Shown here: positions 1 to 64,000 of the stretch, piece by piece
Numbering within the stretch: position 1 is the stretch's first letter
How the letters are laid out: each line of letters starts with the position of its first letter
NCBI RefSeq assembly: GCF_000307105.1
Contig: NC_018645.1
Location: 779,001-843,000 of the forward strand
Origin: Desulfobacula toluolica Tol2
Lineage (GTDB): Bacteria; Desulfobacterota; Desulfobacteria; Desulfobacterales; Desulfobacteraceae
Direction of reading: 5' to 3'
Length of the DNA: 64,000 nucleotides
Position numbers and translations under genes: made by a program
Notes under the pieces: model-generated
Database searches by the model: none
The model's input: the letters and a program-made list of their open reading frames with translations, nothing else
What the model was told of the DNA's origin: nothing

Positions 1-333
1 GCCTGTTATGGGTGTGGAATGTGGGTCATGAACAATATCCAAATTGGGAATATGAGGAAGAATAGATGACTCGTGCAAAGGTTTCGAATGAGCGATCCCA
101 TATAATGCCCCAATCAAATAAATGTTGATTTGTCAACGAAACCGTTAGAAAATTTTGCGAAAAAAATCAGAATTTTTCTTGACAAACGGCAGGTTCATTC
201 GTTATAAATCCCCAATCAATGCTACAATATAGTTGCATTGTGATACTAAAATGACGGCATGTAAACAGCAGGAGTCGGCCATATGAAAATGACCCTGGTT
301 CAGACGGCCGCCTGACTTGAGGAGGTTTTTTGA
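1..333. other. Left-edge intergenic region upstream of dctP
   Basis: No complete gene is seen. A forward frame is open from the window edge to a TGA at 67-69 and could be the last 22 codons of a gene that starts outside the window; it matches no family I know. A short perfect inverted repeat (GTTGA, 4 bp, TCAAC) lies at 124-137, about 40 bp upstream of the putative dctP promoter, where an operator would be expected. Confidence 0.3.
179..208 (+). promoter_or_regulatory. Putative sigma-70 promoter of the TRAP operon
   Basis: TTGACA at 179-184 and TATAAA at 203-208, separated by 18 bp, close to the housekeeping consensus. The distance to the dctP start codon leaves a leader of about 120 nt. Sequence match only. 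Confidence 0.6.
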
Positions 334-1338
334 ATGCGCTTACGATCGGTTCCATTGTTTCTGGTTTTCTGTGCCACTTTTTTTCTGATCCAACCGGCCG
401 GGGCTCAGATGCGGCTGACCTATTCCAACTTTTTTCCGCCCACCCATGTTCACAGTAAGCTGGCGGAACGCTGGTGCAAAGAAATTGAAGAACAGACCCA
501 CGGCGAGATTGTATTCAACTATTTTCCGGCCTCTACCCTGACCCGGCCCCAGCAGACTTATATTGCCGTGGCAAAAGGTGTGGCGGACATCGGCATGACG
601 GCCATCGCCTATTCCCGGGGCCGGTTTCCGGTGCTGGAAGCCATTGACCTGCCCATGGGATACACCTCCGGGGTCCAGGCTACGGCCGTGGCCAACCAGG
701 TGCTGGAACGGTTCGATCCGGAAGAGCTGCACAATACCGAAGTAATGTATCTGCATGCCCACGGACCCGGTGTCATTCATACCCGGAACAAACCCATCCA
801 TAGCCTTGCGGATCTCAAAGGCCTGAAAATCCGGGGAACCGGCACCAGCGGGGAAGTCATCGCCGCCCTGGGCGGGACGCCTGTGGGCCAGTCCATGGCG
901 GAAACCTATCAGATGCTCCAACGAGGCGTGGTGGACGGGTCAGCCCATCCCGTCGAAGCCAACAACGGCTGGAAACTGGGAGAAGTGGCCAAATATATGG
1001 TCCAGAACTTTTCCAGCGGATATACCACCACCTTTGCCGTGTTCATGAACCAGAAAAGATGGCATCAATTGACCCCGAAACAGCAGGAAATTTTCACACG
1101 CATCAACAAAAAATACGCACTGAAACACGGACAGGTCTGGGATGAGGCGGACAAGAAAGGCATGGCGTTTTTTCTGTCCAAAGGCGGCACCGTGATTTCC
1201 CAGACCAATGAGGAATCAAAACGCTGGGCTGAAAAATCATCGGTCCTGTTAGAAAACTATATTCAATCCGTGGCAAAAAGAGGCATTGACGGCAAAGTGG
1301 TTGTGGATTTCATCCAAGCCCGTCTGCAGCAGCCATAA
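334..1338 (+). CDS. dctP: TRAP transporter substrate-binding protein, DctP family
   Basis: Periplasmic solute-binding subunit of a TRAP transporter, which captures an organic acid or similar small solute for the membrane subunits encoded next. The N-terminus is a clear signal peptide: a basic start, a hydrophobic core to about residue 20 and an AGA cleavage motif, so the mature protein starts near Q25. The mature part is a standard DctP fold of usual length (334 residues), with the conserved segment around KIRGTGTSGEVIAALGG where the family's ligand-binding arginine lies, followed by GVVDGSAHP. The start is supported by GGAGG at 321-325, eight bases upstream. First gene of a dctP-dctQ-dctM operon with a 29-bp gap to dctQ. 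The substrate cannot be read from sequence. Composition is clearly richer in G and C than genes right of 4.5 kb. Confidence 0.93.
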   Translation: MRLRSVPLFLVFCATFFLIQPAGAQMRLTYSNFFPPTHVHSKLAERWCKEIEEQTHGEIVFNYFPASTLTRPQQTYIAVAKGVADIGMTAIAYSRGRFPVLEAIDLPMGYTSGVQATAVANQVLERFDPEELHNTEVMYLHAHGPGVIHTRNKPIHSLADLKGLKIRGTGTSGEVIAALGGTPVGQSMAETYQMLQRGVVDGSAHPVEANNGWKLGEVAKYMVQNFSSGYTTTFAVFMNQKRWHQLTPKQQEIFTRINKKYALKHGQVWDEADKKGMAFFLSKGGTVISQTNEESKRWAEKSSVLLENYIQSVAKRGIDGKVVVDFIQARLQQP

Positions 1339-1367
1339 CCCGTATCTTACAATATACAGGAGTTTTA

Positions 1368-1862
1368 ATGAGACAGATTGCTCTGGCACTGAACAAACTA
1401 TCCAACGCCATGAAACTTATCGGCGGCATCGCCTTGGTCGGCATGATGCTGTTGACTGTGGTGGATGTCATCGGACGGTTTTTCAAACACCCGATATTCG
1501 GATCGGTTGAAATCGTCGGGTTTCTGGCAACCATCATCGTGGCAGGGGTCCTGCCCTATACATACAAAATAGGCGGCCATGTGGGCGTTGAAATTCTGAT
1601 GCAGACCTTTTCCCGAAAAACCCAAATCTGGGTCAGGCTGATCACACGGACTTTAACACTGTTTCTGTTCGGACTGATCACATGGCAGATGTTTCTGCAT
1701 GCGGCGGAACTCAGACAGATGGGGGAAGTATCCATGAGCTTGAAATTCCCCACCTATTATATCGCTTATATCCTGGGTTTCGGGTTACTGCTTTTTTCCA
1801 TCACCATTCTGGAAACAATTTGTCTTGATATTGTGGAACTGCGAAAAGGAGATTCAAAATGA
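1368..1862 (+). CDS. dctQ: TRAP transporter small permease, DctQ family
   Basis: Small integral membrane subunit of the TRAP transporter, thought to connect the binding protein to the large permease. The 164-residue length is typical, and four hydrophobic segments are visible (near residues 17-35, 46-65, 88-108 and 128-150). The GxxxxxLTVVDVIGRFF-type segment after the first helix is characteristic of DctQ. AGGAG at 1358-1362 sits six bases before the ATG. The stop overlaps the dctM start as ATGA, so the two permease subunits are probably translationally coupled. Confidence 0.9.
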   Translation: MRQIALALNKLSNAMKLIGGIALVGMMLLTVVDVIGRFFKHPIFGSVEIVGFLATIIVAGVLPYTYKIGGHVGVEILMQTFSRKTQIWVRLITRTLTLFLFGLITWQMFLHAAELRQMGEVSMSLKFPTYYIAYILGFGLLLFSITILETICLDIVELRKGDSK

Positions 1863-3175
1863 GCCCGACACTCATCGGTATTATCGGCATTGTTTTCATG
1901 CTGGCACTGTTTCTGACACAAATGCCCGTGGCATTTGTCATGGCCCTGGTGGGATATGTGGGATTCTCCTATGTCATCAATATCGAAGCTGGCCTGGCCC
2001 TGCTGTCTCTAGAAGTGTATGAAACCCTGGCTTCCTATGACCTGTCCACCATTCCTTTGTTCATTTTCATGGGCCAGCTGGGATTCAATTCAGGTATCAG
2101 CAAACGGCTGTATGACGCCGGATATAAATTTCTAGGCAATATCAGAGGTGGGCTGGCCATGGCCACGGTGGCCGCGTGTACCGCATTCGGAGCCGTGTGC
2201 GGATCCAGCCCGGCCACTGCCGCCACCATGGCCACCATCGGGCTGCCGGAAATGAAGCGGTACAATTATGACGATGAACTGGCCACCGGTTCCGTGGCCT
2301 CCGGAGGCAGCATCGGCATGATCATGCCCCCGTCCGTGGTGCTGATCATATACGGCATTTTAACCCAGCAGTCCATCGGGGCGCTGTTTGTGGCCGGCAT
2401 TTTTCCGGCCTTGCTGATCACGCTGCTGTTCATTTTGTGCATTTATATCCGATGCACCATTTCCCCGGAGCAGGGCCCCCCGGGTGAATCCTTTTCATGG
2501 ACGGAAAAGCTGAAAGCCCTTATGGGTTTAGGCGAAACTCTGGCGGTCTTTGCCCTGGTGATTGTGGGAATTTTCATAGGCTTGTTCACACCCACGGAAG
2601 CTGCAGCCATAGGTGCCTTCGGTGTTCTGCTGATCGCTTTGGTCAGACGGCAGCTCACCTGGCAGGGATTTGTAAATTCCGTTCTGGAGGCCCTTCGCAC
2701 CTCCTGCATGGTCATGATGCTGATCGTGGGGGCCGTGATCCTGAGCAAATTTCTGGCCGTGACACGAATCCCCTTTGAAATCGCCGGATGGGTGGCCGGT
2801 CTGGACATTCCCGCTGTGCTGGTCATGAGCGTGATTTTGATCATCTATCTCATCGGCGGCTGTTTTATCGATGCCCTGGCATTAGTCACCCTGACCGTGC
2901 CCATTTTCTATCCCGTGGTCCAGCAGTTGGGGTATGATCCCGTCTGGTTCGGGGTGATGATTGTCATGATCACCCAGATGGGGGTAATCACCCCGCCCAT
3001 CGGCATCAACGTGTACGTGGTTTATGGCGTGGCACAGACCGTGTTCCGGCAAACCATTCCGCTGCAGACAATCTTCATGGGCGTGATTCCTTTTATGGCC
3101 GCATTGATTGTGGGCATCATCATTCTGATCCTGTTTCCACAGATCATTTTGTTTCTGCCCAACCTGCTGTATTGA
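1859..3175 (+). CDS. dctM: TRAP transporter large permease, DctM family
   Basis: Large membrane subunit of the TRAP transporter, catalysing sodium-coupled uptake of the substrate handed over by DctP. At 438 residues it has the family's usual length with about a dozen hydrophobic helices. Family hallmarks are visible: PLFIFMGQL near residue 65, the glycine/serine-rich CGSSPATAATMATIGLPEM segment, GGSIGMIMPPSV, and ITPPIGINVYV near the C-terminus. It overlaps dctQ by four bases (ATGA). No convincing terminator follows; the next 1.3 kb holds only gene remnants. Confidence 0.93.
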   Translation: MSPTLIGIIGIVFMLALFLTQMPVAFVMALVGYVGFSYVINIEAGLALLSLEVYETLASYDLSTIPLFIFMGQLGFNSGISKRLYDAGYKFLGNIRGGLAMATVAACTAFGAVCGSSPATAATMATIGLPEMKRYNYDDELATGSVASGGSIGMIMPPSVVLIIYGILTQQSIGALFVAGIFPALLITLLFILCIYIRCTISPEQGPPGESFSWTEKLKALMGLGETLAVFALVIVGIFIGLFTPTEAAAIGAFGVLLIALVRRQLTWQGFVNSVLEALRTSCMVMMLIVGAVILSKFLAVTRIPFEIAGWVAGLDIPAVLVMSVILIIYLIGGCFIDALALVTLTVPIFYPVVQQLGYDPVWFGVMIVMITQMGVITPPIGINVYVVYGVAQTVFRQTIPLQTIFMGVIPFMAALIVGIIILILFPQIILFLPNLLY

Positions 3176-3403
3176 AACCGGCGCGGATACGGCTTTACGT
3201 CAAAACTGACTGGTGCTGGTCTTCAAACCGGGCTTTCACCGACTCCACCATGAAATGCAGCCGGTTTCCAATTTCCAATGTGACTCAGAATCCGAGGACG
3301 TTATATTTTATAGAGGGTAAAAAAAGAATACCGTCAGATTTTATGGCATTGGTACTCTTTCTTAATATCAGGTGCTTTGGCAGACGTCTTGTCGGTATTC
3401 CCT
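3176..3403. other. Decayed region after dctM with a possible gene tail on the minus strand
   Basis: No intact gene. On the minus strand a short open segment (3284 down to a TAA at 3195-3197) reads like the last 29 codons of a protein (ending VKARFEDQHQSVLT) but is closed upstream by an in-frame TGA. It may be the 3' tail of a lost gene; the family is not recognised. The forward reading frame here shows no family features. Confidence 0.25.
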
Positions 3404-3787
3404 TTAGTCTTTTGGGCTTTTGCAGATGCCATACGTGAGAGGCCTTTTCGATCCTTCAAATAATTTGGGTTCAAACATCTGTTCCATTTGATCCAATATT
3501 TCAGGCAGGGTTGGACCAGAGGTGAAAATACTATTCCGCATATTGTAAAACCCTCTTTCAAATCGAAGGGTTCCAAGAGTCATACGTTCAGGCAAAACTT
3601 TGTCAAAGATCGATTTAATGGTTTTTGCATATGCTTTTTCCCAGTCATCAATCGGAACAATTGGGTCAAGCCTGATTCGTATCGGATATCCAGCCTCTTG
3701 AACCTTTACGGCTGCTTTGAGCCGTCTTTCAAATGTAGGCGCGCCGATCTCAAATTTCTTTGAGATAACATCATAGTTCATGCTCCA
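3404..3787 (-). pseudogene. 5'-truncated spore photoproduct lyase-like radical SAM gene
   Basis: The open frame encodes a fragment resembling the C-terminal half of SPL-family radical SAM proteins: the serial motifs EIGAPTFERRLKAA, VQEAGYPIRIRLDP and LPERMTLGTLRFE are those that follow the catalytic barrel. Intact members have about 330-350 residues and carry a CxxxCxxC iron-sulfur motif near the N-terminus; here that half is absent and only about 125-130 residues remain, so no radical SAM activity is possible. The sequence also seems altered after FEGSKRP, where the family normally continues for some 50 residues, so the 3' end is probably damaged too. Homology stops at about 3785, exactly where superoxide dismutase homology starts on the other strand. 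An ATG at 3779-3781 makes it look like a gene, but it lies within the conserved part. Confidence 0.6.
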
Positions 3788-4096
3788 GGCGACATTGCAG
3801 ACAAGATCAATGCCGATTTCGGAGGATATGACAATTTCATCGAACAGTTTAAGAATGCCGGATTGACTCAGTTCGGCAGCGGCTGGGCATGGCTGGTTAT
3901 GAAAAACAACACGTTGGAGATTATGAAAACTTCAAATGCCGACACCCCCATAGCTCACGGTTTTAAGCCCCTGTTGACGGTGGATGTATGGGAACATGCA
4001 TACTACCTTGACTATCAAAACGACCGAGCCGGCTACCTTGATGTCTTTTTTAACAATCTTGTCAATTGGGAGTTCGTCAATTCCAATCTCGTTTAA
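3782..4096 (+). pseudogene. 5'-truncated Fe/Mn superoxide dismutase gene
   Basis: Reading in frame from about 3782 gives GDIADKINADFGGYDNF, then FGSGWAWLV, KTSNADTP and LLTVDVWEHAYYLDY, ending LVNWEFVNSN before a TAA. This is the C-terminal half of iron/manganese superoxide dismutase, including the Asp and His metal ligands of the DVWEHAYY motif. The N-terminal helical domain, which carries the other two metal-binding histidines, is missing, so a functional enzyme cannot form. A TTG inside the conserved part (3863) could be taken for a start but is not. The upstream limit coincides with the break in the radical SAM remnant on the opposite strand, so both seem to have lost their 5' ends in one event. 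Confidence 0.75.
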
Positions 4097-4494
4097 CTGA
4101 GAGTGGCGATTAAAACCGATATCGGCTACCGACATAAAGCGGGACAGTTTGAACCGATTGATGAGAGTCTTCCATCGCGTAAGCCTCAGAAACAGGGCCT
4201 TCCAGAAAAGCCTTATTTTATGGGGTGTTCCGGCTTAAAATGGTAGCCCCGATATCTAAATTGGGTGGGCCAAACTTAGAGATAGTGAGCTACCCAAGGA
4301 AATTATTTTGAAATAATAAATTTGATCGCCAGGAATGTGTTTCCACAGACTCGTTTTGGTCATAAAATTATTTGAAATGAATCCATGATTGTATTCTCAG
4401 TCATACTTAGGCTGGCGGATTTACGGTTCGAAAATACCTTTAAAAGATGATAAAAGCAAACAGCAAAAAAATGCTATGAATAAAATCGTAGAAT
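4097..4494. other. Non-coding spacer with an imperfect inverted repeat
   Basis: No gene is recognised. The frame of the superoxide dismutase remnant continues open for about 50 codons beyond its stop without resembling a known family. An imperfect inverted repeat with outer arms GGTAGC/GCTACC spans 4243-4295 and could be a relic of a mobile element end or a stable RNA hairpin. The last 14 bases before 4509 hold the ribosome binding site of the next gene. Confidence 0.35.
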
Positions 4495-4508
4495 AAGGAG
4501 TATTCAGA

Positions 4509-5522
4509 ATGGTAAATAAAGATACCTTTAAGGCTCTTGTTGTAGACAAGGCGGAAAGTGAACCAAGTGAACTGGTTGCCACGGTGAAGCAGCTGACGGT
4601 TGCTGATTTGCCTGAAGAAGATGTGCTGATTCAGGTAGACTATTCCACCCTAAATTATAAAGAGGGTCTGGGATTTGCAAACCGCAACAAAATATTTCGG
4701 TTTTTCCCGATGGTGCCGGGCGTTGACCTGGCAGGAACAGTGGTTGAATCAAACTCTCCTGATTTCAACCCTGGCGACCAGGTAATCTTGAATGGATGGA
4801 GCGTGGGTGAGAGATACTGGGGCGGTTACGCTCAGATGGCCAGAATAAAATCCGATTTTTTGATTCCCCTTCCCCAAGGCATGGACACCAGGAAGGCCAT
4901 GTCCATAGGGACTGCCGGTTACACAGCCATGCTAATGGTCATGACCCTGGAAGAAGCCGGGGTGACACCGGGCAGCGGTCCGGTAATTGTTACCGGTGCT
5001 ACCGGCGGCGTGGGCAGCAACGCAGTGGCCATTCTTGCCAGACTGGGGTATGACGTTACTGCGCTCACAAGATCAACGCAGGCATCCATACAAGATTACT
5101 TAAGACGGATAGGAGCTAAAGAGATAGCCGGAGGTGAAGAATGGACCATGATGCCGTCACCTCTTGAAACTCAGAAATGGGCTGGTGCGGTTGACAATGT
5201 CGGCAGCAAGGTACTTGCCAGGGTATTGTCTGAAATGAAATACGGCGGATGTGTGGCCGCCTGCGGGCTGGCAGGCGGGTCTGATCTGCCGGCTACCGTA
5301 ATGCCCTTTATTCTGAGGGGGGTGAGTCTGCGAGGGGTGGATTCGGTGTGGTGCCCGACTCCGAGGAGAATAGCCGCCTGGGAGAGGCTGGTAACTGATA
5401 TTTCCGATGAAGCCCTGGCAAATATCAACACAGTAATTCCACTTGAAGATGTACCCAGGTATGCCAAAGAAATCCTGGCGGGTAATATTACAGGCCACAT
5501 TGTGATCGACGTCAACGCATGA
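4509..5522 (+). CDS. acuI: Zinc-independent MDR oxidoreductase, YhdH/AcuI family (acrylyl-CoA reductase-like)
   Basis: Member of the quinone-oxidoreductase-like medium-chain dehydrogenases of the YhdH/YhfP/AcuI group; characterised relatives reduce acrylyl-CoA to propionyl-CoA with NADPH. The 337 residues cover the whole family: N-terminal GroES-like domain with YSTLNYKEGL and PGVDLAGTV, then the nucleotide-binding GATGGVG at residues 153-159, and the LRGVDSV segment. No zinc ligands are present, as expected for the group. AAGGAG at 4495-4500 precedes the ATG by eight bases. The stop overlaps the open frame of the following MaoC-like gene, so the two probably form an operon that removes acrylyl-CoA or a similar enoyl-CoA. 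The substrate is inferred from family only. Confidence 0.8.
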   Translation: MVNKDTFKALVVDKAESEPSELVATVKQLTVADLPEEDVLIQVDYSTLNYKEGLGFANRNKIFRFFPMVPGVDLAGTVVESNSPDFNPGDQVILNGWSVGERYWGGYAQMARIKSDFLIPLPQGMDTRKAMSIGTAGYTAMLMVMTLEEAGVTPGSGPVIVTGATGGVGSNAVAILARLGYDVTALTRSTQASIQDYLRRIGAKEIAGGEEWTMMPSPLETQKWAGAVDNVGSKVLARVLSEMKYGGCVAACGLAGGSDLPATVMPFILRGVSLRGVDSVWCPTPRRIAAWERLVTDISDEALANINTVIPLEDVPRYAKEILAGNITGHIVIDVNA

Positions 5523-5572
5523 TAAAAATATCGGGGAATAAAAAAAAATTATATAAAAAAGAGGAGTGGCTT

Positions 5573-6028
5573 ATGGGTAAGATAGAAGCAGGCACTAAAA
5601 TTTTGTGTCGCGTAAACAGGACGCTTGATAAGGGGGATTTTTCCATCCTGCATCAGCTCAACTGGTTTAATATGTCAGTTCACAGCAATTCGGAATATGC
5701 CGGGGGAACCTGGTTCAAGGAACGCTCACTGGCAGGCCCCATAATCTTTACCGTGGCTGACGGCCTGATTCATAATGCAGATAATATTGCCGAATTTCTG
5801 GCCGGGGACGGATATGAAATTTATGCTTATATTGGTGTGGACAATATGAAGATCACGTCTCCGGTGATGTTTGGGGACACCTTGAGAGCTGAAGCAGAGG
5901 TTGTTGAGCTTCGTCCGACCAAAAATCCGGAAAGGTTCTTGTTTGTTTACCAAAACAGGGCTTACAACCAGCGTGATCAGCAGGTGATAGAATATCAAAC
6001 AACAATGATGGTCACTAAAAAAGAGTAA
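5573..6028 (+). CDS. MaoC-like hot-dog fold protein
   Basis: A 151-residue protein resembling the MaoC/hydratase branch of the hot-dog fold, whose members hydrate enoyl-CoAs or act as related acyl-CoA enzymes. Visible features are the WFNMSVHSNSEYAGGTWF segment in the place of the usual substrate-contact region, the helix LAGPIIFTVADGL, and MKITSPVMFGDTLRAEAEVV, a typical central strand pattern (VxxGDTLxxxxEV). The classical hydratase motif with Asp and His (DxNPxH) is not clear, so activity is uncertain. An upstream in-frame ATG at 5519 exists, but GAGGAG at 5561-5566 points to 5573. It follows the acrylyl-CoA reductase-like gene by 50 bp, and a joint role in enoyl-CoA metabolism is likely. 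Confidence 0.7.
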   Translation: MGKIEAGTKILCRVNRTLDKGDFSILHQLNWFNMSVHSNSEYAGGTWFKERSLAGPIIFTVADGLIHNADNIAEFLAGDGYEIYAYIGVDNMKITSPVMFGDTLRAEAEVVELRPTKNPERFLFVYQNRAYNQRDQQVIEYQTTMMVTKKE

Positions 6029-6039
6029 GTCGGATGTTT

Positions 6040-6077
6040 CATGTTGGATGTCCAAAAAAATGGACTCAGCCAACATG
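6040..6077 (+). terminator. Hairpin after the MaoC-like gene
   Basis: Inverted repeat CATGTTGG...GTCC / GGAC...CCAACATG with a short A-rich loop, just after the stop codon. No run of T follows, so it may end or protect the transcript rather than act as a classical Rho-independent terminator. Confidence 0.4.
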
Positions 6078-6153
6078 CTTGATAAATAGAAGATTCTGTG
6101 TATAAATAGGGCCGGTTCTGAAGAAAAATATTTTTTCAAAGAAAGGGTTCAAT

Positions 6154-7557
6154 ATGGCCAGTGTTTTAATCGTTGACGATGATCCGATCTTTTGTGCCCC
6201 CTTTGTCGGTTACATGAAAAAACTGGGTCACCAATGCCGTGTGGCACAAAATTTTTCCGACGGGCTTGGCCTTGCACAGGAATTTTATGTGGATGTTGTT
6301 TTTCTGGATGTTATTTTGCCGGATGCCAACGGACTTGAGGGGATTAACAATTTTATTGATGCGCCCTCATCCCCTGAAATCATAATCATAACAGGAAAAT
6401 CCGAGATTTCAGGCGCTGAAATGGCCCTGAAAAACGGTGCCTGGGATTATCTGGAAAAACCGCCTTCATATGACGACGTCAAGTTGACCCTCAAACGGGC
6501 CCTGCAGTTCAGGAAAAACAAAATTGTCTTTGATGCCCAGGATCGCCTGAACACGGATTTTATCATTGGTGAGAATATCAAATTAAAAAAATGCATGGAT
6601 ATTGTTGCAAAGGTCATAAAAACCGAAGGCAATCTCTTTATCACGGGAGAAACCGGCACCGGCAAAGACCTGATTGCAAAAGCCGTGCATGAGAACAGTA
6701 AACGGGCAGCGGCAAATTTTGTTACGGTGGATTGCACAAACCTTCCGGACAATCTGGTTGAAAGTCTTTTGTTCGGCCATTTAAAAGGCGCGTTTACAGG
6801 GGCGGTCACCCACAGTGACGGCTTGGTAAAGCAGGCGGACAAAGGAACCCTTTTTCTGGATGAGGTTGGCGATCTTTCCGGACCTGCCCAGAAATCAATT
6901 TTAAGGGTATTGCAGAATAAAAAATATCGTCCCCTTGGATTGAAAACCGAAGTGGAGTGTGATTTCCGGTTGATATCCGCCACCAACCGGGATTTAAGAA
7001 AAATGGTGGAAGAGGGGCGGTTCAGAAAAGACCTTTATTACCGGCTTGTGACCTACCATATCCACCTGCCGCCTTTGAGGGAGAGGCTGGATGACATCAA
7101 GTTGTTGACCCGGCATTATATTGCAAAAATCTGTGATCAGTTCGGAATCCATACCAAGGATGTTTCCAGGGATTTTGTAGAGACCCTTATCCTGTACGAC
7201 TGGAAAGGAAACATCCGTGAATTGATCAGTGTTCTGCATTCGTCCATTGCCAATGCCATGAATGAACATAAGCTTAATCCCCATCATCTGCCGGTGGAAG
7301 TGAGAATTTATTGTCGTCAAAAAAAAATGGCTGCAAACAAGAGCCTGGGCCGGGGGGGGCAGGAAAATCTTGAGATGGAGGATGTCAAGTTTCCCTGTCT
7401 GAAAGAGTTCCGGCACCTCAATGAGTCTCAATACCTTGATTCTCTGATCAAACTGTCCAAAGGCAATATTGAAAGGGCTTGTCATCTTTCCGGGGTGTCA
7501 AGATCCGGGTTGTATCATTTGCTGGAAAAACACCAGAAAAAATTGAAACCCTTATGA
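6154..7557 (+). CDS. Sigma-54-dependent response regulator, NtrC type
   Basis: Transcription activator for sigma-54 promoters, switched on by phosphorylation. The order is: receiver domain (about 1-120) with acidic pocket DDD and phosphoacceptor D52 in VVFLDV, conserved lysine in YLEKP; AAA+ domain with Walker A GETGTGK (165-171), the sigma-54 contact loop GAFTGA (212-217) and Walker B TLFLDEVG; and a C-terminal Fis-type helix-turn-helix (near 438-457, ACHLSGVSRSGLYHLL). The 467 residues match the family. It is convergent with the hybrid kinase gene, with a 19-bp gap between stops; the kinase has its own receiver and Hpt, so a kinase-REC-Hpt-regulator relay is likely. Target promoters are unknown. 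Confidence 0.93.
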   Translation: MASVLIVDDDPIFCAPFVGYMKKLGHQCRVAQNFSDGLGLAQEFYVDVVFLDVILPDANGLEGINNFIDAPSSPEIIIITGKSEISGAEMALKNGAWDYLEKPPSYDDVKLTLKRALQFRKNKIVFDAQDRLNTDFIIGENIKLKKCMDIVAKVIKTEGNLFITGETGTGKDLIAKAVHENSKRAAANFVTVDCTNLPDNLVESLLFGHLKGAFTGAVTHSDGLVKQADKGTLFLDEVGDLSGPAQKSILRVLQNKKYRPLGLKTEVECDFRLISATNRDLRKMVEEGRFRKDLYYRLVTYHIHLPPLRERLDDIKLLTRHYIAKICDQFGIHTKDVSRDFVETLILYDWKGNIRELISVLHSSIANAMNEHKLNPHHLPVEVRIYCRQKKMAANKSLGRGGQENLEMEDVKFPCLKEFRHLNESQYLDSLIKLSKGNIERACHLSGVSRSGLYHLLEKHQKKLKPL

Positions 7558-7576
7558 AATCCTGACAGGTATTGTT

Positions 7577-10500
7577 TTATGACAGGGGAATATCAGGATC
7601 AGCACTGAGAATATAGTCTTCCAGTTCATTCAGCATTTTTTGCACATGAAGATTAAAAAAAGGCATTATTTTTACAGCCCGTTGCGCCTTGTTTTCATTG
7701 CCGGACTGTTCCATGGCAAAGGCTATTCTTGTTAATTTCCGGTTCCCAACGCTTTTGGCAGCGCTTTTAATGGAATGGGCCAGGCGTGTGATCCTTTGAT
7801 ACTCTTTTTTTGAAACCGCTTGATTCAGTTCCGTCATTTTCAGGGGCAGGTATTTTACAATGGCTTTGCAACTTGTTAATAAAAGATCGGTGTCATTGCC
7901 TACCAGTGTCAACGCATAGTCCAGGTCTATTCGTTTTTCAGGGGCGGCCGGGTGTTTGACAACGGCTTTTTCCTGCTGATCCAGCAGTTTTGAAATGACC
8001 CGTATCAATTCATTGCTGTGGACGGGCTTTGAAAGATATTCATCCATACCGGCCTTGAGAAACCTTTCCCTGTCTCCTTTCAACGCATGGGCGGTCAGTG
8101 CGATAATGGGAATGGATGCCTTTAAAGGGTCTTTAAGGTTTCGAATCTTTAATGTGGCCTCAAGACCATCCATTACCGGCATTTGAACATCCATGAGAAT
8201 AAGGTCAAAGGATTTTTCCTGAACCGCCTGAAGCGCTTGTTCTCCATTGATAACAATGGTCACAAGGAACCCGTGTTTTTCAAGAATCGGCGTAATCACT
8301 TCCTGGTTGATCTCAAAATCTTCGGCAAGAAGGATATGACATTTTTTAAGGGAGTTATGGCTGATCCGGTTTGCCTGATTTATCTGATTTACCTGATTTA
8401 CCTGGGGTACGGAATCGCTTGATGCCGGATATTCAAGCGCTTTTATCTCCTCCGGTGTTGCAATGTTCAGCCTGATGGTAAAAAAGAAGGTGGTTCCTTT
8501 GGACAATTCACTTTCCACCCAGATATCTCCGCCCATCAGGATCACCAGTTTTTTACAGATGGCAAGTCCCAGTCCTGTGCCGCCATACGTTCTGGACAGG
8601 GAGCTTTCCAATTGGATGAAATCTTTAAAAATATGGTCAAACTTGTCTTCCGGAATTCCAATACCCGTATCTTTTATAGAAAAAAGGAGCTTGATTTTTT
8701 CCGGATTCAAAGGATCAGAAGAGGTGTTTTCAGCATCCCGGTCATAGGCGGCCTTGATTTGTATGCTTCCTTTTGGGGTGAATTTAACGGCATTATTGAT
8801 CAGGTTGACCAGGATCTGACGCATCCTTGACGCATCACCGTTTAAATAAACCGGCACCTCCTGGATGCTGTATGATAGTTTTATATTCTGCTGGTCTGCT
8901 TTGTTTGAAAACATGCTCACCACATCCTTGATCAGCTTATTAAGATCAAAAGGACGGTTTTCAAGATCAATTTTTTTTGCCTCAATGGCAGAGATATCCA
9001 GAATATCATCAATCAGCGCAAGTAAATGTTCTGATGATTGATACACCACTTCAAGATATTTTTTCTGCTCTTTGTTCAAGGTCGTTTTTAATACCATTTC
9101 CGTCATGCCGATCACTGCATTCATGGGGGTTCGGATTTCATGGCTCATGGTTGCAAGAAACCGGCTTTTGGCAAGGTTGGCCTGTTCTGCGACTTCAGAT
9201 GCTTTTTTAACGGCATCTTCCGCCTGTTTTCGTTTGGTTATATCTTCACATGAACCCAGGATGTGAAGAAGCTTGCCGTTTGGGTCCATGACCGCCCGGC
9301 CACTCAGGGAGGTCCAGATGATGCTGGTGCCTTTTTTGAAAATTTGTACCTCAAATCCAGATACGGTTCTGTTTTTTTCAAGCATCCGGACAAATTTTCT
9401 GCGTTCTTCAGGATAGACATAAAGCAGCTCAATATTATCCACCAGCGAAAGCATTTCCCGGGGAGAGTCATACCCATGAATTCTGGCCATGGCCGGATTG
9501 GCGCTTAACAGTTTATTGTCAGGTGTGGACTGAAATATTCCTTCCACCGAGTTTTCAAAAATATCACGGTATTTTGCCTGGGATTCCAAAAGGTCTTTTT
9601 GAATTTTATTTCGGTCCCGGGATTCTTTTTCAAGCAATGCAAGGGTATGGGACTGTTCTTTGCTTTTTTGGAAGATCTCCTGGGTTCTTTCTTTTACTTT
9701 CTGTTCAAGGGTTTTGGTATGCTCTTTTTCCCTAAGACTTGACTTGTGAAGTTCTGCAACCATGGTATTGAAGGTCTGGGTTAAAAGTCCCATCTCATCT
9801 TTTCTTGTCAGTTCCAGATGAACCGTTAAATCGCCCCCTTTTACCCGTATGGCACCAAAAACAAGTCTGTTCAGAGGAATGATCAACTGTCGGCTTAAAA
9901 AAAGAACAATAATGATCACACAGATCACCAGGAAGGCAAGGGTCACCCATTTAAACCGGTAATTCATTTTTTTGACAACCGAATCAATGGCATTGCGGGT
10001 TTGGTTTACCGATGAAAGGATAAAGGATTCCGGTATTACAATGCAAAGGTGCCATCCGGTTGAGGGCATGATCTGGGATGAGATCAGGATGGGAGTATTG
10101 TTGAGATCAATCCTGCTGGTCTGTTTATTTGTCGATGTAATGAGATCTTTAATGGCCCTTACTTGATCATATTTTGAATTCATGAGGTTTTGTTCAAGAA
10201 CATCTCCGTACGCCACGCTCTTTTCTTTCCGGCTGAGTCCGAATAGTTCAAGATGATCTGTGGGAAAGGCCACAATCCTGCCCTGGGTATCCACAATAAA
10301 TGAAAACATCGTGTTCATCTTGCCCTGTTCTCCGGCCAGGGTATTTTTTTCAAGGATTTCCTTGATAATCGTATCCAGGGTAATATCTATACCGGCAACA
10401 CCCAGGAAATCTCCATTTTTGGAATAGATCGGCGTGACAGCCGTTGTCATAAACCCCTGGCCTGCCTCGTCCTGGTATATCTGTGTCCATATGGTTTTAC

Positions 10501-11194
10501 GGTCCGGGTTGTTTTCCGGCTTTGCCATTTGATACCAGATGGCGTTTTTGAGTTCATATTCCTGTGCCGGTTTTAATTTTTTAATAAAGTGAAAATTCGG
10601 ATAATAAAAGGTAAAGCTGGATTCAGCAACCATATAGATGGCCACGGATTCAGGACTGTTTTCCTTGACCTTGACCAGAAGCGGACCAATGTTTGACAGC
10701 ACATCCAGTTCTTTCGCAATCTCCCGGGATATGGTTGTGTCTCCCCAATAAAGGATTTCAATGGTTTCAGCGGCTGAATTTGAAAAGAAATTTTTTTCAG
10801 GATAAAAAGACAGATGATGCCGGATGCTTTTTTGATTGGCAAATCCTTGTTTTTGATCAAACAGAATACCTGCCTGCTGTGCAATGACAGCAGATGACAG
10901 CGCCACTTTATTGAAAGTGTTCTCATGTCTCATGGCCTGTTCATCCATTATCCTGGACAACAGCAAAGTGGTTTTTTCGTTGATGTTCTTTTCATTGACA
11001 GAGGCGGCATATTCCCCGAATTCGGTAACAAGATTTGTTGCCAGAAAAACAAGTACGCCCATGGACAGGATAAACACGGCTAAAATGAGAATGATCAGCT
11101 TGGAACCGATTTTAGAAAACAGGGTTTTAACTTGATAGGGAATAGAGTAGAACAATGATTGGAAAAAGGGTTTGATGCTTTTTTTATTCAACAT
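7577..11194 (-). CDS. Hybrid sensor histidine kinase (dCache-HAMP-PAS-HisKA-HATPase-REC-Hpt)
   Basis: Large membrane sensor of 1205 residues. Visible order: first membrane helix (about 33-53), a periplasmic sensor region of Cache type with GVAGIDITLD, a second helix near 414-435, HAMP, a coiled coil, a PAS domain (FENSVEGIF), HisKA with phosphorylatable H685 in MSHEIRTP, HATPase with NLINNAVKFT, DTGIGIP and GTGLGLAI, a receiver domain with D1002 in LILMDVQMP, and an Hpt domain with H1140 in LAHSIKSAAKS. All relay residues are present. Between the kinase and receiver is a QVNQVNQINQAN linker encoded by 9-bp DNA repeats. The neighbour in convergent orientation is an NtrC-type regulator, the likely final acceptor. 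The ligand is unknown; Cache domains often bind small organic acids or amino acids. Confidence 0.92.
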   Translation of the reverse strand: MLNKKSIKPFFQSLFYSIPYQVKTLFSKIGSKLIILILAVFILSMGVLVFLATNLVTEFGEYAASVNEKNINEKTTLLLSRIMDEQAMRHENTFNKVALSSAVIAQQAGILFDQKQGFANQKSIRHHLSFYPEKNFFSNSAAETIEILYWGDTTISREIAKELDVLSNIGPLLVKVKENSPESVAIYMVAESSFTFYYPNFHFIKKLKPAQEYELKNAIWYQMAKPENNPDRKTIWTQIYQDEAGQGFMTTAVTPIYSKNGDFLGVAGIDITLDTIIKEILEKNTLAGEQGKMNTMFSFIVDTQGRIVAFPTDHLELFGLSRKEKSVAYGDVLEQNLMNSKYDQVRAIKDLITSTNKQTSRIDLNNTPILISSQIMPSTGWHLCIVIPESFILSSVNQTRNAIDSVVKKMNYRFKWVTLAFLVICVIIIVLFLSRQLIIPLNRLVFGAIRVKGGDLTVHLELTRKDEMGLLTQTFNTMVAELHKSSLREKEHTKTLEQKVKERTQEIFQKSKEQSHTLALLEKESRDRNKIQKDLLESQAKYRDIFENSVEGIFQSTPDNKLLSANPAMARIHGYDSPREMLSLVDNIELLYVYPEERRKFVRMLEKNRTVSGFEVQIFKKGTSIIWTSLSGRAVMDPNGKLLHILGSCEDITKRKQAEDAVKKASEVAEQANLAKSRFLATMSHEIRTPMNAVIGMTEMVLKTTLNKEQKKYLEVVYQSSEHLLALIDDILDISAIEAKKIDLENRPFDLNKLIKDVVSMFSNKADQQNIKLSYSIQEVPVYLNGDASRMRQILVNLINNAVKFTPKGSIQIKAAYDRDAENTSSDPLNPEKIKLLFSIKDTGIGIPEDKFDHIFKDFIQLESSLSRTYGGTGLGLAICKKLVILMGGDIWVESELSKGTTFFFTIRLNIATPEEIKALEYPASSDSVPQVNQVNQINQANRISHNSLKKCHILLAEDFEINQEVITPILEKHGFLVTIVINGEQALQAVQEKSFDLILMDVQMPVMDGLEATLKIRNLKDPLKASIPIIALTAHALKGDRERFLKAGMDEYLSKPVHSNELIRVISKLLDQQEKAVVKHPAAPEKRIDLDYALTLVGNDTDLLLTSCKAIVKYLPLKMTELNQAVSKKEYQRITRLAHSIKSAAKSVGNRKLTRIAFAMEQSGNENKAQRAVKIMPFFNLHVQKMLNELEDYILSADPDIPLS
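8371..8405. repeat. 9-bp tandem repeats inside the hybrid kinase gene
   Basis: About three to four copies of a TGATTTACC-like unit in tandem; on the minus strand they encode Gln-Ile/Val-Asn steps of the linker between the ATPase and receiver domains. Copy-number change would lengthen or shorten the linker in frame. Confidence 0.7.
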
Positions 11195-11253
11195 TCAAAA
11201 TTGATCTCCCTTGAAGGGTAAACAAACTATTATCCCCCTGGCGGTCAGGCCGG

Positions 11254-11982
11254 TTATTGTCTTGTCTGCCGGAATATCCTGGCCAGGTATCTGCCGGTTT
11301 TATCCGACAAAATTTTTTCACAGGCAAACCCATGAAAATCAGCATAATATTGCAGGGTGTTAAAATCAATATAGAGCCATTCAAAGGGATCTCCCACAAT
11401 GTTTTTATAGGTCATTATAAATTCGGTTTCCCCATAATAGGCCTCATCCTGCAGGGACAGGGTTTGTGGGTCATAAAGGGATGCAAGATCCGTGGAATCG
11501 GCAATGACCTGGCCGTCTTGGGCAAGAATGGGTTTGATAAATTGCAGGAACAGGTTCAATCCATCAAGTGATCCGCAAATCCCAAGGCCGTTCATCAGCA
11601 TCAGCAGGGTATCATATGATTTGTTTTTCACTGAAAAAAGATTGCCGTGGATGACATTGGGCAGGTTCCTTTTTTTCATGACTTCAATACAGCCCGGGGA
11701 CATGTCAAGGGCATCAACAGTCCGGCCTTTTTTTTGCAGATAAAGACTGTGACACCCGCTTCCCGCACCAATGTCCAGTGTTTTGCCTCGGCACAGGCTT
11801 AAGGCTTTGCGTTCAATTCGATTCATGTTTTTAAACGTTCTGAACATGACTTGTCCGCTCATCTTCCACATGTCAAGTGTGGTGGATTCGACTTCAACAC
11901 ATGCCTGCCGACTGCCATTGAGGTAGTCCAGCATCATTGTGCCTAACGGGTCTTTTTTTTTACAGGTGATTTTGTGTTTCAT
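11254..11982 (-). CDS. Class I SAM-dependent methyltransferase
   Basis: A 242-residue protein with the Rossmann methyltransferase core: motif I LDIGAGSGCHSLYL, an acidic end of strand 2 (VDALDMSPGC), motif near NVIHGNLF, and the DTLLMLMNGLG strand 4 segment. The methyl acceptor cannot be deduced. It is encoded divergently from the YhcC-type radical SAM gene, with about 240 bp between them, and its stop is close to the start of the hybrid kinase gene on the same strand, so the two could be cotranscribed. No strong ribosome binding site is seen before the ATG at 11982. Confidence 0.8.
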   Translation of the reverse strand: MKHKITCKKKDPLGTMMLDYLNGSRQACVEVESTTLDMWKMSGQVMFRTFKNMNRIERKALSLCRGKTLDIGAGSGCHSLYLQKKGRTVDALDMSPGCIEVMKKRNLPNVIHGNLFSVKNKSYDTLLMLMNGLGICGSLDGLNLFLQFIKPILAQDGQVIADSTDLASLYDPQTLSLQDEAYYGETEFIMTYKNIVGDPFEWLYIDFNTLQYYADFHGFACEKILSDKTGRYLARIFRQTRQ

Positions 11983-12068
11983 TTTTCTGCCGGCAACTGA
12001 ATTATATTTTCGGTAATTATTTTTTGAAGCGGTTAATATTTTTATGTCCGATATCCTGAACGCATAGC

Positions 12069-12110
12069 TTAATGTTTTTTTCCAGGTTTTTAAATGGAAA
12101 AAGACATTAA
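12069..12110. other. Long hairpin between divergent genes
   Basis: A 16-bp stem (TTAATGTTTTTTTCCA with TGGAAAAAGACATTAA, one mismatch) and a 10-nt loop. A T-rich stretch follows on the plus strand. Its position between divergently transcribed genes is not where a simple gene terminator is expected; it could stop a transcript arriving from a small upstream RNA or act in attenuation. Confidence 0.55.
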
Positions 12111-12139
12111 CCGGTTTTTGTTTTCTCTTGCTTTGATTT

Positions 12140-12168
12140 TTGATGACTTAATGGTAAATACATAAAAT
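12140..12168 (+). promoter_or_regulatory. Putative promoter of the YhcC-type radical SAM gene
   Basis: TTGATG at 12140-12145 and TAAAAT at 12163-12168 with a 17-bp spacer, about 50 bp before the start codon. Sequence match only. Confidence 0.45.
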
Positions 12169-12219
12169 GAAAATTGACATAAACTTTTAAAAAAAAAGCC
12201 TGCAGGGGTGGAGTGTTGG

Positions 12220-13140
12220 ATGGATAAAAAGAAGAGGTATTCGGATTATAATACCTATCTGAGAAACTTGTTTGGTCAACGGGTGCAGAAAATTACGGTT
12301 GATGCTGGATTGTCATGTCCCAACCGGGATGGGGTGCTGTCCCGTGCAGGGTGTATTTATTGTAATGCAAAGGGATCTGGTTCCGGATTGTTTGCCAAAG
12401 GCCTTTCCATAAAGGAGCAGATCGAATCAGGCAAGATCGGAATGATAAAAAAATATAAGGCCAAAAAATTTCTGGCGTATTTTCAATCCTATTCAAATAC
12501 CTACACCACCTGTGCCCACATGAAACAATTGTATGATGAAGCGCTCGCCTGCGAAGGCATGGTGGGAATGGCCATCGGCACCCGGCCTGACTGCGTTGAT
12601 GCTGAAAAACTGGATCTGATCGAATCTTATGCCAGAGATTACCTGGTCTGGCTTGAATACGGGCTTCAATCCGTTCATGATGCCACATTGAAATTCATTA
12701 ACCGGGGACATACTTATAAGGATTTTTGTGATGCCGTCCAATTAACCCGGGGCAGGGGTATCAATATCTGCACCCATGTAATCCTGGGGCTTCCAGGAGA
12801 AGATAAAAATATGATGCTGGAAACTGCAAAAATATTGGCGGACAGCGGCATTAACGGGGTAAAAATCCATCTGTTGTATGTTATCAAAGGGACTGAACTG
12901 GATAATCTTTGGCAAAAGGGCGGCTATACACCGATGGAACAGAAAGAATACGTGGAAACAGTGTGTGATTTCCTGGAATTGCTGCCGGATCAGATCATTA
13001 TCCAGCGGATCACCGGAGACCCCCACTCGGATGAATTAAGGGCACCCATGTGGGCGGGCAGGTACAGGGAAACTTTTAATATGATTCAGCATACCCTTGA
13101 GCAGAGAGATTCTTTTCAGGGGATGAAATATAATCCTTAG
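12220..13140 (+). CDS. Radical SAM protein, YhcC/TIGR01212 family
   Basis: A 306-residue radical SAM enzyme of the YhcC family; the reaction is not established with certainty. The family signature is visible: the N-terminal RYSDYNTYLRNLFG, GLSCPNRDGVLSRAGCIYCN with the three cluster cysteines in the family's wide spacing, then YFQSYSNTY and IGTRPDCVD, LEYGLQSVHD, and HVILGLPGE. Its RITGDPHSDEL end also fits. A GTG at 12208 in frame is possible, but a GGGGTGGAG ribosome binding site directly upstream makes ATG 12220 the better start. The gene stands alone between a divergent methyltransferase and convergent apbE. Confidence 0.88.
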   Translation: MDKKKRYSDYNTYLRNLFGQRVQKITVDAGLSCPNRDGVLSRAGCIYCNAKGSGSGLFAKGLSIKEQIESGKIGMIKKYKAKKFLAYFQSYSNTYTTCAHMKQLYDEALACEGMVGMAIGTRPDCVDAEKLDLIESYARDYLVWLEYGLQSVHDATLKFINRGHTYKDFCDAVQLTRGRGINICTHVILGLPGEDKNMMLETAKILADSGINGVKIHLLYVIKGTELDNLWQKGGYTPMEQKEYVETVCDFLELLPDQIIIQRITGDPHSDELRAPMWAGRYRETFNMIQHTLEQRDSFQGMKYNP

Positions 13141-13143
13141 ATT

Positions 13144-13185
13144 GGGTACTGGGTTATGGGTACTATGTCATGGGTACCGGGTGAA
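13144..13185 (+). repeat. Heptameric repeat tract between convergent genes
   Basis: Six consecutive 7-bp units of the pattern GGGTACT (GGGTACT, GGGTTAT, GGGTACT, a diverged ATGTCAT, GGGTACC, GGGTGAA) start four bases after the stop of the radical SAM gene. The tract is followed by a T-rich stretch. Confidence 0.65.
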
Positions 13186-13214
13186 TTTTTCTTGGTTTTT
13201 TTTGATAACAAAGC

Positions 13215-14246
13215 TTAAGGAACCAGAAAATCATCAAAGTTTTCAGAAGCATGGGTGACAAGGGTTTGACCTTTTTTTTGAATGATCAGGCATTCGGTTT
13301 GCCCAAGGCGGTTAACAAGCTTGAGTCCCTCTTGTATGTCCATGATCATAAGGGCTGTGGCAAGTCCGTCGGCAAAGGTGCAGTCTTTTGAGATGACGGA
13401 TGCTGAAACGATTTGGCTGGTTGCCGGATACCCTGTTTTGGGATCAATAATATGGGAAAAGGTTTTTCCGTCTGCTTCAAAAAAATTTCTGTAATTACCA
13501 CTGGTGGCAATAGCCTGGTTGTTCAGGCGGATAATTTTATATAATCCCTGGTGAGCATAATTTTTATCAGGTCTGCTGATGCCTACCGACCAGGATTGCC
13601 CGTTCAGGTTCTTGCCTGATGCATAAAGTTCTCCGCCTATTTCCACAAGAACATCATGGATGCCGGATGACGTAAACAGTTTTGCAATGGCGTCCACCCC
13701 ATATCCTTTTGCAATAGAACCAAGATCAAGGGTAACAGATTTTTGCTTAACAATGGTGTGCGGTTTTTTGAGGCTGATGTGGTTAAACCCGGTTTCTGAT
13801 AACACCTGGCGTATGGTGTCAGCACCTGGAACATTGCCGGTTCGTTTTTTTGTTCCAAATCCCCACAGGTCAACCAGGGGCTTTACTGTTCCGTCCCATG
13901 ATCCGCCGGTCAGGTGGTATATTTCTTTTGCCGTTAAAAGGATGGAAAAAAAATCCAAAGAGATGTTCACAGGTTTGTTAATTTCATGACTGTTAAAAAG
14001 GGAAATCTCACTTTTTGGATCATACATTGACAGCTTTTTGTTTACCTCTTTAAGACGGGTATCCACCTTGTTTTTCCATAAGGAGAGAGATTCTTTGTTG
14101 CGGGAGATAAATTTTATTGTGTAAAAAGTTCCCATGGTATTGCCTGATATGACGTGCTGCTTCCCGGATTTAAATGCAAACCCTGTAGATTGAAAAATAA
14201 AAAAACAGACAATAGCGTAAAAAGTGATGGTTCTAAAAAATTTCAT
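13215..14246 (-). CDS. apbE: FAD:protein FMN transferase ApbE
   Basis: Magnesium-dependent flavin transferase that attaches FMN covalently to threonine residues of target proteins such as Rnf/Nqr subunits outside the cytoplasmic membrane. The 343 residues start with a signal peptide (basic MKFFR, hydrophobic to about 24; no lipobox cysteine is clear). Family motifs follow in order: NTMGTFYTIKF, SMYDPKSEISLFN, WDGTVKPLVDLWGFG, LDLGSIAKGYGVDAIA, EIGGELYASG and IDPKTGYPA with the metal-binding region. No Rnf or Nqr gene is in the window, so the partner must be elsewhere. An S4-domain gene starts divergently upstream. Confidence 0.94.
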   Translation of the reverse strand: MKFFRTITFYAIVCFFIFQSTGFAFKSGKQHVISGNTMGTFYTIKFISRNKESLSLWKNKVDTRLKEVNKKLSMYDPKSEISLFNSHEINKPVNISLDFFSILLTAKEIYHLTGGSWDGTVKPLVDLWGFGTKKRTGNVPGADTIRQVLSETGFNHISLKKPHTIVKQKSVTLDLGSIAKGYGVDAIAKLFTSSGIHDVLVEIGGELYASGKNLNGQSWSVGISRPDKNYAHQGLYKIIRLNNQAIATSGNYRNFFEADGKTFSHIIDPKTGYPATSQIVSASVISKDCTFADGLATALMIMDIQEGLKLVNRLGQTECLIIQKKGQTLVTHASENFDDFLVP

Positions 14247-14378
14247 ATCAAAGATATCCTTTTCCTTTTTTTAGTATTCATTATATGGTTCCTGTTTGTA
14301 ATGCAAGATCCTTGTGCATGGGATCAGGTGATGTCTGTTAATGGAAAAAAATTATTGAATTGTGATAAAAGAATAAAA

Positions 14379-14612
14379 ATGGAAAAAAGAGTAGTTAACA
14401 TAAAAACTGAATTTGTTGAATTGTATAAGATCTTAAAGTTTGAAAATCTCGCAGCCAGTGGCGGGGAAGCCAAATATTTGATAAATGACGGCTTTGTGCG
14501 AGTGAACGGAAGTGTTGAAACAAGAAAACGCAAAAAAATAGTTCCGGGTGATATAATCGAAACAGGTGGTGTTATCATTGAAATTCATATGCAACAACAG
14601 CAGTCAAGATAA
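14379..14612 (+). CDS. Small S4-domain RNA-binding protein, YbcJ-like
   Basis: A 77-residue protein that is almost entirely an S4 RNA-binding domain: LYKILKFENLAASGGEAKYLI, GFVRVNGSVETRKRKKIVPGD. This arrangement, including ETRKRxKI, matches the YbcJ/YaaA-type stand-alone S4 proteins, which bind structured RNA and probably act around the ribosome. The open frame continues upstream to 14154, across the apbE start on the other strand, but that part is hydrophobic and unlike the family; ATG 14379 gives the standard domain length. No strong ribosome binding site is visible, so the start is the least certain part. Confidence 0.72.
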   Translation: MEKRVVNIKTEFVELYKILKFENLAASGGEAKYLINDGFVRVNGSVETRKRKKIVPGDIIETGGVIIEIHMQQQQSR

Positions 14613-14629
14613 AATACCCAAAGAGATGT

Positions 14630-15427
14630 TTAAGGGATTGTGCTTGCCATCTGAAAACATATAACAGCTACGGCATTGGCAACATTGATGGAGTTTTTTT
14701 TGCCAAACATTGGAATATAAGCAAACGCATCACATGCCGCCATGACATGGGATGAAATACCATATTCTTCATTACCAAACACAACAATGGTTTTTTTTTC
14801 CCATGAAACCTCATGAAAAGGACGGGCACCTGCAATGGTTTCAACACCAATGATCTGGAATCCTTTTGCTTTTTTTTCAATAAGTGCCTGGGCAAGATCT
14901 TCCACTTTTTCCTGTTCAATCCATTCATGAGCCCCCATGGCGGTTTTTCGAACCCCCGGATGTTCTTTGCCCGGGGTATTTCCGAGAATCACGGAGTTAA
15001 ATCCGGCAGCTTCACAGGTCCTGAAAATGGACCCCACATTAAAAAGGCTCCTTAAACCATCCAGTGCTACATGGCAATCAAGATCAATTTGATTCACAGC
15101 TCGGGACAAATCATTTGTTTTAACCCTTTTTAGTAAATCATGATCGCGGACTGTTTTGCCTGTGGCAGACCGGTGATATTGAATCCTGTCTGAAATACTT
15201 TCAATCCACAATCTTGCAGTGCCGGTGTCTGGCGCAATAAACGGCGTCATTCCGGTCCAGTCAAGGATTTGGTTGTATTGGCGTATAAACAGATCCAAAG
15301 AAGTCCGGTTGATCCGATTGGTGGTTAATTTCTGATAAAAACCGGATAACCAGTTGATCATATGCTTGTGCCGGGTTTCAAGGGGAATCGACAGCAGCTT
15401 TTTTTTTGTAAATCCAAACGTATCCAT
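14630..15427 (-). CDS. TrmH/SpoU-family RNA 2'-O-methyltransferase
   Basis: Knotted-fold RNA methyltransferase using S-adenosylmethionine to methylate a ribose in tRNA or rRNA. All three SpoU motifs are visible in the C-terminal half: LRSLFNVGSIFRTCEAAGF, VVFGNEEYGIS and YIPMFGKKNSINVANAVAV. The N-terminal 100 residues form a separate, family-variable RNA-binding part. 265 residues in total. GGAGA lies eight bases before the ATG. It is convergent with the S4 gene, with only 17 bp between the stops. Which nucleotide is modified is not known. Confidence 0.88.
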   Translation of the reverse strand: MDTFGFTKKKLLSIPLETRHKHMINWLSGFYQKLTTNRINRTSLDLFIRQYNQILDWTGMTPFIAPDTGTARLWIESISDRIQYHRSATGKTVRDHDLLKRVKTNDLSRAVNQIDLDCHVALDGLRSLFNVGSIFRTCEAAGFNSVILGNTPGKEHPGVRKTAMGAHEWIEQEKVEDLAQALIEKKAKGFQIIGVETIAGARPFHEVSWEKKTIVVFGNEEYGISSHVMAACDAFAYIPMFGKKNSINVANAVAVICFQMASTIP

Positions 15428-15718
15428 TTCACGGTCTCCAAAATAAGTGGTATCAGGCTTGCATTATGTCTTTTTTATTGTTTTTTGCCTTTATACATTG
15501 ATCATCTGAAAAAGTACAATTTGACCCGGATATCTGAAGCTAAATAGATTGGCACTGATCATAATATCGGCCATTGGGAGGTATCAGGCTTAGGATAGTT
15601 CATGAATATATCAAAATTCCAGCTTATTTTTTAAATATATCCCTATTGTTTGCCGATATCTATTTTATTCGGAATATAAAATTATGCCATATTTTCAAGG
15701 AGAACAAGGAGAAGCAAG
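15428..15718. other. Spacer between divergent genes
   Basis: No gene. A 12-bp direct repeat GGTATCAGGCTT occurs at 15449-15460 and 15580-15591. A weak TTGACC / TAGATT promoter-like pair (15521 and 15545, 18-bp spacer) could serve the unknown gene at 15719. Confidence 0.35.
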
Positions 15719-16597
15719 ATGAGCATTATACAGGGCCGGTCTTTATCGGCAGAACCATCACGTCGGCAAAATTCATTGTATGACCAGCAGTTTTCAACTT
15801 ATGCAAGAAAACAATCCTTTAGTGCCAGTGAAAGCCTTGATGCAGGGCTGACCATAAAAACCAGGGAAGGTGATCTTGTCACATTGACATCCAATAGCTA
15901 TTCCGGGCTTGATGCCTCCATGTATAACAGCAAAGGAGTTATGAAAACCGACTCAGGAACAGCTATGATCACTCAAAATCAAAGAGAAATTACGTTGACA
16001 TCAGGAGAGAGTTTCAGCTTTTTCGTGACCGGGGATTTGAGTGAGGAAGAACTTGAGGATATCAACACCATTGTAAAAGATATGGATGAAATAATTTCAA
16101 AAATGGCCCATGGGGATATGGATGATGCTGTTGCAAAAGCTGTTTCCATGGGAGATTATGATACGGTTTCCATGTATTCGGCAGATATTACCTATAAAAA
16201 ATCATATGAAATGAGATCCGAAACCCGGACAGAAACTGTAAATACCATTCCCGGTAACGGTAATTTTCAAAAAGAAGAGATGCCTGTACCTTCTTTAAAA
16301 GAATTTATGCCTGAAAATCAAGGGGCTGAAAACAGGGAAAATAATTTTTTCAAAAATATTGATAAGTTTGTTGAAAAAATGATGGATAAATTGGAAGCTC
16401 ATGAAAAAAAACAGGTGGTTAAAGCCCAAAAAGCTATTGATCAGCTTTTCAGGCATCATCTTAAAGATGTAAAGATCAATCACAGTGAAGATCCATCACG
16501 CTACACTGCCATTGAAACCGCAGGAAAACAGATAAATACAATGCTGGATCAAATGTCAGGAATCCTTTTTAAAGAACAGGTTTCAGCTCTTTTTTAA
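15719..16597 (+). CDS. Conserved-looking protein of unknown function, 292 residues
   Basis: Not recognised. It has no signal peptide or membrane helix. An N-terminal region rich in Ser, Gln and Arg (about 1-40) is followed by a compact part with LTIKTREGDLVTLTSNS and REITLTSGESFSFFVTGDL, which looks like beta strands, then an acidic helical stretch (LSEEELEDINTIVKDMDEII) and an Ala-Met helix AVSMGDYDTVSMYS; the C-terminal 100 residues are charged and helical (coiled-coil-like, EKKQVVKAQKAIDQLF). The pattern recalls uncharacterised flagellum-associated or cytoplasmic proteins of gamma- and deltaproteobacteria, without a firm match. AAGGAG at 15706-15711 supports the ATG. The 3' end overlaps the convergent methyltransferase gene by 15 bp. 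Confidence 0.7.
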   Translation: MSIIQGRSLSAEPSRRQNSLYDQQFSTYARKQSFSASESLDAGLTIKTREGDLVTLTSNSYSGLDASMYNSKGVMKTDSGTAMITQNQREITLTSGESFSFFVTGDLSEEELEDINTIVKDMDEIISKMAHGDMDDAVAKAVSMGDYDTVSMYSADITYKKSYEMRSETRTETVNTIPGNGNFQKEEMPVPSLKEFMPENQGAENRENNFFKNIDKFVEKMMDKLEAHEKKQVVKAQKAIDQLFRHHLKDVKINHSEDPSRYTAIETAGKQINTMLDQMSGILFKEQVSALF

Positions 16598-17410
16598 AAC
16601 AGCTTCAACAAGACAGATGGCATTGTTTTTAAAATTTGCAAGCATGTTTTTGCCGAATAATTTTGCATTATCACCAAAAATAATGCCGGGACTTAATGAT
16701 TCGGGTAAAGGCGTTTTTCGGGGAGATACAGCCTTGACTTTTTCCCACCATGACTCTGCAGCGAGGGTTTCATCCGAATATAACCGTGTTTTAAAGCCGT
16801 GTTTTTCAAGCATGGCAAAGATGATATCCCGGGACTCAAGAAATGATATGGAAGCTTTCCCGGCCCAGGGAACCGGATAAAGAAGCGTATCGTTTTCCCC
16901 CTTGGTAATTTCATGTAATATCAGCTTTCCATCCTGTTTTAAAACTCTGGAAAATTCTTTGATAACGGTAGATTTGTTTTCAATATTCATGAGCAGATGC
17001 TGACATAAAACAACATCAAATGTGCTGTCTTCAAAAGGCAGATCAAGAACAGAACCCTGCTGAAATGAAACTGAGTTTTCAAGTCCGGTAATCCGGGTTA
17101 AAAAGTTTGCAGCATTGATAAACTGGTCTGCCAGATCAACGCCGATAACCCGGCAATTAAACTGTTGGGCAAGAAGCCTGGAGGAACCGCCAATTCCGCA
17201 ACCGGCATCAAGCAACAAAGCATTGGAATTCAGGCTGGCCTTTTTGAACAAATCAATGGTGGCGCGGGCACCGCCGGTATGGAGCTGATCGATGGGGGAA
17301 AGCTCTTTTAATCCAATGGGTGAAAGTTCTTTTTTTGCTTTGATTAATGCGGTTTCTATTTTTTGAGTCAGATTGTCTGAATTATAGTGGTCTTTTATAT
17401 TTGATTCCAT
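16583..17410 (-). CDS. Class I SAM-dependent methyltransferase (UbiE/sterol type)
   Basis: A 275-residue methyltransferase with motif I LLLDAGCGIGGSSRLLAQ, acidic loop VIGVDLADQFI, motif II-like GSVLDLPFEDSTFDVVLCQHLLMN and post-motif LKQDGKLILHEI. The GGSSRL variant of motif I is seen in sarcosine/glycine and sterol-type methylases that act on small molecules, so a small-molecule acceptor is more likely than nucleic acid. The first 40 residues are Lys-rich and specific to this protein. It starts nine bases after the XRE-cupin gene and AAGGA precedes the ATG, so it is probably the last gene of the operon that begins with the acyl-CoA dehydrogenase at 21310. Confidence 0.82.
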   Translation of the reverse strand: MESNIKDHYNSDNLTQKIETALIKAKKELSPIGLKELSPIDQLHTGGARATIDLFKKASLNSNALLLDAGCGIGGSSRLLAQQFNCRVIGVDLADQFINAANFLTRITGLENSVSFQQGSVLDLPFEDSTFDVVLCQHLLMNIENKSTVIKEFSRVLKQDGKLILHEITKGENDTLLYPVPWAGKASISFLESRDIIFAMLEKHGFKTRLYSDETLAAESWWEKVKAVSPRKTPLPESLSPGIIFGDNAKLFGKNMLANFKNNAICLVEAVLKKS

Positions 17411-17419
17411 AATAATTCC

Positions 17420-18052
17420 TTATTCATACAACACGGCAAGTATGGTGGCTTTATCAGTTTTTGCAGTAAGAACATGGGATGTGGTGGACAGGTAGTAGGC
17501 ACTGTCGCCTGGTTCAAGATCATAGGTGTCTTTTCCAATAACCAGGTTGATAATCCCTTCAAGAACAAAAATAAATTCTTCCCCGTTATGGATTGAGCCT
17601 TCCTGATCCTGTTTTTTTTCCAATTGTACGATCAATGCTTCCATGTGACGGCCCTGGACTTCAGGGGCCAGGCTCATGTAAGAATAAACATTGCTTTTAC
17701 CGGTTTTTGAAGCGCAACGGGAAATCTCTTTTCTTTCATCTTTTCTTGTGATGGAATACAGTTTGTTCCCAATGTTTGATGCCAGCCTGCCCATTGCGGA
17801 ATCCAGAGCCTTTGACAATTTCATCACAGTTCCAAGCTGTGGTTTTTCCAGGCCGCTTTCAATGTTTTGAAGCTTGGAGACTTCAAATCCCGTAAGATGG
17901 GAAAGATCTTCAATGGAAATACCCCGCTCTTCCCTGAGTTCTTTGATGCGTTTTCCAACCTCTTCCACATCGCCTGTTTCTCCGTTTTTAATATTTCCGG
18001 TGAGATTTTCAAAATAGTCTACATTGATATGGGGGATATCCTTTTTTTCCAT
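17420..18052 (-). CDS. XRE-family regulator with cupin sensor domain
   Basis: A 210-residue repressor or activator: helix-turn-helix of the lambda-repressor type at about 30-85 (GKRIKELREERGISIEDLSHLTG, LQNIESGLEKPQLGTVMKLS) followed by a cupin-2 domain (EEFIFVLEGIINLVIGKDTYDLEPGDSAYY) that should bind a small effector. It follows the HMG-CoA-lyase-like gene by 17 bp with a strong AAGGAGG site and lies in a catabolic operon, which suggests that it senses a pathway acid or amino acid. A second protein with the same architecture is encoded at 53529. Its binding site is not identified. Confidence 0.88.
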   Translation of the reverse strand: MEKKDIPHINVDYFENLTGNIKNGETGDVEEVGKRIKELREERGISIEDLSHLTGFEVSKLQNIESGLEKPQLGTVMKLSKALDSAMGRLASNIGNKLYSITRKDERKEISRCASKTGKSNVYSYMSLAPEVQGRHMEALIVQLEKKQDQEGSIHNGEEFIFVLEGIINLVIGKDTYDLEPGDSAYYLSTTSHVLTAKTDKATILAVLYE

Positions 18053-18069
18053 AGCACCTCCTTGTCATC

Positions 18070-19194
18070 TTATCCGGGGAAATTCTGATTTGGTTTTTCC
18101 CCCAGTTTTTTCTTTAGTTTGTCAAGTCCGGGTCTGGCATATTGCATATGGCCCTGCTTCAGGGTTCTGCCGTTGATTACGGCCTCACTTCTCAACCTTG
18201 TGCCTACTGTCTTTTCCAACTGTTTTCCCAGCCACAGGATTCTGTCAATATCGTATCCATGTTCTATACCCATTTCATCAATTTGTACAAGGGTATCTTC
18301 AAGGCAAACCAGTCCCACATATCGTTCATCATCATAATAATAATCGCCCGTGCCCTTGATGGGCCTGTCATCCATGAAGTTGGCAGGTTGTCCGCCAAGA
18401 CCGCCAAGGGTGGCTTCAAAATGGCAGATGCCTGCTTGAAGCGCTGCAAGAACGGATGCTGCAGCCACTCTTTTTGTTTCATGAAAATGGGCAATGTGAA
18501 GGCTGGTATCCGGTATTTCATCAAGGATCATGGAAAAATATCGAAAAACTTCTGCAGCCGAGGCAGATCCGTCGTGATCGGCATGCTCAATGTCGGAGGC
18601 TCCGATTGACAGCCAGTGCTTGGTGAATGCCACGGCATCCTTTAAGTCGGTTGCCCCGCCAATGGGACTTCCCCAGATGGTGCTGACCGTACCGCACATC
18701 TTGATGCCTGCGTTTGTGCATTTTTTTATGCATCTTTCTGCTTCTTTCCAATAATCGGGCAGGGTGGTGCCTGAATTGGCAAAATGGTGCTGTTCTTCAG
18801 TTGAGACCATCATCAATACCCTGTCAGGACCGACACCTCTTTTTTTGAGTTCAATGGCCCTGTCAACAGAAGGTTCCCGGATGGTAATGGCCGTCAATAC
18901 AACATCATCCATATTAATGCCTTTTTTATTTGCCCGGCTGATAAAATGATCACTTCTCAGGTGAGCCAGAAGTTCTTCGGCATCACTGAACTGGGGCATG
19001 AGTCTGGGATTTCCCAGGTTGGTGACTTCAATGTTGCGGCATCCTGCAAAAATTAATTCTTCAAGATAGGTGATTTTGGCAGGCGTGGAAATAAATTTTT
19101 CAAGATGCTGAAATCCGTCTCTTACCGTAATATCACCGATGGTTACTTTTCTGGGCATTCTTGGAAATATTTTCCAGTAATCATATTCAGTCAT
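18070..19194 (-). CDS. HMG-CoA lyase-like (HMGL/DRE-TIM family) enzyme
   Basis: A 374-residue member of the DRE-TIM metallolyase group. The divalent-metal motif GDITVRDGFQ and later HIAHFHETK (metal-binding histidines) are present, as is GGLGGQPAN in the place of the HMG-CoA lyase signature GGLGGCP. The catalytic loop cysteine of true HMG-CoA lyases is therefore replaced by glutamine. The context, downstream of acyl-CoA dehydrogenase and a methylglutaconyl-CoA-hydratase-like gene, fits cleavage of a 3-hydroxyacyl-CoA from leucine-like substrates, but the residue change means another lyase or condensation reaction is possible. The start has AAGGAGG upstream. 153 bp separate it from the hydratase gene. 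Confidence 0.75.
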   Translation of the reverse strand: MTEYDYWKIFPRMPRKVTIGDITVRDGFQHLEKFISTPAKITYLEELIFAGCRNIEVTNLGNPRLMPQFSDAEELLAHLRSDHFISRANKKGINMDDVVLTAITIREPSVDRAIELKKRGVGPDRVLMMVSTEEQHHFANSGTTLPDYWKEAERCIKKCTNAGIKMCGTVSTIWGSPIGGATDLKDAVAFTKHWLSIGASDIEHADHDGSASAAEVFRYFSMILDEIPDTSLHIAHFHETKRVAAASVLAALQAGICHFEATLGGLGGQPANFMDDRPIKGTGDYYYDDERYVGLVCLEDTLVQIDEMGIEHGYDIDRILWLGKQLEKTVGTRLRSEAVINGRTLKQGHMQYARPGLDKLKKKLGEKPNQNFPG

Positions 19195-19243
19195 GGTGTT
19201 TTCCTCCTTATTGCTTTTAAACTGAAAGTTTTATTTTTTTCAC

Positions 19244-19290
19244 TCCATTTTCACTCCAGTCCTATCCATTTTCATTCCATTTTTACTTCA
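19244..19290 (+). repeat. TCCATTTTCAYTCCA repeats
   Basis: Two close copies (19244-19258, 19265-19279) and a weaker third (19276-19290) in the spacer between the hydratase and HMG-CoA-lyase-like genes. On the minus strand they lie in the 5' leader of the latter. Confidence 0.5.
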
Positions 19291-19347
19291 ATTCAGCTTC
19301 CCGTTATTCAGCTTGCAGAAATTTTTTATTTGTATTTGCAGTTTTTT

Positions 19348-20133
19348 TTATCTGCCTTTGTAACGGGGCTTTCTTTTTTCATTAAATGCTGTAAAACCTT
19401 CGGTTCTGTCCTCAGTTGGGATGGTAACCCTGTAGGCATTGGATTCTATGGCAAGTCCTGTTGCAAGGTCGGTTTCAATGCCTTTGTCAATAGCATATTT
19501 GGCCATTTCAACTGCAATGGGACCGGTTTCACAAATCATGGCCAAAAGCTTCATGCATTCGTCCATGAGGCTTTCAGGGGGGGTGACCTTGTTGACCAGG
19601 CCGATTTCAAGTGCTTCTTTGGCATCCACCTTTCTGCCGGTAAAGATCATCTCCTTGGCCTTTGCCACTCCAATGAGCCTTGGCAGACGCTGGGTGCCGC
19701 CGGCTCCCGGGATGATGGCAAGTCTTGTCTCTGTCAATCCCATGACTGCGTTTTTGGATGCAATGCGCATGTCGGATGCCAGCATGAATTCCGTGCCTCC
19801 GCCAAGGGCAAGCCCGTTAACGGCACAGATCACCGGCATGGGCAAATGTTGGATTGTGGTCAAAAGGTTTCTGATGGTGAGAACAAATTTTTTTACTCCG
19901 TCAGGTGACAGGGTTGCTCTTTCTTTTAAGTCAGCACCTGTACAAAAGGCTTTTTTGCCCGCACCTGTAATAATTACGGCCCTGACATCATTTCGATAGT
20001 GCAGCGCGTCAACCTGTTCCCTGATCAGGTGCAACAGATTGAAATTAAAACAATTCATCACTTCAGGTCTATTCATGGTCAGGATAACCGCCTGGTTTTT
20101 TTCTTCCACCAGAAGATGGTCTTTTGTACTCAT
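19348..20133 (-). CDS. Enoyl-CoA hydratase, methylglutaconyl-CoA-hydratase-like
   Basis: Crotonase-fold hydratase of 261 residues. The oxyanion-hole segments are present (TGAGKKAFCTGADLKE and CAVNGLALGGGTEFMLASDMR) together with LTETRLAIIPGAGGTQRLPRLIG, which carries the catalytic glutamates and is especially similar to AUH/LiuC-type methylglutaconyl-CoA hydratases. An upstream in-frame ATG at 20172 lies inside the preceding gene; AGGAGA just before ATG 20133 fixes the start. It follows the acyl-CoA dehydrogenase by 28 bp and precedes the HMG-CoA-lyase-like gene. It could hydrate crotonyl-CoA in butyrate oxidation, methylglutaconyl-CoA in leucine breakdown, or both. Confidence 0.9.
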   Translation of the reverse strand: MSTKDHLLVEEKNQAVILTMNRPEVMNCFNFNLLHLIREQVDALHYRNDVRAVIITGAGKKAFCTGADLKERATLSPDGVKKFVLTIRNLLTTIQHLPMPVICAVNGLALGGGTEFMLASDMRIASKNAVMGLTETRLAIIPGAGGTQRLPRLIGVAKAKEMIFTGRKVDAKEALEIGLVNKVTPPESLMDECMKLLAMICETGPIAVEMAKYAIDKGIETDLATGLAIESNAYRVTIPTEDRTEGFTAFNEKRKPRYKGR

Positions 20134-20161
20134 GATTTTTTCTCCTAGATTAAAGCGGTTT

Positions 20162-21310
20162 TTAACAGCCAATATATCGTGAAATTACAATTCGCTGGAC
20201 TTCGGAAGTCCCTTCACCGATTTCCAGGAGCTTCTGATCTCTGTAAAACCTTTCCACATCATATTCTTTCATGAGACCATATCCCCCGTGGATCTGGACG
20301 GCATGATCGACTACTCTTGACATCACTTCGGAACAATAAAGCTTGCCCATGGCAGCCTCTTTTTCAAAGGGCCGGTTATTGCTTTTCAGCCAGCAGGCTT
20401 TGTATAAAAGGTTTCTGGCGCACTCGATTTCCATGGCACAGTCTGCCAGCTTGAAGGCAATGGCCTGGAATTTGGAAATGGGCTGTCCGAACTGCTCTCT
20501 TGTCCGGGCATATTTCAATCCAAGTTCATAGGCTCCCTGTGCGCCGCCAAGGCCCATAGCCCCTATGGAGAGCCTTCCTCCGTCAAGGGTTGCCAGCATC
20601 TGGTGAAATCCGTCGCCTTTTTTACCCAGAATGTTCTCTTTGGGAACCCTGACATCATCAAAATAGAGTTCAGCCGTGTTGGAAGCACGCCACATGAATT
20701 TTTTTTTCATGGTTACGGCTTTAAACCCGGGTGTTCCTGTCTCAACAAGAATACAGGAATACTCGGGTTTGCCATTGCCCCTTGTGCCTGTGATGGCCTG
20801 GACAGTGACCCCCATGGTCATATCGCAGGCAGCATTGGTGATGAATATTTTAGACCCGTTAATGACCCATTCATTGCCGTCAAGAACAGCTGTTGTTTTG
20901 CTGCCGCCAGCATCTGATCCGGCTGTTGGTTCGGTAAGGCCGAATCCCCATAAGCCTTTCCCTGCACAAAGCTTGGGCAGATATTTTTGTTTTTGCTCTT
21001 TGGTCCCGAAATAGTAGATCGGGCCTATGCCCAGTGAATTGCCTGCTGCAATTGTGGCAGCCTGAGAACCGTCAATTCTTGCGATTTCTTCAACGCCGAT
21101 AATGTATGAAATATAGTCCATTGCCTGGCCGTTATATTCTTCTGAAACAAACATGCCGAAAAGACCGATTTCGCCCATTTTTCGAGTGAGGGCTTCGGAA
21201 AATTCTTCTTTTTCGTCAAGCTCTCCTGCAATGGGCGCAATCTCTTTTTGGGCAAACTTTCTAACTTCCTTACGGATCATTTTTTGCTCGTTGGTAAGGT
21301 CAAAATCCAC
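20162..21310 (-). CDS. Acyl-CoA dehydrogenase (short/branched-chain type)
   Basis: FAD-dependent dehydrogenase making the 2,3-enoyl-CoA and passing electrons to electron-transferring flavoprotein. The 382 residues show the complete family: GFGLTEPTAGSDAGG, FITNAACDMTM, the flavin-binding RTREQFGQPISKFQA, IHGGYGLMKEYDVERFYRD and the catalytic glutamate E366 in GEGTSEVQR. The C-terminal position of the base is that of short-chain and butyryl-CoA type enzymes. The start is GTG with GGAGG six bases upstream. First gene of the leftward operon (dehydrogenase, hydratase, HMGL, XRE, methyltransferase), with a near-consensus promoter and a GAGCGCTC operator in front. The chain specificity is not proven. 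Confidence 0.93.
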   Translation of the reverse strand: MDFDLTNEQKMIRKEVRKFAQKEIAPIAGELDEKEEFSEALTRKMGEIGLFGMFVSEEYNGQAMDYISYIIGVEEIARIDGSQAATIAAGNSLGIGPIYYFGTKEQKQKYLPKLCAGKGLWGFGLTEPTAGSDAGGSKTTAVLDGNEWVINGSKIFITNAACDMTMGVTVQAITGTRGNGKPEYSCILVETGTPGFKAVTMKKKFMWRASNTAELYFDDVRVPKENILGKKGDGFHQMLATLDGGRLSIGAMGLGGAQGAYELGLKYARTREQFGQPISKFQAIAFKLADCAMEIECARNLLYKACWLKSNNRPFEKEAAMGKLYCSEVMSRVVDHAVQIHGGYGLMKEYDVERFYRDQKLLEIGEGTSEVQRIVISRYIGC

Positions 21311-21393
21311 CCTGGGCCTCCTTTGGATTATGAGTTTTTTCTTTTGTGATGATGATTTGTCAGCAATAAAATTGCTCTATAATACAGAAAACT

Positions 21394-21409
21394 GATCGAG
21401 CGCTCGGTC
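21394..21409. promoter_or_regulatory. GAGCGCTC palindromic operator, copy 1
   Basis: GATCGAGCGCTCGGTC, palindromic except for one pair. It lies just downstream of the -10 of the leftward dehydrogenase promoter, so a bound repressor would cover the transcription start. Near-identical sites occur at 24496, 44259 and 53472. Confidence 0.75.
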
Positions 21410-21419
21410 TATATTTAAA

Positions 21420-21449
21420 ATACTATATTTAAAGCAATTATTTTGTCAA
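21420..21449 (-). promoter_or_regulatory. Promoter of the acyl-CoA dehydrogenase operon
   Basis: On the minus strand, TTGACA (complement of 21444-21449) and TAGTAT (complement of 21420-21425) with an 18-bp spacer. The GAGCGCTC operator follows within about 10 bp. Confidence 0.65.
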
Positions 21450-21649
21450 ATGTTTTTTTGAATACTTTTTTAGGCAGGGAAAAAAATTGAAATTAAAAGC
21501 ATCATCTTGACTTTTCTTAAGGGCCATTGGATGGATAGTGTTCACAAGGAGATTGTCAATCATACCTGGTGGAGATCAAGTTTTTAAATCATGCGAAATT
21601 GAAATTTTGTTTGAGGAGATAAATCTGCGATGCGATTTTTCTGAATTAC

Positions 21650-21682
21650 CCCTTTGGATTCGATAACCACTCATCCAAAGGG
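21650..21682. terminator. Hairpin downstream of aacS
   Basis: Perfect 10-bp stem CCCTTTGGAT/ATCCAAAGGG with a 13-nt loop, 17 bp beyond the aacS stop. The T tract lies on the plus-strand side, so for the leftward aacS transcript it lacks the usual U run; it may protect the 3' end rather than terminate. Confidence 0.45.
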
Positions 21683-21698
21683 ATAACTTTTTAAGAAA

Positions 21699-23648
<1,950 letters not shown>

Positions 23649-24058
23649 GAATTATCTCCTTATTTGTAAAGATTATCAAGTGTGGTAGCGGTGTAGGTTT
23701 GTGCCCCATTGTTGTGGTAATAGTGGTAATGGGAATCTGGAATTTTCCATCGGCTGCAACCAGCCAGGCAAAATTATTTTGCCCAGAAACTTTTTTTATC
23801 TCATTATAAATCAGAACGAGGTGTTTAAGCCGAAGGTATCATTCATCCGGTCATGGGTCTGACACAAACTGGAGATGAACGGGGTGACGGTGTCAGGTTT
23901 TCTTCAAAAAGCCATTTAACACAAAAGGTATACCCAGGTTCATGGATTTTAAACTCAGGTTTTGTATCGAGTTCAAGAAAAGTTTTTCCATAGGTGATAT
24001 CATTACTAACGGTCGGTCTGAAGGGGGCATTCCCATACAATATAAAATAGTCATTTTT

Positions 24059-24118
24059 TCGTTTAATTTATAGCCTTTTTTCGTTTGATTTATGATCTTT
24101 CTATCGTTTAATTTATAG
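24059..24118. repeat. Three iteron-like direct repeats
   Basis: TCGTTTAATTTATAG (24059-24073), TCGTTTGATTTATGA (24081-24095) and TCGTTTAATTTATAG (24104-24118). Start-to-start steps of 22 and 23 bp are close to two helical turns, so all copies face the same side of the DNA, as for a cooperative regulator or an IHF-type array. Confidence 0.7.
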
Positions 24119-24390
24119 TCTAACGGGGCCCCCGTGTCAATATCGTTTTCACCTCGTTTTTAAATTCATACAACATGGTATCTTGATTCAGGCATGTCAT
24201 ATTGTGAGTCATTTCTTAGTTGCAAAATTCAAGGCAGGCTTTTAATAATTTGATTGTCCTGAAGATGGATGGATAGTGTCCATTGTTTTGTAAGGCGTCA
24301 TTATTCATAGCGGGTAAATATTAATGCCAGTCTTTAAGGATCGGTTGACCCATTTTACCAACTCCTGCAGTTGAGACACCATAACACAAA

Positions 24391-24414
24391 CCTTACCCTT
24401 ACCCTTACCCTTAC
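24391..24414 (+). repeat. CCTTAC hexamer microsatellite upstream of tetR
   Basis: Four perfect tandem CCTTAC units followed by a partial fifth (CCCTGAT). It lies some 20 bp upstream of TATAAT-like boxes and about 80 bp before the operator, where a change in copy number could alter promoter spacing. Confidence 0.85.
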
Positions 24415-24495
24415 CCTGATGTATGCCCCTTATATATAATGAACCAGATGTATAATTCCTTGACAAGGATGGGAATAAATGTAAAAAAAATCTAT

Positions 24496-24511
24496 GACTG
24501 AGCGCTCGTTC
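24496..24511. promoter_or_regulatory. GAGCGCTC palindromic operator, copy 2 (tetR-icmF operon)
   Basis: GACTGAGCGCTCGTTC, the reverse complement of GAACGAGCGCTCAGTC. It lies 44 bp before the tetR start and about 40 bp downstream of TATAAT at 24451-24456, so it fits autoregulation by the TetR protein. Confidence 0.75.
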
Positions 24512-24554
24512 GAGTATTGTCATTGATGTTTTTTAAAGGAAAAGGACTGATTGT

Positions 24555-25205
24555 TTGGGAAGATTTAAAAAATCCAAGACGCCTTTATCCGGCGGCGACG
24601 TTCCGACACAAATAAAGAATCCTGAACTGGTGAGTAAGCGACGGCGTCAGATTATTGATTCTACGGTTAAATTGTTTATTGAACACGGATATCATAAGAC
24701 TACAACCAGGATGATTGCAAAAGCTGCTAATTTTTCCATTGGTTCTTTATACGAATACGTCAGTTCCAAAGAAGATCTTTTGTATCTGGTATGTAATGCC
24801 ATTCACGAAGAAGTCCGGGATGCGGTTGAAAAAGCCCTGTCAAATAAGGATAAGGGAAAAGAAAGGCTTGCCGAGGCCATTCGTCAATATTTTTATGTCT
24901 GCGATAAGATGGGAGACCATATTCTTCTCATGTATCAGGTTACCCAGTTTCTGCCGGAAAAATGGAAAAAAAGGGTTCTTGTCAACGAGTTGGATATTAC
25001 GGATGTTTTTATCAATGCGCTTTCTTCGCTTTCCGGAAAAGATATCTTTCCAACGCTTGATGCTAAAATATTGAATCTTGTGGGTCACAATATATCGGTT
25101 CTGGGTCAGATGTGGGCGTTTAGGCGATGGCATATGCAACGCAATTTTACTATTGAAGAATATATTGATATTCAGACCGATTTCATCTTTGGCTTGATAT
25201 TTTAA
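24555..25205 (+). CDS. TetR-family transcriptional regulator of acyl-CoA metabolism
   Basis: A 216-residue TetR repressor: N-terminal helix-turn-helix at about 30-80 (RRQIIDSTVKLFIEHGYHKTTTRMIAKAANFSIGSLYEYVSSKEDLL), then an all-helical effector domain (IRQYFYVCDKMGDHILLMYQ and following). Such regulators in acyl-CoA catabolic operons typically bind an acyl-CoA. The start codon is an unusual TTG at 24555 with AAGGA about nine bases upstream; no in-frame ATG exists before the DNA-binding domain. It is the first gene of tetR-icmF-thiolase-hbd (25 bp to icmF). Its most likely DNA target is the GAGCGCTC palindrome, which stands in front of its own gene and of three other catabolic transcripts in this window. 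Effector and binding are inferred. Confidence 0.88.
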   Translation: MGRFKKSKTPLSGGDVPTQIKNPELVSKRRRQIIDSTVKLFIEHGYHKTTTRMIAKAANFSIGSLYEYVSSKEDLLYLVCNAIHEEVRDAVEKALSNKDKGKERLAEAIRQYFYVCDKMGDHILLMYQVTQFLPEKWKKRVLVNELDITDVFINALSSLSGKDIFPTLDAKILNLVGHNISVLGQMWAFRRWHMQRNFTIEEYIDIQTDFIFGLIF

Positions 25206-25230
25206 AAAAAATGTCTGAAAAGGAGACAGT

Positions 25231-28200
25231 ATGAATATGCAAATTAAAAGGTATATCCCTGAATATTCAGTTAAAGTGGTGACAGCCACCTCTCTTTTTG
25301 ACGGTCATGATGCATCCATAAATATCATGAGAAGAATTTTGCAGGATTGTGGTGCGGAAGTGATTCATATCGGGCATAACCGTTCTGCACAGGAAGTGGT
25401 TGCAGCAGCCATAGAAGAAGATGCCCAGGGGATTGCCGTATCCAGTTATCAGGGGGGGCATGTTGAATATTTCAAGTACATGAAGGATCTGTTAAAAGAA
25501 AGAGGCGCATCTCATATAAAAATTTTTGGAGGCGGCGGCGGTGTTATCATTCCTTCTGAAATGGATGAGCTTCATGCCTATGGTGTGACAAGGATCTATT
25601 CTCCTGAAGACGGATCAAAAATGGGGCTTCAGGGCATGATCAATGATATGATGCAATCCATGGACTTCCCTTGTGCAGGTTATGATAAACTGGACTATGA
25701 GAATCTGAACGTCGAGAACAAATATGTGACGGCAACTTTTATCTCTGCGGTCCAGGAAGCCTGGAAAAACGACCGGGATGCTCTTGAAAAAATCATGTCA
25801 CCTATTTTTAAATCGGCTGCTAAAAAAGATGTTCCCGTCATTGGATTAACCGGAACAGGCGGTGCAGGCAAGTCGTCTTTGACCGATGAATTAATTATCC
25901 GGATGCTGCATGATCTTAATGATGTTAATATCGCCGTCATTTCCTGTGATCCGTCCCGGCGAAAAACAGGCGGCGCTCTGCTGGGTGACAGGATCAGGAT
26001 GAATTCCATTGAAACAGGGCGCGTTTATATGCGGTCTCTGGCCACACGACTTTCTCAAACAGAGCTTCCCGAAGCTTTGCCGGATGCGATCCGTGTGGTC
26101 AAGGCAGCAGGGTATGACATTATTATCATTGAAACAGCCGGTATCGGCCAGGGTGATTCCAGGATTGTCGATCTGGTGGATATCTCCATCTATGTCATGA
26201 CAGCCGAATTCGGTGCGCCTTCTCAGCTGGAAAAGATTGATATGCTGGATTATGCTGATATGGTCGTGTTGAACAAGTATGAGAAAAAAGGCAGTGAAGA
26301 TGCTTTACGGGATGTGCGAAAACAGGTTCAGAGAAATCGTAAGGCCTGGGATACGGACCCAAAAGATCTGCCGGTATACGGAACCATTGCATCCAAATTT
26401 AACGATGACGGAGTTACTGCTTTTTATCTCGGGCTGCTGGATATTATTTTTGAAAAGAAAAAGATTAAATTTAAATCCAGTCTCCCAAGACCGGATAAAA
26501 AAGAATCCTCTTCAAAAACCATTATTATTCCGGGTTCAAGAACGCGGTATCTGGCTGAAATTGCCGATACAATAAGGCAATACCACAAGACAACCCAAGA
26601 ACAGGCAGAAGCTGTACGAAATAGATGGCATTTGATTGAAGCCTCCAAAACTTTGAAAGACAAGGGGCTTGATCAATTGCCGGATCTCCTGGAAAAACTG
26701 AAGGCTGCGGTTGCAGATGCCCAGGCTCTCGTGGAAAAAGAAACCAATGAGATTATTGATGAATTCAATACCTTAAAAAGCGTATATGCAAAAGATGAGC
26801 TGGTGTATCATGTCCGTGGTGAAGCGGTAAGCTTGCCTTTGTACAGCAAATCCCTGTCCCATTCCAAAATTCCAAAAATTTCCCTGCCGCAATTTACTGA
26901 TCCGGGGGAACAATATGCCTGGATGAGAAAAGAGAATTTTGCAGGCAATTTTCCATACACAGCCGGGGTATTTCCCTTAAAACGGTCGGATGAAGATCCC
27001 ACCCGCATGTTTGCCGGAGAAGGCGGTCCTGCTGATACCAACAAGCGGTTCAAGCTTCTGTCGGCCAGTTATCCGGCCAAACGGCTTTCAACGGCCTTTG
27101 ATTCGGTTACTCTTTACGGATTTGACCCGGATACGCGGCCGGATATATACGGTAAGATCGGGACCTCGGGGGTGAGCATCTGCACCCTGGATGATGTAAA
27201 GGTGTTGTACAGCGGGTTTGATCTGTGCGCGCCCAATACATCGGTTTCCATGACCATTAACGGCCCGGCCCCCATGATGCTGGCCATGTTTATGAATACG
27301 GCCATTGCTCGTCAGGTGGAGATGTTTAAAGAAAAAAACGGCCGCAAACCATCTGAAGATGAGGCCGCAACCCTTTGGCAGTTTGCCTTGTCAAATGTCA
27401 GGGGAACTGTTCAGGCGGATATTTTAAAAGAAGACCAGGGGCAGAATACCTGCATTTTTTCCATTGATTTTGCCTTGAAAATGATGGGGGATATTCAGCA
27501 GTATTTTATTGATCATCAGGTGAAAAATTTTTATTCGGTTTCCATCTCAGGCTATCATATTGCAGAGGCCGGTGCCAATCCCATTACCCAGCTTGCTCTG
27601 ACCCTGGCAAACGGGTTTACCTATGTGGAGTATTATTTGTCCCGTGGCATGGATATCAACAGCTTTGCGCATTCTCTTTCGTTTTTCTTTTCCAATGGCA
27701 TGGACCCTGAGTATACCGTGATCGGAAGGGTGGCCAGGCGGATCTGGGCCGTGGCCATGAAATATAAATATAAGGCAAATGAAAAATCCAGAAAGCTGAA
27801 ATATCATATCCAGACATCCGGCAGATCCCTTCACAGCCAGGATATTCAGTTCAATGACATCAGGACCACGCTTCAGGGGCTGTGCGCGGTTTATGATAAT
27901 TGCAACAGTCTTCATACCAATGCATTTGACGAAGCAATTACCACACCTTCTGCGGAATCTGTGAGGCGCGCCCTTGCCATTCAGTTGATTGTCAACCGGG
28001 AGTGGGGACTGGCAAAAAATGAAAACCCGTTGCAGGGAAGCTTTATTGTGGATGAACTCACAGATCTTGTGGAAGAAGCTGTTCTGATTGAATTTGAAAG
28101 AATAACTGAACGAGGAGGTGTGCTGGGTGCCATGGAAACCGGATACCAGAGGGGCAAAATCCAGGAAGAATCAATGTATTATGAATATCTGAAGCATTCA

Positions 28201-28506
28201 GGAGGGTATCCTATTGTTGGGGTTAATACATTTGAAGATCCTGATGCGGATTATGCACAAATGGCAAATCATCTGGAGCTTTCAAGGGCCACGGATGATC
28301 AGAAAAATGCCCAGCTTCAAAGGCTGGCTGCATTTAAAGAGCGATATAAGGATCAATCGGAACAAGCGATTCAAGACCTTAAACAGACGGTTTTAAAGGG
28401 TGAAAATATTTTTGCAAGGCTTATGGAGACGGTTAAGGTCTGCAGTTTGGGAACCATCACTCAGGCATTGTATGAGGTCGGCGGAAAATACAGACGAAAT
28501 ATGTAA
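25231..28506 (+). CDS. icmF: Fused isobutyryl-CoA mutase IcmF
   Basis: Adenosylcobalamin-dependent mutase that interconverts isobutyryl-CoA and n-butyryl-CoA, with its G-protein chaperone built in. The 1091 residues hold, in order: B12-binding domain (about 10-145) with DGHDAS, H26 being the cobalt-ligand histidine, and FGGGGGVI; MeaB-like GTPase domain (about 195-420) with Walker A GTGGAGKS (208-215) and SCDPSRRKTGGALLGDR; then linker and mutase barrel (about 520-1091) with FPLKRSDEDPTRMFAGEG, FDSVTLYGFDP and SISGYHIAEAGANP. At the position where methylmalonyl-CoA mutases have the carboxylate-binding arginine, this protein has Q738 (ILKEDQGQNTCIF), which fits the isobutyryl-CoA enzyme. Start: AAGGAGA before ATG. 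Operon with tetR, thiolase and hbd. Confidence 0.94.
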   Translation: MNMQIKRYIPEYSVKVVTATSLFDGHDASINIMRRILQDCGAEVIHIGHNRSAQEVVAAAIEEDAQGIAVSSYQGGHVEYFKYMKDLLKERGASHIKIFGGGGGVIIPSEMDELHAYGVTRIYSPEDGSKMGLQGMINDMMQSMDFPCAGYDKLDYENLNVENKYVTATFISAVQEAWKNDRDALEKIMSPIFKSAAKKDVPVIGLTGTGGAGKSSLTDELIIRMLHDLNDVNIAVISCDPSRRKTGGALLGDRIRMNSIETGRVYMRSLATRLSQTELPEALPDAIRVVKAAGYDIIIIETAGIGQGDSRIVDLVDISIYVMTAEFGAPSQLEKIDMLDYADMVVLNKYEKKGSEDALRDVRKQVQRNRKAWDTDPKDLPVYGTIASKFNDDGVTAFYLGLLDIIFEKKKIKFKSSLPRPDKKESSSKTIIIPGSRTRYLAEIADTIRQYHKTTQEQAEAVRNRWHLIEASKTLKDKGLDQLPDLLEKLKAAVADAQALVEKETNEIIDEFNTLKSVYAKDELVYHVRGEAVSLPLYSKSLSHSKIPKISLPQFTDPGEQYAWMRKENFAGNFPYTAGVFPLKRSDEDPTRMFAGEGGPADTNKRFKLLSASYPAKRLSTAFDSVTLYGFDPDTRPDIYGKIGTSGVSICTLDDVKVLYSGFDLCAPNTSVSMTINGPAPMMLAMFMNTAIARQVEMFKEKNGRKPSEDEAATLWQFALSNVRGTVQADILKEDQGQNTCIFSIDFALKMMGDIQQYFIDHQVKNFYSVSISGYHIAEAGANPITQLALTLANGFTYVEYYLSRGMDINSFAHSLSFFFSNGMDPEYTVIGRVARRIWAVAMKYKYKANEKSRKLKYHIQTSGRSLHSQDIQFNDIRTTLQGLCAVYDNCNSLHTNAFDEAITTPSAESVRRALAIQLIVNREWGLAKNENPLQGSFIVDELTDLVEEAVLIEFERITERGGVLGAMETGYQRGKIQEESMYYEYLKHSGGYPIVGVNTFEDPDADYAQMANHLELSRATDDQKNAQLQRLAAFKERYKDQSEQAIQDLKQTVLKGENIFARLMETVKVCSLGTITQALYEVGGKYRRNM

Positions 28507-28534
28507 AAAATAACAGATTAGGAGAGTGTTTAAT

Positions 28535-29710
28535 ATGAATAAAGCAGTTATTGTCAGTGCCACACGGACCCCTTTGGGAAATTTTGGCGGCACATTGGCT
28601 ACTATTGGTGCCACTGATCTGGGTGCCCATGTGATAAACGAAGCCATTGCAAGGGCCGGCATTGATAAACAAGAGATCAATGAGTGCATCATGGGCATGG
28701 TTCTGCCCTGCGGATATGGCCAGAATCCTGGAAAGATTGCTGCGGTTAAAGCAGGGCTGCCCTGGGAAGTTGAATCCATTACGGTAAATAAGGTGTGCGG
28801 GTCATCATTAAAAGCAGTGATGCTTGCAGCCCAGGCCATCCAGTGCGGTGATGCCGAGGTGGTGGTTGCAGGCGGCATGGAAAACATGAGCCGTGCCCCT
28901 TATTATATGGATAAGGCCCGCTGGGGACATCGCATGGGGCCCGGTCGTATCGAAGATCATATGGTCCATGATGGGCTTTGGGATGTGATCAATGATTTTC
29001 ACATGGGTATGTCCAATGAACTTTGTTCTGAAAAATGGGGGGTATCCAGGCAGGAGCAGGATGAATATGCGGCACAATCGTATAAAAAAGCCAATGCCGC
29101 CATTGCACAAGGGCGGTTTAAAGACGAAATCGTACCAGTGCAGATTCCCCAGAGAAAAGGTAATCCCATTATGTTTGATACGGATGAATGCCCAAAAGAG
29201 ACTGGATTGGAATTGCTCTCAAAAATGAAACCGGCATTTAAAAAAGACGGGGTGGGAACTGCCGGGAATGCATCAATCATAAGTGACGGGGCTTGTGCCC
29301 TGGTTGTCATGAGTGAAAAAAAAGCCAGAAAACTGGGCTGCAATATCATGGCAACCATTGGTTCCCAGGCCTCCTATGGCATTGATATGAAGTATGTTTT
29401 GATGGCTCCCATTTATGCCATACCCAAGGTGCTGAAAAAAGAGGGAATTTCTATTTCAGATATAGATCTGTTTGAAATCAATGAAGCATTTTCCGGCAGC
29501 TCTGCAGGCATCAACAATGAGCTGGGCCTTGATCCTGAACAGGTAAACGTGAACGGCGGCAGCGTTGCTCTTGGGCACCCCATTGGTGCTTCCGGGGCCA
29601 GGGTATTGACTACCTTGTTATATGAAATGGAAAAAAGGGATGTTAATCGCGGTCTTGCCTCTCTTTGCCTTGGAGGTGGAGAAGCTGTTGCGCTTGTTGT
29701 CAACAGGTGA
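28535..29710 (+). CDS. Acetyl-CoA acetyltransferase (thiolase)
   Basis: Biosynthetic-type/short-chain thiolase, here most likely acting in the degradative direction, splitting acetoacetyl-CoA into two acetyl-CoA. 391 residues. Catalytic residues are all visible: nucleophile C88 in VCGSSLKAV, H348 in GHPIGASGAR and C378 in LCLGGGEA. An upstream GTG at 28526 is in frame, but GGAGAG at 28521-28526 fixes the ATG at 28535. It follows icmF by 28 bp and precedes hbd by 85 bp in the same operon. Confidence 0.93.
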   Translation: MNKAVIVSATRTPLGNFGGTLATIGATDLGAHVINEAIARAGIDKQEINECIMGMVLPCGYGQNPGKIAAVKAGLPWEVESITVNKVCGSSLKAVMLAAQAIQCGDAEVVVAGGMENMSRAPYYMDKARWGHRMGPGRIEDHMVHDGLWDVINDFHMGMSNELCSEKWGVSRQEQDEYAAQSYKKANAAIAQGRFKDEIVPVQIPQRKGNPIMFDTDECPKETGLELLSKMKPAFKKDGVGTAGNASIISDGACALVVMSEKKARKLGCNIMATIGSQASYGIDMKYVLMAPIYAIPKVLKKEGISISDIDLFEINEAFSGSSAGINNELGLDPEQVNVNGGSVALGHPIGASGARVLTTLLYEMEKRDVNRGLASLCLGGGEAVALVVNR

Positions 29711-29795
29711 TATGACAAATAATTGTCAAAAAGGACAATGAACTAAAACTATTGGGATAGACGTATAATTATCGAGGTATAATTAAGGAGGAAAA

Positions 29796-30647
29796 ATGGA
29801 AGTAAAGAGATTTGGTGTTATCGGATCAGGACAGATGGGTAATGGTATTGCACAGGTTGTAGCGGCCAGCGGACTTGAAGTTGTGATGAGTGATATTAAA
29901 GAAGAATTTTGTGCAAACGGTATTGCCACTATTACAAAAAATCTTGACAGAATGGTGAAAAAAGAAAAAATATCCGAGGATGATAAAGCTGCAATCCTTG
30001 GCAGAATAACTACCACCACTGATTTGAAAGATATGGCATCTGTTGATTTTGTTGTTGAAGCAGCTGTGGAAAGAGAAGATCTGAAATTTAAAATTTTTGA
30101 AGATCTGGATGAAATCTGTCCGCCACAAGTCATTTTGGCCACCAATACATCTTCCATCCCCATCGGTCGTATTGCCTCCAGAACATCCCGGCCGGACAAG
30201 GTTATCGGCATGCATTTCATGAACCCGGTTCCTGTCATGAAACTGGTTGAGGTTATCAGAGGGCTTGCAACATCAGATGAAACTTTTGATGTCACATGGA
30301 AGCTTTGCCAGGACTTTGGAAAAACCCCTGCTGAAGCCAATGATTATCCTGGATTTATTGCCAACAGGATATTGATCCCCATGATCAATGAGGCAGTTTT
30401 CTGTCTGTATCAGAGTGTTGGAAAACCCGAAGACATTGATACGGTTATGCGGCTGGGTGCCAACCATCCCATGGGCCCACTTGCCCTGGCAGACCTTATA
30501 GGCCTGGATACCTGCCTTGCCATCATGGAGACATTGTATGATGGATTAAAAGATTCCAAATACAGACCCTGCCCGCTCTTGAGAAAATATGTTGAAGCCG
30601 GCTGGCTTGGAAGAAAGACCGGAAAAGGGTTTTATGATTACAAATAA
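29796..30647 (+). CDS. hbd: 3-hydroxybutyryl-CoA dehydrogenase
   Basis: NAD(P)-dependent oxidation of (S)-3-hydroxybutyryl-CoA to acetoacetyl-CoA, cytoplasmic. 283 residues, typical length. GSGQMGNG (10-17) is the nucleotide-binding loop; the catalytic histidine is H140 in [31 protein letters not shown] and [19 protein letters not shown] are family hallmarks; the end [11 protein letters not shown] is the usual C-terminal one. A strong AAGGAGG precedes the ATG. Last gene of the tetR-icmF-thiolase-hbd operon, closed by a strong terminator. With the hydratase at 19348 and the dehydrogenase at 20162 it completes butyryl-CoA oxidation. Confidence 0.95.
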
Positions 30648-30673
30648 TTAATTTTTAATAGTTATTTTAAATG

Positions 30674-30723
30674 AAAGCTATGGCATGGCATTAAAAAATG
30701 GATGCATTGCCATAGCTTTTTTT
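30674..30723 (+). terminator. Rho-independent terminator of the icmF operon
   Basis: Perfect 12-bp stem AAAGCTATGGCA/TGCCATAGCTTT with extra pairing inside and a run of seven T. It lies 26 bp after the hbd stop. Confidence 0.88.
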
Positions 30724-30740
30724 GTTTTGATCAGAAAATA

Positions 30741-31952
30741 ATGGTGAAACAGATGATTAAATATAGCCGTACCACCCCTGAAGCAGAGCAGCAATCACGG
30801 ATACTTGCATTACAGCAAAGACTTGAGAAAAATGATGTTGACGGTGTTTTGATTTTACAGAAAGTCGATATGTTCTATTATTCAGGAACTGCTCAGCAGG
30901 GATGGCTGTATATCCCGGTACAGGGAGAACCCGTGCTGATGATTTTTAAGGATTTTCACCGGGCCAGAGAAGAATCAGGGCTTCAACAGGTTGTTTGCCT
31001 TGTCAGCCCAAAAGAGATCCCACAAACGATTGCCCAATTCGGGTGTTCAATTCCAAAAAATCTTGGCCTTGAACTGGATGTGTTGAGTGTTAACCAGTAT
31101 ATTTTATTTCAAAAAATATTTTCCGGGTCAAACATGATTGATATATCACTTCAAATAAGGCTGCAGAGGGCTGTAAAGTCAGATTATGAAATCGACTTGA
31201 TGCGCAAGTCTTCACACATGGCAGATAAGGTTGCGGCCAAAGTTCCCGATTTGATCAAAGAAGGAATGACCGAGATTGAATTTGCAGGGCTGGTTGAAGC
31301 TTATGCCAGAAGCCTTGGTCACCAGGGTCTTGTCCGGATGCGAATGTGGGACAATGATCTTTTTTACGGCCATATCATGGCCGGGCCGGGAGCTGCCGTT
31401 CCCAGCTGCTTTGCTTCGCCCACCGGCGGCAGGGGAGTGAATCCAAGTATTGCTCAGGGACCAGGATTTGATCTTATAAAACGCAATGAACCAATACTTG
31501 TGGATTATATTTTTGTTTTAGATGGATATATCAGTGACCACACCCGGATCTTTTCTCTTGGTTCTCTGCCGGATGACCTTTTAAAGGCCCATGATGCAAT
31601 GCTGGAAATTCAGGACATGGTAAAACAAAACGCAATCCCTGGAAGCATTACAGGGGATTTGTACGAAATGATGATATCCATGGCAGAAGCCAAAGGATAC
31701 AAAGACTATTTCATGGGGGCAGGGGAGAGAAGAATCCGGTTTACAGGCCATGGATTAGGTCTTGAACTGGATGAATTCCCCTTTATCGCCCAAGGACAAA
31801 AACTGGCCCTTGAAAAAGGCATGATCATTGCTCTTGAGCCTAAAGTCGTTTTGCCGGGAAAAGGGGTTGTGGGTATAGAAAATTCATTGCTGGTAACGCA
31901 AAACTCTCTTGAATCCCTGACAACATTCAGTGACGAGATTGCCATATTATAA
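30741..31952 (+). CDS. M24-family metallopeptidase (Xaa-Pro peptidase-like)
   Basis: Creatinase/prolidase-fold protein of 404 residues. The C-terminal pita-bread domain keeps the metal ligands: the two aspartates in LVDYIFVLDGYISDHTR, the histidine in GHGLGLELDE, and the glutamates in ALEPKVV and GIENSLLV. The N-terminal half is a creatinase-type domain (VDMFYYSGTAQQGWLYIP). It probably cleaves proline-containing dipeptides, but the substrate is not certain. The open frame reaches back into the upstream terminator; ATG 30741 is the first sensible start and 30753 is an alternative, both with weak ribosome binding sites. The stop overlaps the convergent TPR lipoprotein gene by six bases. Confidence 0.85.
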   Translation: MVKQMIKYSRTTPEAEQQSRILALQQRLEKNDVDGVLILQKVDMFYYSGTAQQGWLYIPVQGEPVLMIFKDFHRAREESGLQQVVCLVSPKEIPQTIAQFGCSIPKNLGLELDVLSVNQYILFQKIFSGSNMIDISLQIRLQRAVKSDYEIDLMRKSSHMADKVAAKVPDLIKEGMTEIEFAGLVEAYARSLGHQGLVRMRMWDNDLFYGHIMAGPGAAVPSCFASPTGGRGVNPSIAQGPGFDLIKRNEPILVDYIFVLDGYISDHTRIFSLGSLPDDLLKAHDAMLEIQDMVKQNAIPGSITGDLYEMMISMAEAKGYKDYFMGAGERRIRFTGHGLGLELDEFPFIAQGQKLALEKGMIIALEPKVVLPGKGVVGIENSLLVTQNSLESLTTFSDEIAIL

Positions 31953-34235
31953 AAGGTCTAATACTTTTTTGGCGTCATCCGAGCCTTTAAAATTGCTTTG
32001 CAATGCCAGGGCTTTTTTTAAGGCTTTTTCCGCTTTAATATATTTACCCATCTTATTATAGGCCAGGCCCAGGTGGTAATGGAAAATAGGGTTTTCAGGT
32101 GCTTGATCAATACAGGTTTTAAATTCCGTTGCCGCACTGTCATAAAGTTCTTTTTTATAATAGACCCATCCCAAGGTATCCATAATGGCAGGCATTTTTC
32201 CGAGCCGTTCTTTTGCTTTGAGGGCAAGATCCAGGGCCTTGTTCAGTTCCCTGTCCTGCTCGGCATATAAAAACGCCAGGTTGTTCACGGCAGGAATATA
32301 ATCCGGATTGATTTTCAGTGCTTTTTTGTAATGGGCTTCTGCCAGGTCAATTCTCTGCTGTTTTTCATAGAGGGTGCCGATAAGGCTGTGGGGAGATGCT
32401 TGATCCGGCCTGTTTTTAATCAGGTCTTTATAAAGATCAATTGCCTTGTCAGTTTTATTTTCGCTGTTAAAAATTCTTCCCAGGGTCAGGTAAGGGGTTA
32501 TATAGGCCGGGTTTTTTTTAATGGATTGTTTTAATACCGCCTTTGCCTTGTCAATTTTTTGGCCGTCCAGCAGAAGGTTTGCTTTAAGGTTGAGAACAAT
32601 TGAACTGATAACAGGTGAATGCCGTGTCTTTTTTAATTGATCATCGCATTTGTTTAATGCTGTTTTATACTGTTTTTCAGATACATAAACTGCTATCAGG
32701 TTTGTAAACACATCCATGAGAAGGGGATTTAATTCCATGGCCCTGTTAAAGTTAGTCAGGGCCTCACTATTATTTTTTTCCATGCGGTTTATAATGCCCA
32801 GTCTGAAAAAAGCAGAAGGATTTTTGGGGTCAAGCTCAGTCATGTTTTTAAATATGGTTTTTGCTATGTCGTACTTTTTATTGGCCATCTGAATATTACC
32901 TGAAAGAATATTGGCGGCATAATGGTTGGGTATTAGGTTCAGTGCTTTTTTTATGCTGTCCTCGGCAAAATAAATATCTCCCTGGCGGTAATGGATGTCT
33001 GCCATCATTACTAATGCTTTAAAAAGATTCGGATTTTTCTCCAGTGCTTTTGAAAGAAAAATTTTGGCCTGTTTGAAGTCCTTTTTTTCAAAAAAGCTTG
33101 ATCCTAAAAGAAAATTAAACATGGCGGATTCAGGTTCTTCTTTGACAAGATCCTGAAAAATTTCAATGGCTTTGTCATGGTCTTTTCGGGTTGCAAGAAT
33201 TTTTCCCTTGAGCATCTTTGCAGGCAGGTAATTCGGTCGTTTTTCCAAAATTTCATCAACAAGTGTTTCTGCTTTTAAAATGTTTTTATTGGAAAAATGA
33301 AAATCTGCATATGCGTTTTGGACTGAAAAGTTGTCCGGTTCAATTGTAAGGGCTTTTTGGATAAATTTTTCCGCCTCTGCTGTCCTTTTTTGGCTGTTCA
33401 ATAATCTTGCCAGGAGCATATATGCATTCAAATTTTCCGGGTCAGTATCAATGGCTTTTAAAAAGGAGATTTGCGCCTTTTCCGGTTTTTTTTGGCCTGC
33501 ATAAAAGTTTGCCAGGAGGATAAGCGGTTCAGCTGTGCCCGGCTTTTTTGAAATAAAATCAGTGAGTACTGTCTCAGCAGCATCAAGTTGCCTGTCGGCT
33601 AAATAAAATCCAAACAAAGCCTTGGAATAGACGATGTTCTCCGGTTCAATTGCTACAGCTTGTTTCAGATTTTTTTCCGCTTTCAGATATTTTTTTTCGG
33701 CGACATACAGTCTTGCAAGTATCAGGTGGGCTTTTGCCTGTTTTTCATCAATTTTTAGTATTTTAAAATAGATCGTTTCAATCTTCTCCAAGTCTTCTTT
33801 TTTATCTTTGAGTATTGAGGCATTCAGGTACAGGGCCTGTATATTCTCCGGGGCTTTTTCAAGAACCTCTTTGACCCTGCGCTCGGCTTCCGGTCTTTTT
33901 TTTCCCAGAAGATAAAAATAGGCCAACTGGAGTTTATGTTCCAGGTTTTCAGGGTCAATTTGTTCAAGCCTTAACAGCACTTTAAATGTTTCCTTGGCAT
34001 CTCCGAGTTTCATGTATGTTTTGGCAAGAAGGTCGTAAGCCTTGACAGATGTATTGTCTAATTTTATGACGTTTTTAAGCTGAATAACCGCTTTTTGATA
34101 TTCTGAATGATCAAAATAGGTCTGTGCTTCTGAAAGAAATTGCCCGGTTTTTGTCTTGGCAGATGAACACCCGGAAATTAAAAACATAGAAATGACTATG
34201 GTTGCAATATGGATTGGCTGTAAACGGTTTTTCAT
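31947..34235 (-). CDS. Large TPR-repeat lipoprotein
   Basis: A 762-residue exported protein made almost wholly of about twenty tetratricopeptide repeats (LGxxYxxxGxxxxAxxxxxxAxxxxP pattern throughout, for example AVAIEPENIVYSKALFGFYLA and AMELNPLLMDVF). The N-terminus is a lipoprotein signal: basic MKNRL, hydrophobic segment, lipobox ISGCSS. It is probably anchored to the outer membrane and scaffolds other proteins, as in PEP-CTERM/exopolysaccharide TPR lipoproteins, though no such system is in the window. Two ATGs are close; GGAGG six bases before the second (34235) decides the start. Monocistronic by appearance. Confidence 0.85.
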   Translation of the reverse strand: MKNRLQPIHIATIVISMFLISGCSSAKTKTGQFLSEAQTYFDHSEYQKAVIQLKNVIKLDNTSVKAYDLLAKTYMKLGDAKETFKVLLRLEQIDPENLEHKLQLAYFYLLGKKRPEAERRVKEVLEKAPENIQALYLNASILKDKKEDLEKIETIYFKILKIDEKQAKAHLILARLYVAEKKYLKAEKNLKQAVAIEPENIVYSKALFGFYLADRQLDAAETVLTDFISKKPGTAEPLILLANFYAGQKKPEKAQISFLKAIDTDPENLNAYMLLARLLNSQKRTAEAEKFIQKALTIEPDNFSVQNAYADFHFSNKNILKAETLVDEILEKRPNYLPAKMLKGKILATRKDHDKAIEIFQDLVKEEPESAMFNFLLGSSFFEKKDFKQAKIFLSKALEKNPNLFKALVMMADIHYRQGDIYFAEDSIKKALNLIPNHYAANILSGNIQMANKKYDIAKTIFKNMTELDPKNPSAFFRLGIINRMEKNNSEALTNFNRAMELNPLLMDVFTNLIAVYVSEKQYKTALNKCDDQLKKTRHSPVISSIVLNLKANLLLDGQKIDKAKAVLKQSIKKNPAYITPYLTLGRIFNSENKTDKAIDLYKDLIKNRPDQASPHSLIGTLYEKQQRIDLAEAHYKKALKINPDYIPAVNNLAFLYAEQDRELNKALDLALKAKERLGKMPAIMDTLGWVYYKKELYDSAATEFKTCIDQAPENPIFHYHLGLAYNKMGKYIKAEKALKKALALQSNFKGSDDAKKVLDLL

Positions 34236-34241
34236 TATCAT

Positions 34242-34706
34242 CCTCCGGAAAATAAAAAATTGTGTCGTGGCATATTTTAAAAATGCAATTTGTATACCTG
34301 CATTTTTTAATCAAATTTTCAGAGCGGATTGTTAGGGATTGATAATGATTTTTTGGTTTGAAGGTTTTGAATGACAAGACATTTCAGGATATCAGGCACT
34401 ATTGTGATATGACTGCCACGGGCAGACCTGGTTTTTTGCTCAGATTTGCCCACAACAAAAAATGAAAGTCGCTGTTTGGATTTTTGAAGACTTTCATATA
34501 AAAAACAACAACAAGCTAATTATAATAATTGATGAGAAAGCAACTCTATATTGTGGAAAAAAGTTCATGGATTGTGAATTTTTTTTCACAATATGCAAAA
34601 AAAGGAATAAAAAGATCCGAATTTATATTTTCAAGATATAAATTTTTAACGGCTTGATCGTATATGTGTCTGTTTGTTAAATGAATTTTATGATTAACTG
34701 TGTTTA
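34242..34706. other. AT-rich spacer with two hairpins
   Basis: No gene is seen. Perfect inverted repeats lie at 34462-34497 (ATGAAAGTC/GACTTTCAT, 18-nt loop) and 34572-34591 (TTGTGAA/TTCACAA around a T run). The second is 115 bp beyond the stop of the USP-REC gene and could end the long leftward operon. Confidence 0.5.
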
Positions 34707-35609
34707 TCATCCGCCATATTTATCATCAAAAGAGTTCCAGAATTTTCTGTCCTTTTCCCGCCAGCCTTTACCAAAGGATTGATCAAAAAAGGGTTTTAAC
34801 TTTTTAAACCAGGCACCATACCCCTGGTTTCCCTGTATCCGGGTTTTGATGACATCGGCAACATGGTCGCCAAGATTGGCCAGTTCATCTTTGGGAATAT
34901 AGGAGTCCGCACCTTTTTGAATGGATTCTTTTAAATTTTCAGGGGTCAGGGCATGGGCGGTCAGCATGAGCGCAGGAATATCTTTTTTGCGGGCAAGTTC
35001 AAGAATATCATAACCGCTTACACCCATGATATCCAGGATGGCAACATCATATCGATTATGTTCAATCAGTTTTCTGGCCTCATCAAAAGTGGCTGCCTGA
35101 TCAAGAAAACACATGTCCAGCAACTCTTCAACCGTTTCCAGGATATCAGGTTCATCATCAAGTACCAGAAGCCTCCGGTCCCTTAAGAGTTCTTGGGTTG
35201 TCATATTGTCCAGGTTGAATTTGACCGTGGTGACAGGGCAGGGGGCTTTGAGGATGACATGGCGTGATGTGGAACCCAGAAAGGCTTTCTGTGTTCTGGA
35301 AGTTTTCTTTATTCCCAGAAAAATATGATCAATATCATTTTCCTGTGCAAACTTGACCAGATCTTCACCCGGTGAAAGTCCTCTTACGCTTTGTTGAGCA
35401 TCGTATTTTACTTTTGAATGCTCCATCAGTTTTTTGGCAAACTCAAGATTTTCTTCTGCTTTTAAAATATCCGACTGTTTTTCAGAAGTTCCACCCTGCA
35501 TTGAGGTGATGATATAAACAAAAGCATTGTTTTTCAGGGCATAATCCCTTGCAAGGGATAAAGCGAGTCTGCCGACTTCTCCACCATTATATCCAACAAG
35601 TATTTTCAT
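34707..35609 (-). CDS. Universal stress protein-receiver domain fusion
   Basis: A 300-residue two-domain protein. Residues 1-130 are a USP domain (MKILVGYNGGEVGRLAL, DHIFLGI, FLGSTSRHVILKAPCPVTTVK); residues about 145-260 are a receiver domain with the DDE pocket, phosphoacceptor D193 in AILDIMGVSGYD, and LTAHALTPENLKESI, but YIPKDEL in place of the usual KP step. The last 40 residues (KKLKPFFDQSFGKGWREKDRKFWNSFD) form an extension that is shared with the REC protein at 47596 and matches no output domain I know. It is the last gene of the ligase/ABC-transporter operon, 22 bp after livF, so phosphorylation state and transport may be linked. AGGAGA precedes the ATG. Confidence 0.85.
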   Translation of the reverse strand: MKILVGYNGGEVGRLALSLARDYALKNNAFVYIITSMQGGTSEKQSDILKAEENLEFAKKLMEHSKVKYDAQQSVRGLSPGEDLVKFAQENDIDHIFLGIKKTSRTQKAFLGSTSRHVILKAPCPVTTVKFNLDNMTTQELLRDRRLLVLDDEPDILETVEELLDMCFLDQAATFDEARKLIEHNRYDVAILDIMGVSGYDILELARKKDIPALMLTAHALTPENLKESIQKGADSYIPKDELANLGDHVADVIKTRIQGNQGYGAWFKKLKPFFDQSFGKGWREKDRKFWNSFDDKYGG

Positions 35610-35631
35610 ATAAATCTCCTGAAATTATACT

Positions 35632-36438
35632 TTACATCCAGCGTTTACGTCTTTTATAAGACTTTACATCCTTAAAGGATTTTCTTTTGCCGCCTTTGGT
35701 GATTCCCATATAAAACTCTTTTACATCAGGATTGTCCTGCAGCTCTTTTGACGGACCTTCCAGAACAATTTTACCGGACTCCATGATATACGCATAATCT
35801 GATATGGCCAGCGCCACTTTTGCATTCTGCTCAACCACCAGGATTGTGGTATCAAGTTCTTTATTGATTTTTTGAATATTATCAAATATTTCTTTGACCA
35901 GCAAAGGTGCCAGGCCAAGAGACGGTTCATCCAGCATCAGCATTTCAGGGGCTGCCATCAATGCCCTGGCAATGGCAATCATCTGCTGCTCCCCGCCTGA
36001 GCTGTATCCGGCCATCCGGTTGGTTACATTTGAGAGCCTGGGAAAATGTTTGTACATCAGCTCATTGTCTTCACGGATTTTAGCTGATCCGTCCTTGCGG
36101 GTAATGGACCCCACAATGATGTTTTCATTAACGGTCAGGTGTTTGAACACACGTCTGCCTTCAGGCACCATAACAGCGCCCATTTTAACAATATCCGTTC
36201 CCATAAGATGGGTGGTATCAGTCCCGTTGAATTTGATATATCCTTCCTTGATGGCACCGTTTTCAGGCTTTAAAAGACCGGAGATCGCCCTTAAAGTGGT
36301 TGTTTTGCCCGCACCATTGGTACCCAGCAAGGATACGATACCGCCTTTGGGAATATTCAGGCTCACACCGCGCAATACCTGGATGATATCATTATAGACA
36401 ACCTCAATATTATTTACTTCAAGCAGGTTTTTTCCCAT
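35632..36438 (-). CDS. livF: Branched-chain amino acid-type ABC transporter ATPase, LivF
   Basis: ATP-binding subunit energising a LIV/HAAT-family importer. 268 residues with Walker A GTNGAGKT (39-46), signature YSSGGEQQM, Walker B MLMLDEPSLGL and the H-loop-equivalent region ILVVEQNA, all typical of LivF. The C-terminus has an extra basic tail (SFKDVKSYKRRKRW) that is common in LivF subunits of transporters linked with acyl-CoA ligases. It follows the binding-protein gene across a 130-bp gap that contains a strong hairpin. The ribosome binding site is weak, consistent with lower expression than the binding protein. Confidence 0.92.
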   Translation of the reverse strand: MGKNLLEVNNIEVVYNDIIQVLRGVSLNIPKGGIVSLLGTNGAGKTTTLRAISGLLKPENGAIKEGYIKFNGTDTTHLMGTDIVKMGAVMVPEGRRVFKHLTVNENIIVGSITRKDGSAKIREDNELMYKHFPRLSNVTNRMAGYSSGGEQQMIAIARALMAAPEMLMLDEPSLGLAPLLVKEIFDNIQKINKELDTTILVVEQNAKVALAISDYAYIMESGKIVLEGPSKELQDNPDVKEFYMGITKGGKRKSFKDVKSYKRRKRWM

Positions 36439-36466
36439 ATTCGTTTTCTTTTTTTTCAGGTTAATC

Positions 36467-36508
36467 TTACCGGAAATCCGGGTTAAGCTACAGCTGGATT
36501 TCCGGTAA
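36467..36508 (-). other. Strong intra-operon hairpin between binding-protein gene and livF
   Basis: Perfect 13-bp stem TTACCGGAAATCC/GGATTTCCGGTAA with a 16-nt loop that itself holds AGCT repeats. No U run follows on the minus strand, so it resembles a 3'-stabilising or processing hairpin as found after abundant binding-protein genes rather than a terminator. Confidence 0.75.
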
Positions 36509-36568
36509 ATTAAGGTTCAGCTTAGGTCACAAATTTGATTTGATGGCTAAAGAATCATTTGCCTTTGC

Positions 36569-37798
36569 TTATTTTATTTTTTTCATGAATTTTGACTGCA
36601 TTGGTTCTCCTATCTTTTTGAACACACCATTCTGGACACTGTAAATCTGGAGCATGTCAACACCTGCACGGTCTGTTTTTGAATAGGTCACAGGTCCCAT
36701 GGTTGTATAGGGATTATATGCATTTGCACCATTCATTGAATTGAGTTCGTTGTATAAAGTTTCTTTGGTTATTTTTTTCCCCTTTGCCTTGACTCTTTTG
36801 ATGGTCTCGGTTGCAACCTGTGCTACCATTATGCCGGCAGCATAATTATGGGAATTGGCAGCCTTGTCGTCACGTCCATACAATTGGGCAAGGGCCAGCT
36901 GTTTTGTTGTTCCTTCACCTTTTTCAGATGTCAGGTTAAAAGAGCAGGTCCAGAAGTATCCTTCGCAGGCATCCCCGGCCAGTGCAATCAGATCGTTTCC
37001 ACCGGTGTAATGAACGCCCAGGAAGGTGAGTTTTCCTTGTTCACCATAGGTTTTGGCCGTCAGTCCCAGGCGGGATGAATCTTTGAGCATTGTTGCAACA
37101 GGGGATTGAACCGTATGGCACAAAACATATTGAACGTCCTTGCTCATCAGCCGTTTTAACATGGCAGAGTTGTCAAGGTCTTTGCCGTGTTCAACCACTT
37201 CAACAATTTCCAGGTTAAGGCCTGCGGCAACCGCTTTTTTTGCATCATCCACCGGTCCGCGTCCAAAGGCGGATGGATGGATAAACATGGCAACTTTGGC
37301 TTTGCCGTCAGTGTGGTTTTGTGCCACATACTCGGAAAGGGCAACCAATTGTTCCGAATAGGAGGCTACAGGCAGAAAGATATAGTTGGAATCATCCAGG
37401 TTTCCCGCATGGTAGGAGGCGGGAAGAACCGCAATCCGTTCTTCTTCAAAATCCCTTTTCAGCCCCAGGGTGCTGCCGGTGGAATAGTTCAGATACATGA
37501 CTATACCGTCATCAAGATACTCTTCAAAATTTCTTTTGGTGATATCGGTTTTATACTGGTCATCCCTGATGGTGCAGTCAATTTTATCGTCACCGAGTAT
37601 GTTTGTTTCATTCACAAATTTAAAATAATCCTCAACCCCTTTTGCATAAGGATTTCCAGCATCAGATGTCGGGCCTGTGATGGCCAGCGACAGTCCCAGT
37701 TTGTAAACCTTTCCTCCGGCATTTGCAGGTGCGGTAAATGCAAACATAACGACAATAACCAGTAAAGCGTTCAAAAAAAATAGTTTTTGGATTTTCAT
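36569..37798 (-). CDS. ABC transporter substrate-binding protein, LivK/HAAT type
   Basis: Periplasmic binding protein that captures the substrate of the LIV-type importer. 409 residues from ATG 37798, which has GGAGG nine bases upstream; a longer frame to 37924 would add a stretch unlike a signal. The start MKIQKLFFLNALLVIVVMFA with ANA is a clear Sec signal peptide. The mature part is a type I periplasmic fold with KLGLSLAITGPTSDAGNPYAKG and the C-terminal GVDMLQIYSVQNG. LIV-type proteins bind hydrophobic amino acids, but relatives next to acyl-CoA ligases are thought to bind aromatic or aliphatic carboxylates. Position fifth in the ligase/ABC operon. Confidence 0.9.
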   Translation of the reverse strand: MKIQKLFFLNALLVIVVMFAFTAPANAGGKVYKLGLSLAITGPTSDAGNPYAKGVEDYFKFVNETNILGDDKIDCTIRDDQYKTDITKRNFEEYLDDGIVMYLNYSTGSTLGLKRDFEEERIAVLPASYHAGNLDDSNYIFLPVASYSEQLVALSEYVAQNHTDGKAKVAMFIHPSAFGRGPVDDAKKAVAAGLNLEIVEVVEHGKDLDNSAMLKRLMSKDVQYVLCHTVQSPVATMLKDSSRLGLTAKTYGEQGKLTFLGVHYTGGNDLIALAGDACEGYFWTCSFNLTSEKGEGTTKQLALAQLYGRDDKAANSHNYAAGIMVAQVATETIKRVKAKGKKITKETLYNELNSMNGANAYNPYTTMGPVTYSKTDRAGVDMLQIYSVQNGVFKKIGEPMQSKFMKKIK

Positions 37799-37875
37799 GT
37801 TTTTTGTTCCTCCTTGGTTTGGGTTTAAGGCATTTGAAAAATTATAAAGCAAGACCATCATTATCAAAAAAAATA

Positions 37876-38970
37876 TCAATAACGGAATGGCCACAGCTTT
37901 GTGTATGATTTGGCGATTCTCCACCAGTTTGCAATTCCCCTGGGTTCAAACATCAGGAACAAAACAATAACAAGGCCGAAGCTAAAAGGTTTCAAAGCTG
38001 TTGCAAGATTCATGCTGGATGGCAGGTATTGTCCGGCAGCCTCTGAAAGATGCTCCACCTGCAGGTCCAGAAATTTAATGGCCACAGGTCCCCAGAATGA
38101 TCCGTTTAAAGTTCCAAGGCCCCCGACAATGGCCATGGCAAGATAAGAAATGGATTCATGCAGGGTAAAGGATTCAAACCCGACACCCCGGTAAAGATAT
38201 GCATGCAGGGCACCTGCAACACCGGCAAAGAAACCTGCCAGTGCAAATGCATAGACTTTTGTAAGACCGGGGTTGATTCCCATGGCATCTGCGGCACGGT
38301 CATTGTCCCTGACCGCTACAAGGGATCGTCCATAGCGGGTTTTTAAAAGGTTTCTTACCCCAAATCCCAGCAGAACCACTATGACAAGGATAATATAATA
38401 CCAGAACAGATAATGGTCATTTCGTCCCACTTTACCCGTAAACCAGAATACCCTGCCCACAAATATGGTCTGGCCCTGGTTGAAAAAGGTCATAAAATTA
38501 ATAACCCACTGGAAAATCATTTGAAATGAAAGAGTGGCAATAGCCAGGTAAAGATGCTTCAGCCGCAGGGCCGGCAGCCCGACAAGGGCACCGAACGCGG
38601 CACCCACAAATCCGCTGATAAGAATCAGCACGGGCCAGAAATGGGTGACAATGATATGGGAATCTCCAATGGTTCTGCAAAAGGATGCAATTGTGTACGC
38701 CCCGATACCGACAAATGCTGCATGGCCGATGGATATAAGACCTGCAAACCCTGTCACCAGGTTCAATCCCATAACTGCCACAATGGCAATGAGAATATTA
38801 TCCACCACAAGCATATATTTGTTGCTCAAGGGAAATAACAGGGGCCAGAAAAAAAGAATTAACAAGAATAATGTAAACACGGAACGGTCAAGACTTGTAA
38901 AAAACGTTTTTTGTTCCTGCCTGTAGGTTGTGTGAAAATTACCCGTTGCTAACCATGAATTTGCTGACAT
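37876..38970 (-). CDS. livM: LIV-type ABC transporter permease LivM
   Basis: Inner-membrane permease of the importer. 364 residues with about ten hydrophobic helices and the typical NLVTGFAGLISIGHAAFVGIGAY segment, followed by VRDNDRAADAMGINPGLTKVYAFALAGFFAGVAGAL, the cytoplasmic loop that contacts the ATPases. A 30-residue hydrophilic N-terminus is longer than in the E. coli protein. It starts three bases after livH ends and is 77 bp before the binding-protein gene. Confidence 0.93.
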   Translation of the reverse strand: MSANSWLATGNFHTTYRQEQKTFFTSLDRSVFTLFLLILFFWPLLFPLSNKYMLVVDNILIAIVAVMGLNLVTGFAGLISIGHAAFVGIGAYTIASFCRTIGDSHIIVTHFWPVLILISGFVGAAFGALVGLPALRLKHLYLAIATLSFQMIFQWVINFMTFFNQGQTIFVGRVFWFTGKVGRNDHYLFWYYIILVIVVLLGFGVRNLLKTRYGRSLVAVRDNDRAADAMGINPGLTKVYAFALAGFFAGVAGALHAYLYRGVGFESFTLHESISYLAMAIVGGLGTLNGSFWGPVAIKFLDLQVEHLSEAAGQYLPSSMNLATALKPFSFGLVIVLFLMFEPRGIANWWRIAKSYTKLWPFRY

Positions 38971-38973
38971 AGG

Positions 38974-39870
38974 CTACACTCGCTCAATTTCATGAATTCC
39001 AAATAAACCGTGGGGTTTAAATAGAAGAATGATTAATAAAATAATATATGGCATGACATCCCCGGTGCCGTTCAATCCGAAATTACCATCCAGGTAACCG
39101 CTTGCAAACTGCTGGATCAATCCCATAATGATTCCTGCCACAACCGCGCCTAAAATTGAATCAAGGCCTCCCAGGATGACCACGGGAAACACAATAATAC
39201 CAAATGCCTGGAGCGTTTCAAAGTTCAACCCGGTTATGTTGCCGATAATACAGCCTGCCGCTGCAGCTGACAGCCCTGCGGTTGCCCAGGCAAGTCCGAA
39301 GACCTTTGGCACGGAGATACCCACGGACATGGCACCGAACTGATCGTCGGACACTGCCCGCATGGAAATGCCTACAGTTGATTTTTTGAAAAACCAGGAA
39401 AATGCCCCGATCAGAAGACAGGTGATGATAACACCCACAAGCTGTGTCCATGAAATGGAAACACCTCCAAAGGTCAGAGGGGTCTGGGGTAAAAATTGTG
39501 GAAAGGAAAAATTTTCCGTGCCAAAAGGGGTGATAAAGATCAAACCGTCAATGATAGAGGCCAGCCCAATTGTCACCATGATAACCGAAATGATGGGTTC
39601 TCCGATCAGGCGACGTAAAAAAATTCTTTCAACGCTCATGGCCAGAAAAAATGTGATTATCATGCCGACCAGAAAAGAAAAGAAGATCGGTATTCCTAAT
39701 CCTACCGTAAGGTAATAGGTGATAAATGCACCTGCTGCAATAATCTGCCCATGGGCAAAGTTTGCCACACGGCTGGATTTATAGACCAGCACCAGTCCCA
39801 ATGCGGCTAAAGCATAAATAGAGCCGACCACAATGCCGCTGACTAAAATTTGAAAAAAATAACTCATCAA
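38974..39870 (-). CDS. livH: LIV-type ABC transporter permease LivH
   Basis: Second inner-membrane permease. 298 residues, eight or so hydrophobic helices, with family segments GSIYALAALGLVLVYKSSRVANFAHGQI, and the ATPase-contact loop MRAVSDDQFGAMSVGISV. The ATG overlaps the stop of the upstream acyl-CoA ligase gene (ATGA at 39867-39870), which ties transport and activation together at the level of translation. Confidence 0.93.
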   Translation of the reverse strand: MMSYFFQILVSGIVVGSIYALAALGLVLVYKSSRVANFAHGQIIAAGAFITYYLTVGLGIPIFFSFLVGMIITFFLAMSVERIFLRRLIGEPIISVIMVTIGLASIIDGLIFITPFGTENFSFPQFLPQTPLTFGGVSISWTQLVGVIITCLLIGAFSWFFKKSTVGISMRAVSDDQFGAMSVGISVPKVFGLAWATAGLSAAAAGCIIGNITGLNFETLQAFGIIVFPVVILGGLDSILGAVVAGIIMGLIQQFASGYLDGNFGLNGTGDVMPYIILLIILLFKPHGLFGIHEIERV

Positions 39871-41792
39871 AATCCTTTCACCGTGTAAAACAAAATGCTT
39901 GTTTTAACCTTGGCTGACTGCCCGTCCTGATACTGGAAGGAAGCCTCAACCTCTTTTTTGTCAATAGATTCGTCATAAAGCGCATCATACAGGTTCTGGT
40001 ATCGTTCCTGAACAAATTGACGGCGGATTTTACCGGTTTTGGTCAACTCCCCGTCATCCACATCCAAAAGCTTGTAAAGCAGGGCAAACCGCTTGATTTT
40101 AAAATGTTCTTTTTCAGCTCTACAGTTGACATCCTTTACCTGTTCCATAATAAGTTCAGCCACTTCAGGTCTGCCGGAAAGATCCATATATGTGGTAAAG
40201 GAAATGCCTTTGTCTTCAGCCCATTTGCCCACAACAACGGGATCAATGTTGATCAGGCACGCCACAAAGTCCTCGTTGTTGCCGTAAATCACCGCCTCTT
40301 TGATATATGGACTGAATTTGAGGGCGTTTTCCAGAAACATGGGAGAGAACATTTCTCCTTTATTGTTGTGCATCACGTCTGACAGGCGGTCGATAACCAC
40401 CAGGTGGCCGTGTTCATCAATAAATCCGGCATCTCCCGAGTGAAGCCAACCGCCCTCCAGCAGTTCTTCGGATTTTTTCGGCAGATCATAATAGCCTGGG
40501 GAAACAGAAGCGGATCTGGACAGGATTTCCCCGTTGTCCGCGATTTTGCATTCGGTTCCGGGCAATGGCTTGCCAACGGTTTCGGGCCTAACATCACCGT
40601 CCCTGTGCATATAGGCAATCCCGGTTATTTCGGTTTGTCCGTAAATTTGTTTCAAATTTACCCCGATGGCCTGGTAAAAGGTGAAAAGTTCCGGCCCTAA
40701 TGCAGCACCGCCAGTATAGGCGCGTTTTAGCCGCAACAGCCCGATCTGGTTGATCAGGGGGCGAAAGACCATCTGTTTGCCCAGCCATGATTTGAGTTTT
40801 AATCCCAACGGCATGGGTTTGCCGGTCATCCTGTAGTGTGCGGCTTTTAAACCTGCAGATATAAAATAATTATAGAATAATTTGTTCAACCAATAGGACT
40901 GGTCGATTTTCAGCCAGATTTCAGACCGGATGGTTTCATAAATCCTTGGGGCACCGAACATGAAATGGGGTCCGATTTCCTTTAAATCCGACATGGCTGT
41001 TTCAACGGATTCGGGAAAGTTAATGGTGATTCCCGTGGCCATGGCAACCCCGAATGAGTTCATCTGTTCACCGATCCAGGCAAAAGGCAGAAACGAGACA
41101 TATTCATCCGTAGGCTCCAGAGGATCGACATCGGTTATTTTTACTCCCATGTTGATATAATTTCTATGGGTCATGATGGTGCCTTTGGGAAGCCCCGTGG
41201 TTCCAGAGGTCAGGCACAGGTGACAGGCATCGTCCGGCTTGCCTTGATCCACAAGGATTTCAAAAATATCAGGATCTTTTGCATGAATTTTTTCACCCAG
41301 TTTGTAAATATCTTTGATATCAACAAACCAGTCATCAGACATATATTCTCTCATACCTCTTGGGTCTTCAAAAATGACTTTTTTAACATTGGGGATCTGA
41401 TCTCTGATATCCAGAACCTTGTCCACCTGTTCCTGGTTGTCGCAAAATACCACGGTAACTTTCAGGTATTGAATGATCTGGGCAATTTCACGGGGCATGC
41501 TGGTTTGATAGATACCGGCTGAAACAGCACCAATGGCGTGCGCTCCAATGGCTGTAAACAAAAGTTCTGGAATATTATCACTGATGATGGCAATGGTTTC
41601 TCCTTTGCCCAGCCCGATGTTTTTGAGACCAAGAGCGGTTTTGCGGACATAGTCATAGTAATCTTCCCAGGTATAGGTGTTCCAGATTCCAAAATCTTTT
41701 TCCCTTAGCGCCGGGCGTTTGGGCGTGCTGTTAACCCGCCAGCGAAGCAATTGGGGAATGGAGTATTCAAGTAGGTGATCATTCTTGCTCAT
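39867..41792 (-). CDS. Long-chain-type AMP-forming acyl-CoA synthetase (FadD15-like)
   Basis: Cytoplasmic or membrane-associated ligase activating a carboxylic acid to its CoA thioester. From ATG 41792 it has 641 residues, the size of FadD15/eukaryotic-type long-chain ligases. Visible: N-terminal RWRVNSTPKRPALREKD, P-loop CLTSGTTGLPKGTIMTH, YGQTEITG, HSGDAGFIDEHGHLVVIDR and a long C-terminal lobe ending LTKTGKIRRQFV with the catalytic-lysine region. GAGAGG lies before ATG 41792, only four bases after livG ends; an earlier ATG at 41822 would overlap livG. It sits between livG and livH, so imported acids are probably activated at the membrane. Confidence 0.9.
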   Translation of the reverse strand: MSKNDHLLEYSIPQLLRWRVNSTPKRPALREKDFGIWNTYTWEDYYDYVRKTALGLKNIGLGKGETIAIISDNIPELLFTAIGAHAIGAVSAGIYQTSMPREIAQIIQYLKVTVVFCDNQEQVDKVLDIRDQIPNVKKVIFEDPRGMREYMSDDWFVDIKDIYKLGEKIHAKDPDIFEILVDQGKPDDACHLCLTSGTTGLPKGTIMTHRNYINMGVKITDVDPLEPTDEYVSFLPFAWIGEQMNSFGVAMATGITINFPESVETAMSDLKEIGPHFMFGAPRIYETIRSEIWLKIDQSYWLNKLFYNYFISAGLKAAHYRMTGKPMPLGLKLKSWLGKQMVFRPLINQIGLLRLKRAYTGGAALGPELFTFYQAIGVNLKQIYGQTEITGIAYMHRDGDVRPETVGKPLPGTECKIADNGEILSRSASVSPGYYDLPKKSEELLEGGWLHSGDAGFIDEHGHLVVIDRLSDVMHNNKGEMFSPMFLENALKFSPYIKEAVIYGNNEDFVACLINIDPVVVGKWAEDKGISFTTYMDLSGRPEVAELIMEQVKDVNCRAEKEHFKIKRFALLYKLLDVDDGELTKTGKIRRQFVQERYQNLYDALYDESIDKKEVEASFQYQDGQSAKVKTSILFYTVKGF

Positions 41793-41796
41793 AGAT

Positions 41797-42564
41797 TTAA
41801 TCCTCTCCAATATAAGCTTCAATTACTTTAGGATTCTGGGCAACCTCCTCAGGAGTTCCGGAACCGATCACCTCGCCGAAATCAAGAACATAAATTTGGT
41901 CTGAAATGTCCATGACAACCCCAAGGTCATGCTCTACCAGCACCACAGTAATCTCTTTTTCTTTTTGAATATCCATCACAAATCTGACGATATCCTCTTT
42001 TTCCTCCTGGTTCATTCCAGCCATGGGTTCATCCAAAAGAAGGATATCCGGTGCAAGGGTTAAGGCACGGGCCACCTCGACTTTTTTTTGCACCCCATAG
42101 CTTAAGTTCCCCACAAGGCTTTTTCTGTAAGGCTCCAGCTCCATAAAATCTATAATGGTTTCAACATGTGCCCTGTTTTCAGCTTCAATCCGGGAGGCCT
42201 TTCCGTAGAAAAATATCGCGTGCAGAAAGCTGTATTTTAAATTCTGGTGACGGGCCAGAAGAAGATTGTCAAGAACCGAAAGGCCGGAAAAAAGCTCAAG
42301 ATTTTGAAATGCCCTTGCAATCCCCATATTTGATACCTGGTGGGGGGAAGAGTTGGTCAGTTTTTTATCCTTGTAAAAAATATCGCCGCGGGTGGGGTGG
42401 TAAAAACCTGATATGCAGTTGAGCATACTGGTTTTGCCTGCGCCATTAGGGCCGATAATAGATGTGATCAGACCCGGCTCAATGATCATGTCTACATTGG
42501 ATAGGGCTTTAAGGCCGCCAAAAGAGAGTGTTACGTCAGAAACAGTTAAATGTGCCATATACAA
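41797..42564 (-). CDS. livG: LIV-type ABC transporter ATPase LivG
   Basis: ATP-binding subunit paired with LivF. 255 residues with Walker A GPNGAGKT, the long LivG-specific insertion (FQNLELFSGLSVLDNLLLARHQNLK), signature LSYGVQKKVEVARAL, Walker B LLLDEPMAGM and VLVEHDLGVVMDISDQI. Two start codons are near each other (42564 and 42558). It follows the AMP-ligase gene at 42619 by 54 bp. Confidence 0.93.
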   Translation of the reverse strand: MYMAHLTVSDVTLSFGGLKALSNVDMIIEPGLITSIIGPNGAGKTSMLNCISGFYHPTRGDIFYKDKKLTNSSPHQVSNMGIARAFQNLELFSGLSVLDNLLLARHQNLKYSFLHAIFFYGKASRIEAENRAHVETIIDFMELEPYRKSLVGNLSYGVQKKVEVARALTLAPDILLLDEPMAGMNQEEKEDIVRFVMDIQKEKEITVVLVEHDLGVVMDISDQIYVLDFGEVIGSGTPEEVAQNPKVIEAYIGED

Positions 42565-42618
42565 CCCCGGTTTTAAGTCAGATTAAAGAGAACCTGCATC
42601 TCATAAAAAGAAATGTTT

Positions 42619-44124
42619 TCAGGCATATTTTATTTTAATTTTCTCACGGTCGATTTTGCCGTCACCTGCCTTTGGCAGATCGGTTATAAATTGAACATAT
42701 CCTGGTTTTTTGTAACCGGCAATGCGTGATCCGCAAAATCGTATCAGCTCATCTTCTGTCAGTTTGCAGCCTGGATTCAGCGAGCAGACAGCTTTGATGC
42801 CTTCCCCGAATTTTGGGTCAGGAACCCCGAACACACAGACTTCTTTGATTGCGTCATGCTCAAGAATTGCTTGTTCCACTTCAGCGGGAAAAACATTTTC
42901 TCCACCCGGCTTGATAAGTTCTTTTTCAGCTTTTCTGCCTTTAAAAAACAAAAATCCCTCTGAATCAATCATTCCAAGGTCTCCGGTATGGTGCCACCCG
43001 CCCCTGAAGGTGTGGGCATTGAGTTTGTCGGCATTCCAGTACCCTTGAAACACCAGGGGCCCTTTGACAAGGATTTCCCCGGTTTCACCGGGAGGCAGAA
43101 GCGTATCAGATTCATCTGCTGTTTTAATATTGGCAAGAGGTGAGATTCTGCCGGCTGACCCAGGTTTTGCAAAGTATTCGGCAAATGTGATCAGGCCTGA
43201 TGTTTCGGTTTGTCCGTACATGGTCCAGAATTTGGAATCCGTAACTTCTTCCCATTTTTTTGCCGTATCCTGCATTTCAAGCCCGGCCGCGATTTCAAGG
43301 CTTGACAGATCAAACTTGCCGTCTTTCATGGCATCCATCAGATTTGTCAGTATTGGGGGAAAGGAACCAAAAATATTAACTTTTTGTTCCTGGATCAGTT
43401 CCAGAGTTTTGAGAGGGTCAAATTTTTCCTGTATAACATTTTTGCCACCGGCTTGAAGTGTTCCCAACCCTATATTTATTCCCATAATATGAAATAACGG
43501 CAAAACGTTTAAATAGGTTTTGGTTTCATCAAGGCTGTATGCGTTGATGATCTGCTGGTTGGCCAGAATAAGATTTTCCTGTCCCAGAGCAGCTCCCCTG
43601 GGTTTGCCCTGAACGGCCGCTGTATGAATTATTACAAAAGGATCTGTCGGGCGGCATGGAACCGGGTTTTTGATTGGCGTGTCATGATATAATTTTGAAA
43701 AACCGGAATCTTTTTTATCGTCAACAACATAACAGTGTTCAAGACAGGAAAATGATGTCGTAAGTTTCCCGGCCTGATCAGCCATTTCTTTGTCGCAGAC
43801 AATCAAGCAGGGCGTTGTATCTTCAATAATAAAGCTGATTTCGTCCTGGCTCAGCCGCCTGTTGATGAGAACAAGCGTGATGTTGAGTGCGGATGCCGCA
43901 CCAAACAGATGAAAAAAAACAGGATGGTTTTTGCACAGAACAGCTACCCTGCTGCCAAAAGCCAGATTCAGATTTTTGAGGCCGTTTGCAAGTTTGCCGG
44001 CTTGCAAGAAAAGATCCGAATAGGTGATATCCGATCCTTCCCAGTGAATGGCACAAGATGAACCTTTGTAAAGTGCGTTTCTTTCGTAGATGTCGAAATA
44101 GGTCAGATTGTGAAGACTGTTCAT
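42619..44124 (-). CDS. AMP-forming acyl-CoA ligase with variant P-loop
   Basis: A 501-residue ANL-superfamily ligase, the first gene of the leftward transporter operon. The fold is complete: YSDLFLQAGKLANGLKNL, LPLFHIMGINIG, MYGQTETSGLI, WHHTGDLGMIDSEGFLFFKGR, and the C-terminal catalytic-lysine region KAGDGKIDREKIKI. The nucleotide P-loop, normally SGTTGxPKG, reads HTAAVQGKPRG. Related ligases with an AAV-x-GxPRG loop exist, so this may be a natural subgroup rather than a dead enzyme. The product acid is unknown; context suggests a short or branched acid. GGAGTG precedes the ATG. A near-consensus promoter and a GAGCGCTC operator lie 135-190 bp upstream. Confidence 0.88.
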   Translation of the reverse strand: MNSLHNLTYFDIYERNALYKGSSCAIHWEGSDITYSDLFLQAGKLANGLKNLNLAFGSRVAVLCKNHPVFFHLFGAASALNITLVLINRRLSQDEISFIIEDTTPCLIVCDKEMADQAGKLTTSFSCLEHCYVVDDKKDSGFSKLYHDTPIKNPVPCRPTDPFVIIHTAAVQGKPRGAALGQENLILANQQIINAYSLDETKTYLNVLPLFHIMGINIGLGTLQAGGKNVIQEKFDPLKTLELIQEQKVNIFGSFPPILTNLMDAMKDGKFDLSSLEIAAGLEMQDTAKKWEEVTDSKFWTMYGQTETSGLITFAEYFAKPGSAGRISPLANIKTADESDTLLPPGETGEILVKGPLVFQGYWNADKLNAHTFRGGWHHTGDLGMIDSEGFLFFKGRKAEKELIKPGGENVFPAEVEQAILEHDAIKEVCVFGVPDPKFGEGIKAVCSLNPGCKLTEDELIRFCGSRIAGYKKPGYVQFITDLPKAGDGKIDREKIKIKYA

Positions 44125-44258
44125 AACGCGTCACTCCTTGCCAAAAGCATAAACTGTTAAACTGTAAAAAACTTTAAAAATTCAATCAACTGTAAAAATT
44201 CACCTCATTTTTTTTTAAAATCTTGCTGGAAATCAATTTAAGCCAGTATTGACAAAGC

Positions 44259-44274
44259 AAACGAGCGCTCAGTC
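44259..44274. promoter_or_regulatory. GAGCGCTC palindromic operator, copy 3 (ligase/ABC operon)
   Basis: AAACGAGCGCTCAGTC; it differs from the copy at 24496 (read on its other strand) only in the first base. It lies about 15 bp downstream of the -10 of the leftward promoter, over the expected transcription start. Confidence 0.78.
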
Positions 44275-44289
44275 TCAATATGTCTCTAG

Positions 44290-44318
44290 TAATAATTTAA
44301 TTTGTTCTGGTTTGTCAA
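44290..44318 (-). promoter_or_regulatory. Promoter of the ligase/ABC-transporter operon
   Basis: On the minus strand, TTGACA (complement of 44313-44318), 17-bp spacer, TTATTA (complement of 44290-44295). The palindromic operator follows. Confidence 0.65.
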
Positions 44319-44331
44319 AGACTTTTTTTTA

Positions 44332-46653
44332 TTATTTTTTTTCACACGGAAAGAACAGCTTAAAAATTGAGTATCCTGAATTTAAACAATCCGTCCGGGT
44401 TTGGCAAAACCGGCAAGCCTTGATATCACCAGGGCATGTTGCATCGTTGTTCTCCAAAAGGAAGCGGCATCGTTTTGATTCCATTTTCAGTGTAAAGCCA
44501 AGACGGTCTGAAAATATTTTCATACGCAACAGGTCCGCACCTTTCCCTCCTGCATTAAATGCAAAGGGTGTTTTCGTGGAATACAGCAAGGTCTCCTGGG
44601 TGCTGAAAAATCCTTCAAAGATTCTTTTCCGGGCATCTGCTTCAATACCCACACCAAAATCATGTATGCAAAAGAGAATTCCGGCATCTTTTGTTTTAAT
44701 AAAAATATGGATTTTGCCGTAGTCAGGGGTATTTTCAATGGCATTTTTAACAAGTCCGCCAATTGTTTTATCCAGGATTTCTTCGGGCAGCAGAAGAACC
44801 GGCAGGTTGTCATCCACAAAAATTTCAATATCAATGGGCCTGAATTCAAATTCAGGCTTAAGGGAATCGTATAGTTTTTTGAAATATTCGGAAAAGACAA
44901 TCGGCCTGTAATGAATTGATCTGGGCCCGAATTTGTCATCAATCAATTGCGTGATTGATTGTTCAAGATTGTCTGAATTAAGGTTTTCCAGGATAAGAGT
45001 TTCAAGTTCATCCTGGCAGATTTCAAACATCTTTAACAACATAGTTTGGGCAGAATAGGTCTTGTCTTCCATGATATCTGCCACCTCATCCTGGATATCA
45101 ACGATTCTGTTCAGTGTTCTTTCAATTCTGTCCAGAGTGCTGCTGGCATCTATCCCTTTCACTGATTCAAGCTTCTTTTTTAAGATCTGCAAAGAACCGT
45201 TAAGTATGGCCACAGGTGTTCTCAGTTCATGGGAAAGGTGGTTGATGGCTTTTCCTTTGGCGCGGTTCATTGACGCCACATCTCTGTAAGCCTCCTTGAG
45301 AGCTTCGGCAAACCGTGCATTTTCAATTGAGATGGCAACGGTTCCGGCTATCATGGTCATAAGTTCCATATCATTATAATCAAACCGGTTCTGTTTTTTG
45401 TTGATGGCGCACAAAACCCCTATGATCCTGTCCTCGCTTTTAATGGGAACTTCCAGGAGACTTTTTGTTTTGTATCCCAGTTTCTCATCCCGTTCAGGGT
45501 AATTGTCTGCCAGCTTTTCTATATCATTCACCAGGGCATATTCACCGGTTTTTATAATTTTACCGGCCAGGAGAGAATCAACCGGAAAACGGATGGTTTT
45601 TGTTCTTTTTTCCGTATCAAAATCATCATAGGATGCACCGGTGAAAAACAGTTCCTCCTTGATCTCATCATACAGGAGAACCACGGCTCCTTCAGTGTTT
45701 AAAAGCTCTTTGACCTCTTTTGAAATATAATTCATCAGATCTTCAAGTTCAGGATATTCCGGTAGAACGGCACTGATTCTCATAATGGTCTTGTTGTTTG
45801 CCTCAAGCCGTTTTTCTTCTGTAATATCTCTTAAGATCACAAAGGTTTCCGTTGGCCCGGTTTTAACTCTTGAATGGGATGCGGCCCATAGTACAACATC
45901 CAGTACCTTGCCTTCCCGTGTGAGCCGCTTTGTTTCGTAACGGGCAAGGGATTTTTGTGTTTCAAATTTATTTATCATTTCATGGGTTTCCGCTTTAAGG
46001 GCTTGGGGCACAAACGGAACAGGTTTGCCTTTGAGTTCTTCTATGGACCATCCAAATGTTTTTGAAAAAGACGGGTTTAAATAAGAAACCAATCCTTTTT
46101 CATCATATACGATAATGGGATAGGGGATAAATTCCAGAATTTTTCGATAAATACGGTAGAGTTCTTTTTTTTTCCTTTCAGCCATTTTTGTTTCGGTTAC
46201 ATCCTGGAGGGTTTCAACAGCACCTGCAATGTTTCCATGATCGTCCGTATAGGGGGAGGCGGTAAAAAACAGCCATTTGCCTTCTTTATTCAAGTCCTGG
46301 AAAAAGTCGGTGGCTGCAAATCTTTCTTTGTCTTTGGAAGAGTGATTGTATTTTGGGCCGTAATGCTCAATGATTTTGGCATCTGAAGATTTGTCAATGA
46401 TCAGGTCCGCCATAACCGGCCGTTTTGAAGAATAAAAGGCCTTCCACTGGTTTTTTGTTCCGATCATGTCACTGGCGGACAGTCCTGACAATGCTTCAAG
46501 AGCCTTGTTAAAATGGGTGATGGTATGGGTTTTGTCAACGACAAACATGGGAATGGGAGCTTTGAAAATAATATTATTCAGCTCATGGTTTTGTTTTTCT
46601 AACTTTTCTATTTTATTTTCAAGTGCAGCAACATATTCTTCATTGTTTTTCAT
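44332..46653 (-). CDS. PAS-PAS-GAF sensor histidine kinase with cysteine-rich tail
   Basis: A soluble sensor kinase of 773 residues without membrane helices. Order: N-terminal coiled coil (5-25), PAS (about 27-160), second PAS (about 165-290, FIPYPIIVYDEKGLVSYLN), GAF (about 300-450, RIIGVLCAINKKQNRFDYNDMEL), HisKA with H475 in LSHELRTPVA, and HATPase (VKNAIENTPDYG, HDFGVGIEA). After the ATPase domain comes a tail with five cysteines, C740, C747, C750, C756 and C770, in CX6CX2CX5CX13C spacing, which could hold a metal or iron-sulfur centre. Divergent from the small kinase at 46841 and next to the ligase/ABC operon, whose promoter lies just beyond its 3' end. Redox or ligand sensing is a guess. 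Confidence 0.9.
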   Translation of the reverse strand: MKNNEEYVAALENKIEKLEKQNHELNNIIFKAPIPMFVVDKTHTITHFNKALEALSGLSASDMIGTKNQWKAFYSSKRPVMADLIIDKSSDAKIIEHYGPKYNHSSKDKERFAATDFFQDLNKEGKWLFFTASPYTDDHGNIAGAVETLQDVTETKMAERKKKELYRIYRKILEFIPYPIIVYDEKGLVSYLNPSFSKTFGWSIEELKGKPVPFVPQALKAETHEMINKFETQKSLARYETKRLTREGKVLDVVLWAASHSRVKTGPTETFVILRDITEEKRLEANNKTIMRISAVLPEYPELEDLMNYISKEVKELLNTEGAVVLLYDEIKEELFFTGASYDDFDTEKRTKTIRFPVDSLLAGKIIKTGEYALVNDIEKLADNYPERDEKLGYKTKSLLEVPIKSEDRIIGVLCAINKKQNRFDYNDMELMTMIAGTVAISIENARFAEALKEAYRDVASMNRAKGKAINHLSHELRTPVAILNGSLQILKKKLESVKGIDASSTLDRIERTLNRIVDIQDEVADIMEDKTYSAQTMLLKMFEICQDELETLILENLNSDNLEQSITQLIDDKFGPRSIHYRPIVFSEYFKKLYDSLKPEFEFRPIDIEIFVDDNLPVLLLPEEILDKTIGGLVKNAIENTPDYGKIHIFIKTKDAGILFCIHDFGVGIEADARKRIFEGFFSTQETLLYSTKTPFAFNAGGKGADLLRMKIFSDRLGFTLKMESKRCRFLLENNDATCPGDIKACRFCQTRTDCLNSGYSIFKLFFPCEKK

Positions 46654-46776
46654 AAATAAACCCCAAAAGACTTTACAAGATTCGTTGATACCCGTATAAC
46701 AAAATTTATGATTTATTCAAATGATAATAAGGTTTTAAATGTTCTTTGCCAAAGTGCGGCTAATGTGTAACAATCA

Positions 46777-46807
46777 ATTACAATATGTAAGCGATTACAA
46801 TATATAA
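46777..46807. repeat. Direct repeat of ATTACAATATRTAA between divergent kinase genes
   Basis: ATTACAATATGTAA at 46777-46790 and ATTACAATATATAA at 46794-46807, 17 bp apart; each is itself close to a TTAC/GTAA palindrome. Placed between two divergent signalling genes, it is a candidate operator. Confidence 0.5.
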
Positions 46808-46840
46808 AATCATTGATTAAAATTGCAAGGATTTTAAAGT

Positions 46841-47593
46841 TTGAAGGAAAAAACAACAAGCGCTACGATCAAAACCGAGATTCTTATTCATGATTTAAAG
46901 GTGCCCATTTCAGTAATAGATGCCGGGGCCAAATCATTGCTGAATCGACAGGATTCCTATGGTCCCCTTACGGATAAACAGATTAAAGTACTCAAAAGAA
47001 TTATCAGGAACACCTTGACAACGCAGCGGCTTGTAAATGATGTGCTGGAGCTTGGAAGATCCAGAGAAGGGGTAATGATCACCACTGATTTTTCCATCTC
47101 TTCCCTTGTAAAAAATGTGTTGATGGAAATTTTTGATCTTTCCAATCCAGGCGTGGCAGAGATGATTCGAAAAACCGGGACCTATGCTGAATTTCAACAG
47201 GCATTGCAGGATAGCAGGGCCGGGTTATCTTTTGATCCTAAAGTCTGGCAAACCGTGGTTCATCTTGATGAGGCCAAGGTAAGACAGATTTTGAGAAATC
47301 TTGTGAGCAATGCATTTAAGCATCGCGCTTCTTTTGTGGGAATTTCAGGCACTATTGTGGAAAAACAACTGATTTTAAGAGTAACAGATGACGGCAGAGG
47401 CATACCTCCGGCCGATCATCAGAAAATTTTTGAAACCTATTTTACCACAGGCTCGTCCATTGAGAGTGCGATTCGAAGTCATGGACTTGGGCTTGCCGGT
47501 GTAATGGTATTGTTAAAGGATATGGGAGGCGCGCTTAAGTTGAATTCAGACGATGGAAAAGGTGCTGAATTTATTGTGACGATTCCATTATAG
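46841..47593 (+). CDS. Small sensor-less histidine kinase
   Basis: A 250-residue cytoplasmic kinase made of a dimerisation/phosphoacceptor part and an ATPase part, with no sensor domain. The phosphoacceptor is H17 in LIHDLKVPIS (the HDLKxP subtype). ATPase motifs: LRNLVSNAFKHR, VTDDGRGIPPADHQKIFETYF, GLGLAGVMVLLKDMGG. It probably receives its signal from a partner, possibly the REC protein encoded convergently only two bases beyond its stop. The start is a TTG; AAGG lies about ten bases upstream and no ATG precedes the histidine. Confidence 0.82.
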   Translation: MKEKTTSATIKTEILIHDLKVPISVIDAGAKSLLNRQDSYGPLTDKQIKVLKRIIRNTLTTQRLVNDVLELGRSREGVMITTDFSISSLVKNVLMEIFDLSNPGVAEMIRKTGTYAEFQQALQDSRAGLSFDPKVWQTVVHLDEAKVRQILRNLVSNAFKHRASFVGISGTIVEKQLILRVTDDGRGIPPADHQKIFETYFTTGSSIESAIRSHGLGLAGVMVLLKDMGGALKLNSDDGKGAEFIVTIPL

Positions 47594-47595
47594 GC

Positions 47596-48120
47596 CTATT
47601 CCATTTTTTGAATGTCATCCCTTGAGGCGATCTGTTTTTCATCAAATTCATCCCAGAAATCCCTGTCTTTTTTTCGCCAGCCTTCCCCGAATATTTTATC
47701 AAATACGGGCTTGAGAAGTGAAAACCATGTGACATGGACTTTTTTCCCTTGTTGTCTTGCGGTCAAAATATCTGCAATATAAAGGGAAATATCCACAAGT
47801 TTGTCTTTGGGTACATAAGCATCCGCCTTTTGTTCAATGGACTGTTTTAAATTGTCAGGAGTGAGGGCATGAGCCGTGAGCATCAAGGAGGGGATATCAA
47901 TTTTATTGGTGATTTTTAAAAGGTCATATCCCTTAACTCCCATGATGTCCAGAACGGCAGCATCATAGGTGTTGTTTCTCAAATGGGCAACAGCCTCTTC
48001 AAAGGTTGCAGCCGTATCAACCGAACACATGTAAAGCAACTCTTTAAGAGTTTCCAAGATATCTGTTTCATCATCAACCACAAGAATTTTTTTGTTTTCA
48101 AGGATATTTTGATTGTCCAT
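47596..48120 (-). CDS. Single-domain response regulator with GWR-KDR-FW C-terminal extension
   Basis: A 174-residue receiver protein with pocket VVDDE, phosphoacceptor D58 in AVLDIMGVKGYD, LTAHALTPDNLKQSI and YVPKDKL. The C-terminal 45 residues (FSLLKPVFDKIFGEGWRKKDRDFWDEFDE) match the tail of the USP-REC protein at 34707 and are no known DNA-binding or enzymatic domain. It is convergent with the sensor-less kinase, the obvious partner. AGGAG precedes the ATG. Output must be by protein-protein contact or through the tail. Confidence 0.85.
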   Translation of the reverse strand: MDNQNILENKKILVVDDETDILETLKELLYMCSVDTAATFEEAVAHLRNNTYDAAVLDIMGVKGYDLLKITNKIDIPSLMLTAHALTPDNLKQSIEQKADAYVPKDKLVDISLYIADILTARQQGKKVHVTWFSLLKPVFDKIFGEGWRKKDRDFWDEFDEKQIASRDDIQKME

Positions 48121-48173
48121 TCAGGCTCCTGTTTTAGTTGCAGGCAATCATGGGAAATTATCTTGATGTTATT

Positions 48174-49397
48174 TTAATCAAATTGATCTAATAATTCAAT
48201 GACATGATTTATATCTGCAAAGGTATGACAGGCATTGATTTGAAATCTGATGGTCTCATCTCCTTTGGGCACAACGGGAAATGTTAATCCGACAACCAGG
48301 ACACCATTATTGAATAAATAATTCACAAGATCATGGGTTTTTGTTGTGTCTCTAACCAATAACGGTACAACCGGATGGGGACCTGTGATAGATTCTTTGC
48401 CAAGTCCTTCAAGTCCCTGCCGGAATTGGTTGGTTCTTTTTTGTAAGTCAAAAAGCAATTGGCGTCCCTGAGCGCTGTCACAAATATCAATGGCCTTTAT
48501 GGCGGCGGCGCAGTCTGCAACACTCAAAGGGTTGGTATAAATATAGGTGTCTGCCTTTTGCCGGACTGATTCGATAATGCTGTTGCTTGCACAAATAAAT
48601 CCTCCGTTCACACCAAAGGCTTTGCCAAAGGTTCCGATAATGATGTCCGGTGCTGCATTGCAAAATTCAGGGGTGCCGCGCCCGGTATCACCATAGGCAC
48701 CTATCCCGTGTGAGTCATCAACAACCGTGATCACTCCGTCTTTGAATTTTGAATCATATGATTTGCAGATTTTAGTGATTTCATTGATGGGAGCATAATC
48801 TCCTCTCATGCTGAAAATTCCGTCAAATATAACGACAACCCTTTCCATGCCGGGGCTGACCTCATCTAAGCAGCGTTTCAGGTCAGCCATGTCATTGTGC
48901 TTGAATATGCCTTTGTTTTCTTTGGGAATACTGCTGATTCGCATGGCCCTGATAATGCTGTTATGGTTGAGCTTGTCACCGATCCAATGGGTTTTTTTGT
49001 TGGAAATGGAGAGGGCAAGGCCGCAGTTTGCAGTGTAGGCGGAATTGAAAATTTTGGCAGCAGGTTTATTTGTAAATGCCGCCACTTTTTTTTCAAGACG
49101 GTCGTGATACACAAAGGTGCCGTCTATGAATCTTACAGCCCCTGGTCCTACGCCGAATTTATGAGTTGCCTTGTCTGCCGCATCTATAAGGTCCGGGTGA
49201 TTGGAAAGAGACAGGTAAGAGTTGGAGTTCAGCCGGATAAACTCATTATCATTTCCCTCAAGTTTATATCGCGGGCCATTGTTGCCTTTGGGCGGAATAT
49301 AGTGTTCAATTATTCTTTCAGTGGGTTTGGCGCGGCCTTCGAGTTTTAAGGCGTCTAATTCCTGTTCCAGGGATATGTCAAGCTTGTGTGTACTCAT
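48174..49397 (-). CDS. kbl: 2-amino-3-ketobutyrate CoA ligase (glycine C-acetyltransferase)
   Basis: PLP enzyme of the alpha-oxoamine synthase family that splits 2-amino-3-oxobutyrate with CoA into glycine and acetyl-CoA. 407 residues. Visible: RLNSNSYLSLSNHPDLI, GVGPGAVRFIDGT, VDDSHGIGAYG with the cofactor aspartate and histidine, and the PLP-lysine segment IIGTFGKAFG. Function is assigned from its partner: the start overlaps the stop of tdh (TAATG at 49397), the classical threonine dehydrogenase-lyase operon. Without that context an 8-amino-7-oxononanoate synthase or another family member would be possible. Confidence 0.88.
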   Translation of the reverse strand: MSTHKLDISLEQELDALKLEGRAKPTERIIEHYIPPKGNNGPRYKLEGNDNEFIRLNSNSYLSLSNHPDLIDAADKATHKFGVGPGAVRFIDGTFVYHDRLEKKVAAFTNKPAAKIFNSAYTANCGLALSISNKKTHWIGDKLNHNSIIRAMRISSIPKENKGIFKHNDMADLKRCLDEVSPGMERVVVIFDGIFSMRGDYAPINEITKICKSYDSKFKDGVITVVDDSHGIGAYGDTGRGTPEFCNAAPDIIIGTFGKAFGVNGGFICASNSIIESVRQKADTYIYTNPLSVADCAAAIKAIDICDSAQGRQLLFDLQKRTNQFRQGLEGLGKESITGPHPVVPLLVRDTTKTHDLVNYLFNNGVLVVGLTFPVVPKGDETIRFQINACHTFADINHVIELLDQFD

Positions 49398-50434
49398 TAT
49401 TTGTTCCAGTTCAGTATGACTTTGCCTGATTGACCGGATCTCATTGCCTCAAATCCTTTTTCAAATTCAGTGTAGTCAAATGTGTGTGTGATCAAAGGTG
49501 AAATATCAAGTCCGCTTTGAATCATGCTGTTCATTTTATACCAGGTTTCATACATTTCCCTGCCGTAAATGCCTTTGATGGTCAACATGTTGAATACAAC
49601 CTTGTTCCAGTCTATGTCCGTATTATCGGGCATGATGCCCAGAAGGGCGATTTTTCCCCCATGGCACATATTATTCAGAATGGAAGCCAGGGCGGCAGGG
49701 TTGCCGGACATCTCCATGGCTACATCAAATCCTTCTTTCATGCCAAGCTCTTTTTGGGCCTGCTCAATGCTTTGCTGTGTAACATCAATGGTAAGGGTTG
49801 CCCCTGCTTTTTTTGCCAGATCAAGCCTGTAGGGATTGACATCCGTCACCACCACATATCTTGCCCCTGCATGTTTTGCAATGGCTGCTGCCATGCATCC
49901 GATGGGGCCTGCCCCGGTGATCAGGACATCTTCACCCAGGACATCAAAAGACAGGGCCGTGTGGGTGGCATTTCCAAGGGGGTCAAAACAGGCCAGCACA
50001 TCCAGGGGGATTGTTTTATCACAATACCAGACATTGGTTACAGGGATGGCCAGATACTGGGCGTGTGCCCCGGGCCTGTTGACCCCCACTCCTTTGGTGT
50101 CCCTGCACAAGTGCCGCCGTCCGGCCAGGCAGTTGCGGCAACGGCCGCAAACCAGGTGGCCTTCACCTGACACAAGGTCTCCCGGCTTAAAATCAACCAC
50201 ATGGGAACCTGTTTTTTCAATGGTTCCCACAAATTCATGGCCGATGTGCATGGGAATGGGAATGGTTTTTTGTGACCATTTGTCCCAGTTGTAAATATGG
50301 ACATCTGTCCCGCAGATAGCGGTTTTGATGATTTTTATCAGCACCTCATTGTGTGCAATATCAGGAATTGGAACATCCTGAAGCCATAAGCCTTGTTCCG
50401 GCTTTGCTTTAACAAGCGCTTTCATGGTTTTCAT
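49397..50434 (-). CDS. tdh: L-threonine 3-dehydrogenase
   Basis: Zinc-dependent medium-chain dehydrogenase oxidising threonine to 2-amino-3-oxobutyrate with NAD. 345 residues. Catalytic-zinc ligands in [13 protein letters not shown] and [12 protein letters not shown], structural-zinc cysteines in [15 protein letters not shown], and the cofactor loop [13 protein letters not shown] are all present. Either ATG 50434 or ATG 50425 may start the protein; the latter gives MKALVKAK, which aligns with the start of the E. coli enzyme. Cotranscribed with kbl, giving glycine and acetyl-CoA from threonine. Confidence 0.93.
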
Positions 50435-50550
50435 GGCAGATAAATCCGATAAATTTAGATACGGTTTGATAATTCTCCATAAAAAAGCCTATACCACACC
50501 TGTTCATTAAATGCCATTTATAAAGGAGACTTTGACAGTCTTTATCGTAT

Positions 50551-51603
50551 TCAAGAAATAAAAGGTGATGAATAATGGTCAATGCCTTTTTGAATCAAGG
50601 CCATTAAATTCTCTTTTTCTTTTGGAAATTGATACCCTTCATAATCATGGGTTAACAGGAGTTGTCCATTGGGGGCACTCCAGAAATTTCCCGCATGGTC
50701 AAAGCAGACTTTGGAGGTTACGTCAAGGTCTTTTAGGGTCTGTTTTATTTCCAGCAGCTGTTCTTTGGGTGTCAGGCGGTCCAGTTCATTTCGTGACGCT
50801 TTTTCATGCAATATGGTTCCTGGCCGGGGGGTAAAGGGCCGGGACCTGATATAGTGTGGGTTGATCAGGTTGAGGATACGGGCTGTGTTTGCTGCATGGT
50901 CTTTTGAAAAGGTCTTGCCGCCAAGGCCCGGCATCCAGTATTCCGAAACCTGAAACCCTGCTTCCATGGCTTTTTTGCCGCCTTTTACATGGTCTTCCGG
51001 TGTTGCCCCTTTTTTGATTTTTTTCAACAAGGCTGCATCACCTGTTTCAAGCCCGATATGGAGACGGTCAAGACCTGCTTTGCGGATTTTTTCAAGGTCG
51101 GCGGCAGGTTTTCTGGCAATGGTTCTTGACCGGCCATAGGATGTGATTCTTTCAATTGTGGGAAAAGTTGTTTTTAAATGGTTCAGTACCTGGATCATGT
51201 GATCGGTTTTCATGATCAGGCTGTCTGCATCCTGTAAAAAAACGGTTTTTCCTCCTGAGGCCAGCCAGGTTAAGAGCATTGAAATACCTGGGTGAAAATA
51301 GAGTCCAGGAGCTTTTTTTATGAATTCACCAACTGCCTGGTTTGTGATTTGGCCTTCTTGCCCCAGTTTTATGGATATCTTTTTGATCTGTAAATATATG
51401 TCATTCATGACATTTATATCTTGAATGATATCTTCTGGTTTGCGAAGTTCAAATTTTTCCGATTTGTACATGGCGCAGAATGTGCAGTGGTTCCATGGGC
51501 AGTTTCGGGTAAGCCTCACAAGAAGGGATGCACTGCCGCCTTCACTGGGCGGCCGGTACATGCCGGTTTCAAATTCATAGGTTTCTAAAGGACTGTCCTG
51601 CAT
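50551..51603 (-). CDS. Radical SAM protein with CX4CX2C motif
   Basis: A 350-residue radical SAM protein of unknown reaction. The iron-sulfur motif reads CPWNHCTFC (C35, C40, C43), one residue longer between the first two cysteines than the standard CX3CX2C. Proteins with CPWNxCxFC are a known branch, so this is a family trait, not damage. Further visible: GGSASLLVRLTRNCPW, LQDADSLIMK, RITSYGRSRTI, RLHIGLETGD and SEYWMPGLGG, the usual barrel strands including the SAM-binding glycines. GGAGA precedes the ATG. It follows a small membrane protein on the same strand by 24 bp. Confidence 0.85.
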   Translation of the reverse strand: MQDSPLETYEFETGMYRPPSEGGSASLLVRLTRNCPWNHCTFCAMYKSEKFELRKPEDIIQDINVMNDIYLQIKKISIKLGQEGQITNQAVGEFIKKAPGLYFHPGISMLLTWLASGGKTVFLQDADSLIMKTDHMIQVLNHLKTTFPTIERITSYGRSRTIARKPAADLEKIRKAGLDRLHIGLETGDAALLKKIKKGATPEDHVKGGKKAMEAGFQVSEYWMPGLGGKTFSKDHAANTARILNLINPHYIRSRPFTPRPGTILHEKASRNELDRLTPKEQLLEIKQTLKDLDVTSKVCFDHAGNFWSAPNGQLLLTHDYEGYQFPKEKENLMALIQKGIDHYSSPFIS

Positions 51604-51627
51604 GATATCTCCAGGTATTTCTTTGTT

Positions 51628-52176
51628 TTATTTGAGTTTTTCATACGCAGACAGCAAAAACAATGTCGCAAAGGGCTGAAGAAGCAAAAAACCGATAAAA
51701 GATGAAGCACCAATGGTTGTCAGGGCGAAGAAGACAATAAAAACAATGATATGATCTGACACAGGAGAGCTTGTTACCATGGCCGTGCTTTCTTTGACGG
51801 CATCAACAAGCCCGTATTGTTTGTCCACCATTACAGGAATCAGATAAAGGCATGTGTATCCAATTATAAGGGTAAATAAAATGCCGGGAATAATAAAGAG
51901 TGTGAATCCAACCATAGTGACAATAAAGACAATCAGCCCGAAAATGAATAACGGTAAAAACAGCCCGAGTTGTGAAAAAACGTCCTGGGCTTTGGGCTCC
52001 CGATTGTATTTTAACAGCTGATACAGTGAGTGGGTATACCCTGCAAAAGCAACAGGCGCAAGGATGCCGATGGAAAAAATACTGACGGCCGCTACAACAA
52101 GCGTAAGAATGATCAATGATAAAATATTATTGATACAATGAGTCCAGGCAGTTTCAACATGATATTTCACATCCAT
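51628..52176 (-). CDS. Small multi-pass membrane protein of unknown function
   Basis: A 182-residue hydrophobic protein with about five membrane helices (near 18-43, 70-92, 90-112, 140-156 and 155-172). Its pattern, an N-terminal amphipathic part AWTHCINNILSLI and helices rich in Ile, Phe and Gly with a central VDKQYGLVDAVKESTAMV segment, resembles DUF-type/YIP-like membrane proteins of many bacteria, for which no function is established. Probably cotranscribed with the downstream radical SAM gene (24-bp gap); it is divergent from ilvE. Confidence 0.65.
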   Translation of the reverse strand: MDVKYHVETAWTHCINNILSLIILTLVVAAVSIFSIGILAPVAFAGYTHSLYQLLKYNREPKAQDVFSQLGLFLPLFIFGLIVFIVTMVGFTLFIIPGILFTLIIGYTCLYLIPVMVDKQYGLVDAVKESTAMVTSSPVSDHIIVFIVFFALTTIGASSFIGFLLLQPFATLFLLSAYEKLK

Positions 52177-52337
52177 TTTTTTTTCCTTTGTCTTAAGCAG
52201 ATAAATAATTTAATATAGTAACCGAAAAAAAATAAGCCCGTCAATATAAACAAATAAAATTATTTTGGCAAATAATGAAATTACAGCTTATTTTTTGCAC
52301 AACACCATTAATATTAATTAAATTTACGGAGGAAAGA

Positions 52338-53402
52338 ATGGAAATTAAAGTCACCCTTGCCCAGACGAACAGAACACGGCCTCAGGATTCTGCGTTAGGG
52401 TTTGGCAATGTGTTTACTGATCATATGTTTGTCATGGATTATTCTAAAGATAACGGGTGGCATGATGCTCGAATAGAACCTTATGCTGATTTTAGTGTTC
52501 CACCTTCTGCAATGGTGTTTCATTATGGTCAGGCCATTTTTGAGGGATTAAAAGCCTATAAAACCCCGGATAAAAAGATCTGCCTTTTCAGGGCAAAGGA
52601 TAATTTTGAAAGAATGAACCGGTCTGCAAAAGGCCTGTGTATCCCGCAGATTGATGTTGATTTTGTCATGGATGCCATGAAAAAATTGATCAAACTGGAA
52701 GAAAAATGGATTCCTGAAACCCTTGGAACCTCACTTTATATACGACCCACAATCATAGCAACCGATCCGTTCCTCGGGGTGCGCGCGTCTTACACTTATA
52801 AGTTTTTCATTATTCTGTCTTCTGTTGGGGCATACTATGCCGACGGTCTGAATCCTGTGAAAATCTGGGTGGAAAAGGAGCATGTCAGGGCTATCAGAGG
52901 GGGGATGGGGGAATTTAAGACTGCTGCTAATTATGCTGCCAGTCTGTTTGCATCTGAAGAGGCAAAAAAGAATGGATATGACCAGGTACTCTGGCTGGAT
53001 GGCATCGAAAGAAAGTATATCGAAGAGGTTGGTGCCATGAATATTTTCCTGCTTATCGGGGATGAACTGGTGACGCCCATTCTGAATGGGAGTATCCTGC
53101 CTGGAATCACACGGTATTCTGTTATCAGTCTGGCAAAAAAATGGGGCATGAACATATCTGAAAGGAAAATCAGCGTTGAAGAAGTATTTAAGGCTCATGA
53201 AGACGGTAAACTGACAGAAATTTTCGGTTCCGGAACAGCTGCAGTGATTTCTCCTGTGGGTGAAATACGTTATGGAGACAAGGTTATTTCCATTGGGGAT
53301 GGTACACCTGGTGAAACTGCAATGAAGTTCTATAATGCATTAACCGACATCCAGTACGGAAAAGCCGAAGATACTGAAAACTGGCTTGAAGTCATTGGTT
53401 AA
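52338..53402 (+). CDS. ilvE: Branched-chain amino acid aminotransferase
   Basis: PLP-dependent (fold type IV) transaminase interconverting leucine, isoleucine and valine with their 2-oxo acids. 354 residues from ATG 52338, fixed by GGAGG about seven bases upstream; the frame open to 52275 is not supported. Visible: FHYGQAIFEGLKAYKTPD, RMNRSAKGLCIP, PLP-lysine K194 in GEFKTAANYAASL, IEEVGAMNIF, and FGSGTAAVISPVGEI at the cofactor phosphate site. It could act in synthesis or breakdown; its place beside an acyl-CoA dehydrogenase with the GAGCGCTC operator points to breakdown. Confidence 0.92.
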   Translation: MEIKVTLAQTNRTRPQDSALGFGNVFTDHMFVMDYSKDNGWHDARIEPYADFSVPPSAMVFHYGQAIFEGLKAYKTPDKKICLFRAKDNFERMNRSAKGLCIPQIDVDFVMDAMKKLIKLEEKWIPETLGTSLYIRPTIIATDPFLGVRASYTYKFFIILSSVGAYYADGLNPVKIWVEKEHVRAIRGGMGEFKTAANYAASLFASEEAKKNGYDQVLWLDGIERKYIEEVGAMNIFLLIGDELVTPILNGSILPGITRYSVISLAKKWGMNISERKISVEEVFKAHEDGKLTEIFGSGTAAVISPVGEIRYGDKVISIGDGTPGETAMKFYNALTDIQYGKAEDTENWLEVIG

Positions 53403-53471
53403 CTCTTATTTTATATGGAACCCAAGTTTTAATATGGAAATCAGGATCGATTTTTTTTAGCGACATATGCT

Positions 53472-53487
53472 GAACGAGCGCTCAATC
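53472..53487. promoter_or_regulatory. GAGCGCTC palindromic operator, copy 4
   Basis: GAACGAGCGCTCAATC, one base away from the consensus GAACGAGCGCTCAGTC. It is 42 bp before the XRE-cupin gene, which is followed by an acyl-CoA dehydrogenase gene. Confidence 0.75.
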
Positions 53488-53528
53488 AATATATGGTTTG
53501 TTCATAAAATCAAATGATTGGAGATACC

Positions 53529-54074
53529 ATGGCCCAAAAAAAAGGAATCATACCAATTGGAAAGAGGATAAGGCAGACCAGGCTGGACAAAAAGATCAGT
53601 CTGGATACCATGGCCAATGAAACCGGGCTGTCAAAAGAAGTGATTAAAAAAATTGAGGCAGGCGATCAAAGGCCTTCGGTTGGAAACTTGTTGCAAATTT
53701 CAAGAACCCTTCATATTGATTCGAGCTTTTTGTTTAAAGAGCAGAATGATGTTATTGAAGAAAGATCCAGAGCATATACCAAACGGACTGACCACTATGC
53801 CTACACCCCATTGGCCCCCAGTGCTGAAAACAAACATCTTAAAGCGTTCAAGATTGTTGTTGAAGCCGGGAAAAGCCATGGCGGTGTAGGATTTCAGCAT
53901 GAGGGAGAAGAATTTGTCTATGTGCTTGACGGCAAAGTGGAAATTCAGGTCGGTGATCATGTTAACAAATTGAACAAAGGGGACTCGCTTCATTTTAATT
54001 CCGGCGTCAAGCATGACTTGCGAAATACAGGCAAGACAGATGCTCAACTTATTGTTGTGGTGTATGCACCGTGA
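53529..54074 (+). CDS. XRE-family regulator with cupin sensor domain (second copy)
   Basis: A 181-residue regulator: lambda-repressor-type helix-turn-helix at about 12-66 (GKRIRQTRLDKKISLDTMANETG, IKKIEAGDQRPSVGNLLQIS) and a C-terminal cupin-2 domain (GGVGFQHEGEEFVYVLDGKVEIQVGDHVNKLNKGDSLHFN). It is similar in layout to the protein at 17420 but not closely identical. GGAG before ATG 53529 makes that start better than 53514. It precedes the acyl-CoA dehydrogenase by 63 bp and has the TetR-type operator upstream, so it may be a second layer of control. Confidence 0.88.
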   Translation: MAQKKGIIPIGKRIRQTRLDKKISLDTMANETGLSKEVIKKIEAGDQRPSVGNLLQISRTLHIDSSFLFKEQNDVIEERSRAYTKRTDHYAYTPLAPSAENKHLKAFKIVVEAGKSHGGVGFQHEGEEFVYVLDGKVEIQVGDHVNKLNKGDSLHFNSGVKHDLRNTGKTDAQLIVVVYAP

Positions 54075-54137
54075 GCTGCCCAAAGCTGAAGTTTTTGGGT
54101 GGAGCAATGGTGACCAGTACATATAAAAGGGGGGATC

Positions 54138-55292
54138 ATGTTATTCAAGCTTACTGATGAACAGTTGATGATTCAGAATATGGTCAGGGAGTTTTCCCGC
54201 AAGGTCATTGCAGCAACTGCAGCACAAAGGGATAAAACAAAAGAATTCCCGGCTGAAAATTTCAGGCAGATGGGGGAGCTGGGATTGATGGGCATGATGA
54301 TTCCTGAAAAGTATGGCGGTGAGTCTGCTGATACGATTTCCTATGTCCTTGCATTGTCTGAAATTGCCTACTCTTGCGCATCAACATCTGTTGTCATGTC
54401 GGTTCAAAATTCAATTGTGTGTGAAAGCCTTTATAAATATGGAACAGAAGAACAAAAGCAACAATTTCTGGTTCCTCTGGCTTCAGGTAAAATAATTGGT
54501 GCATTTGCCTTGACTGAACCTGAGGCTGGATCTGATCCGGTGAGCCAGCAGACAACGGCAGTAAGGCAAAAAGATCATTATGTGTTGAACGGAACCAAGC
54601 GGTTCATTACTTCGGGTAAACATTCGAAAGTTGTTCTGGTTACTGCCAAAACAGATGAAAGCAAAGGGCATAAGGGAATCAGCTGTTTTATTGTCCCCAA
54701 GAAGACCCCCGGTCTTGTTGTGGGCCATCTGGAAGATAAAATGGGGTTGCGGGCATCTGATACAACGGATTTAATCTTTGAAAACTGCAGGGTGCCGGCA
54801 GACCTGATGCTGGGCAAAGAAGGGGACGGGTTTAAAATCGCCATGTCAGGCCTGGACAGCGGCAGAATCGGTATTGCCGCTCAATCTTACGGCGTGGCCA
54901 TGGCTGCTTTTGATGCTGCCGTAAAATACGCAAAACAAAGAAAACAATTCGGCATGGCCATTTCAAAGCACCAGGCCATACGGTTCCAGATTGCTGATAT
55001 GGCAACCCAGATTGAGGCTGCCAAACAATTGATTTTTTCAGTCGCATCCATGAAAGACCGAAAACAACCTCATACAAAGCAAGCGTCCATGGCCAAGCTG
55101 TTTGCCTCTGAAATGGTGAACCAGATCACGGCCCGGGCCATTCAGATACACGGCGGATACGGGTTTACCAAAGAGTATGATGTTGAACGATTTTATCGGG
55201 ATGCAAGGGTGTTTACCATTTATGAAGGAACCAGTGAGATCCAGAGAATTGTCATTTCAAATCAGGTGCTGAAAGACAGGAGGAAATTTTGA
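54138..55292 (+). CDS. Acyl-CoA dehydrogenase (short-chain/isovaleryl type)
   Basis: Second acyl-CoA dehydrogenase of the window, 384 residues. Complete: FALTEPEAGSDPVSQ, FITSGKHSKVVLV, GLRASDTTDLIF, QRKQFGMAISKHQ, IHGGYGFTKEYDVERFYRD and catalytic glutamate E363 in IYEGTSEIQR. It is close to butyryl/short-branched types. With ilvE upstream and the XRE regulator in the same transcript, it may oxidise the acyl-CoAs made from branched-chain amino acids. GGGGG precedes the ATG by four bases. Exact substrate unknown. Confidence 0.92.
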   Translation: MLFKLTDEQLMIQNMVREFSRKVIAATAAQRDKTKEFPAENFRQMGELGLMGMMIPEKYGGESADTISYVLALSEIAYSCASTSVVMSVQNSIVCESLYKYGTEEQKQQFLVPLASGKIIGAFALTEPEAGSDPVSQQTTAVRQKDHYVLNGTKRFITSGKHSKVVLVTAKTDESKGHKGISCFIVPKKTPGLVVGHLEDKMGLRASDTTDLIFENCRVPADLMLGKEGDGFKIAMSGLDSGRIGIAAQSYGVAMAAFDAAVKYAKQRKQFGMAISKHQAIRFQIADMATQIEAAKQLIFSVASMKDRKQPHTKQASMAKLFASEMVNQITARAIQIHGGYGFTKEYDVERFYRDARVFTIYEGTSEIQRIVISNQVLKDRRKF

Positions 55293-55376
55293 ACAATTAT
55301 TTTCCTTGACACCTGACCTCTCAATAGAGTAAGCCAATTTTTATTGTTTCGACCAATCTGAAACGCTGGAGTGTTG

Positions 55377-57119
55377 TTGAAAAATTTCAAGGAAGAAAAT
55401 TCGACTCAAAAGCTGCTGAATCTGATTCGAACTGGTGGAAAAGACCATGTAGATGATGCTGTTTCAGGTGATTCTGTTTCAGATAATTCCGGGCTTTCTT
55501 TGCCGGTAACAATCAAAGATAAACATTTGAATGCCGGTGTCTGGATAACCCATCGGGATATTACCCTGGTGATGACATCGGATAAGGCAGGTGCAGGTAA
55601 AAAGGTACTGGTCAAGTGGCAGCATATTCTCCTGCCGGCAAATCTGCAGCCTGACAGCAATGATTTTCCCGCTTTTCTCGGCACCTGTCTGGATACTTTT
55701 CTGGAGGATAAGAAAAAAATATCCATCTGGTGCGCACTGGACTCTTCGCGCTTAAACATCAGAAATATTACCATTCCCGATGTACCACACCCTAAAATTG
55801 CAAATGCAGCCTTCTGGGGGTTGAAAAAGGAAACAGACTTTAACGAAAACCGGGAAATTTTTGATTTTGAAATTCTCGGTGATATTACCATTAACGGAAT
55901 AAAAAAGAAAAATTTATTGGTTTTCAGTGTTCCAACCGACCAAGTCAGATCCCTGGAAAAGATTTTTGAACGGGCAGGGTATGGCCTTGCCGGTGTAACG
56001 TCCACTCCCTTTGCCGTTCAAAATTTTATCAGGAATGGACAGATCCGGGTGGATGCCCCTTATTTTTCCATTGTTAATATTTCTCGAGAAAATTCAGATA
56101 TTTATTGCTTTTCGCTTTCCGGAATCCTTCTGGTTCGTACTCTTAGAACCGGTTCATGGAACCTGCTCGATGAGCTTGATACCTCAATGAAAAAGGATCC
56201 AATTGATTATTTGTCTTCCCTGACAAAAACCGATGCAGACCAATTTCCTCGGATCAAGGAGAATTCGGAGCGGTTGATCAGTAAAATTATACGTACTGGT
56301 GATTATTGCACACATCATTATACCGATAATACACCTATGCAACGATATGTTTTTTATGGGGAAACAGATTATTGTGATTTGTTTATGCACCAGGCATCCA
56401 CCATGATCCCGGCTGCTGTTGACATATTAGAACCGGTCAGGGCAGGTTTTCCCGGTTCAAATGAATCAGGCCTTCCCAAAACCGCACAACAGCGCAATTC
56501 CGTGTTGACCGCCTTTGGGATTGCTTTGTCCGACAATGATATTACACCCAATTTCATGTTTACCTTTGATGACCGGCAAAGAGCAAAAAAACAAAAAAAG
56601 ATCACCCTGGCAACGGTTATCGCCGGTATTATACTGCTGGCCGTTAGTTTTTCAGCTTATTTCCTGCTGAATTTTACATATGAGAAAAAATTATCCACTC
56701 TGGTACAATTGAACCGGGAGCAGGCAAAATTCAAAAATAATATACAAACCAAAACCATTACCGATGCTATTATCAACGCAGAGAAAAAAGAAATTTCCAA
56801 AACGCAATATATTGATACATATCTTCCCCTGGCGGTTATTTACGATATCTGCCATTTTACCCCGGATCATATTCATCTTACGTCAATGGTTTATGATCGT
56901 ATAAAAGATAAAAAAAAACCGGACATGATATTTCGAAAACTGTCCATTGAAGGCTGGGTATCCGCCCATAAACATGTTTTGAATTTTGAGCTTGGCAGTT
57001 ATATTTTAAAATTATCGGAATCTCCTGTTTTCGGGGATATTGAAATCACTGATAAATGGACTAATCAGAACAATAATAGTAAAAGCCTTTTTTTTAAAGT
57101 CAGACTGGAGGTACTTTGA
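55377..57119 (+). CDS. mshI: MshI/PilM-N-like pilus assembly protein
   Basis: Large 580-residue inner-membrane protein combining a PilM/GspL-like actin-fold part (about 30-400, with DIYCFSLSGILLVRTL and FYGETDYCDLF) and, after one membrane helix (near 407-430, TLATVIAGIILLAVSFSAY), a periplasmic coiled PilN-like part. This corresponds to MshI of the MSHA system. The start is uncertain: GTG 55371, TTG 55374 and TTG 55377 are in frame, and GGAG at 55368-55371 best serves TTG 55377. First gene of the pilus operon, 84 bp after the acyl-CoA dehydrogenase. Confidence 0.75.
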   Translation: MKNFKEENSTQKLLNLIRTGGKDHVDDAVSGDSVSDNSGLSLPVTIKDKHLNAGVWITHRDITLVMTSDKAGAGKKVLVKWQHILLPANLQPDSNDFPAFLGTCLDTFLEDKKKISIWCALDSSRLNIRNITIPDVPHPKIANAAFWGLKKETDFNENREIFDFEILGDITINGIKKKNLLVFSVPTDQVRSLEKIFERAGYGLAGVTSTPFAVQNFIRNGQIRVDAPYFSIVNISRENSDIYCFSLSGILLVRTLRTGSWNLLDELDTSMKKDPIDYLSSLTKTDADQFPRIKENSERLISKIIRTGDYCTHHYTDNTPMQRYVFYGETDYCDLFMHQASTMIPAAVDILEPVRAGFPGSNESGLPKTAQQRNSVLTAFGIALSDNDITPNFMFTFDDRQRAKKQKKITLATVIAGIILLAVSFSAYFLLNFTYEKKLSTLVQLNREQAKFKNNIQTKTITDAIINAEKKEISKTQYIDTYLPLAVIYDICHFTPDHIHLTSMVYDRIKDKKKPDMIFRKLSIEGWVSAHKHVLNFELGSYILKLSESPVFGDIEITDKWTNQNNNSKSLFFKVRLEVL

Positions 57120-57121
57120 AT

Positions 57122-57679
57122 ATGGATAAACTCCTTAACCCAAAGTGCCTTTTCCGATCAGGCGTTATTCAGGGTATTGCCTTTCTGGTTGTTATCTGTC
57201 TTTATGGTTTGTTTTTTATTTACCCGTCCTATCGTTCCGTTTACCGGATACAGCAGGCCATTGTGGAGCAAACAACAAAAAATGAACGTTTGAAGGTACT
57301 GTATCCGGTTTTTGTCAGATCCAAAATTCTGGAACAGATCCCATTTGAACACCGGTTGCCTTTTCCCGACAGAGTCCGTATTGGTCGTGGCGCAATATCA
57401 ACATTGCCCGGTAAAATTATCAATATAGCTGAACATAATAAACTGCTCCTGTTTGAAAGTGATTTTGATATCAATTCTTTGAAGAATGATTCCTCGATTA
57501 TATCCATGACCATTAAACTTAAGGGGAACTTATTTGATTTCAGGCGCTTTTTGATTGATATGATCGCATTTGAGTTTTTTGATTCAGTTGAAAATTTGAG
57601 TATCAGTTCACATGAAGGCCCGATAAAAAAATTTACATTGAACCTGAACATTAAAATTAAAAAAAACGGTCATGAATAA
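57122..57679 (+). CDS. PilO/MshJ-like inner-membrane pilus protein
   Basis: A 185-residue protein with one N-terminal membrane helix (IAFLVVICLYGLFFIYP), a coiled stretch (YRSVYRIQQAIVEQTTKNERL) and a ferredoxin-like periplasmic part, the layout of PilO, GspM and MshJ. Sequence similarity alone is weak; position third in line after a MshI-like gene carries the call. GGAGG at 57107-57111 serves ATG 57122 (spacing ten) or an overlapping TTG 57116 (spacing four). It overlaps the next gene by eight bases. Confidence 0.65.
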   Translation: MDKLLNPKCLFRSGVIQGIAFLVVICLYGLFFIYPSYRSVYRIQQAIVEQTTKNERLKVLYPVFVRSKILEQIPFEHRLPFPDRVRIGRGAISTLPGKIINIAEHNKLLLFESDFDINSLKNDSSIISMTIKLKGNLFDFRRFLIDMIAFEFFDSVENLSISSHEGPIKKFTLNLNIKIKKNGHE

Positions 57680-58169
57680 GCGTGAAAAAATCATATTGAT
57701 TGTGACTTTTATGGCGATAGCCTATGGACTGATTGATTTTTTTGTCCTGTCAAGAAAAAATAACAGCCCGGATATCAGACAAGCCATTGCAAAGTCCAGT
57801 AAGACCATTGCGGATTTTGCAAACCAATCCATGGCCCGGATGTCAAAAATGGAAAAACAGCCACTGCAAAATAATTTGCAGATCCTGATATCAAAAATTG
57901 AATCCGACTGGGACCATGACCCCTTTGACCGATCTTCGGCACCGGATACGATTACTGTGGAAGTTTCTCCATCCGTACCTGTCCCCGATTTTATCTATTC
58001 AGGATATATGCATGTGGGGGATATTTTATTTGCCATCATCAATGGGGTGGAATACCGGACAGGTGAAATTATACCGGAAAATGATTATAAAGTTATGAAT
58101 ATAACGCCTCAAAAAGTGGTACTTGAAAAGAACAGGGGCCAGGTTGTTATATTTTTAAAAGATGAATAA
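57672..58169 (+). CDS. PilP/MshK-like pilus protein
   Basis: A 165-residue protein with an N-terminal membrane helix (IILIVTFMAIAYGLIDFFVL), a polar linker and a C-terminal beta-rich segment (YSGYMHVGDILFAIINGVEYRTGE) with the pilot-type fold that links PilO to the secretin in PilP. The place between the PilO-like and secretin genes matches MshK/PilP. The ATG overlaps the stop region of the preceding gene and no good ribosome binding site is seen, so translational coupling is likely. Confidence 0.65.
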   Translation: MNKREKIILIVTFMAIAYGLIDFFVLSRKNNSPDIRQAIAKSSKTIADFANQSMARMSKMEKQPLQNNLQILISKIESDWDHDPFDRSSAPDTITVEVSPSVPVPDFIYSGYMHVGDILFAIINGVEYRTGEIIPENDYKVMNITPQKVVLEKNRGQVVIFLKDE

Positions 58170-58181
58170 GAAAAGGAGTCT

Positions 58182-59879
58182 ATGGGAATACTGTCATTAC
58201 GCATGGGGTTGATCATGGGGGGGATTTTTTTCTTCATATCTGTTTTGCTGTCCGGGTGTGGTTCTCAGCATGAAAAAAAAATGCAAACAGCGGAACAGGT
58301 TAAAAAATGGCAGGTTCTGGCTGATAAATCCGTATCCATAACGCCTGTTCCGGCTTTACAGGACTATGATGATTCCGTTATGGAAGATATATCCCAACCC
58401 TTAAAAACCGATCCATCCCAACCCGTAAAAACCGATCCATCCTGTTTAGCTATAAAATCAGGCGGTTCCAGAAAACTGCCGACCATGAAGGTTACCATGA
58501 AAATGTATGATATTTCCCTGCCCGTACTAATCCGTACCCTTGCCAAAGTGGCAAACCTGGATATCATGATCAATGACAGCGTCAAAGGTCAGAGCAAAAT
58601 CGTTATTACCGATGTTCCTTGGGAACAGGCTTTTTTGGGTGTCCTGGAGACCTTTGGCCTTACCTATGAATGGACCGGGGATATATTACGGGTGGTAAGT
58701 GTTGACGATCTTAAAAGAAAACAGGATCTGATGGAAGCTCGGCAGAATTATGAAAAAATGAAAAATAAACATGATCTTACCCTGATGCATCAGGCACAAA
58801 AGAAAAGCCGTTTGGAACCTTTGGTTACCAAAATCGTCAAGATTCACTATGCTGATCTTACTTCATTGCAGAAAAATTTGACTCAATACCTGTCAAATCA
58901 AGAAAAAGAAGTATCTGCCGGGAATTTTGAGGCATCGCCACAGATGCTGCCAGAAGAATCCGAAGAACAGGGCCTTAAAGGAAACGTCCTGATTGATAAA
59001 TTTACAAATTCCTTGATCCTCCATGCCTCCCGGTCTGACATTAAAAAAATCATGCCCATTGTCCGGCGTCTTGATCAGCCCATCAAGCAGGTTCTTATTG
59101 AAGCCCATATCGTGGAAGCTGGTTCAAATACGGGCAAGGAACTCGGAATTCAGTGGGGTGGGCTCGGAACGGCTGCAACAACCAGTAAAGAAAGCTTTTC
59201 TATTGGTGGCAACATGACGAAATTTGAACAGTCCCTGAAGGATGAAACTGGTGTTAATCAACCCTATCAGCCGGTTGACGGAAATATCGTCAATCTGCCC
59301 ACTACGGCCGCAACAGGTATGAGCCTGGGGGTCATGGCCCAGAAAGCAGGAGAATATGTTCTCTATGCCCAGTTAATGGCCCTGGAAGAACAGGGGCGGA
59401 TCAATATCCTTTCAAAACCTTCCATTACCACTCTGGATCACCGCATGGCCGTTATTGAAAGCGGCAAGGAAGTTCCGTTTCAGACAGTTGAAGAAGGAGA
59501 AGTCAGTATAGATTGGAAAAAAGCGGTCATCAAACTTGAGGTGACCCCCCACGTCATTGAAGACCAGATTATCCGGCTTGAAATTGTGACCCACAAGGAT
59601 GAGCTGGATTTTGCCAATGAGGTGAACGGCAATCCAACCATCATAACCAAGAACGCTCAAACCACTGTCATGCTCTTTGACGGCCAGACCACGGTGATTG
59701 GGGGGCTGAATAAGGAAAAAAGCAGTGGCGGCGAAGATGGAGTACCGGGGTTAAAAAATGTACCTGGTCTGGGATGGTTATTTAAAAGCATGGGCAAGGC
59801 AGAGGAAATGGAGGAACTGCTTATTTTTATCACCCCTCATATATTAAAGGAAAAAACCGTCAAAATCCAGACACAATAG
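58182..59879 (+). CDS. mshL: Secretin, MshL/PilQ type
   Basis: Outer-membrane secretin of 565 residues through which the pilus passes. Lipoprotein signal with lipobox LLSGC (C26); a low-complexity linker with a duplicated eight-residue unit; an N0/STN domain (TMKMYDISLPVLIRTLAKVANLDIMI); then secretin subdomains and the beta-barrel core (IKQVLIEAHIVEAGSNTGKELGIQWGG, NILSKPSITTLDHRMAVIESGKEVPF, VMLFDGQTTVIGGL, VPGLGWLFKS). AAGGAG precedes the ATG. Fourth gene of the pilus cluster; 12 bp after the PilP-like gene, 9 bp before the ATPase gene. Confidence 0.9.
   Translation: MGILSLRMGLIMGGIFFFISVLLSGCGSQHEKKMQTAEQVKKWQVLADKSVSITPVPALQDYDDSVMEDISQPLKTDPSQPVKTDPSCLAIKSGGSRKLPTMKVTMKMYDISLPVLIRTLAKVANLDIMINDSVKGQSKIVITDVPWEQAFLGVLETFGLTYEWTGDILRVVSVDDLKRKQDLMEARQNYEKMKNKHDLTLMHQAQKKSRLEPLVTKIVKIHYADLTSLQKNLTQYLSNQEKEVSAGNFEASPQMLPEESEEQGLKGNVLIDKFTNSLILHASRSDIKKIMPIVRRLDQPIKQVLIEAHIVEAGSNTGKELGIQWGGLGTAATTSKESFSIGGNMTKFEQSLKDETGVNQPYQPVDGNIVNLPTTAATGMSLGVMAQKAGEYVLYAQLMALEEQGRINILSKPSITTLDHRMAVIESGKEVPFQTVEEGEVSIDWKKAVIKLEVTPHVIEDQIIRLEIVTHKDELDFANEVNGNPTIITKNAQTTVMLFDGQTTVIGGLNKEKSSGGEDGVPGLKNVPGLGWLFKSMGKAEEMEELLIFITPHILKEKTVKIQTQ
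58392..58439 (+). repeat. 24-bp tandem duplication in mshL
   Basis: Two copies of a 24-bp unit (TCCCAACCC followed by T or G, then TAAAAACCGATCCA), one base different. They encode a doubled SQPxKTDP unit in the linker between the lipid anchor and the N0 domain. Confidence 0.9.
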
Positions 59880-59888
59880 GCACAGATC

Positions 59889-61199
59889 ATGGATTATTAT
59901 AAATTATTGAATTTTAAAATGGAGCCGTTTTCCAATTCTCCTGATCCCAGGCTTTTTTATCGTTCAAGCCAACACTTTGAAGCCTTACAGAAACTGGAAA
60001 TTTCCATCCGGCTTAAAAGGGGGCTAAATATTATTATCGGAGATATCGGCACAGGAAAAACCACGATCAGCCGGCAGCTTATTCAGAGAATTTCCAATGA
60101 TACTGCCATTGAATACTATCTTATTCTTGATCCAGGATTCAAGTCCGTTCATGGATTTTTAACTCATATTGTCAAATTGATGATGGGGGAACTTCCTGAT
60201 GGGTATCTGGATGAGAATATTCTTAAAGAGCGCATCAAAACCTATTTGTTTGCCAGGGGGATTGATGATAATATCAATACGGTACTGGTCATTGATGAAG
60301 GCCAAAAAATATCCCTGGCGTGCCTGGAAGTATTACGGGAATTGTTGAATTTTGAAACCAATGCTCAAAAGCTGTTGCAGATTGTCATTTTTGCACAAAA
60401 TGAATTTGATCAATCCCTGGAGAAGGTGAAAAACTTCCAGGACCGGATTAATTTCAGGTACACGTTATCGGCCCTGAATTTTAAGGAATCCAAGGGGCTG
60501 ATTCAATATCGATTGAACCGGTCCTTTATCAAAGGAAAACAGCAGCCTGTTTTTTCTGCTGTTGCATTTATTGTCATTTATGCCGCCACCAAGGGGGCCC
60601 CCAGAAAAATAGTCAACCTCTGCCACCAAGTAATTCTTGCCCTGATTATTAAGGAACGGAAAACAGCAGACGTTTTTTTTATACTGTCCTGTGTAAAAAA
60701 AATGGCCCCTGCTGCAATAAATAAGCAGACTCCTGTTTTCTCGGCGGGGATCATTCTGGCGGGGATCATTCTGCTGGGGATTATTCTGATAGGGAGATAT
60801 TATCCCGCCACGTTGGATACGTCCCCTTCAGATGTTTGCAAAAGCATTTTTGTCCCGGCTAATGCGACGGGATATCTTGTTTTTTCAGTCAGTTTTCCAT
60901 CTCCGGATGAAAAAAAAAAATATTCCGACCACACAATTTTTCTTCTTATTCATCAAACCCTGGATTTCAACCGGGCATTTACTCTGGCTGGTTCAAGAAT
61001 TTATAAAAATTTGAATATCAGGATTTTTCCCTTTTGGTGCCCTGACAATGGTTACCTGTTTAACGTGATTATTGACAGGCCCTTTGATAATCGTAAAAAA
61101 GCTTTGGGCTTTTTGCAAACAATCGAACCGGATATTAAAGCAACTCTTGAAAATATGGTATCCTTGAAATCCTGTGATTTAACCCATAAGGGGGAATAA
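59889..61199 (+). CDS. mshM: ExeA/MshM-like AAA ATPase with membrane helix
   Basis: A 436-residue protein. Residues 1-270 are an ExeA-type AAA ATPase: MDYYKLLNFKMEPFSNSPDP (family start), Walker A GDIGTGKT (51-58), Walker B VLVIDEGQKI, and LRELLNFETNAQKLLQIV. After a linker comes a single membrane helix (about 285-302) encoded by near-perfect 15-bp DNA repeats, then a 130-residue periplasmic part of unknown fold. In ExeA the periplasmic part binds peptidoglycan and helps insert the secretin; the same role is likely here. No strong ribosome binding site. Confidence 0.85.
   Translation: MDYYKLLNFKMEPFSNSPDPRLFYRSSQHFEALQKLEISIRLKRGLNIIIGDIGTGKTTISRQLIQRISNDTAIEYYLILDPGFKSVHGFLTHIVKLMMGELPDGYLDENILKERIKTYLFARGIDDNINTVLVIDEGQKISLACLEVLRELLNFETNAQKLLQIVIFAQNEFDQSLEKVKNFQDRINFRYTLSALNFKESKGLIQYRLNRSFIKGKQQPVFSAVAFIVIYAATKGAPRKIVNLCHQVILALIIKERKTADVFFILSCVKKMAPAAINKQTPVFSAGIILAGIILLGIILIGRYYPATLDTSPSDVCKSIFVPANATGYLVFSVSFPSPDEKKKYSDHTIFLLIHQTLDFNRAFTLAGSRIYKNLNIRIFPFWCPDNGYLFNVIIDRPFDNRKKALGFLQTIEPDIKATLENMVSLKSCDLTHKGE
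60744..60788 (+). repeat. Three 15-bp repeats encoding the membrane helix of MshM
   Basis: GCGGGGATCATTCTG twice in tandem (60744-60758, 60759-60773) and CTGGGGATTATTCTG (60774-60788). They encode AGIIL-AGIIL-LGIIL of the predicted membrane helix. Confidence 0.9.
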
Positions 61200-61201
61200 T
61201 A

Positions 61202-62908
61202 GTGGCCATACGAAAAAAACTTGGGGAAATCTTGATTGACCAGGGGTTGATTTCAGATATCCAGCTGCATGAAGCTTTATCCGGGTTAAAAGAATGCGGA
61301 CTGAAGCTTGGGGAATACCTGATCCAAAACAACATTGTATCTGAACATGCGATTCTGGATGCGATTGCCTCACAGATGAATTTGAAAAAATATAACCCCA
61401 ATGACTATATCTTGTCCCCGGAATTGTCCAAAATCATGGACGTGGACACGGTGAATAAATTAAATGCCATCCCCGTGGAGAAAAATGAGGGGGTTCTCAC
61501 TGTTGCCATGGTGGATCCCCTGAACATTATCGCCATAGACTATATTGAGGTCATGACCAATATGGAAGTGGAGACCATTATCTGTTCAGAACAGAATTTT
61601 ACTTATCTTATGTCCGGTCTATATGGTGCTTATTCAGGTAAAGACGGTGTGATGAAACAGGTTCAGGATATTGCAGAAATGGAAGGGGAACTCCAGGAAG
61701 ACGAATATCTGAACGATAGCATAGAAGCCACTCTCCACGATATGGCAGAAGAAGGGCCGGTTGTCAAACTGGTAAATTCCATTCTATCCCAGGCAGTCAG
61801 GGAAGGAGCCACTGATATCCACCTCAGTCCTGAAAAGGATTATGTTGAAATCCGTTTCCGTGTGGATGGGAAGCTTCACAAGATTCCCAGCCCGCCCAAG
61901 CGACTGTTTTTACCCATGATCTCCCGGATTAAGATTTTAGCCAATCTTGATATTTCCGTTTCAAGAATTCCCCAGGATGGTCGCATGACCATTGTTGTCA
62001 ACGAAAATGAAATCAACATCAGGGTTTCCACCATTCCCACAGTATATGGTGAAAATATGGTGATGCGGCTTCTGGATACCAGTTCCGGCATCCACAGCCT
62101 GGATAAGCTGGGATTTATGCACCAGGATATTCAGGCTCTGAAAAAAATGATAAAAATGCCCTATGGCATGATTTTGTGTACAGGACCCACAGGCAGTGGC
62201 AAAAGTACCAGTCTTTTTTCCATGTTAAAGGAAATCAATTCACCGGATACTAATATTATAACTCTTGAGGATCCGGTTGAATACCGAATGGAGCATGTCA
62301 GGCAAGTACAGTTGAATCATAAGGCCGGCATGTCATTTGCCTCCGGCCTGCGGTCCATATTGCGTCAGGACCCGGACGTGATCATGGTGGGTGAAATCAG
62401 GGACAAAGAAACCGCAAGTGTAGCTGCTCAGGCTGCCTTGACTGGTCATCTCGTTTTTTCAACGGTTCATACCAATGATGCAGTCGGTGCCATTGCCAGG
62501 TTTGTTGATATGGGAATTGAACCCTTCATGGTCGCGTCGGTTCTGCTGGTTGTCATTGCACAGCGACTGGTCAGAAGGGCATGTCCCTATTGCAAAGAGT
62601 CCTATACTCCATCCTCGTCGATATTGGAATACTGGCAGCTTGAAGATAAACCATATGATTTTGTGAAGGCCAATGGCTGCAGCCAGTGTATGAATACAGG
62701 CTATAAAGGACGGGTGGGATTTTATGAGATTTTGTATGTTAATGATGATGTCCGGCAGATGATACTTGACGGAAAATCAGCCCGGGAGATTTTTAAATTT
62801 ACTCTGGAAACCGGCCTGATGAAAAGTCTTAAATTTGATGCGGTTCAAAAGGTGGTTCAGGGGATAACTACCTCGGAGGAGGCCATGTCGGCTATTTTGG
62901 TGAAATAA
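61202..62908 (+). CDS. mshE: Pilus assembly/secretion ATPase MshE (GspE/PilB family)
   Basis: Cytoplasmic hexameric ATPase driving pilus extension. 568 residues. N-terminal MshEN-type domain (1-150) with two repeats starting KKLGEILIDQGLIS and LKLGEYLIQNNIVS, a form of the c-di-GMP-binding RLGxxL motif; then GspE core with Walker A GPTGSGKS, Asp box IITLEDPVEYRMEHVRQ, Walker B VIMVGEIRDKETA and HLVFSTVHTNDA; and the four-cysteine zinc motif (CPYCKESY...CSQC). Start is GTG with AAGGGGG seven bases upstream. Two bases after mshM. Confidence 0.93.
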   Translation: MAIRKKLGEILIDQGLISDIQLHEALSGLKECGLKLGEYLIQNNIVSEHAILDAIASQMNLKKYNPNDYILSPELSKIMDVDTVNKLNAIPVEKNEGVLTVAMVDPLNIIAIDYIEVMTNMEVETIICSEQNFTYLMSGLYGAYSGKDGVMKQVQDIAEMEGELQEDEYLNDSIEATLHDMAEEGPVVKLVNSILSQAVREGATDIHLSPEKDYVEIRFRVDGKLHKIPSPPKRLFLPMISRIKILANLDISVSRIPQDGRMTIVVNENEINIRVSTIPTVYGENMVMRLLDTSSGIHSLDKLGFMHQDIQALKKMIKMPYGMILCTGPTGSGKSTSLFSMLKEINSPDTNIITLEDPVEYRMEHVRQVQLNHKAGMSFASGLRSILRQDPDVIMVGEIRDKETASVAAQAALTGHLVFSTVHTNDAVGAIARFVDMGIEPFMVASVLLVVIAQRLVRRACPYCKESYTPSSSILEYWQLEDKPYDFVKANGCSQCMNTGYKGRVGFYEILYVNDDVRQMILDGKSAREIFKFTLETGLMKSLKFDAVQKVVQGITTSEEAMSAILVK

Positions 62909-62909
62909 T

Positions 62910-64000
62910 ATGACCCTGTACCTGTTTAAAGCCATTAATGAAAAAGGAAAACCAATTTCCGGGGAAATCGAAGCTGATTCGTCACAGACGGCATTGGAAC
63001 TTTTGTCCCGCCAGGGGCATATCCCGGAATCCGTTAAAAAAAAGACATCCCGGCAGTCAGGTATCCAATTTTTTGCCCAAAGGATATCGGCAACAGACCT
63101 TATTTTATATACCAAACAATTTAAGACATTATTAACGGCAGGGGTCTCTATTTTGCAGATATTTCAGATTCTGGAAGCCCAGACAGAAAACAAATCCTTA
63201 AAAAGTGTCTCTGCCCAGATAATAGCGGATGTCAAACAGGGAACTTCTTTGTTTGAGGCTTTTTCCGTTCATAAGTCAGCCTTTTCCCATCTGTATTGTT
63301 CCATGATAAAAGCAGGGGAGGAATCCGGTTCCCTGCCTCTGGTTCTGGAACGGCTGATTTATATTATTGATCATGAGGAAAAGGTCAGAAACGATATTAA
63401 ATCAGCTGTCCGGTATCCCTTGATTGTATTAATATTTTTAGGCGTAGCTTTTATGATACTTTTGACGTTTGTAGTTCCTAAATTTGTCGGTATTTTTGAA
63501 GCTGCAAGTATAGAGCTTCCCCTGCCCACAAAGATCTGTATGATGTTATACTCATTTTTAAACCAGTACTGGATTTCTATGAATATCTTTTTGGTGATTT
63601 TTGTTATTGGAATCATTTGGTACATAAAAACAGACCAGGGCAGGTTGTTAAAAGATATATCACTGATGCAGATTCCCGTCATTGGCCCTTTGTTTATCAA
63701 GTCTTCCATGTCAAGGTTTTCAAGTATTTTTGCTATTCTCCAGTCCAGTGGCATTACCATACTTGAGTCCATGCGGATTTTGACGGACACCATCAACAAC
63801 GCCGCTATTTCCCGTGAAGTTGAGAAAATAAGGGGGCTTTTGGAAGAGGGCAGGGGGATTTCCCGGCCCCTGGGCCAGGCAAGGTATTTCACCCCCATGG
63901 TGATCAATATGGTGGCCATTGGTGAGGAATCTGGAAATCTTGACGTGATGCTTCAGGAGATTGCCACCCATTATGATGCAGAGGTGGAATATGCCACAAA
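62910..64000 (+). CDS. mshG: Pilus inner-membrane platform protein MshG (GspF/PilC family), partial
   Basis: Starts at ATG 62910, one base after the mshE stop, and runs off the right edge of the window after about 363 codons. It is a GspF/PilC-type platform protein: N-terminal LYLFKAINEKGKPISGEIEA, then LILYTKQFKTLLTAGVSILQIFQILEAQ, MIKAGEESGSLPLVLERL, hydrophobic segment LIVLIFLGVAFMILLTFVVPKFVGIFE, a second helix pair, and GEESGNLDVMLQEIATHYDAEVEY, the repeated GEES motif of the second half. About 35 to 45 residues are missing. The order mshE-mshG is that of the MSHA operon. Confidence 0.9.
   Translation, partial: MTLYLFKAINEKGKPISGEIEADSSQTALELLSRQGHIPESVKKKTSRQSGIQFFAQRISATDLILYTKQFKTLLTAGVSILQIFQILEAQTENKSLKSVSAQIIADVKQGTSLFEAFSVHKSAFSHLYCSMIKAGEESGSLPLVLERLIYIIDHEEKVRNDIKSAVRYPLIVLIFLGVAFMILLTFVVPKFVGIFEAASIELPLPTKICMMLYSFLNQYWISMNIFLVIFVIGIIWYIKTDQGRLLKDISLMQIPVIGPLFIKSSMSRFSSIFAILQSSGITILESMRILTDTINNAAISREVEKIRGLLEEGRGISRPLGQARYFTPMVINMVAIGEESGNLDVMLQEIATHYDAEVEYAT

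Follow-up and report, generated by a model that had tools for sequence, protein, structure and literature searches.

Four putative TetR operators around an IcmF locus for short-chain acyl-CoA catabolism in Desulfobacula toluolica Tol2

The FadR regulon of Bacillus covers general long-chain beta-oxidation, and AibR of Myxococcus xanthus has a target pathway that differs from the one considered here. Excerpts of the description of FadR from Sulfolobus acidocaldarius present a TetR repressor that controls a 30-kb beta-oxidation cluster from four sites in the genome, including an autoregulatory one, and is released by acyl-CoA (PMC6449355). The LiuR, LiuQ, PsrA and FadP regulons of Proteobacteria, several of them under TetR regulators, serve fatty-acid and branched-chain degradation, according to parts of a comparative-genomics study (PMC5343134). 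Much of the carbon flow in marine sediments passes through complete-oxidising sulfate reducers (PMC11887813, Sci Adv 2025). The same paper mentions a different case, sulP clusters under TetR repressors that have a 16-bp palindrome, and names butanoate and 2-methylbutanoate as growth substrates; its main text does not contain the terms 'isobutyr', 'IcmF' or 'butyrate'. A literature search, mostly of open-access main texts and abstracts, found no description of the regulon proposed below, and no described operator for short-chain acyl-CoA catabolism in complete-oxidising sulfate reducers.

Here we analysed a stretch of 64,000 nucleotides of the genome of D. toluolica Tol2, a marine sulfate-reducing bacterium (the window; NC_018645.1, positions 779,001 to 843,000). 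It contains four copies of a 16-bp site that is rare in the genome, is conserved before the same genes in relatives, and co-occurs with one TetR regulator in the order. Judged from sequence, this regulator, encoded at 24555, is in all probability an autoregulated repressor that acts at the four operators and is released by acyl-CoA, and the four gene groups, which serve the oxidation of small branched and straight fatty acids, very likely share on/off control.

Operator sites in the window and genome

An earlier note on this DNA had placed copies of a palindrome with a common 8-bp core at positions 21394, 24496, 44259 and 53472, and scans of the window and genome found the sites there. Predicted operator 1 (21394..21409, minus strand) reads GACCGAGCGCTCGATC towards its gene, and lies upstream of the acyl-CoA dehydrogenase/hydratase/HMGL-like operon. 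Predicted operator 2 (24496..24511, plus strand, GACTGAGCGCTCGTTC) begins 8 bp past the tetR -10. Predicted operator 3 (44259..44274, minus strand, GACTGAGCGCTCGTTT towards its gene) precedes the ligase/ABC transporter operon, and predicted operator 4 (53472..53487, plus strand, GAACGAGCGCTCAATC) precedes the XRE-acyl-CoA dehydrogenase pair. The distances from site to start codon are 83, 43, 134 and 26 bp, respectively. All four sites fall outside the gene models used, and noncoding DNA makes up 8% of positions 12208-62908. The 16-mer is an imperfect palindrome, with a perfect inner 8 bp and 12 of its 16 positions symmetric. Read in the same orientation, the copies at 24496 and 44259 are one base apart, as had been claimed.

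The core GAGCGCTC occurs four times in the window, each time at one of these sites, against an expectation of 0.27, in agreement with the earlier note. Scanning the window with the 16-mer at up to three mismatches gave five strand hits (mean of 100 shuffles 0.16, none reaching 5). In the 5.2-Mb genome, the pattern RANYGAGCGCTCRNTY matched the four window sites only, both at zero mismatches and at one or fewer (reversed-pattern control at one or fewer, 1). The literal 16-mer at up to three mismatches also found only the four sites in the genome; its reversed control likewise gave five strand hits, so this looser scan is significant in the place of its hits, and not in their number alone. A permissive palindrome search across the genome, at up to two mismatches, gave 177 hits vs 69 in the control and was unusable. 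The genome-wide scan that had been suggested as a check showed no random scatter: there are four sites, each before a regulator or a catabolic gene.

Regulator, promoters and target genes

The window holds a single TetR gene, as had been claimed, one of 14 TetR_N matches in the genome. Its product (24555..25205, plus strand), a FadR/FasR-like member of the TetR family and the proposed binder of all four operators, matches PF00440 (TetR_N) with 56 bits (cut-off 24). The predicted structure (mean pLDDT 86.3, with residues 1-13 low) is all-helical and matches solved TetR proteins, with FasR, PfmR and FadR among the top fold matches. The nearest folds include FasR with C20-CoA, FadR with stearoyl-CoA and AibR with isovaleryl-CoA, and by sequence B. 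subtilis FadR is the closest of the solved proteins. The protein scored below the equivalog models for Bacillus FadR (NF053878, 49.4 bits, cut-off 200) and mycobacterial FasR (NF053731, 53.2 bits, cut-off 330). By sequence and fold the protein thus resembles the acyl-CoA-released repressors FasR, FadR and AibR, and its fold and target genes would fit release by acyl-CoA.

The earlier note had put each site in a promoter region. Three sites follow recognisable -35 and -10 elements. The candidate dehydrogenase-operon promoter (21422..21449, minus strand) has TTGACA (21444-21449) and TATAGT (21422-21427) with a 16-bp spacer, the candidate tetR promoter (24460..24487, plus strand) TTGACA (24460-24465) and TAAAAA (24482-24487) with a 16-bp spacer, and the candidate ligase-operon promoter (44290..44318, minus strand) TTGACA (44313-44318) and TTATTA (44290-44295) with a 17-bp spacer. 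In relatives, the start of the highest-scoring -35, counted from the site, falls at -34 to -38 for tetR (41 of 46), -39 to -42 for the dehydrogenase (40 of 43), and -43 to -45 for the ligase (27 of 33); the promoter score, which has no shuffled baseline, is easily reached by AT-rich DNA, and the positional clustering carries the evidence. For the XRE gene no promoter was recognisable, with only 5 of 32 sites scoring at least 9 of 12.

These positions bear on the direction of control. Three of the four sites lie past the -10 of their promoter, a position in which a bound protein usually blocks polymerase. It is unlikely, on this evidence, that the 24555 protein binds the sites and activates, or acts both ways, instead of only repressing, even with the ligase site lying 15 bp past its -10, the XRE site lacking a recognisable sigma-70 promoter, and FasR being labelled an activator in NCBIfam.

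Repression by the 24555 protein would cover four operons. Downstream of tetR on the plus strand are genes for IcmF, a fused isobutyryl-CoA mutase/GTPase (25231..28506; NF045497, 1864 bits, above the cut-off of 1500), an acetyl-CoA acyltransferase (thiolase; 28526..29710; TIGR01930, 457 bits, cut-off 241) and a 3-hydroxybutyryl-CoA dehydrogenase (hbd; 29796..30647; 461 bits, cut-off 408). The operon behind operator 1, on the minus strand, encodes a short-chain type acyl-CoA dehydrogenase (20162..21310; best AcrC, 408 bits, under the cut-off of 640), an enoyl-CoA hydratase (19348..20172; best 334 bits, under the cut-off of 363), an HMG-CoA-lyase-like protein (18070..19194; under the HMGL cut-off) and an HTH (XRE) + cupin regulator (17420..18052). 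Operator 3 precedes a minus-strand operon that begins with an AMP-forming acyl-CoA ligase (42619..44124) and continues with a branched-chain type ABC transporter (34707..42564 region; LivG-, LivH-, LivM- and LivF-like proteins and a substrate-binding protein, all under equivalog cut-offs), a second AMP ligase (39867-41822) and a Usp/receiver protein (34707-35609). The target of operator 4, on the plus strand, is another HTH (XRE) + cupin regulator (53514..54074), followed by a second, AcrC-like acyl-CoA dehydrogenase (54138..55292; 494 bits, cut-off 640).

An isovalerate/leucine route, raised by the HMGL-like gene, was considered. The dehydrogenase at 20162..21310 has GEGT at the place of the usual catalytic Glu, and the HMGL-like protein reads GGLGGQ at the GGLGGC motif of the aligned HMG-CoA lyase. 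The ordinary Glu position and the lack of the GGLGGC cysteine in the alignment disfavour that route. The target genes suggest an IcmF-centred route for (iso)butyryl-CoA oxidation.

In the mechanism that we propose, the 24555 protein would bind the four 16-bp operators, probably as one dimer or two, and so block its own tetR-icmF-thiolase-hbd operon as well as the dehydrogenase-hydratase-HMGL-like-XRE, ligase-ABC transporter and XRE-dehydrogenase operons. A short-chain acyl-CoA made by the ligase, most likely isobutyryl-CoA, butyryl-CoA or another small branched one, would release it. The acid would be activated, isobutyryl-CoA rearranged to butyryl-CoA, and this oxidised to acetyl-CoA.

Conservation of the operator and the identity of its binder

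A comparison of orthologous promoters, also suggested in the earlier note, found the motif conserved upstream of orthologues across Desulfobacteraceae and much of the order. RANYGAGCGCTCRNTY gave 204 matches in 86 family genomes (reversed control 0), and was present in 72 of them. Of the 204 sites, 175 were examined, which represent 173 distinct sequence contexts. The same four genes as in the window follow 156 of these: tetR 47, the acyl-CoA dehydrogenase 44, the acyl-CoA ligase 33 and XRE 32; to the other 19 the assignment rule gave no gene. The median site-to-start distance was 84 bp for the dehydrogenase and 25 bp for XRE, and family sites hold 1.78-1.91 bits per column vs 0.25-0.87 in the flanks. 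The exact site was missing from 9 of 10 g2 genomes; in two that were read, the XRE promoter has a copy drifted to GACTGAGTGTTCGTTC, and two g2 tetR genes read have no site. Five genomes read from genus g8 have a tetR without its own site, and seven other g8 genomes have one.

Among 56 genomes from other families of the order, the site was found in 30 of 34 with this TetR and in 0 of 22 without (Fisher 7e-12), with E-value limits (TetR 1e-40, XRE 1e-55) chosen post hoc at gaps between orthologues and weaker hits, and with G094 and G128 (TetR about 1e-16, both without a site) counted as TetR-less. The exact site was absent from the other 4 of the 34. When 12 order-level tetR loci were read (TetR 53-61% identical), 10 carried the exact site no further than about 330 bp upstream of the gene; the reversed control gave 1 in 58 order genomes. 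In 18 further order-level site regions, picked from 7 genomes, an acyl-CoA gene (ligase, mutase, carboxyltransferase, dehydrogenase or hydratase) stood beside the site in 14, and none was at the site in L237, L245, L251 and L252. Seven TetR-bearing loci of Desulfobulbales and a spirochaete contained the 8-bp core in five cases and the full pattern in two. In Priestia megaterium (NZ_CP140268.1), the gene for a 44%-identical TetR stands between two acyl-CoA dehydrogenase genes on its upstream side and icmF on its downstream side. The first gene of the run has GACTGAATGCTCATTC (13/16) before it; even 12/16 was reached in only 5 of 500 shuffled 330-bp stretches.

These data also bear on which protein binds. 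The XRE-cupin protein (53514, or its counterpart at 17420) might be the binder, with tetR merely a target. XRE is the most lasting target, its site being kept in g8 genomes whose tetR has none and in the TetR-less genomes G018, G041 and G083, each at least 90% complete (the XRE gene of G083 is cut by a contig end), and XRE presence correlates with sites in the order, though more weakly than TetR presence (p 2e-4). XRE-only order genomes had the site in 0 of 7 cases, whereas those with TetR and no XRE had it in 4 of 5; the one exception, G116, is 65% complete and gives a partial XRE match. From these counts, the site follows TetR in the order, and not the XRE regulator. The Desulfobulbales and spirochaete loci carry the core in stretches where no XRE gene was found, and the Priestia operon suits a TetR/FadR-type operator. 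We therefore consider an XRE binder improbable.

Another TetR of the genome, or several regulators with 24555 among them, might share the operators. FadR-like proteins may do so, given the Priestia copy in what is presumably, by comparison with Bacillus, a FadR-controlled locus. Sharing would account for family genomes with sites and no orthologue: of 14 without a TetR match at 1e-15, nine have sites. Completeness is below 90% for 11 of the 14, but G018 (95% complete), G041 (100%) and G083 (90%) have sites and yielded no orthologue when the limit was relaxed (best 1.1e-12, 2.5e-7 and 7.5e-7, respectively). Against this, no site occurs in any of the 22 order genomes without a 24555 orthologue, and the site stands at the start of this tetR in most genomes where both were seen, which leaves sharing a very slim prospect. 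Chance was rejected on window shuffles, the core count and genome and family scans, and neither it nor a dispersed repeat element, for which we found no supporting point, has appreciable probability, with four sites per 5.2 Mb, nearly empty reversed controls (0 in 86 family and 1 in 58 order genomes), sites mostly before the same genes, and flanks that are not conserved.

With the 24555 TetR as the preferred binder, the presence of two XRE-cupin regulators within the regulon makes a second regulatory tier likely, presumably as a cascade. A joined tetR-icmF-thl-hbd-XRE-dehydrogenase arrangement was seen in 7 of 12 loci read from other families of the order, and separate pieces, each with an operator copy, in Desulfobacteraceae. 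We offer, tentatively and with somewhat more doubt than confidence, the reading that one IcmF-centred locus is joined as an operon or split into pieces with their own operator copies, and that the TetR controls the two XRE-cupin regulators as a second tier answering to the supply of branched short-chain acyl-CoA. In some relatives its control would extend to chemoreceptors (two genomes) and to methylmalonyl-CoA mutase (two genomes, and a third on similarity alone). Regulon membership would then be kept through the break-up or assembly of the layout. On a tree of 33 IcmF rows, in which some rows without a nearby XRE end at contig or stretch ends, the joined label needs 3 changes, a result compatible with splitting as well as assembly.

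Comparison with known systems

The operator links isobutyryl-CoA mutase with beta-oxidation, acid activation and uptake under a single likely repressor. The ligases, the transporter and the odd HMGL-like enzyme gain a probable pathway, and the effector becomes directly testable.

The Priestia tetR-icmF locus resembles the present one in its regulator (44% identity) and in its run of Fe-S protein, thiolase, hbd, two acyl-CoA dehydrogenases, tetR and icmF. It differs as a single operon of a Gram-positive bacterium, with tetR inside the operon. The B. subtilis FadR operator, presumably of the TGAATGA..TCATTCA type, resembles the operator described here. The FadR proteins of B. subtilis and B. halodurans (3whb, 3whc, 5gp9) are the closest solved by sequence and among the closest folds, but identity in fold alignments is low, at 18-21%, and the FadR ligand is stearoyl-CoA. 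AibR (5k7f, 5k7h, 5k7z) has the TetR fold and a small branched acyl-CoA, isovaleryl-CoA, as its effector, but is 17-19% identical. The LiuR, LiuQ, PsrA and FadP systems are likewise degradation regulons, several under TetR regulators, and the present regulator is not described in the portion of that study available (PMC5343134). As far as the excerpted account goes, S. acidocaldarius FadR shares the TetR family, the four genomic sites and the autoregulatory one among them, and the acyl-CoA release that we propose here (PMC6449355). It is archaeal, responds to fatty acyl-CoA, and has its sites in one cluster, whereas the four targets described here retain theirs even in relatives where these genes are separated.

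Conservation of the proposed operator and its targets

The earlier note had placed four palindromic sites at 21394, 24496, 44259 and 53472, and all four are present at these positions as 16-bp imperfect palindromes. A genome-wide scan with RANYGAGCGCTCRNTY returned these sites as the sole matches in the single 5,197,905-base contig, at 0 and at ≤1 mismatch, so the motif is not scattered. In the Desulfobacteraceae, 204 sites were found in 72 of 86 genomes (own genome included; 0 to 5 per genome), and the reversed pattern had no match in any of the 86. We classified 175 of the 204 sites (171 from fetched regions outside the window and the window's four; 173 distinct contexts), assigning a target where its start codon lay ≤330 bp from the site and identity was ≥50%. 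Comparison of orthologous promoters agreed with the proposed regulon, with 156 of the 175 sites lying upstream of the same four genes: tetR (start 24555; 47 sites, median distance 45 bp), the acyl-CoA dehydrogenase at 20162 (44 sites, 84 bp), the ligase at 42619 (33 sites, 85 bp) and the XRE-cupin regulator at 53514 (32 sites, 25 bp). Preferred sequence and spacing differ between the four classes. The genomes are akin and the counts non-independent, and the weight rests on the information per column, 1.78–1.91 bits in the site versus 0.25–0.87 in the flanks. One contig of genome G019 carries identical mirror-image dehydrogenase sites and genes (L118:3571 and L118:11053), perhaps an assembly artefact; both sites are included in the family counts.

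The other 19 sites were unmatched to the four genes under the assignment rule. Six lie upstream of a 245–271-residue open frame, which is DUF6125 in the three scanned (L157, L168, L178) and is followed in L178 by an MmdA-like carboxyltransferase. Three precede HMGL-like paralogues (Pfam run for L095 only), two precede truncated copies of known targets, two precede chemoreceptor genes, and one accompanies a nearer site at tetR but is itself past the distance limit. Two mutually alike sites lack a sensible target, and three have no assigned target. The chemoreceptor genes (L074:1713-3926 and L100:1403-3601), from two same-genus relatives, start ~80 and ~100 bp from the operator centre.

Co-occurrence of the site with TetR

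The genes for TetR and XRE, which otherwise travel together, are told apart by co-occurrence counts in 56 genomes from other families of the Desulfobacterales. A TetR orthologue (E 1e-40 or better) occurs in 34 of these, and the site is present in 30 of the 34 versus 0 of the 22 TetR-less genomes; the reversed control gave 1 site in 58 genomes. Genomes with XRE (E 1e-55 or better) and no TetR had the site in 0 of 7 cases, and those with TetR and no XRE in 4 of 5. Among 12 tetR loci read from these families (TetR 53–61% identical), in 10 the exact site lies no farther than ~330 bp upstream of tetR; a 13/16 variant occurs in L227, and in L231 the nearest exact site is ~1.3 kb away.

Within the family, the test of the binder is weaker. 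Sites occur in 9 of 14 genomes lacking a TetR match at 1e-15. Because 11 of the 14 are <90% complete, tetR may be missing from these assemblies only. For the exceptions, G018, G041 and G083, a lax TetR search gave paralogue-like matches only; the remaining site target is XRE in G041 and G083, and XRE plus an HMGL-like gene in G018. These genomes are either evidence against the TetR model or cases of orphaned operators. In genus g8, five fetched genomes have tetR without the site, and seven other genomes have it there. In genus g2, 9 of 10 genomes lack the exact site; both XRE promoters read carry GACTGAGTGTTCGTTC, and neither of the two tetR genes read has a site.

The TetR protein matches TetR_N, and matched the NCBIfam FasR and FadR models well under their cut-offs. 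Among solved structures, 1vi0 and B. subtilis FadR (3whb) come nearest to it by sequence. The closest folds to an AlphaFold model built from 18 orthologues are FasR, PfmR, BkaR, FadR and AibR, several of which were solved with acyl-CoA ligands, AibR with isovaleryl-CoA. A TQIKN segment ahead of the helix-turn-helix is invariant across the 18 aligned orthologues. A perfect CCTTAC hexamer array of 4.5 copies (24391-24417) lies immediately upstream of the tetR promoter.

Locus layout and further targets in the order

In 7 of the 12 order-level loci (L221-L227), tetR, icmF, thiolase, hbd, XRE and the second dehydrogenase (54138-55292 in the window) form a single run. L223, L224 and L226 also have, divergent from the run and adjoining it, the genes for the first dehydrogenase (20162-21310), the hydratase and the HMGL-like protein; two of these three include the other XRE-cupin gene (XRE-17420). 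Given these joined runs, the Desulfobacula operons, except the ligase/transporter operon, are largely pieces of what is one locus elsewhere. G113 has a separate thiolase-hbd-XRE-dehydrogenase piece (L248) with two sites at its head.

We examined 18 further site-bearing regions in seven order-level genomes, and scanned part of them with NCBIfam. An acyl-CoA gene adjoins the site in 14: methylmalonyl-CoA mutase in three (L246 and L249 above cut-off, L240 by similarity only), a ligase in seven (PrpE-like in L235, MbcS-like in L236 and L243, others in L238, L241, L244 and L250) and an MmdA-like carboxyltransferase (L239), these eight under specific cut-offs, a hydratase (L242), the first dehydrogenase (L247) and the L248 piece. 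At the other four sites are an OYE-type flavoenzyme (L237, under specific cut-off), a sensor kinase (L245), a fumarate reductase/succinate dehydrogenase cytochrome b (L251) and an unknown frame (L252), with no acyl-CoA gene.

Predicted pathway and proposed mode of regulation

IcmF, thiolase and 3-hydroxybutyryl-CoA dehydrogenase passed curated cut-offs; the two acyl-CoA dehydrogenases, enoyl-CoA hydratase and two ligases gave broad-family scores only, under specific cut-offs. In an isobutyrate-degrading syntroph, isobutyryl-CoA mutase is reported to connect isobutyryl-CoA with butyryl-CoA (PMC5017805), and given this link the gene set is predicted to span activation, rearrangement and beta-oxidation. 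The ligase operon includes a Liv-type transporter; the final gene of this run (34707-35609) fuses a universal stress protein domain to a response-regulator receiver. The acetoacetate-CoA ligase (21699-23648, above cut-off) lies between two regulon sites without its own. The 374-aa HMG-CoA-lyase-like protein (18070-19194), kept at 79–82% identity at order-level loci outside the family, has GGLGGQ in place of GGLGGC, and probably carries out another reaction.

The operator lies downstream of the -10 by 8 bp (tetR), 12 bp (dehydrogenase) and 15 bp (ligase), a position consistent with a block to transcription. No clear promoter was recognised at the XRE operator. Two HTH-cupin regulators (17420-18052 and 53514-54074) lie inside the regulon in separate operons, and possibly form a second regulatory tier. 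This XRE tier and the joined-versus-separate layout are the newer aspects of the regulon.

The regulon is real and strongly conserved, and the reading of it in the earlier note is supported by tests independent of that note's reasoning. At the Desulfobacula operators, we infer binding, repression and an effector. The kind of regulation is already known, with a close parallel in FadR of Sulfolobus acidocaldarius, which is reported to have four sites, to regulate its own gene and a 30-kb beta-oxidation cluster, and to be released by acyl-CoA (PMC6449355).
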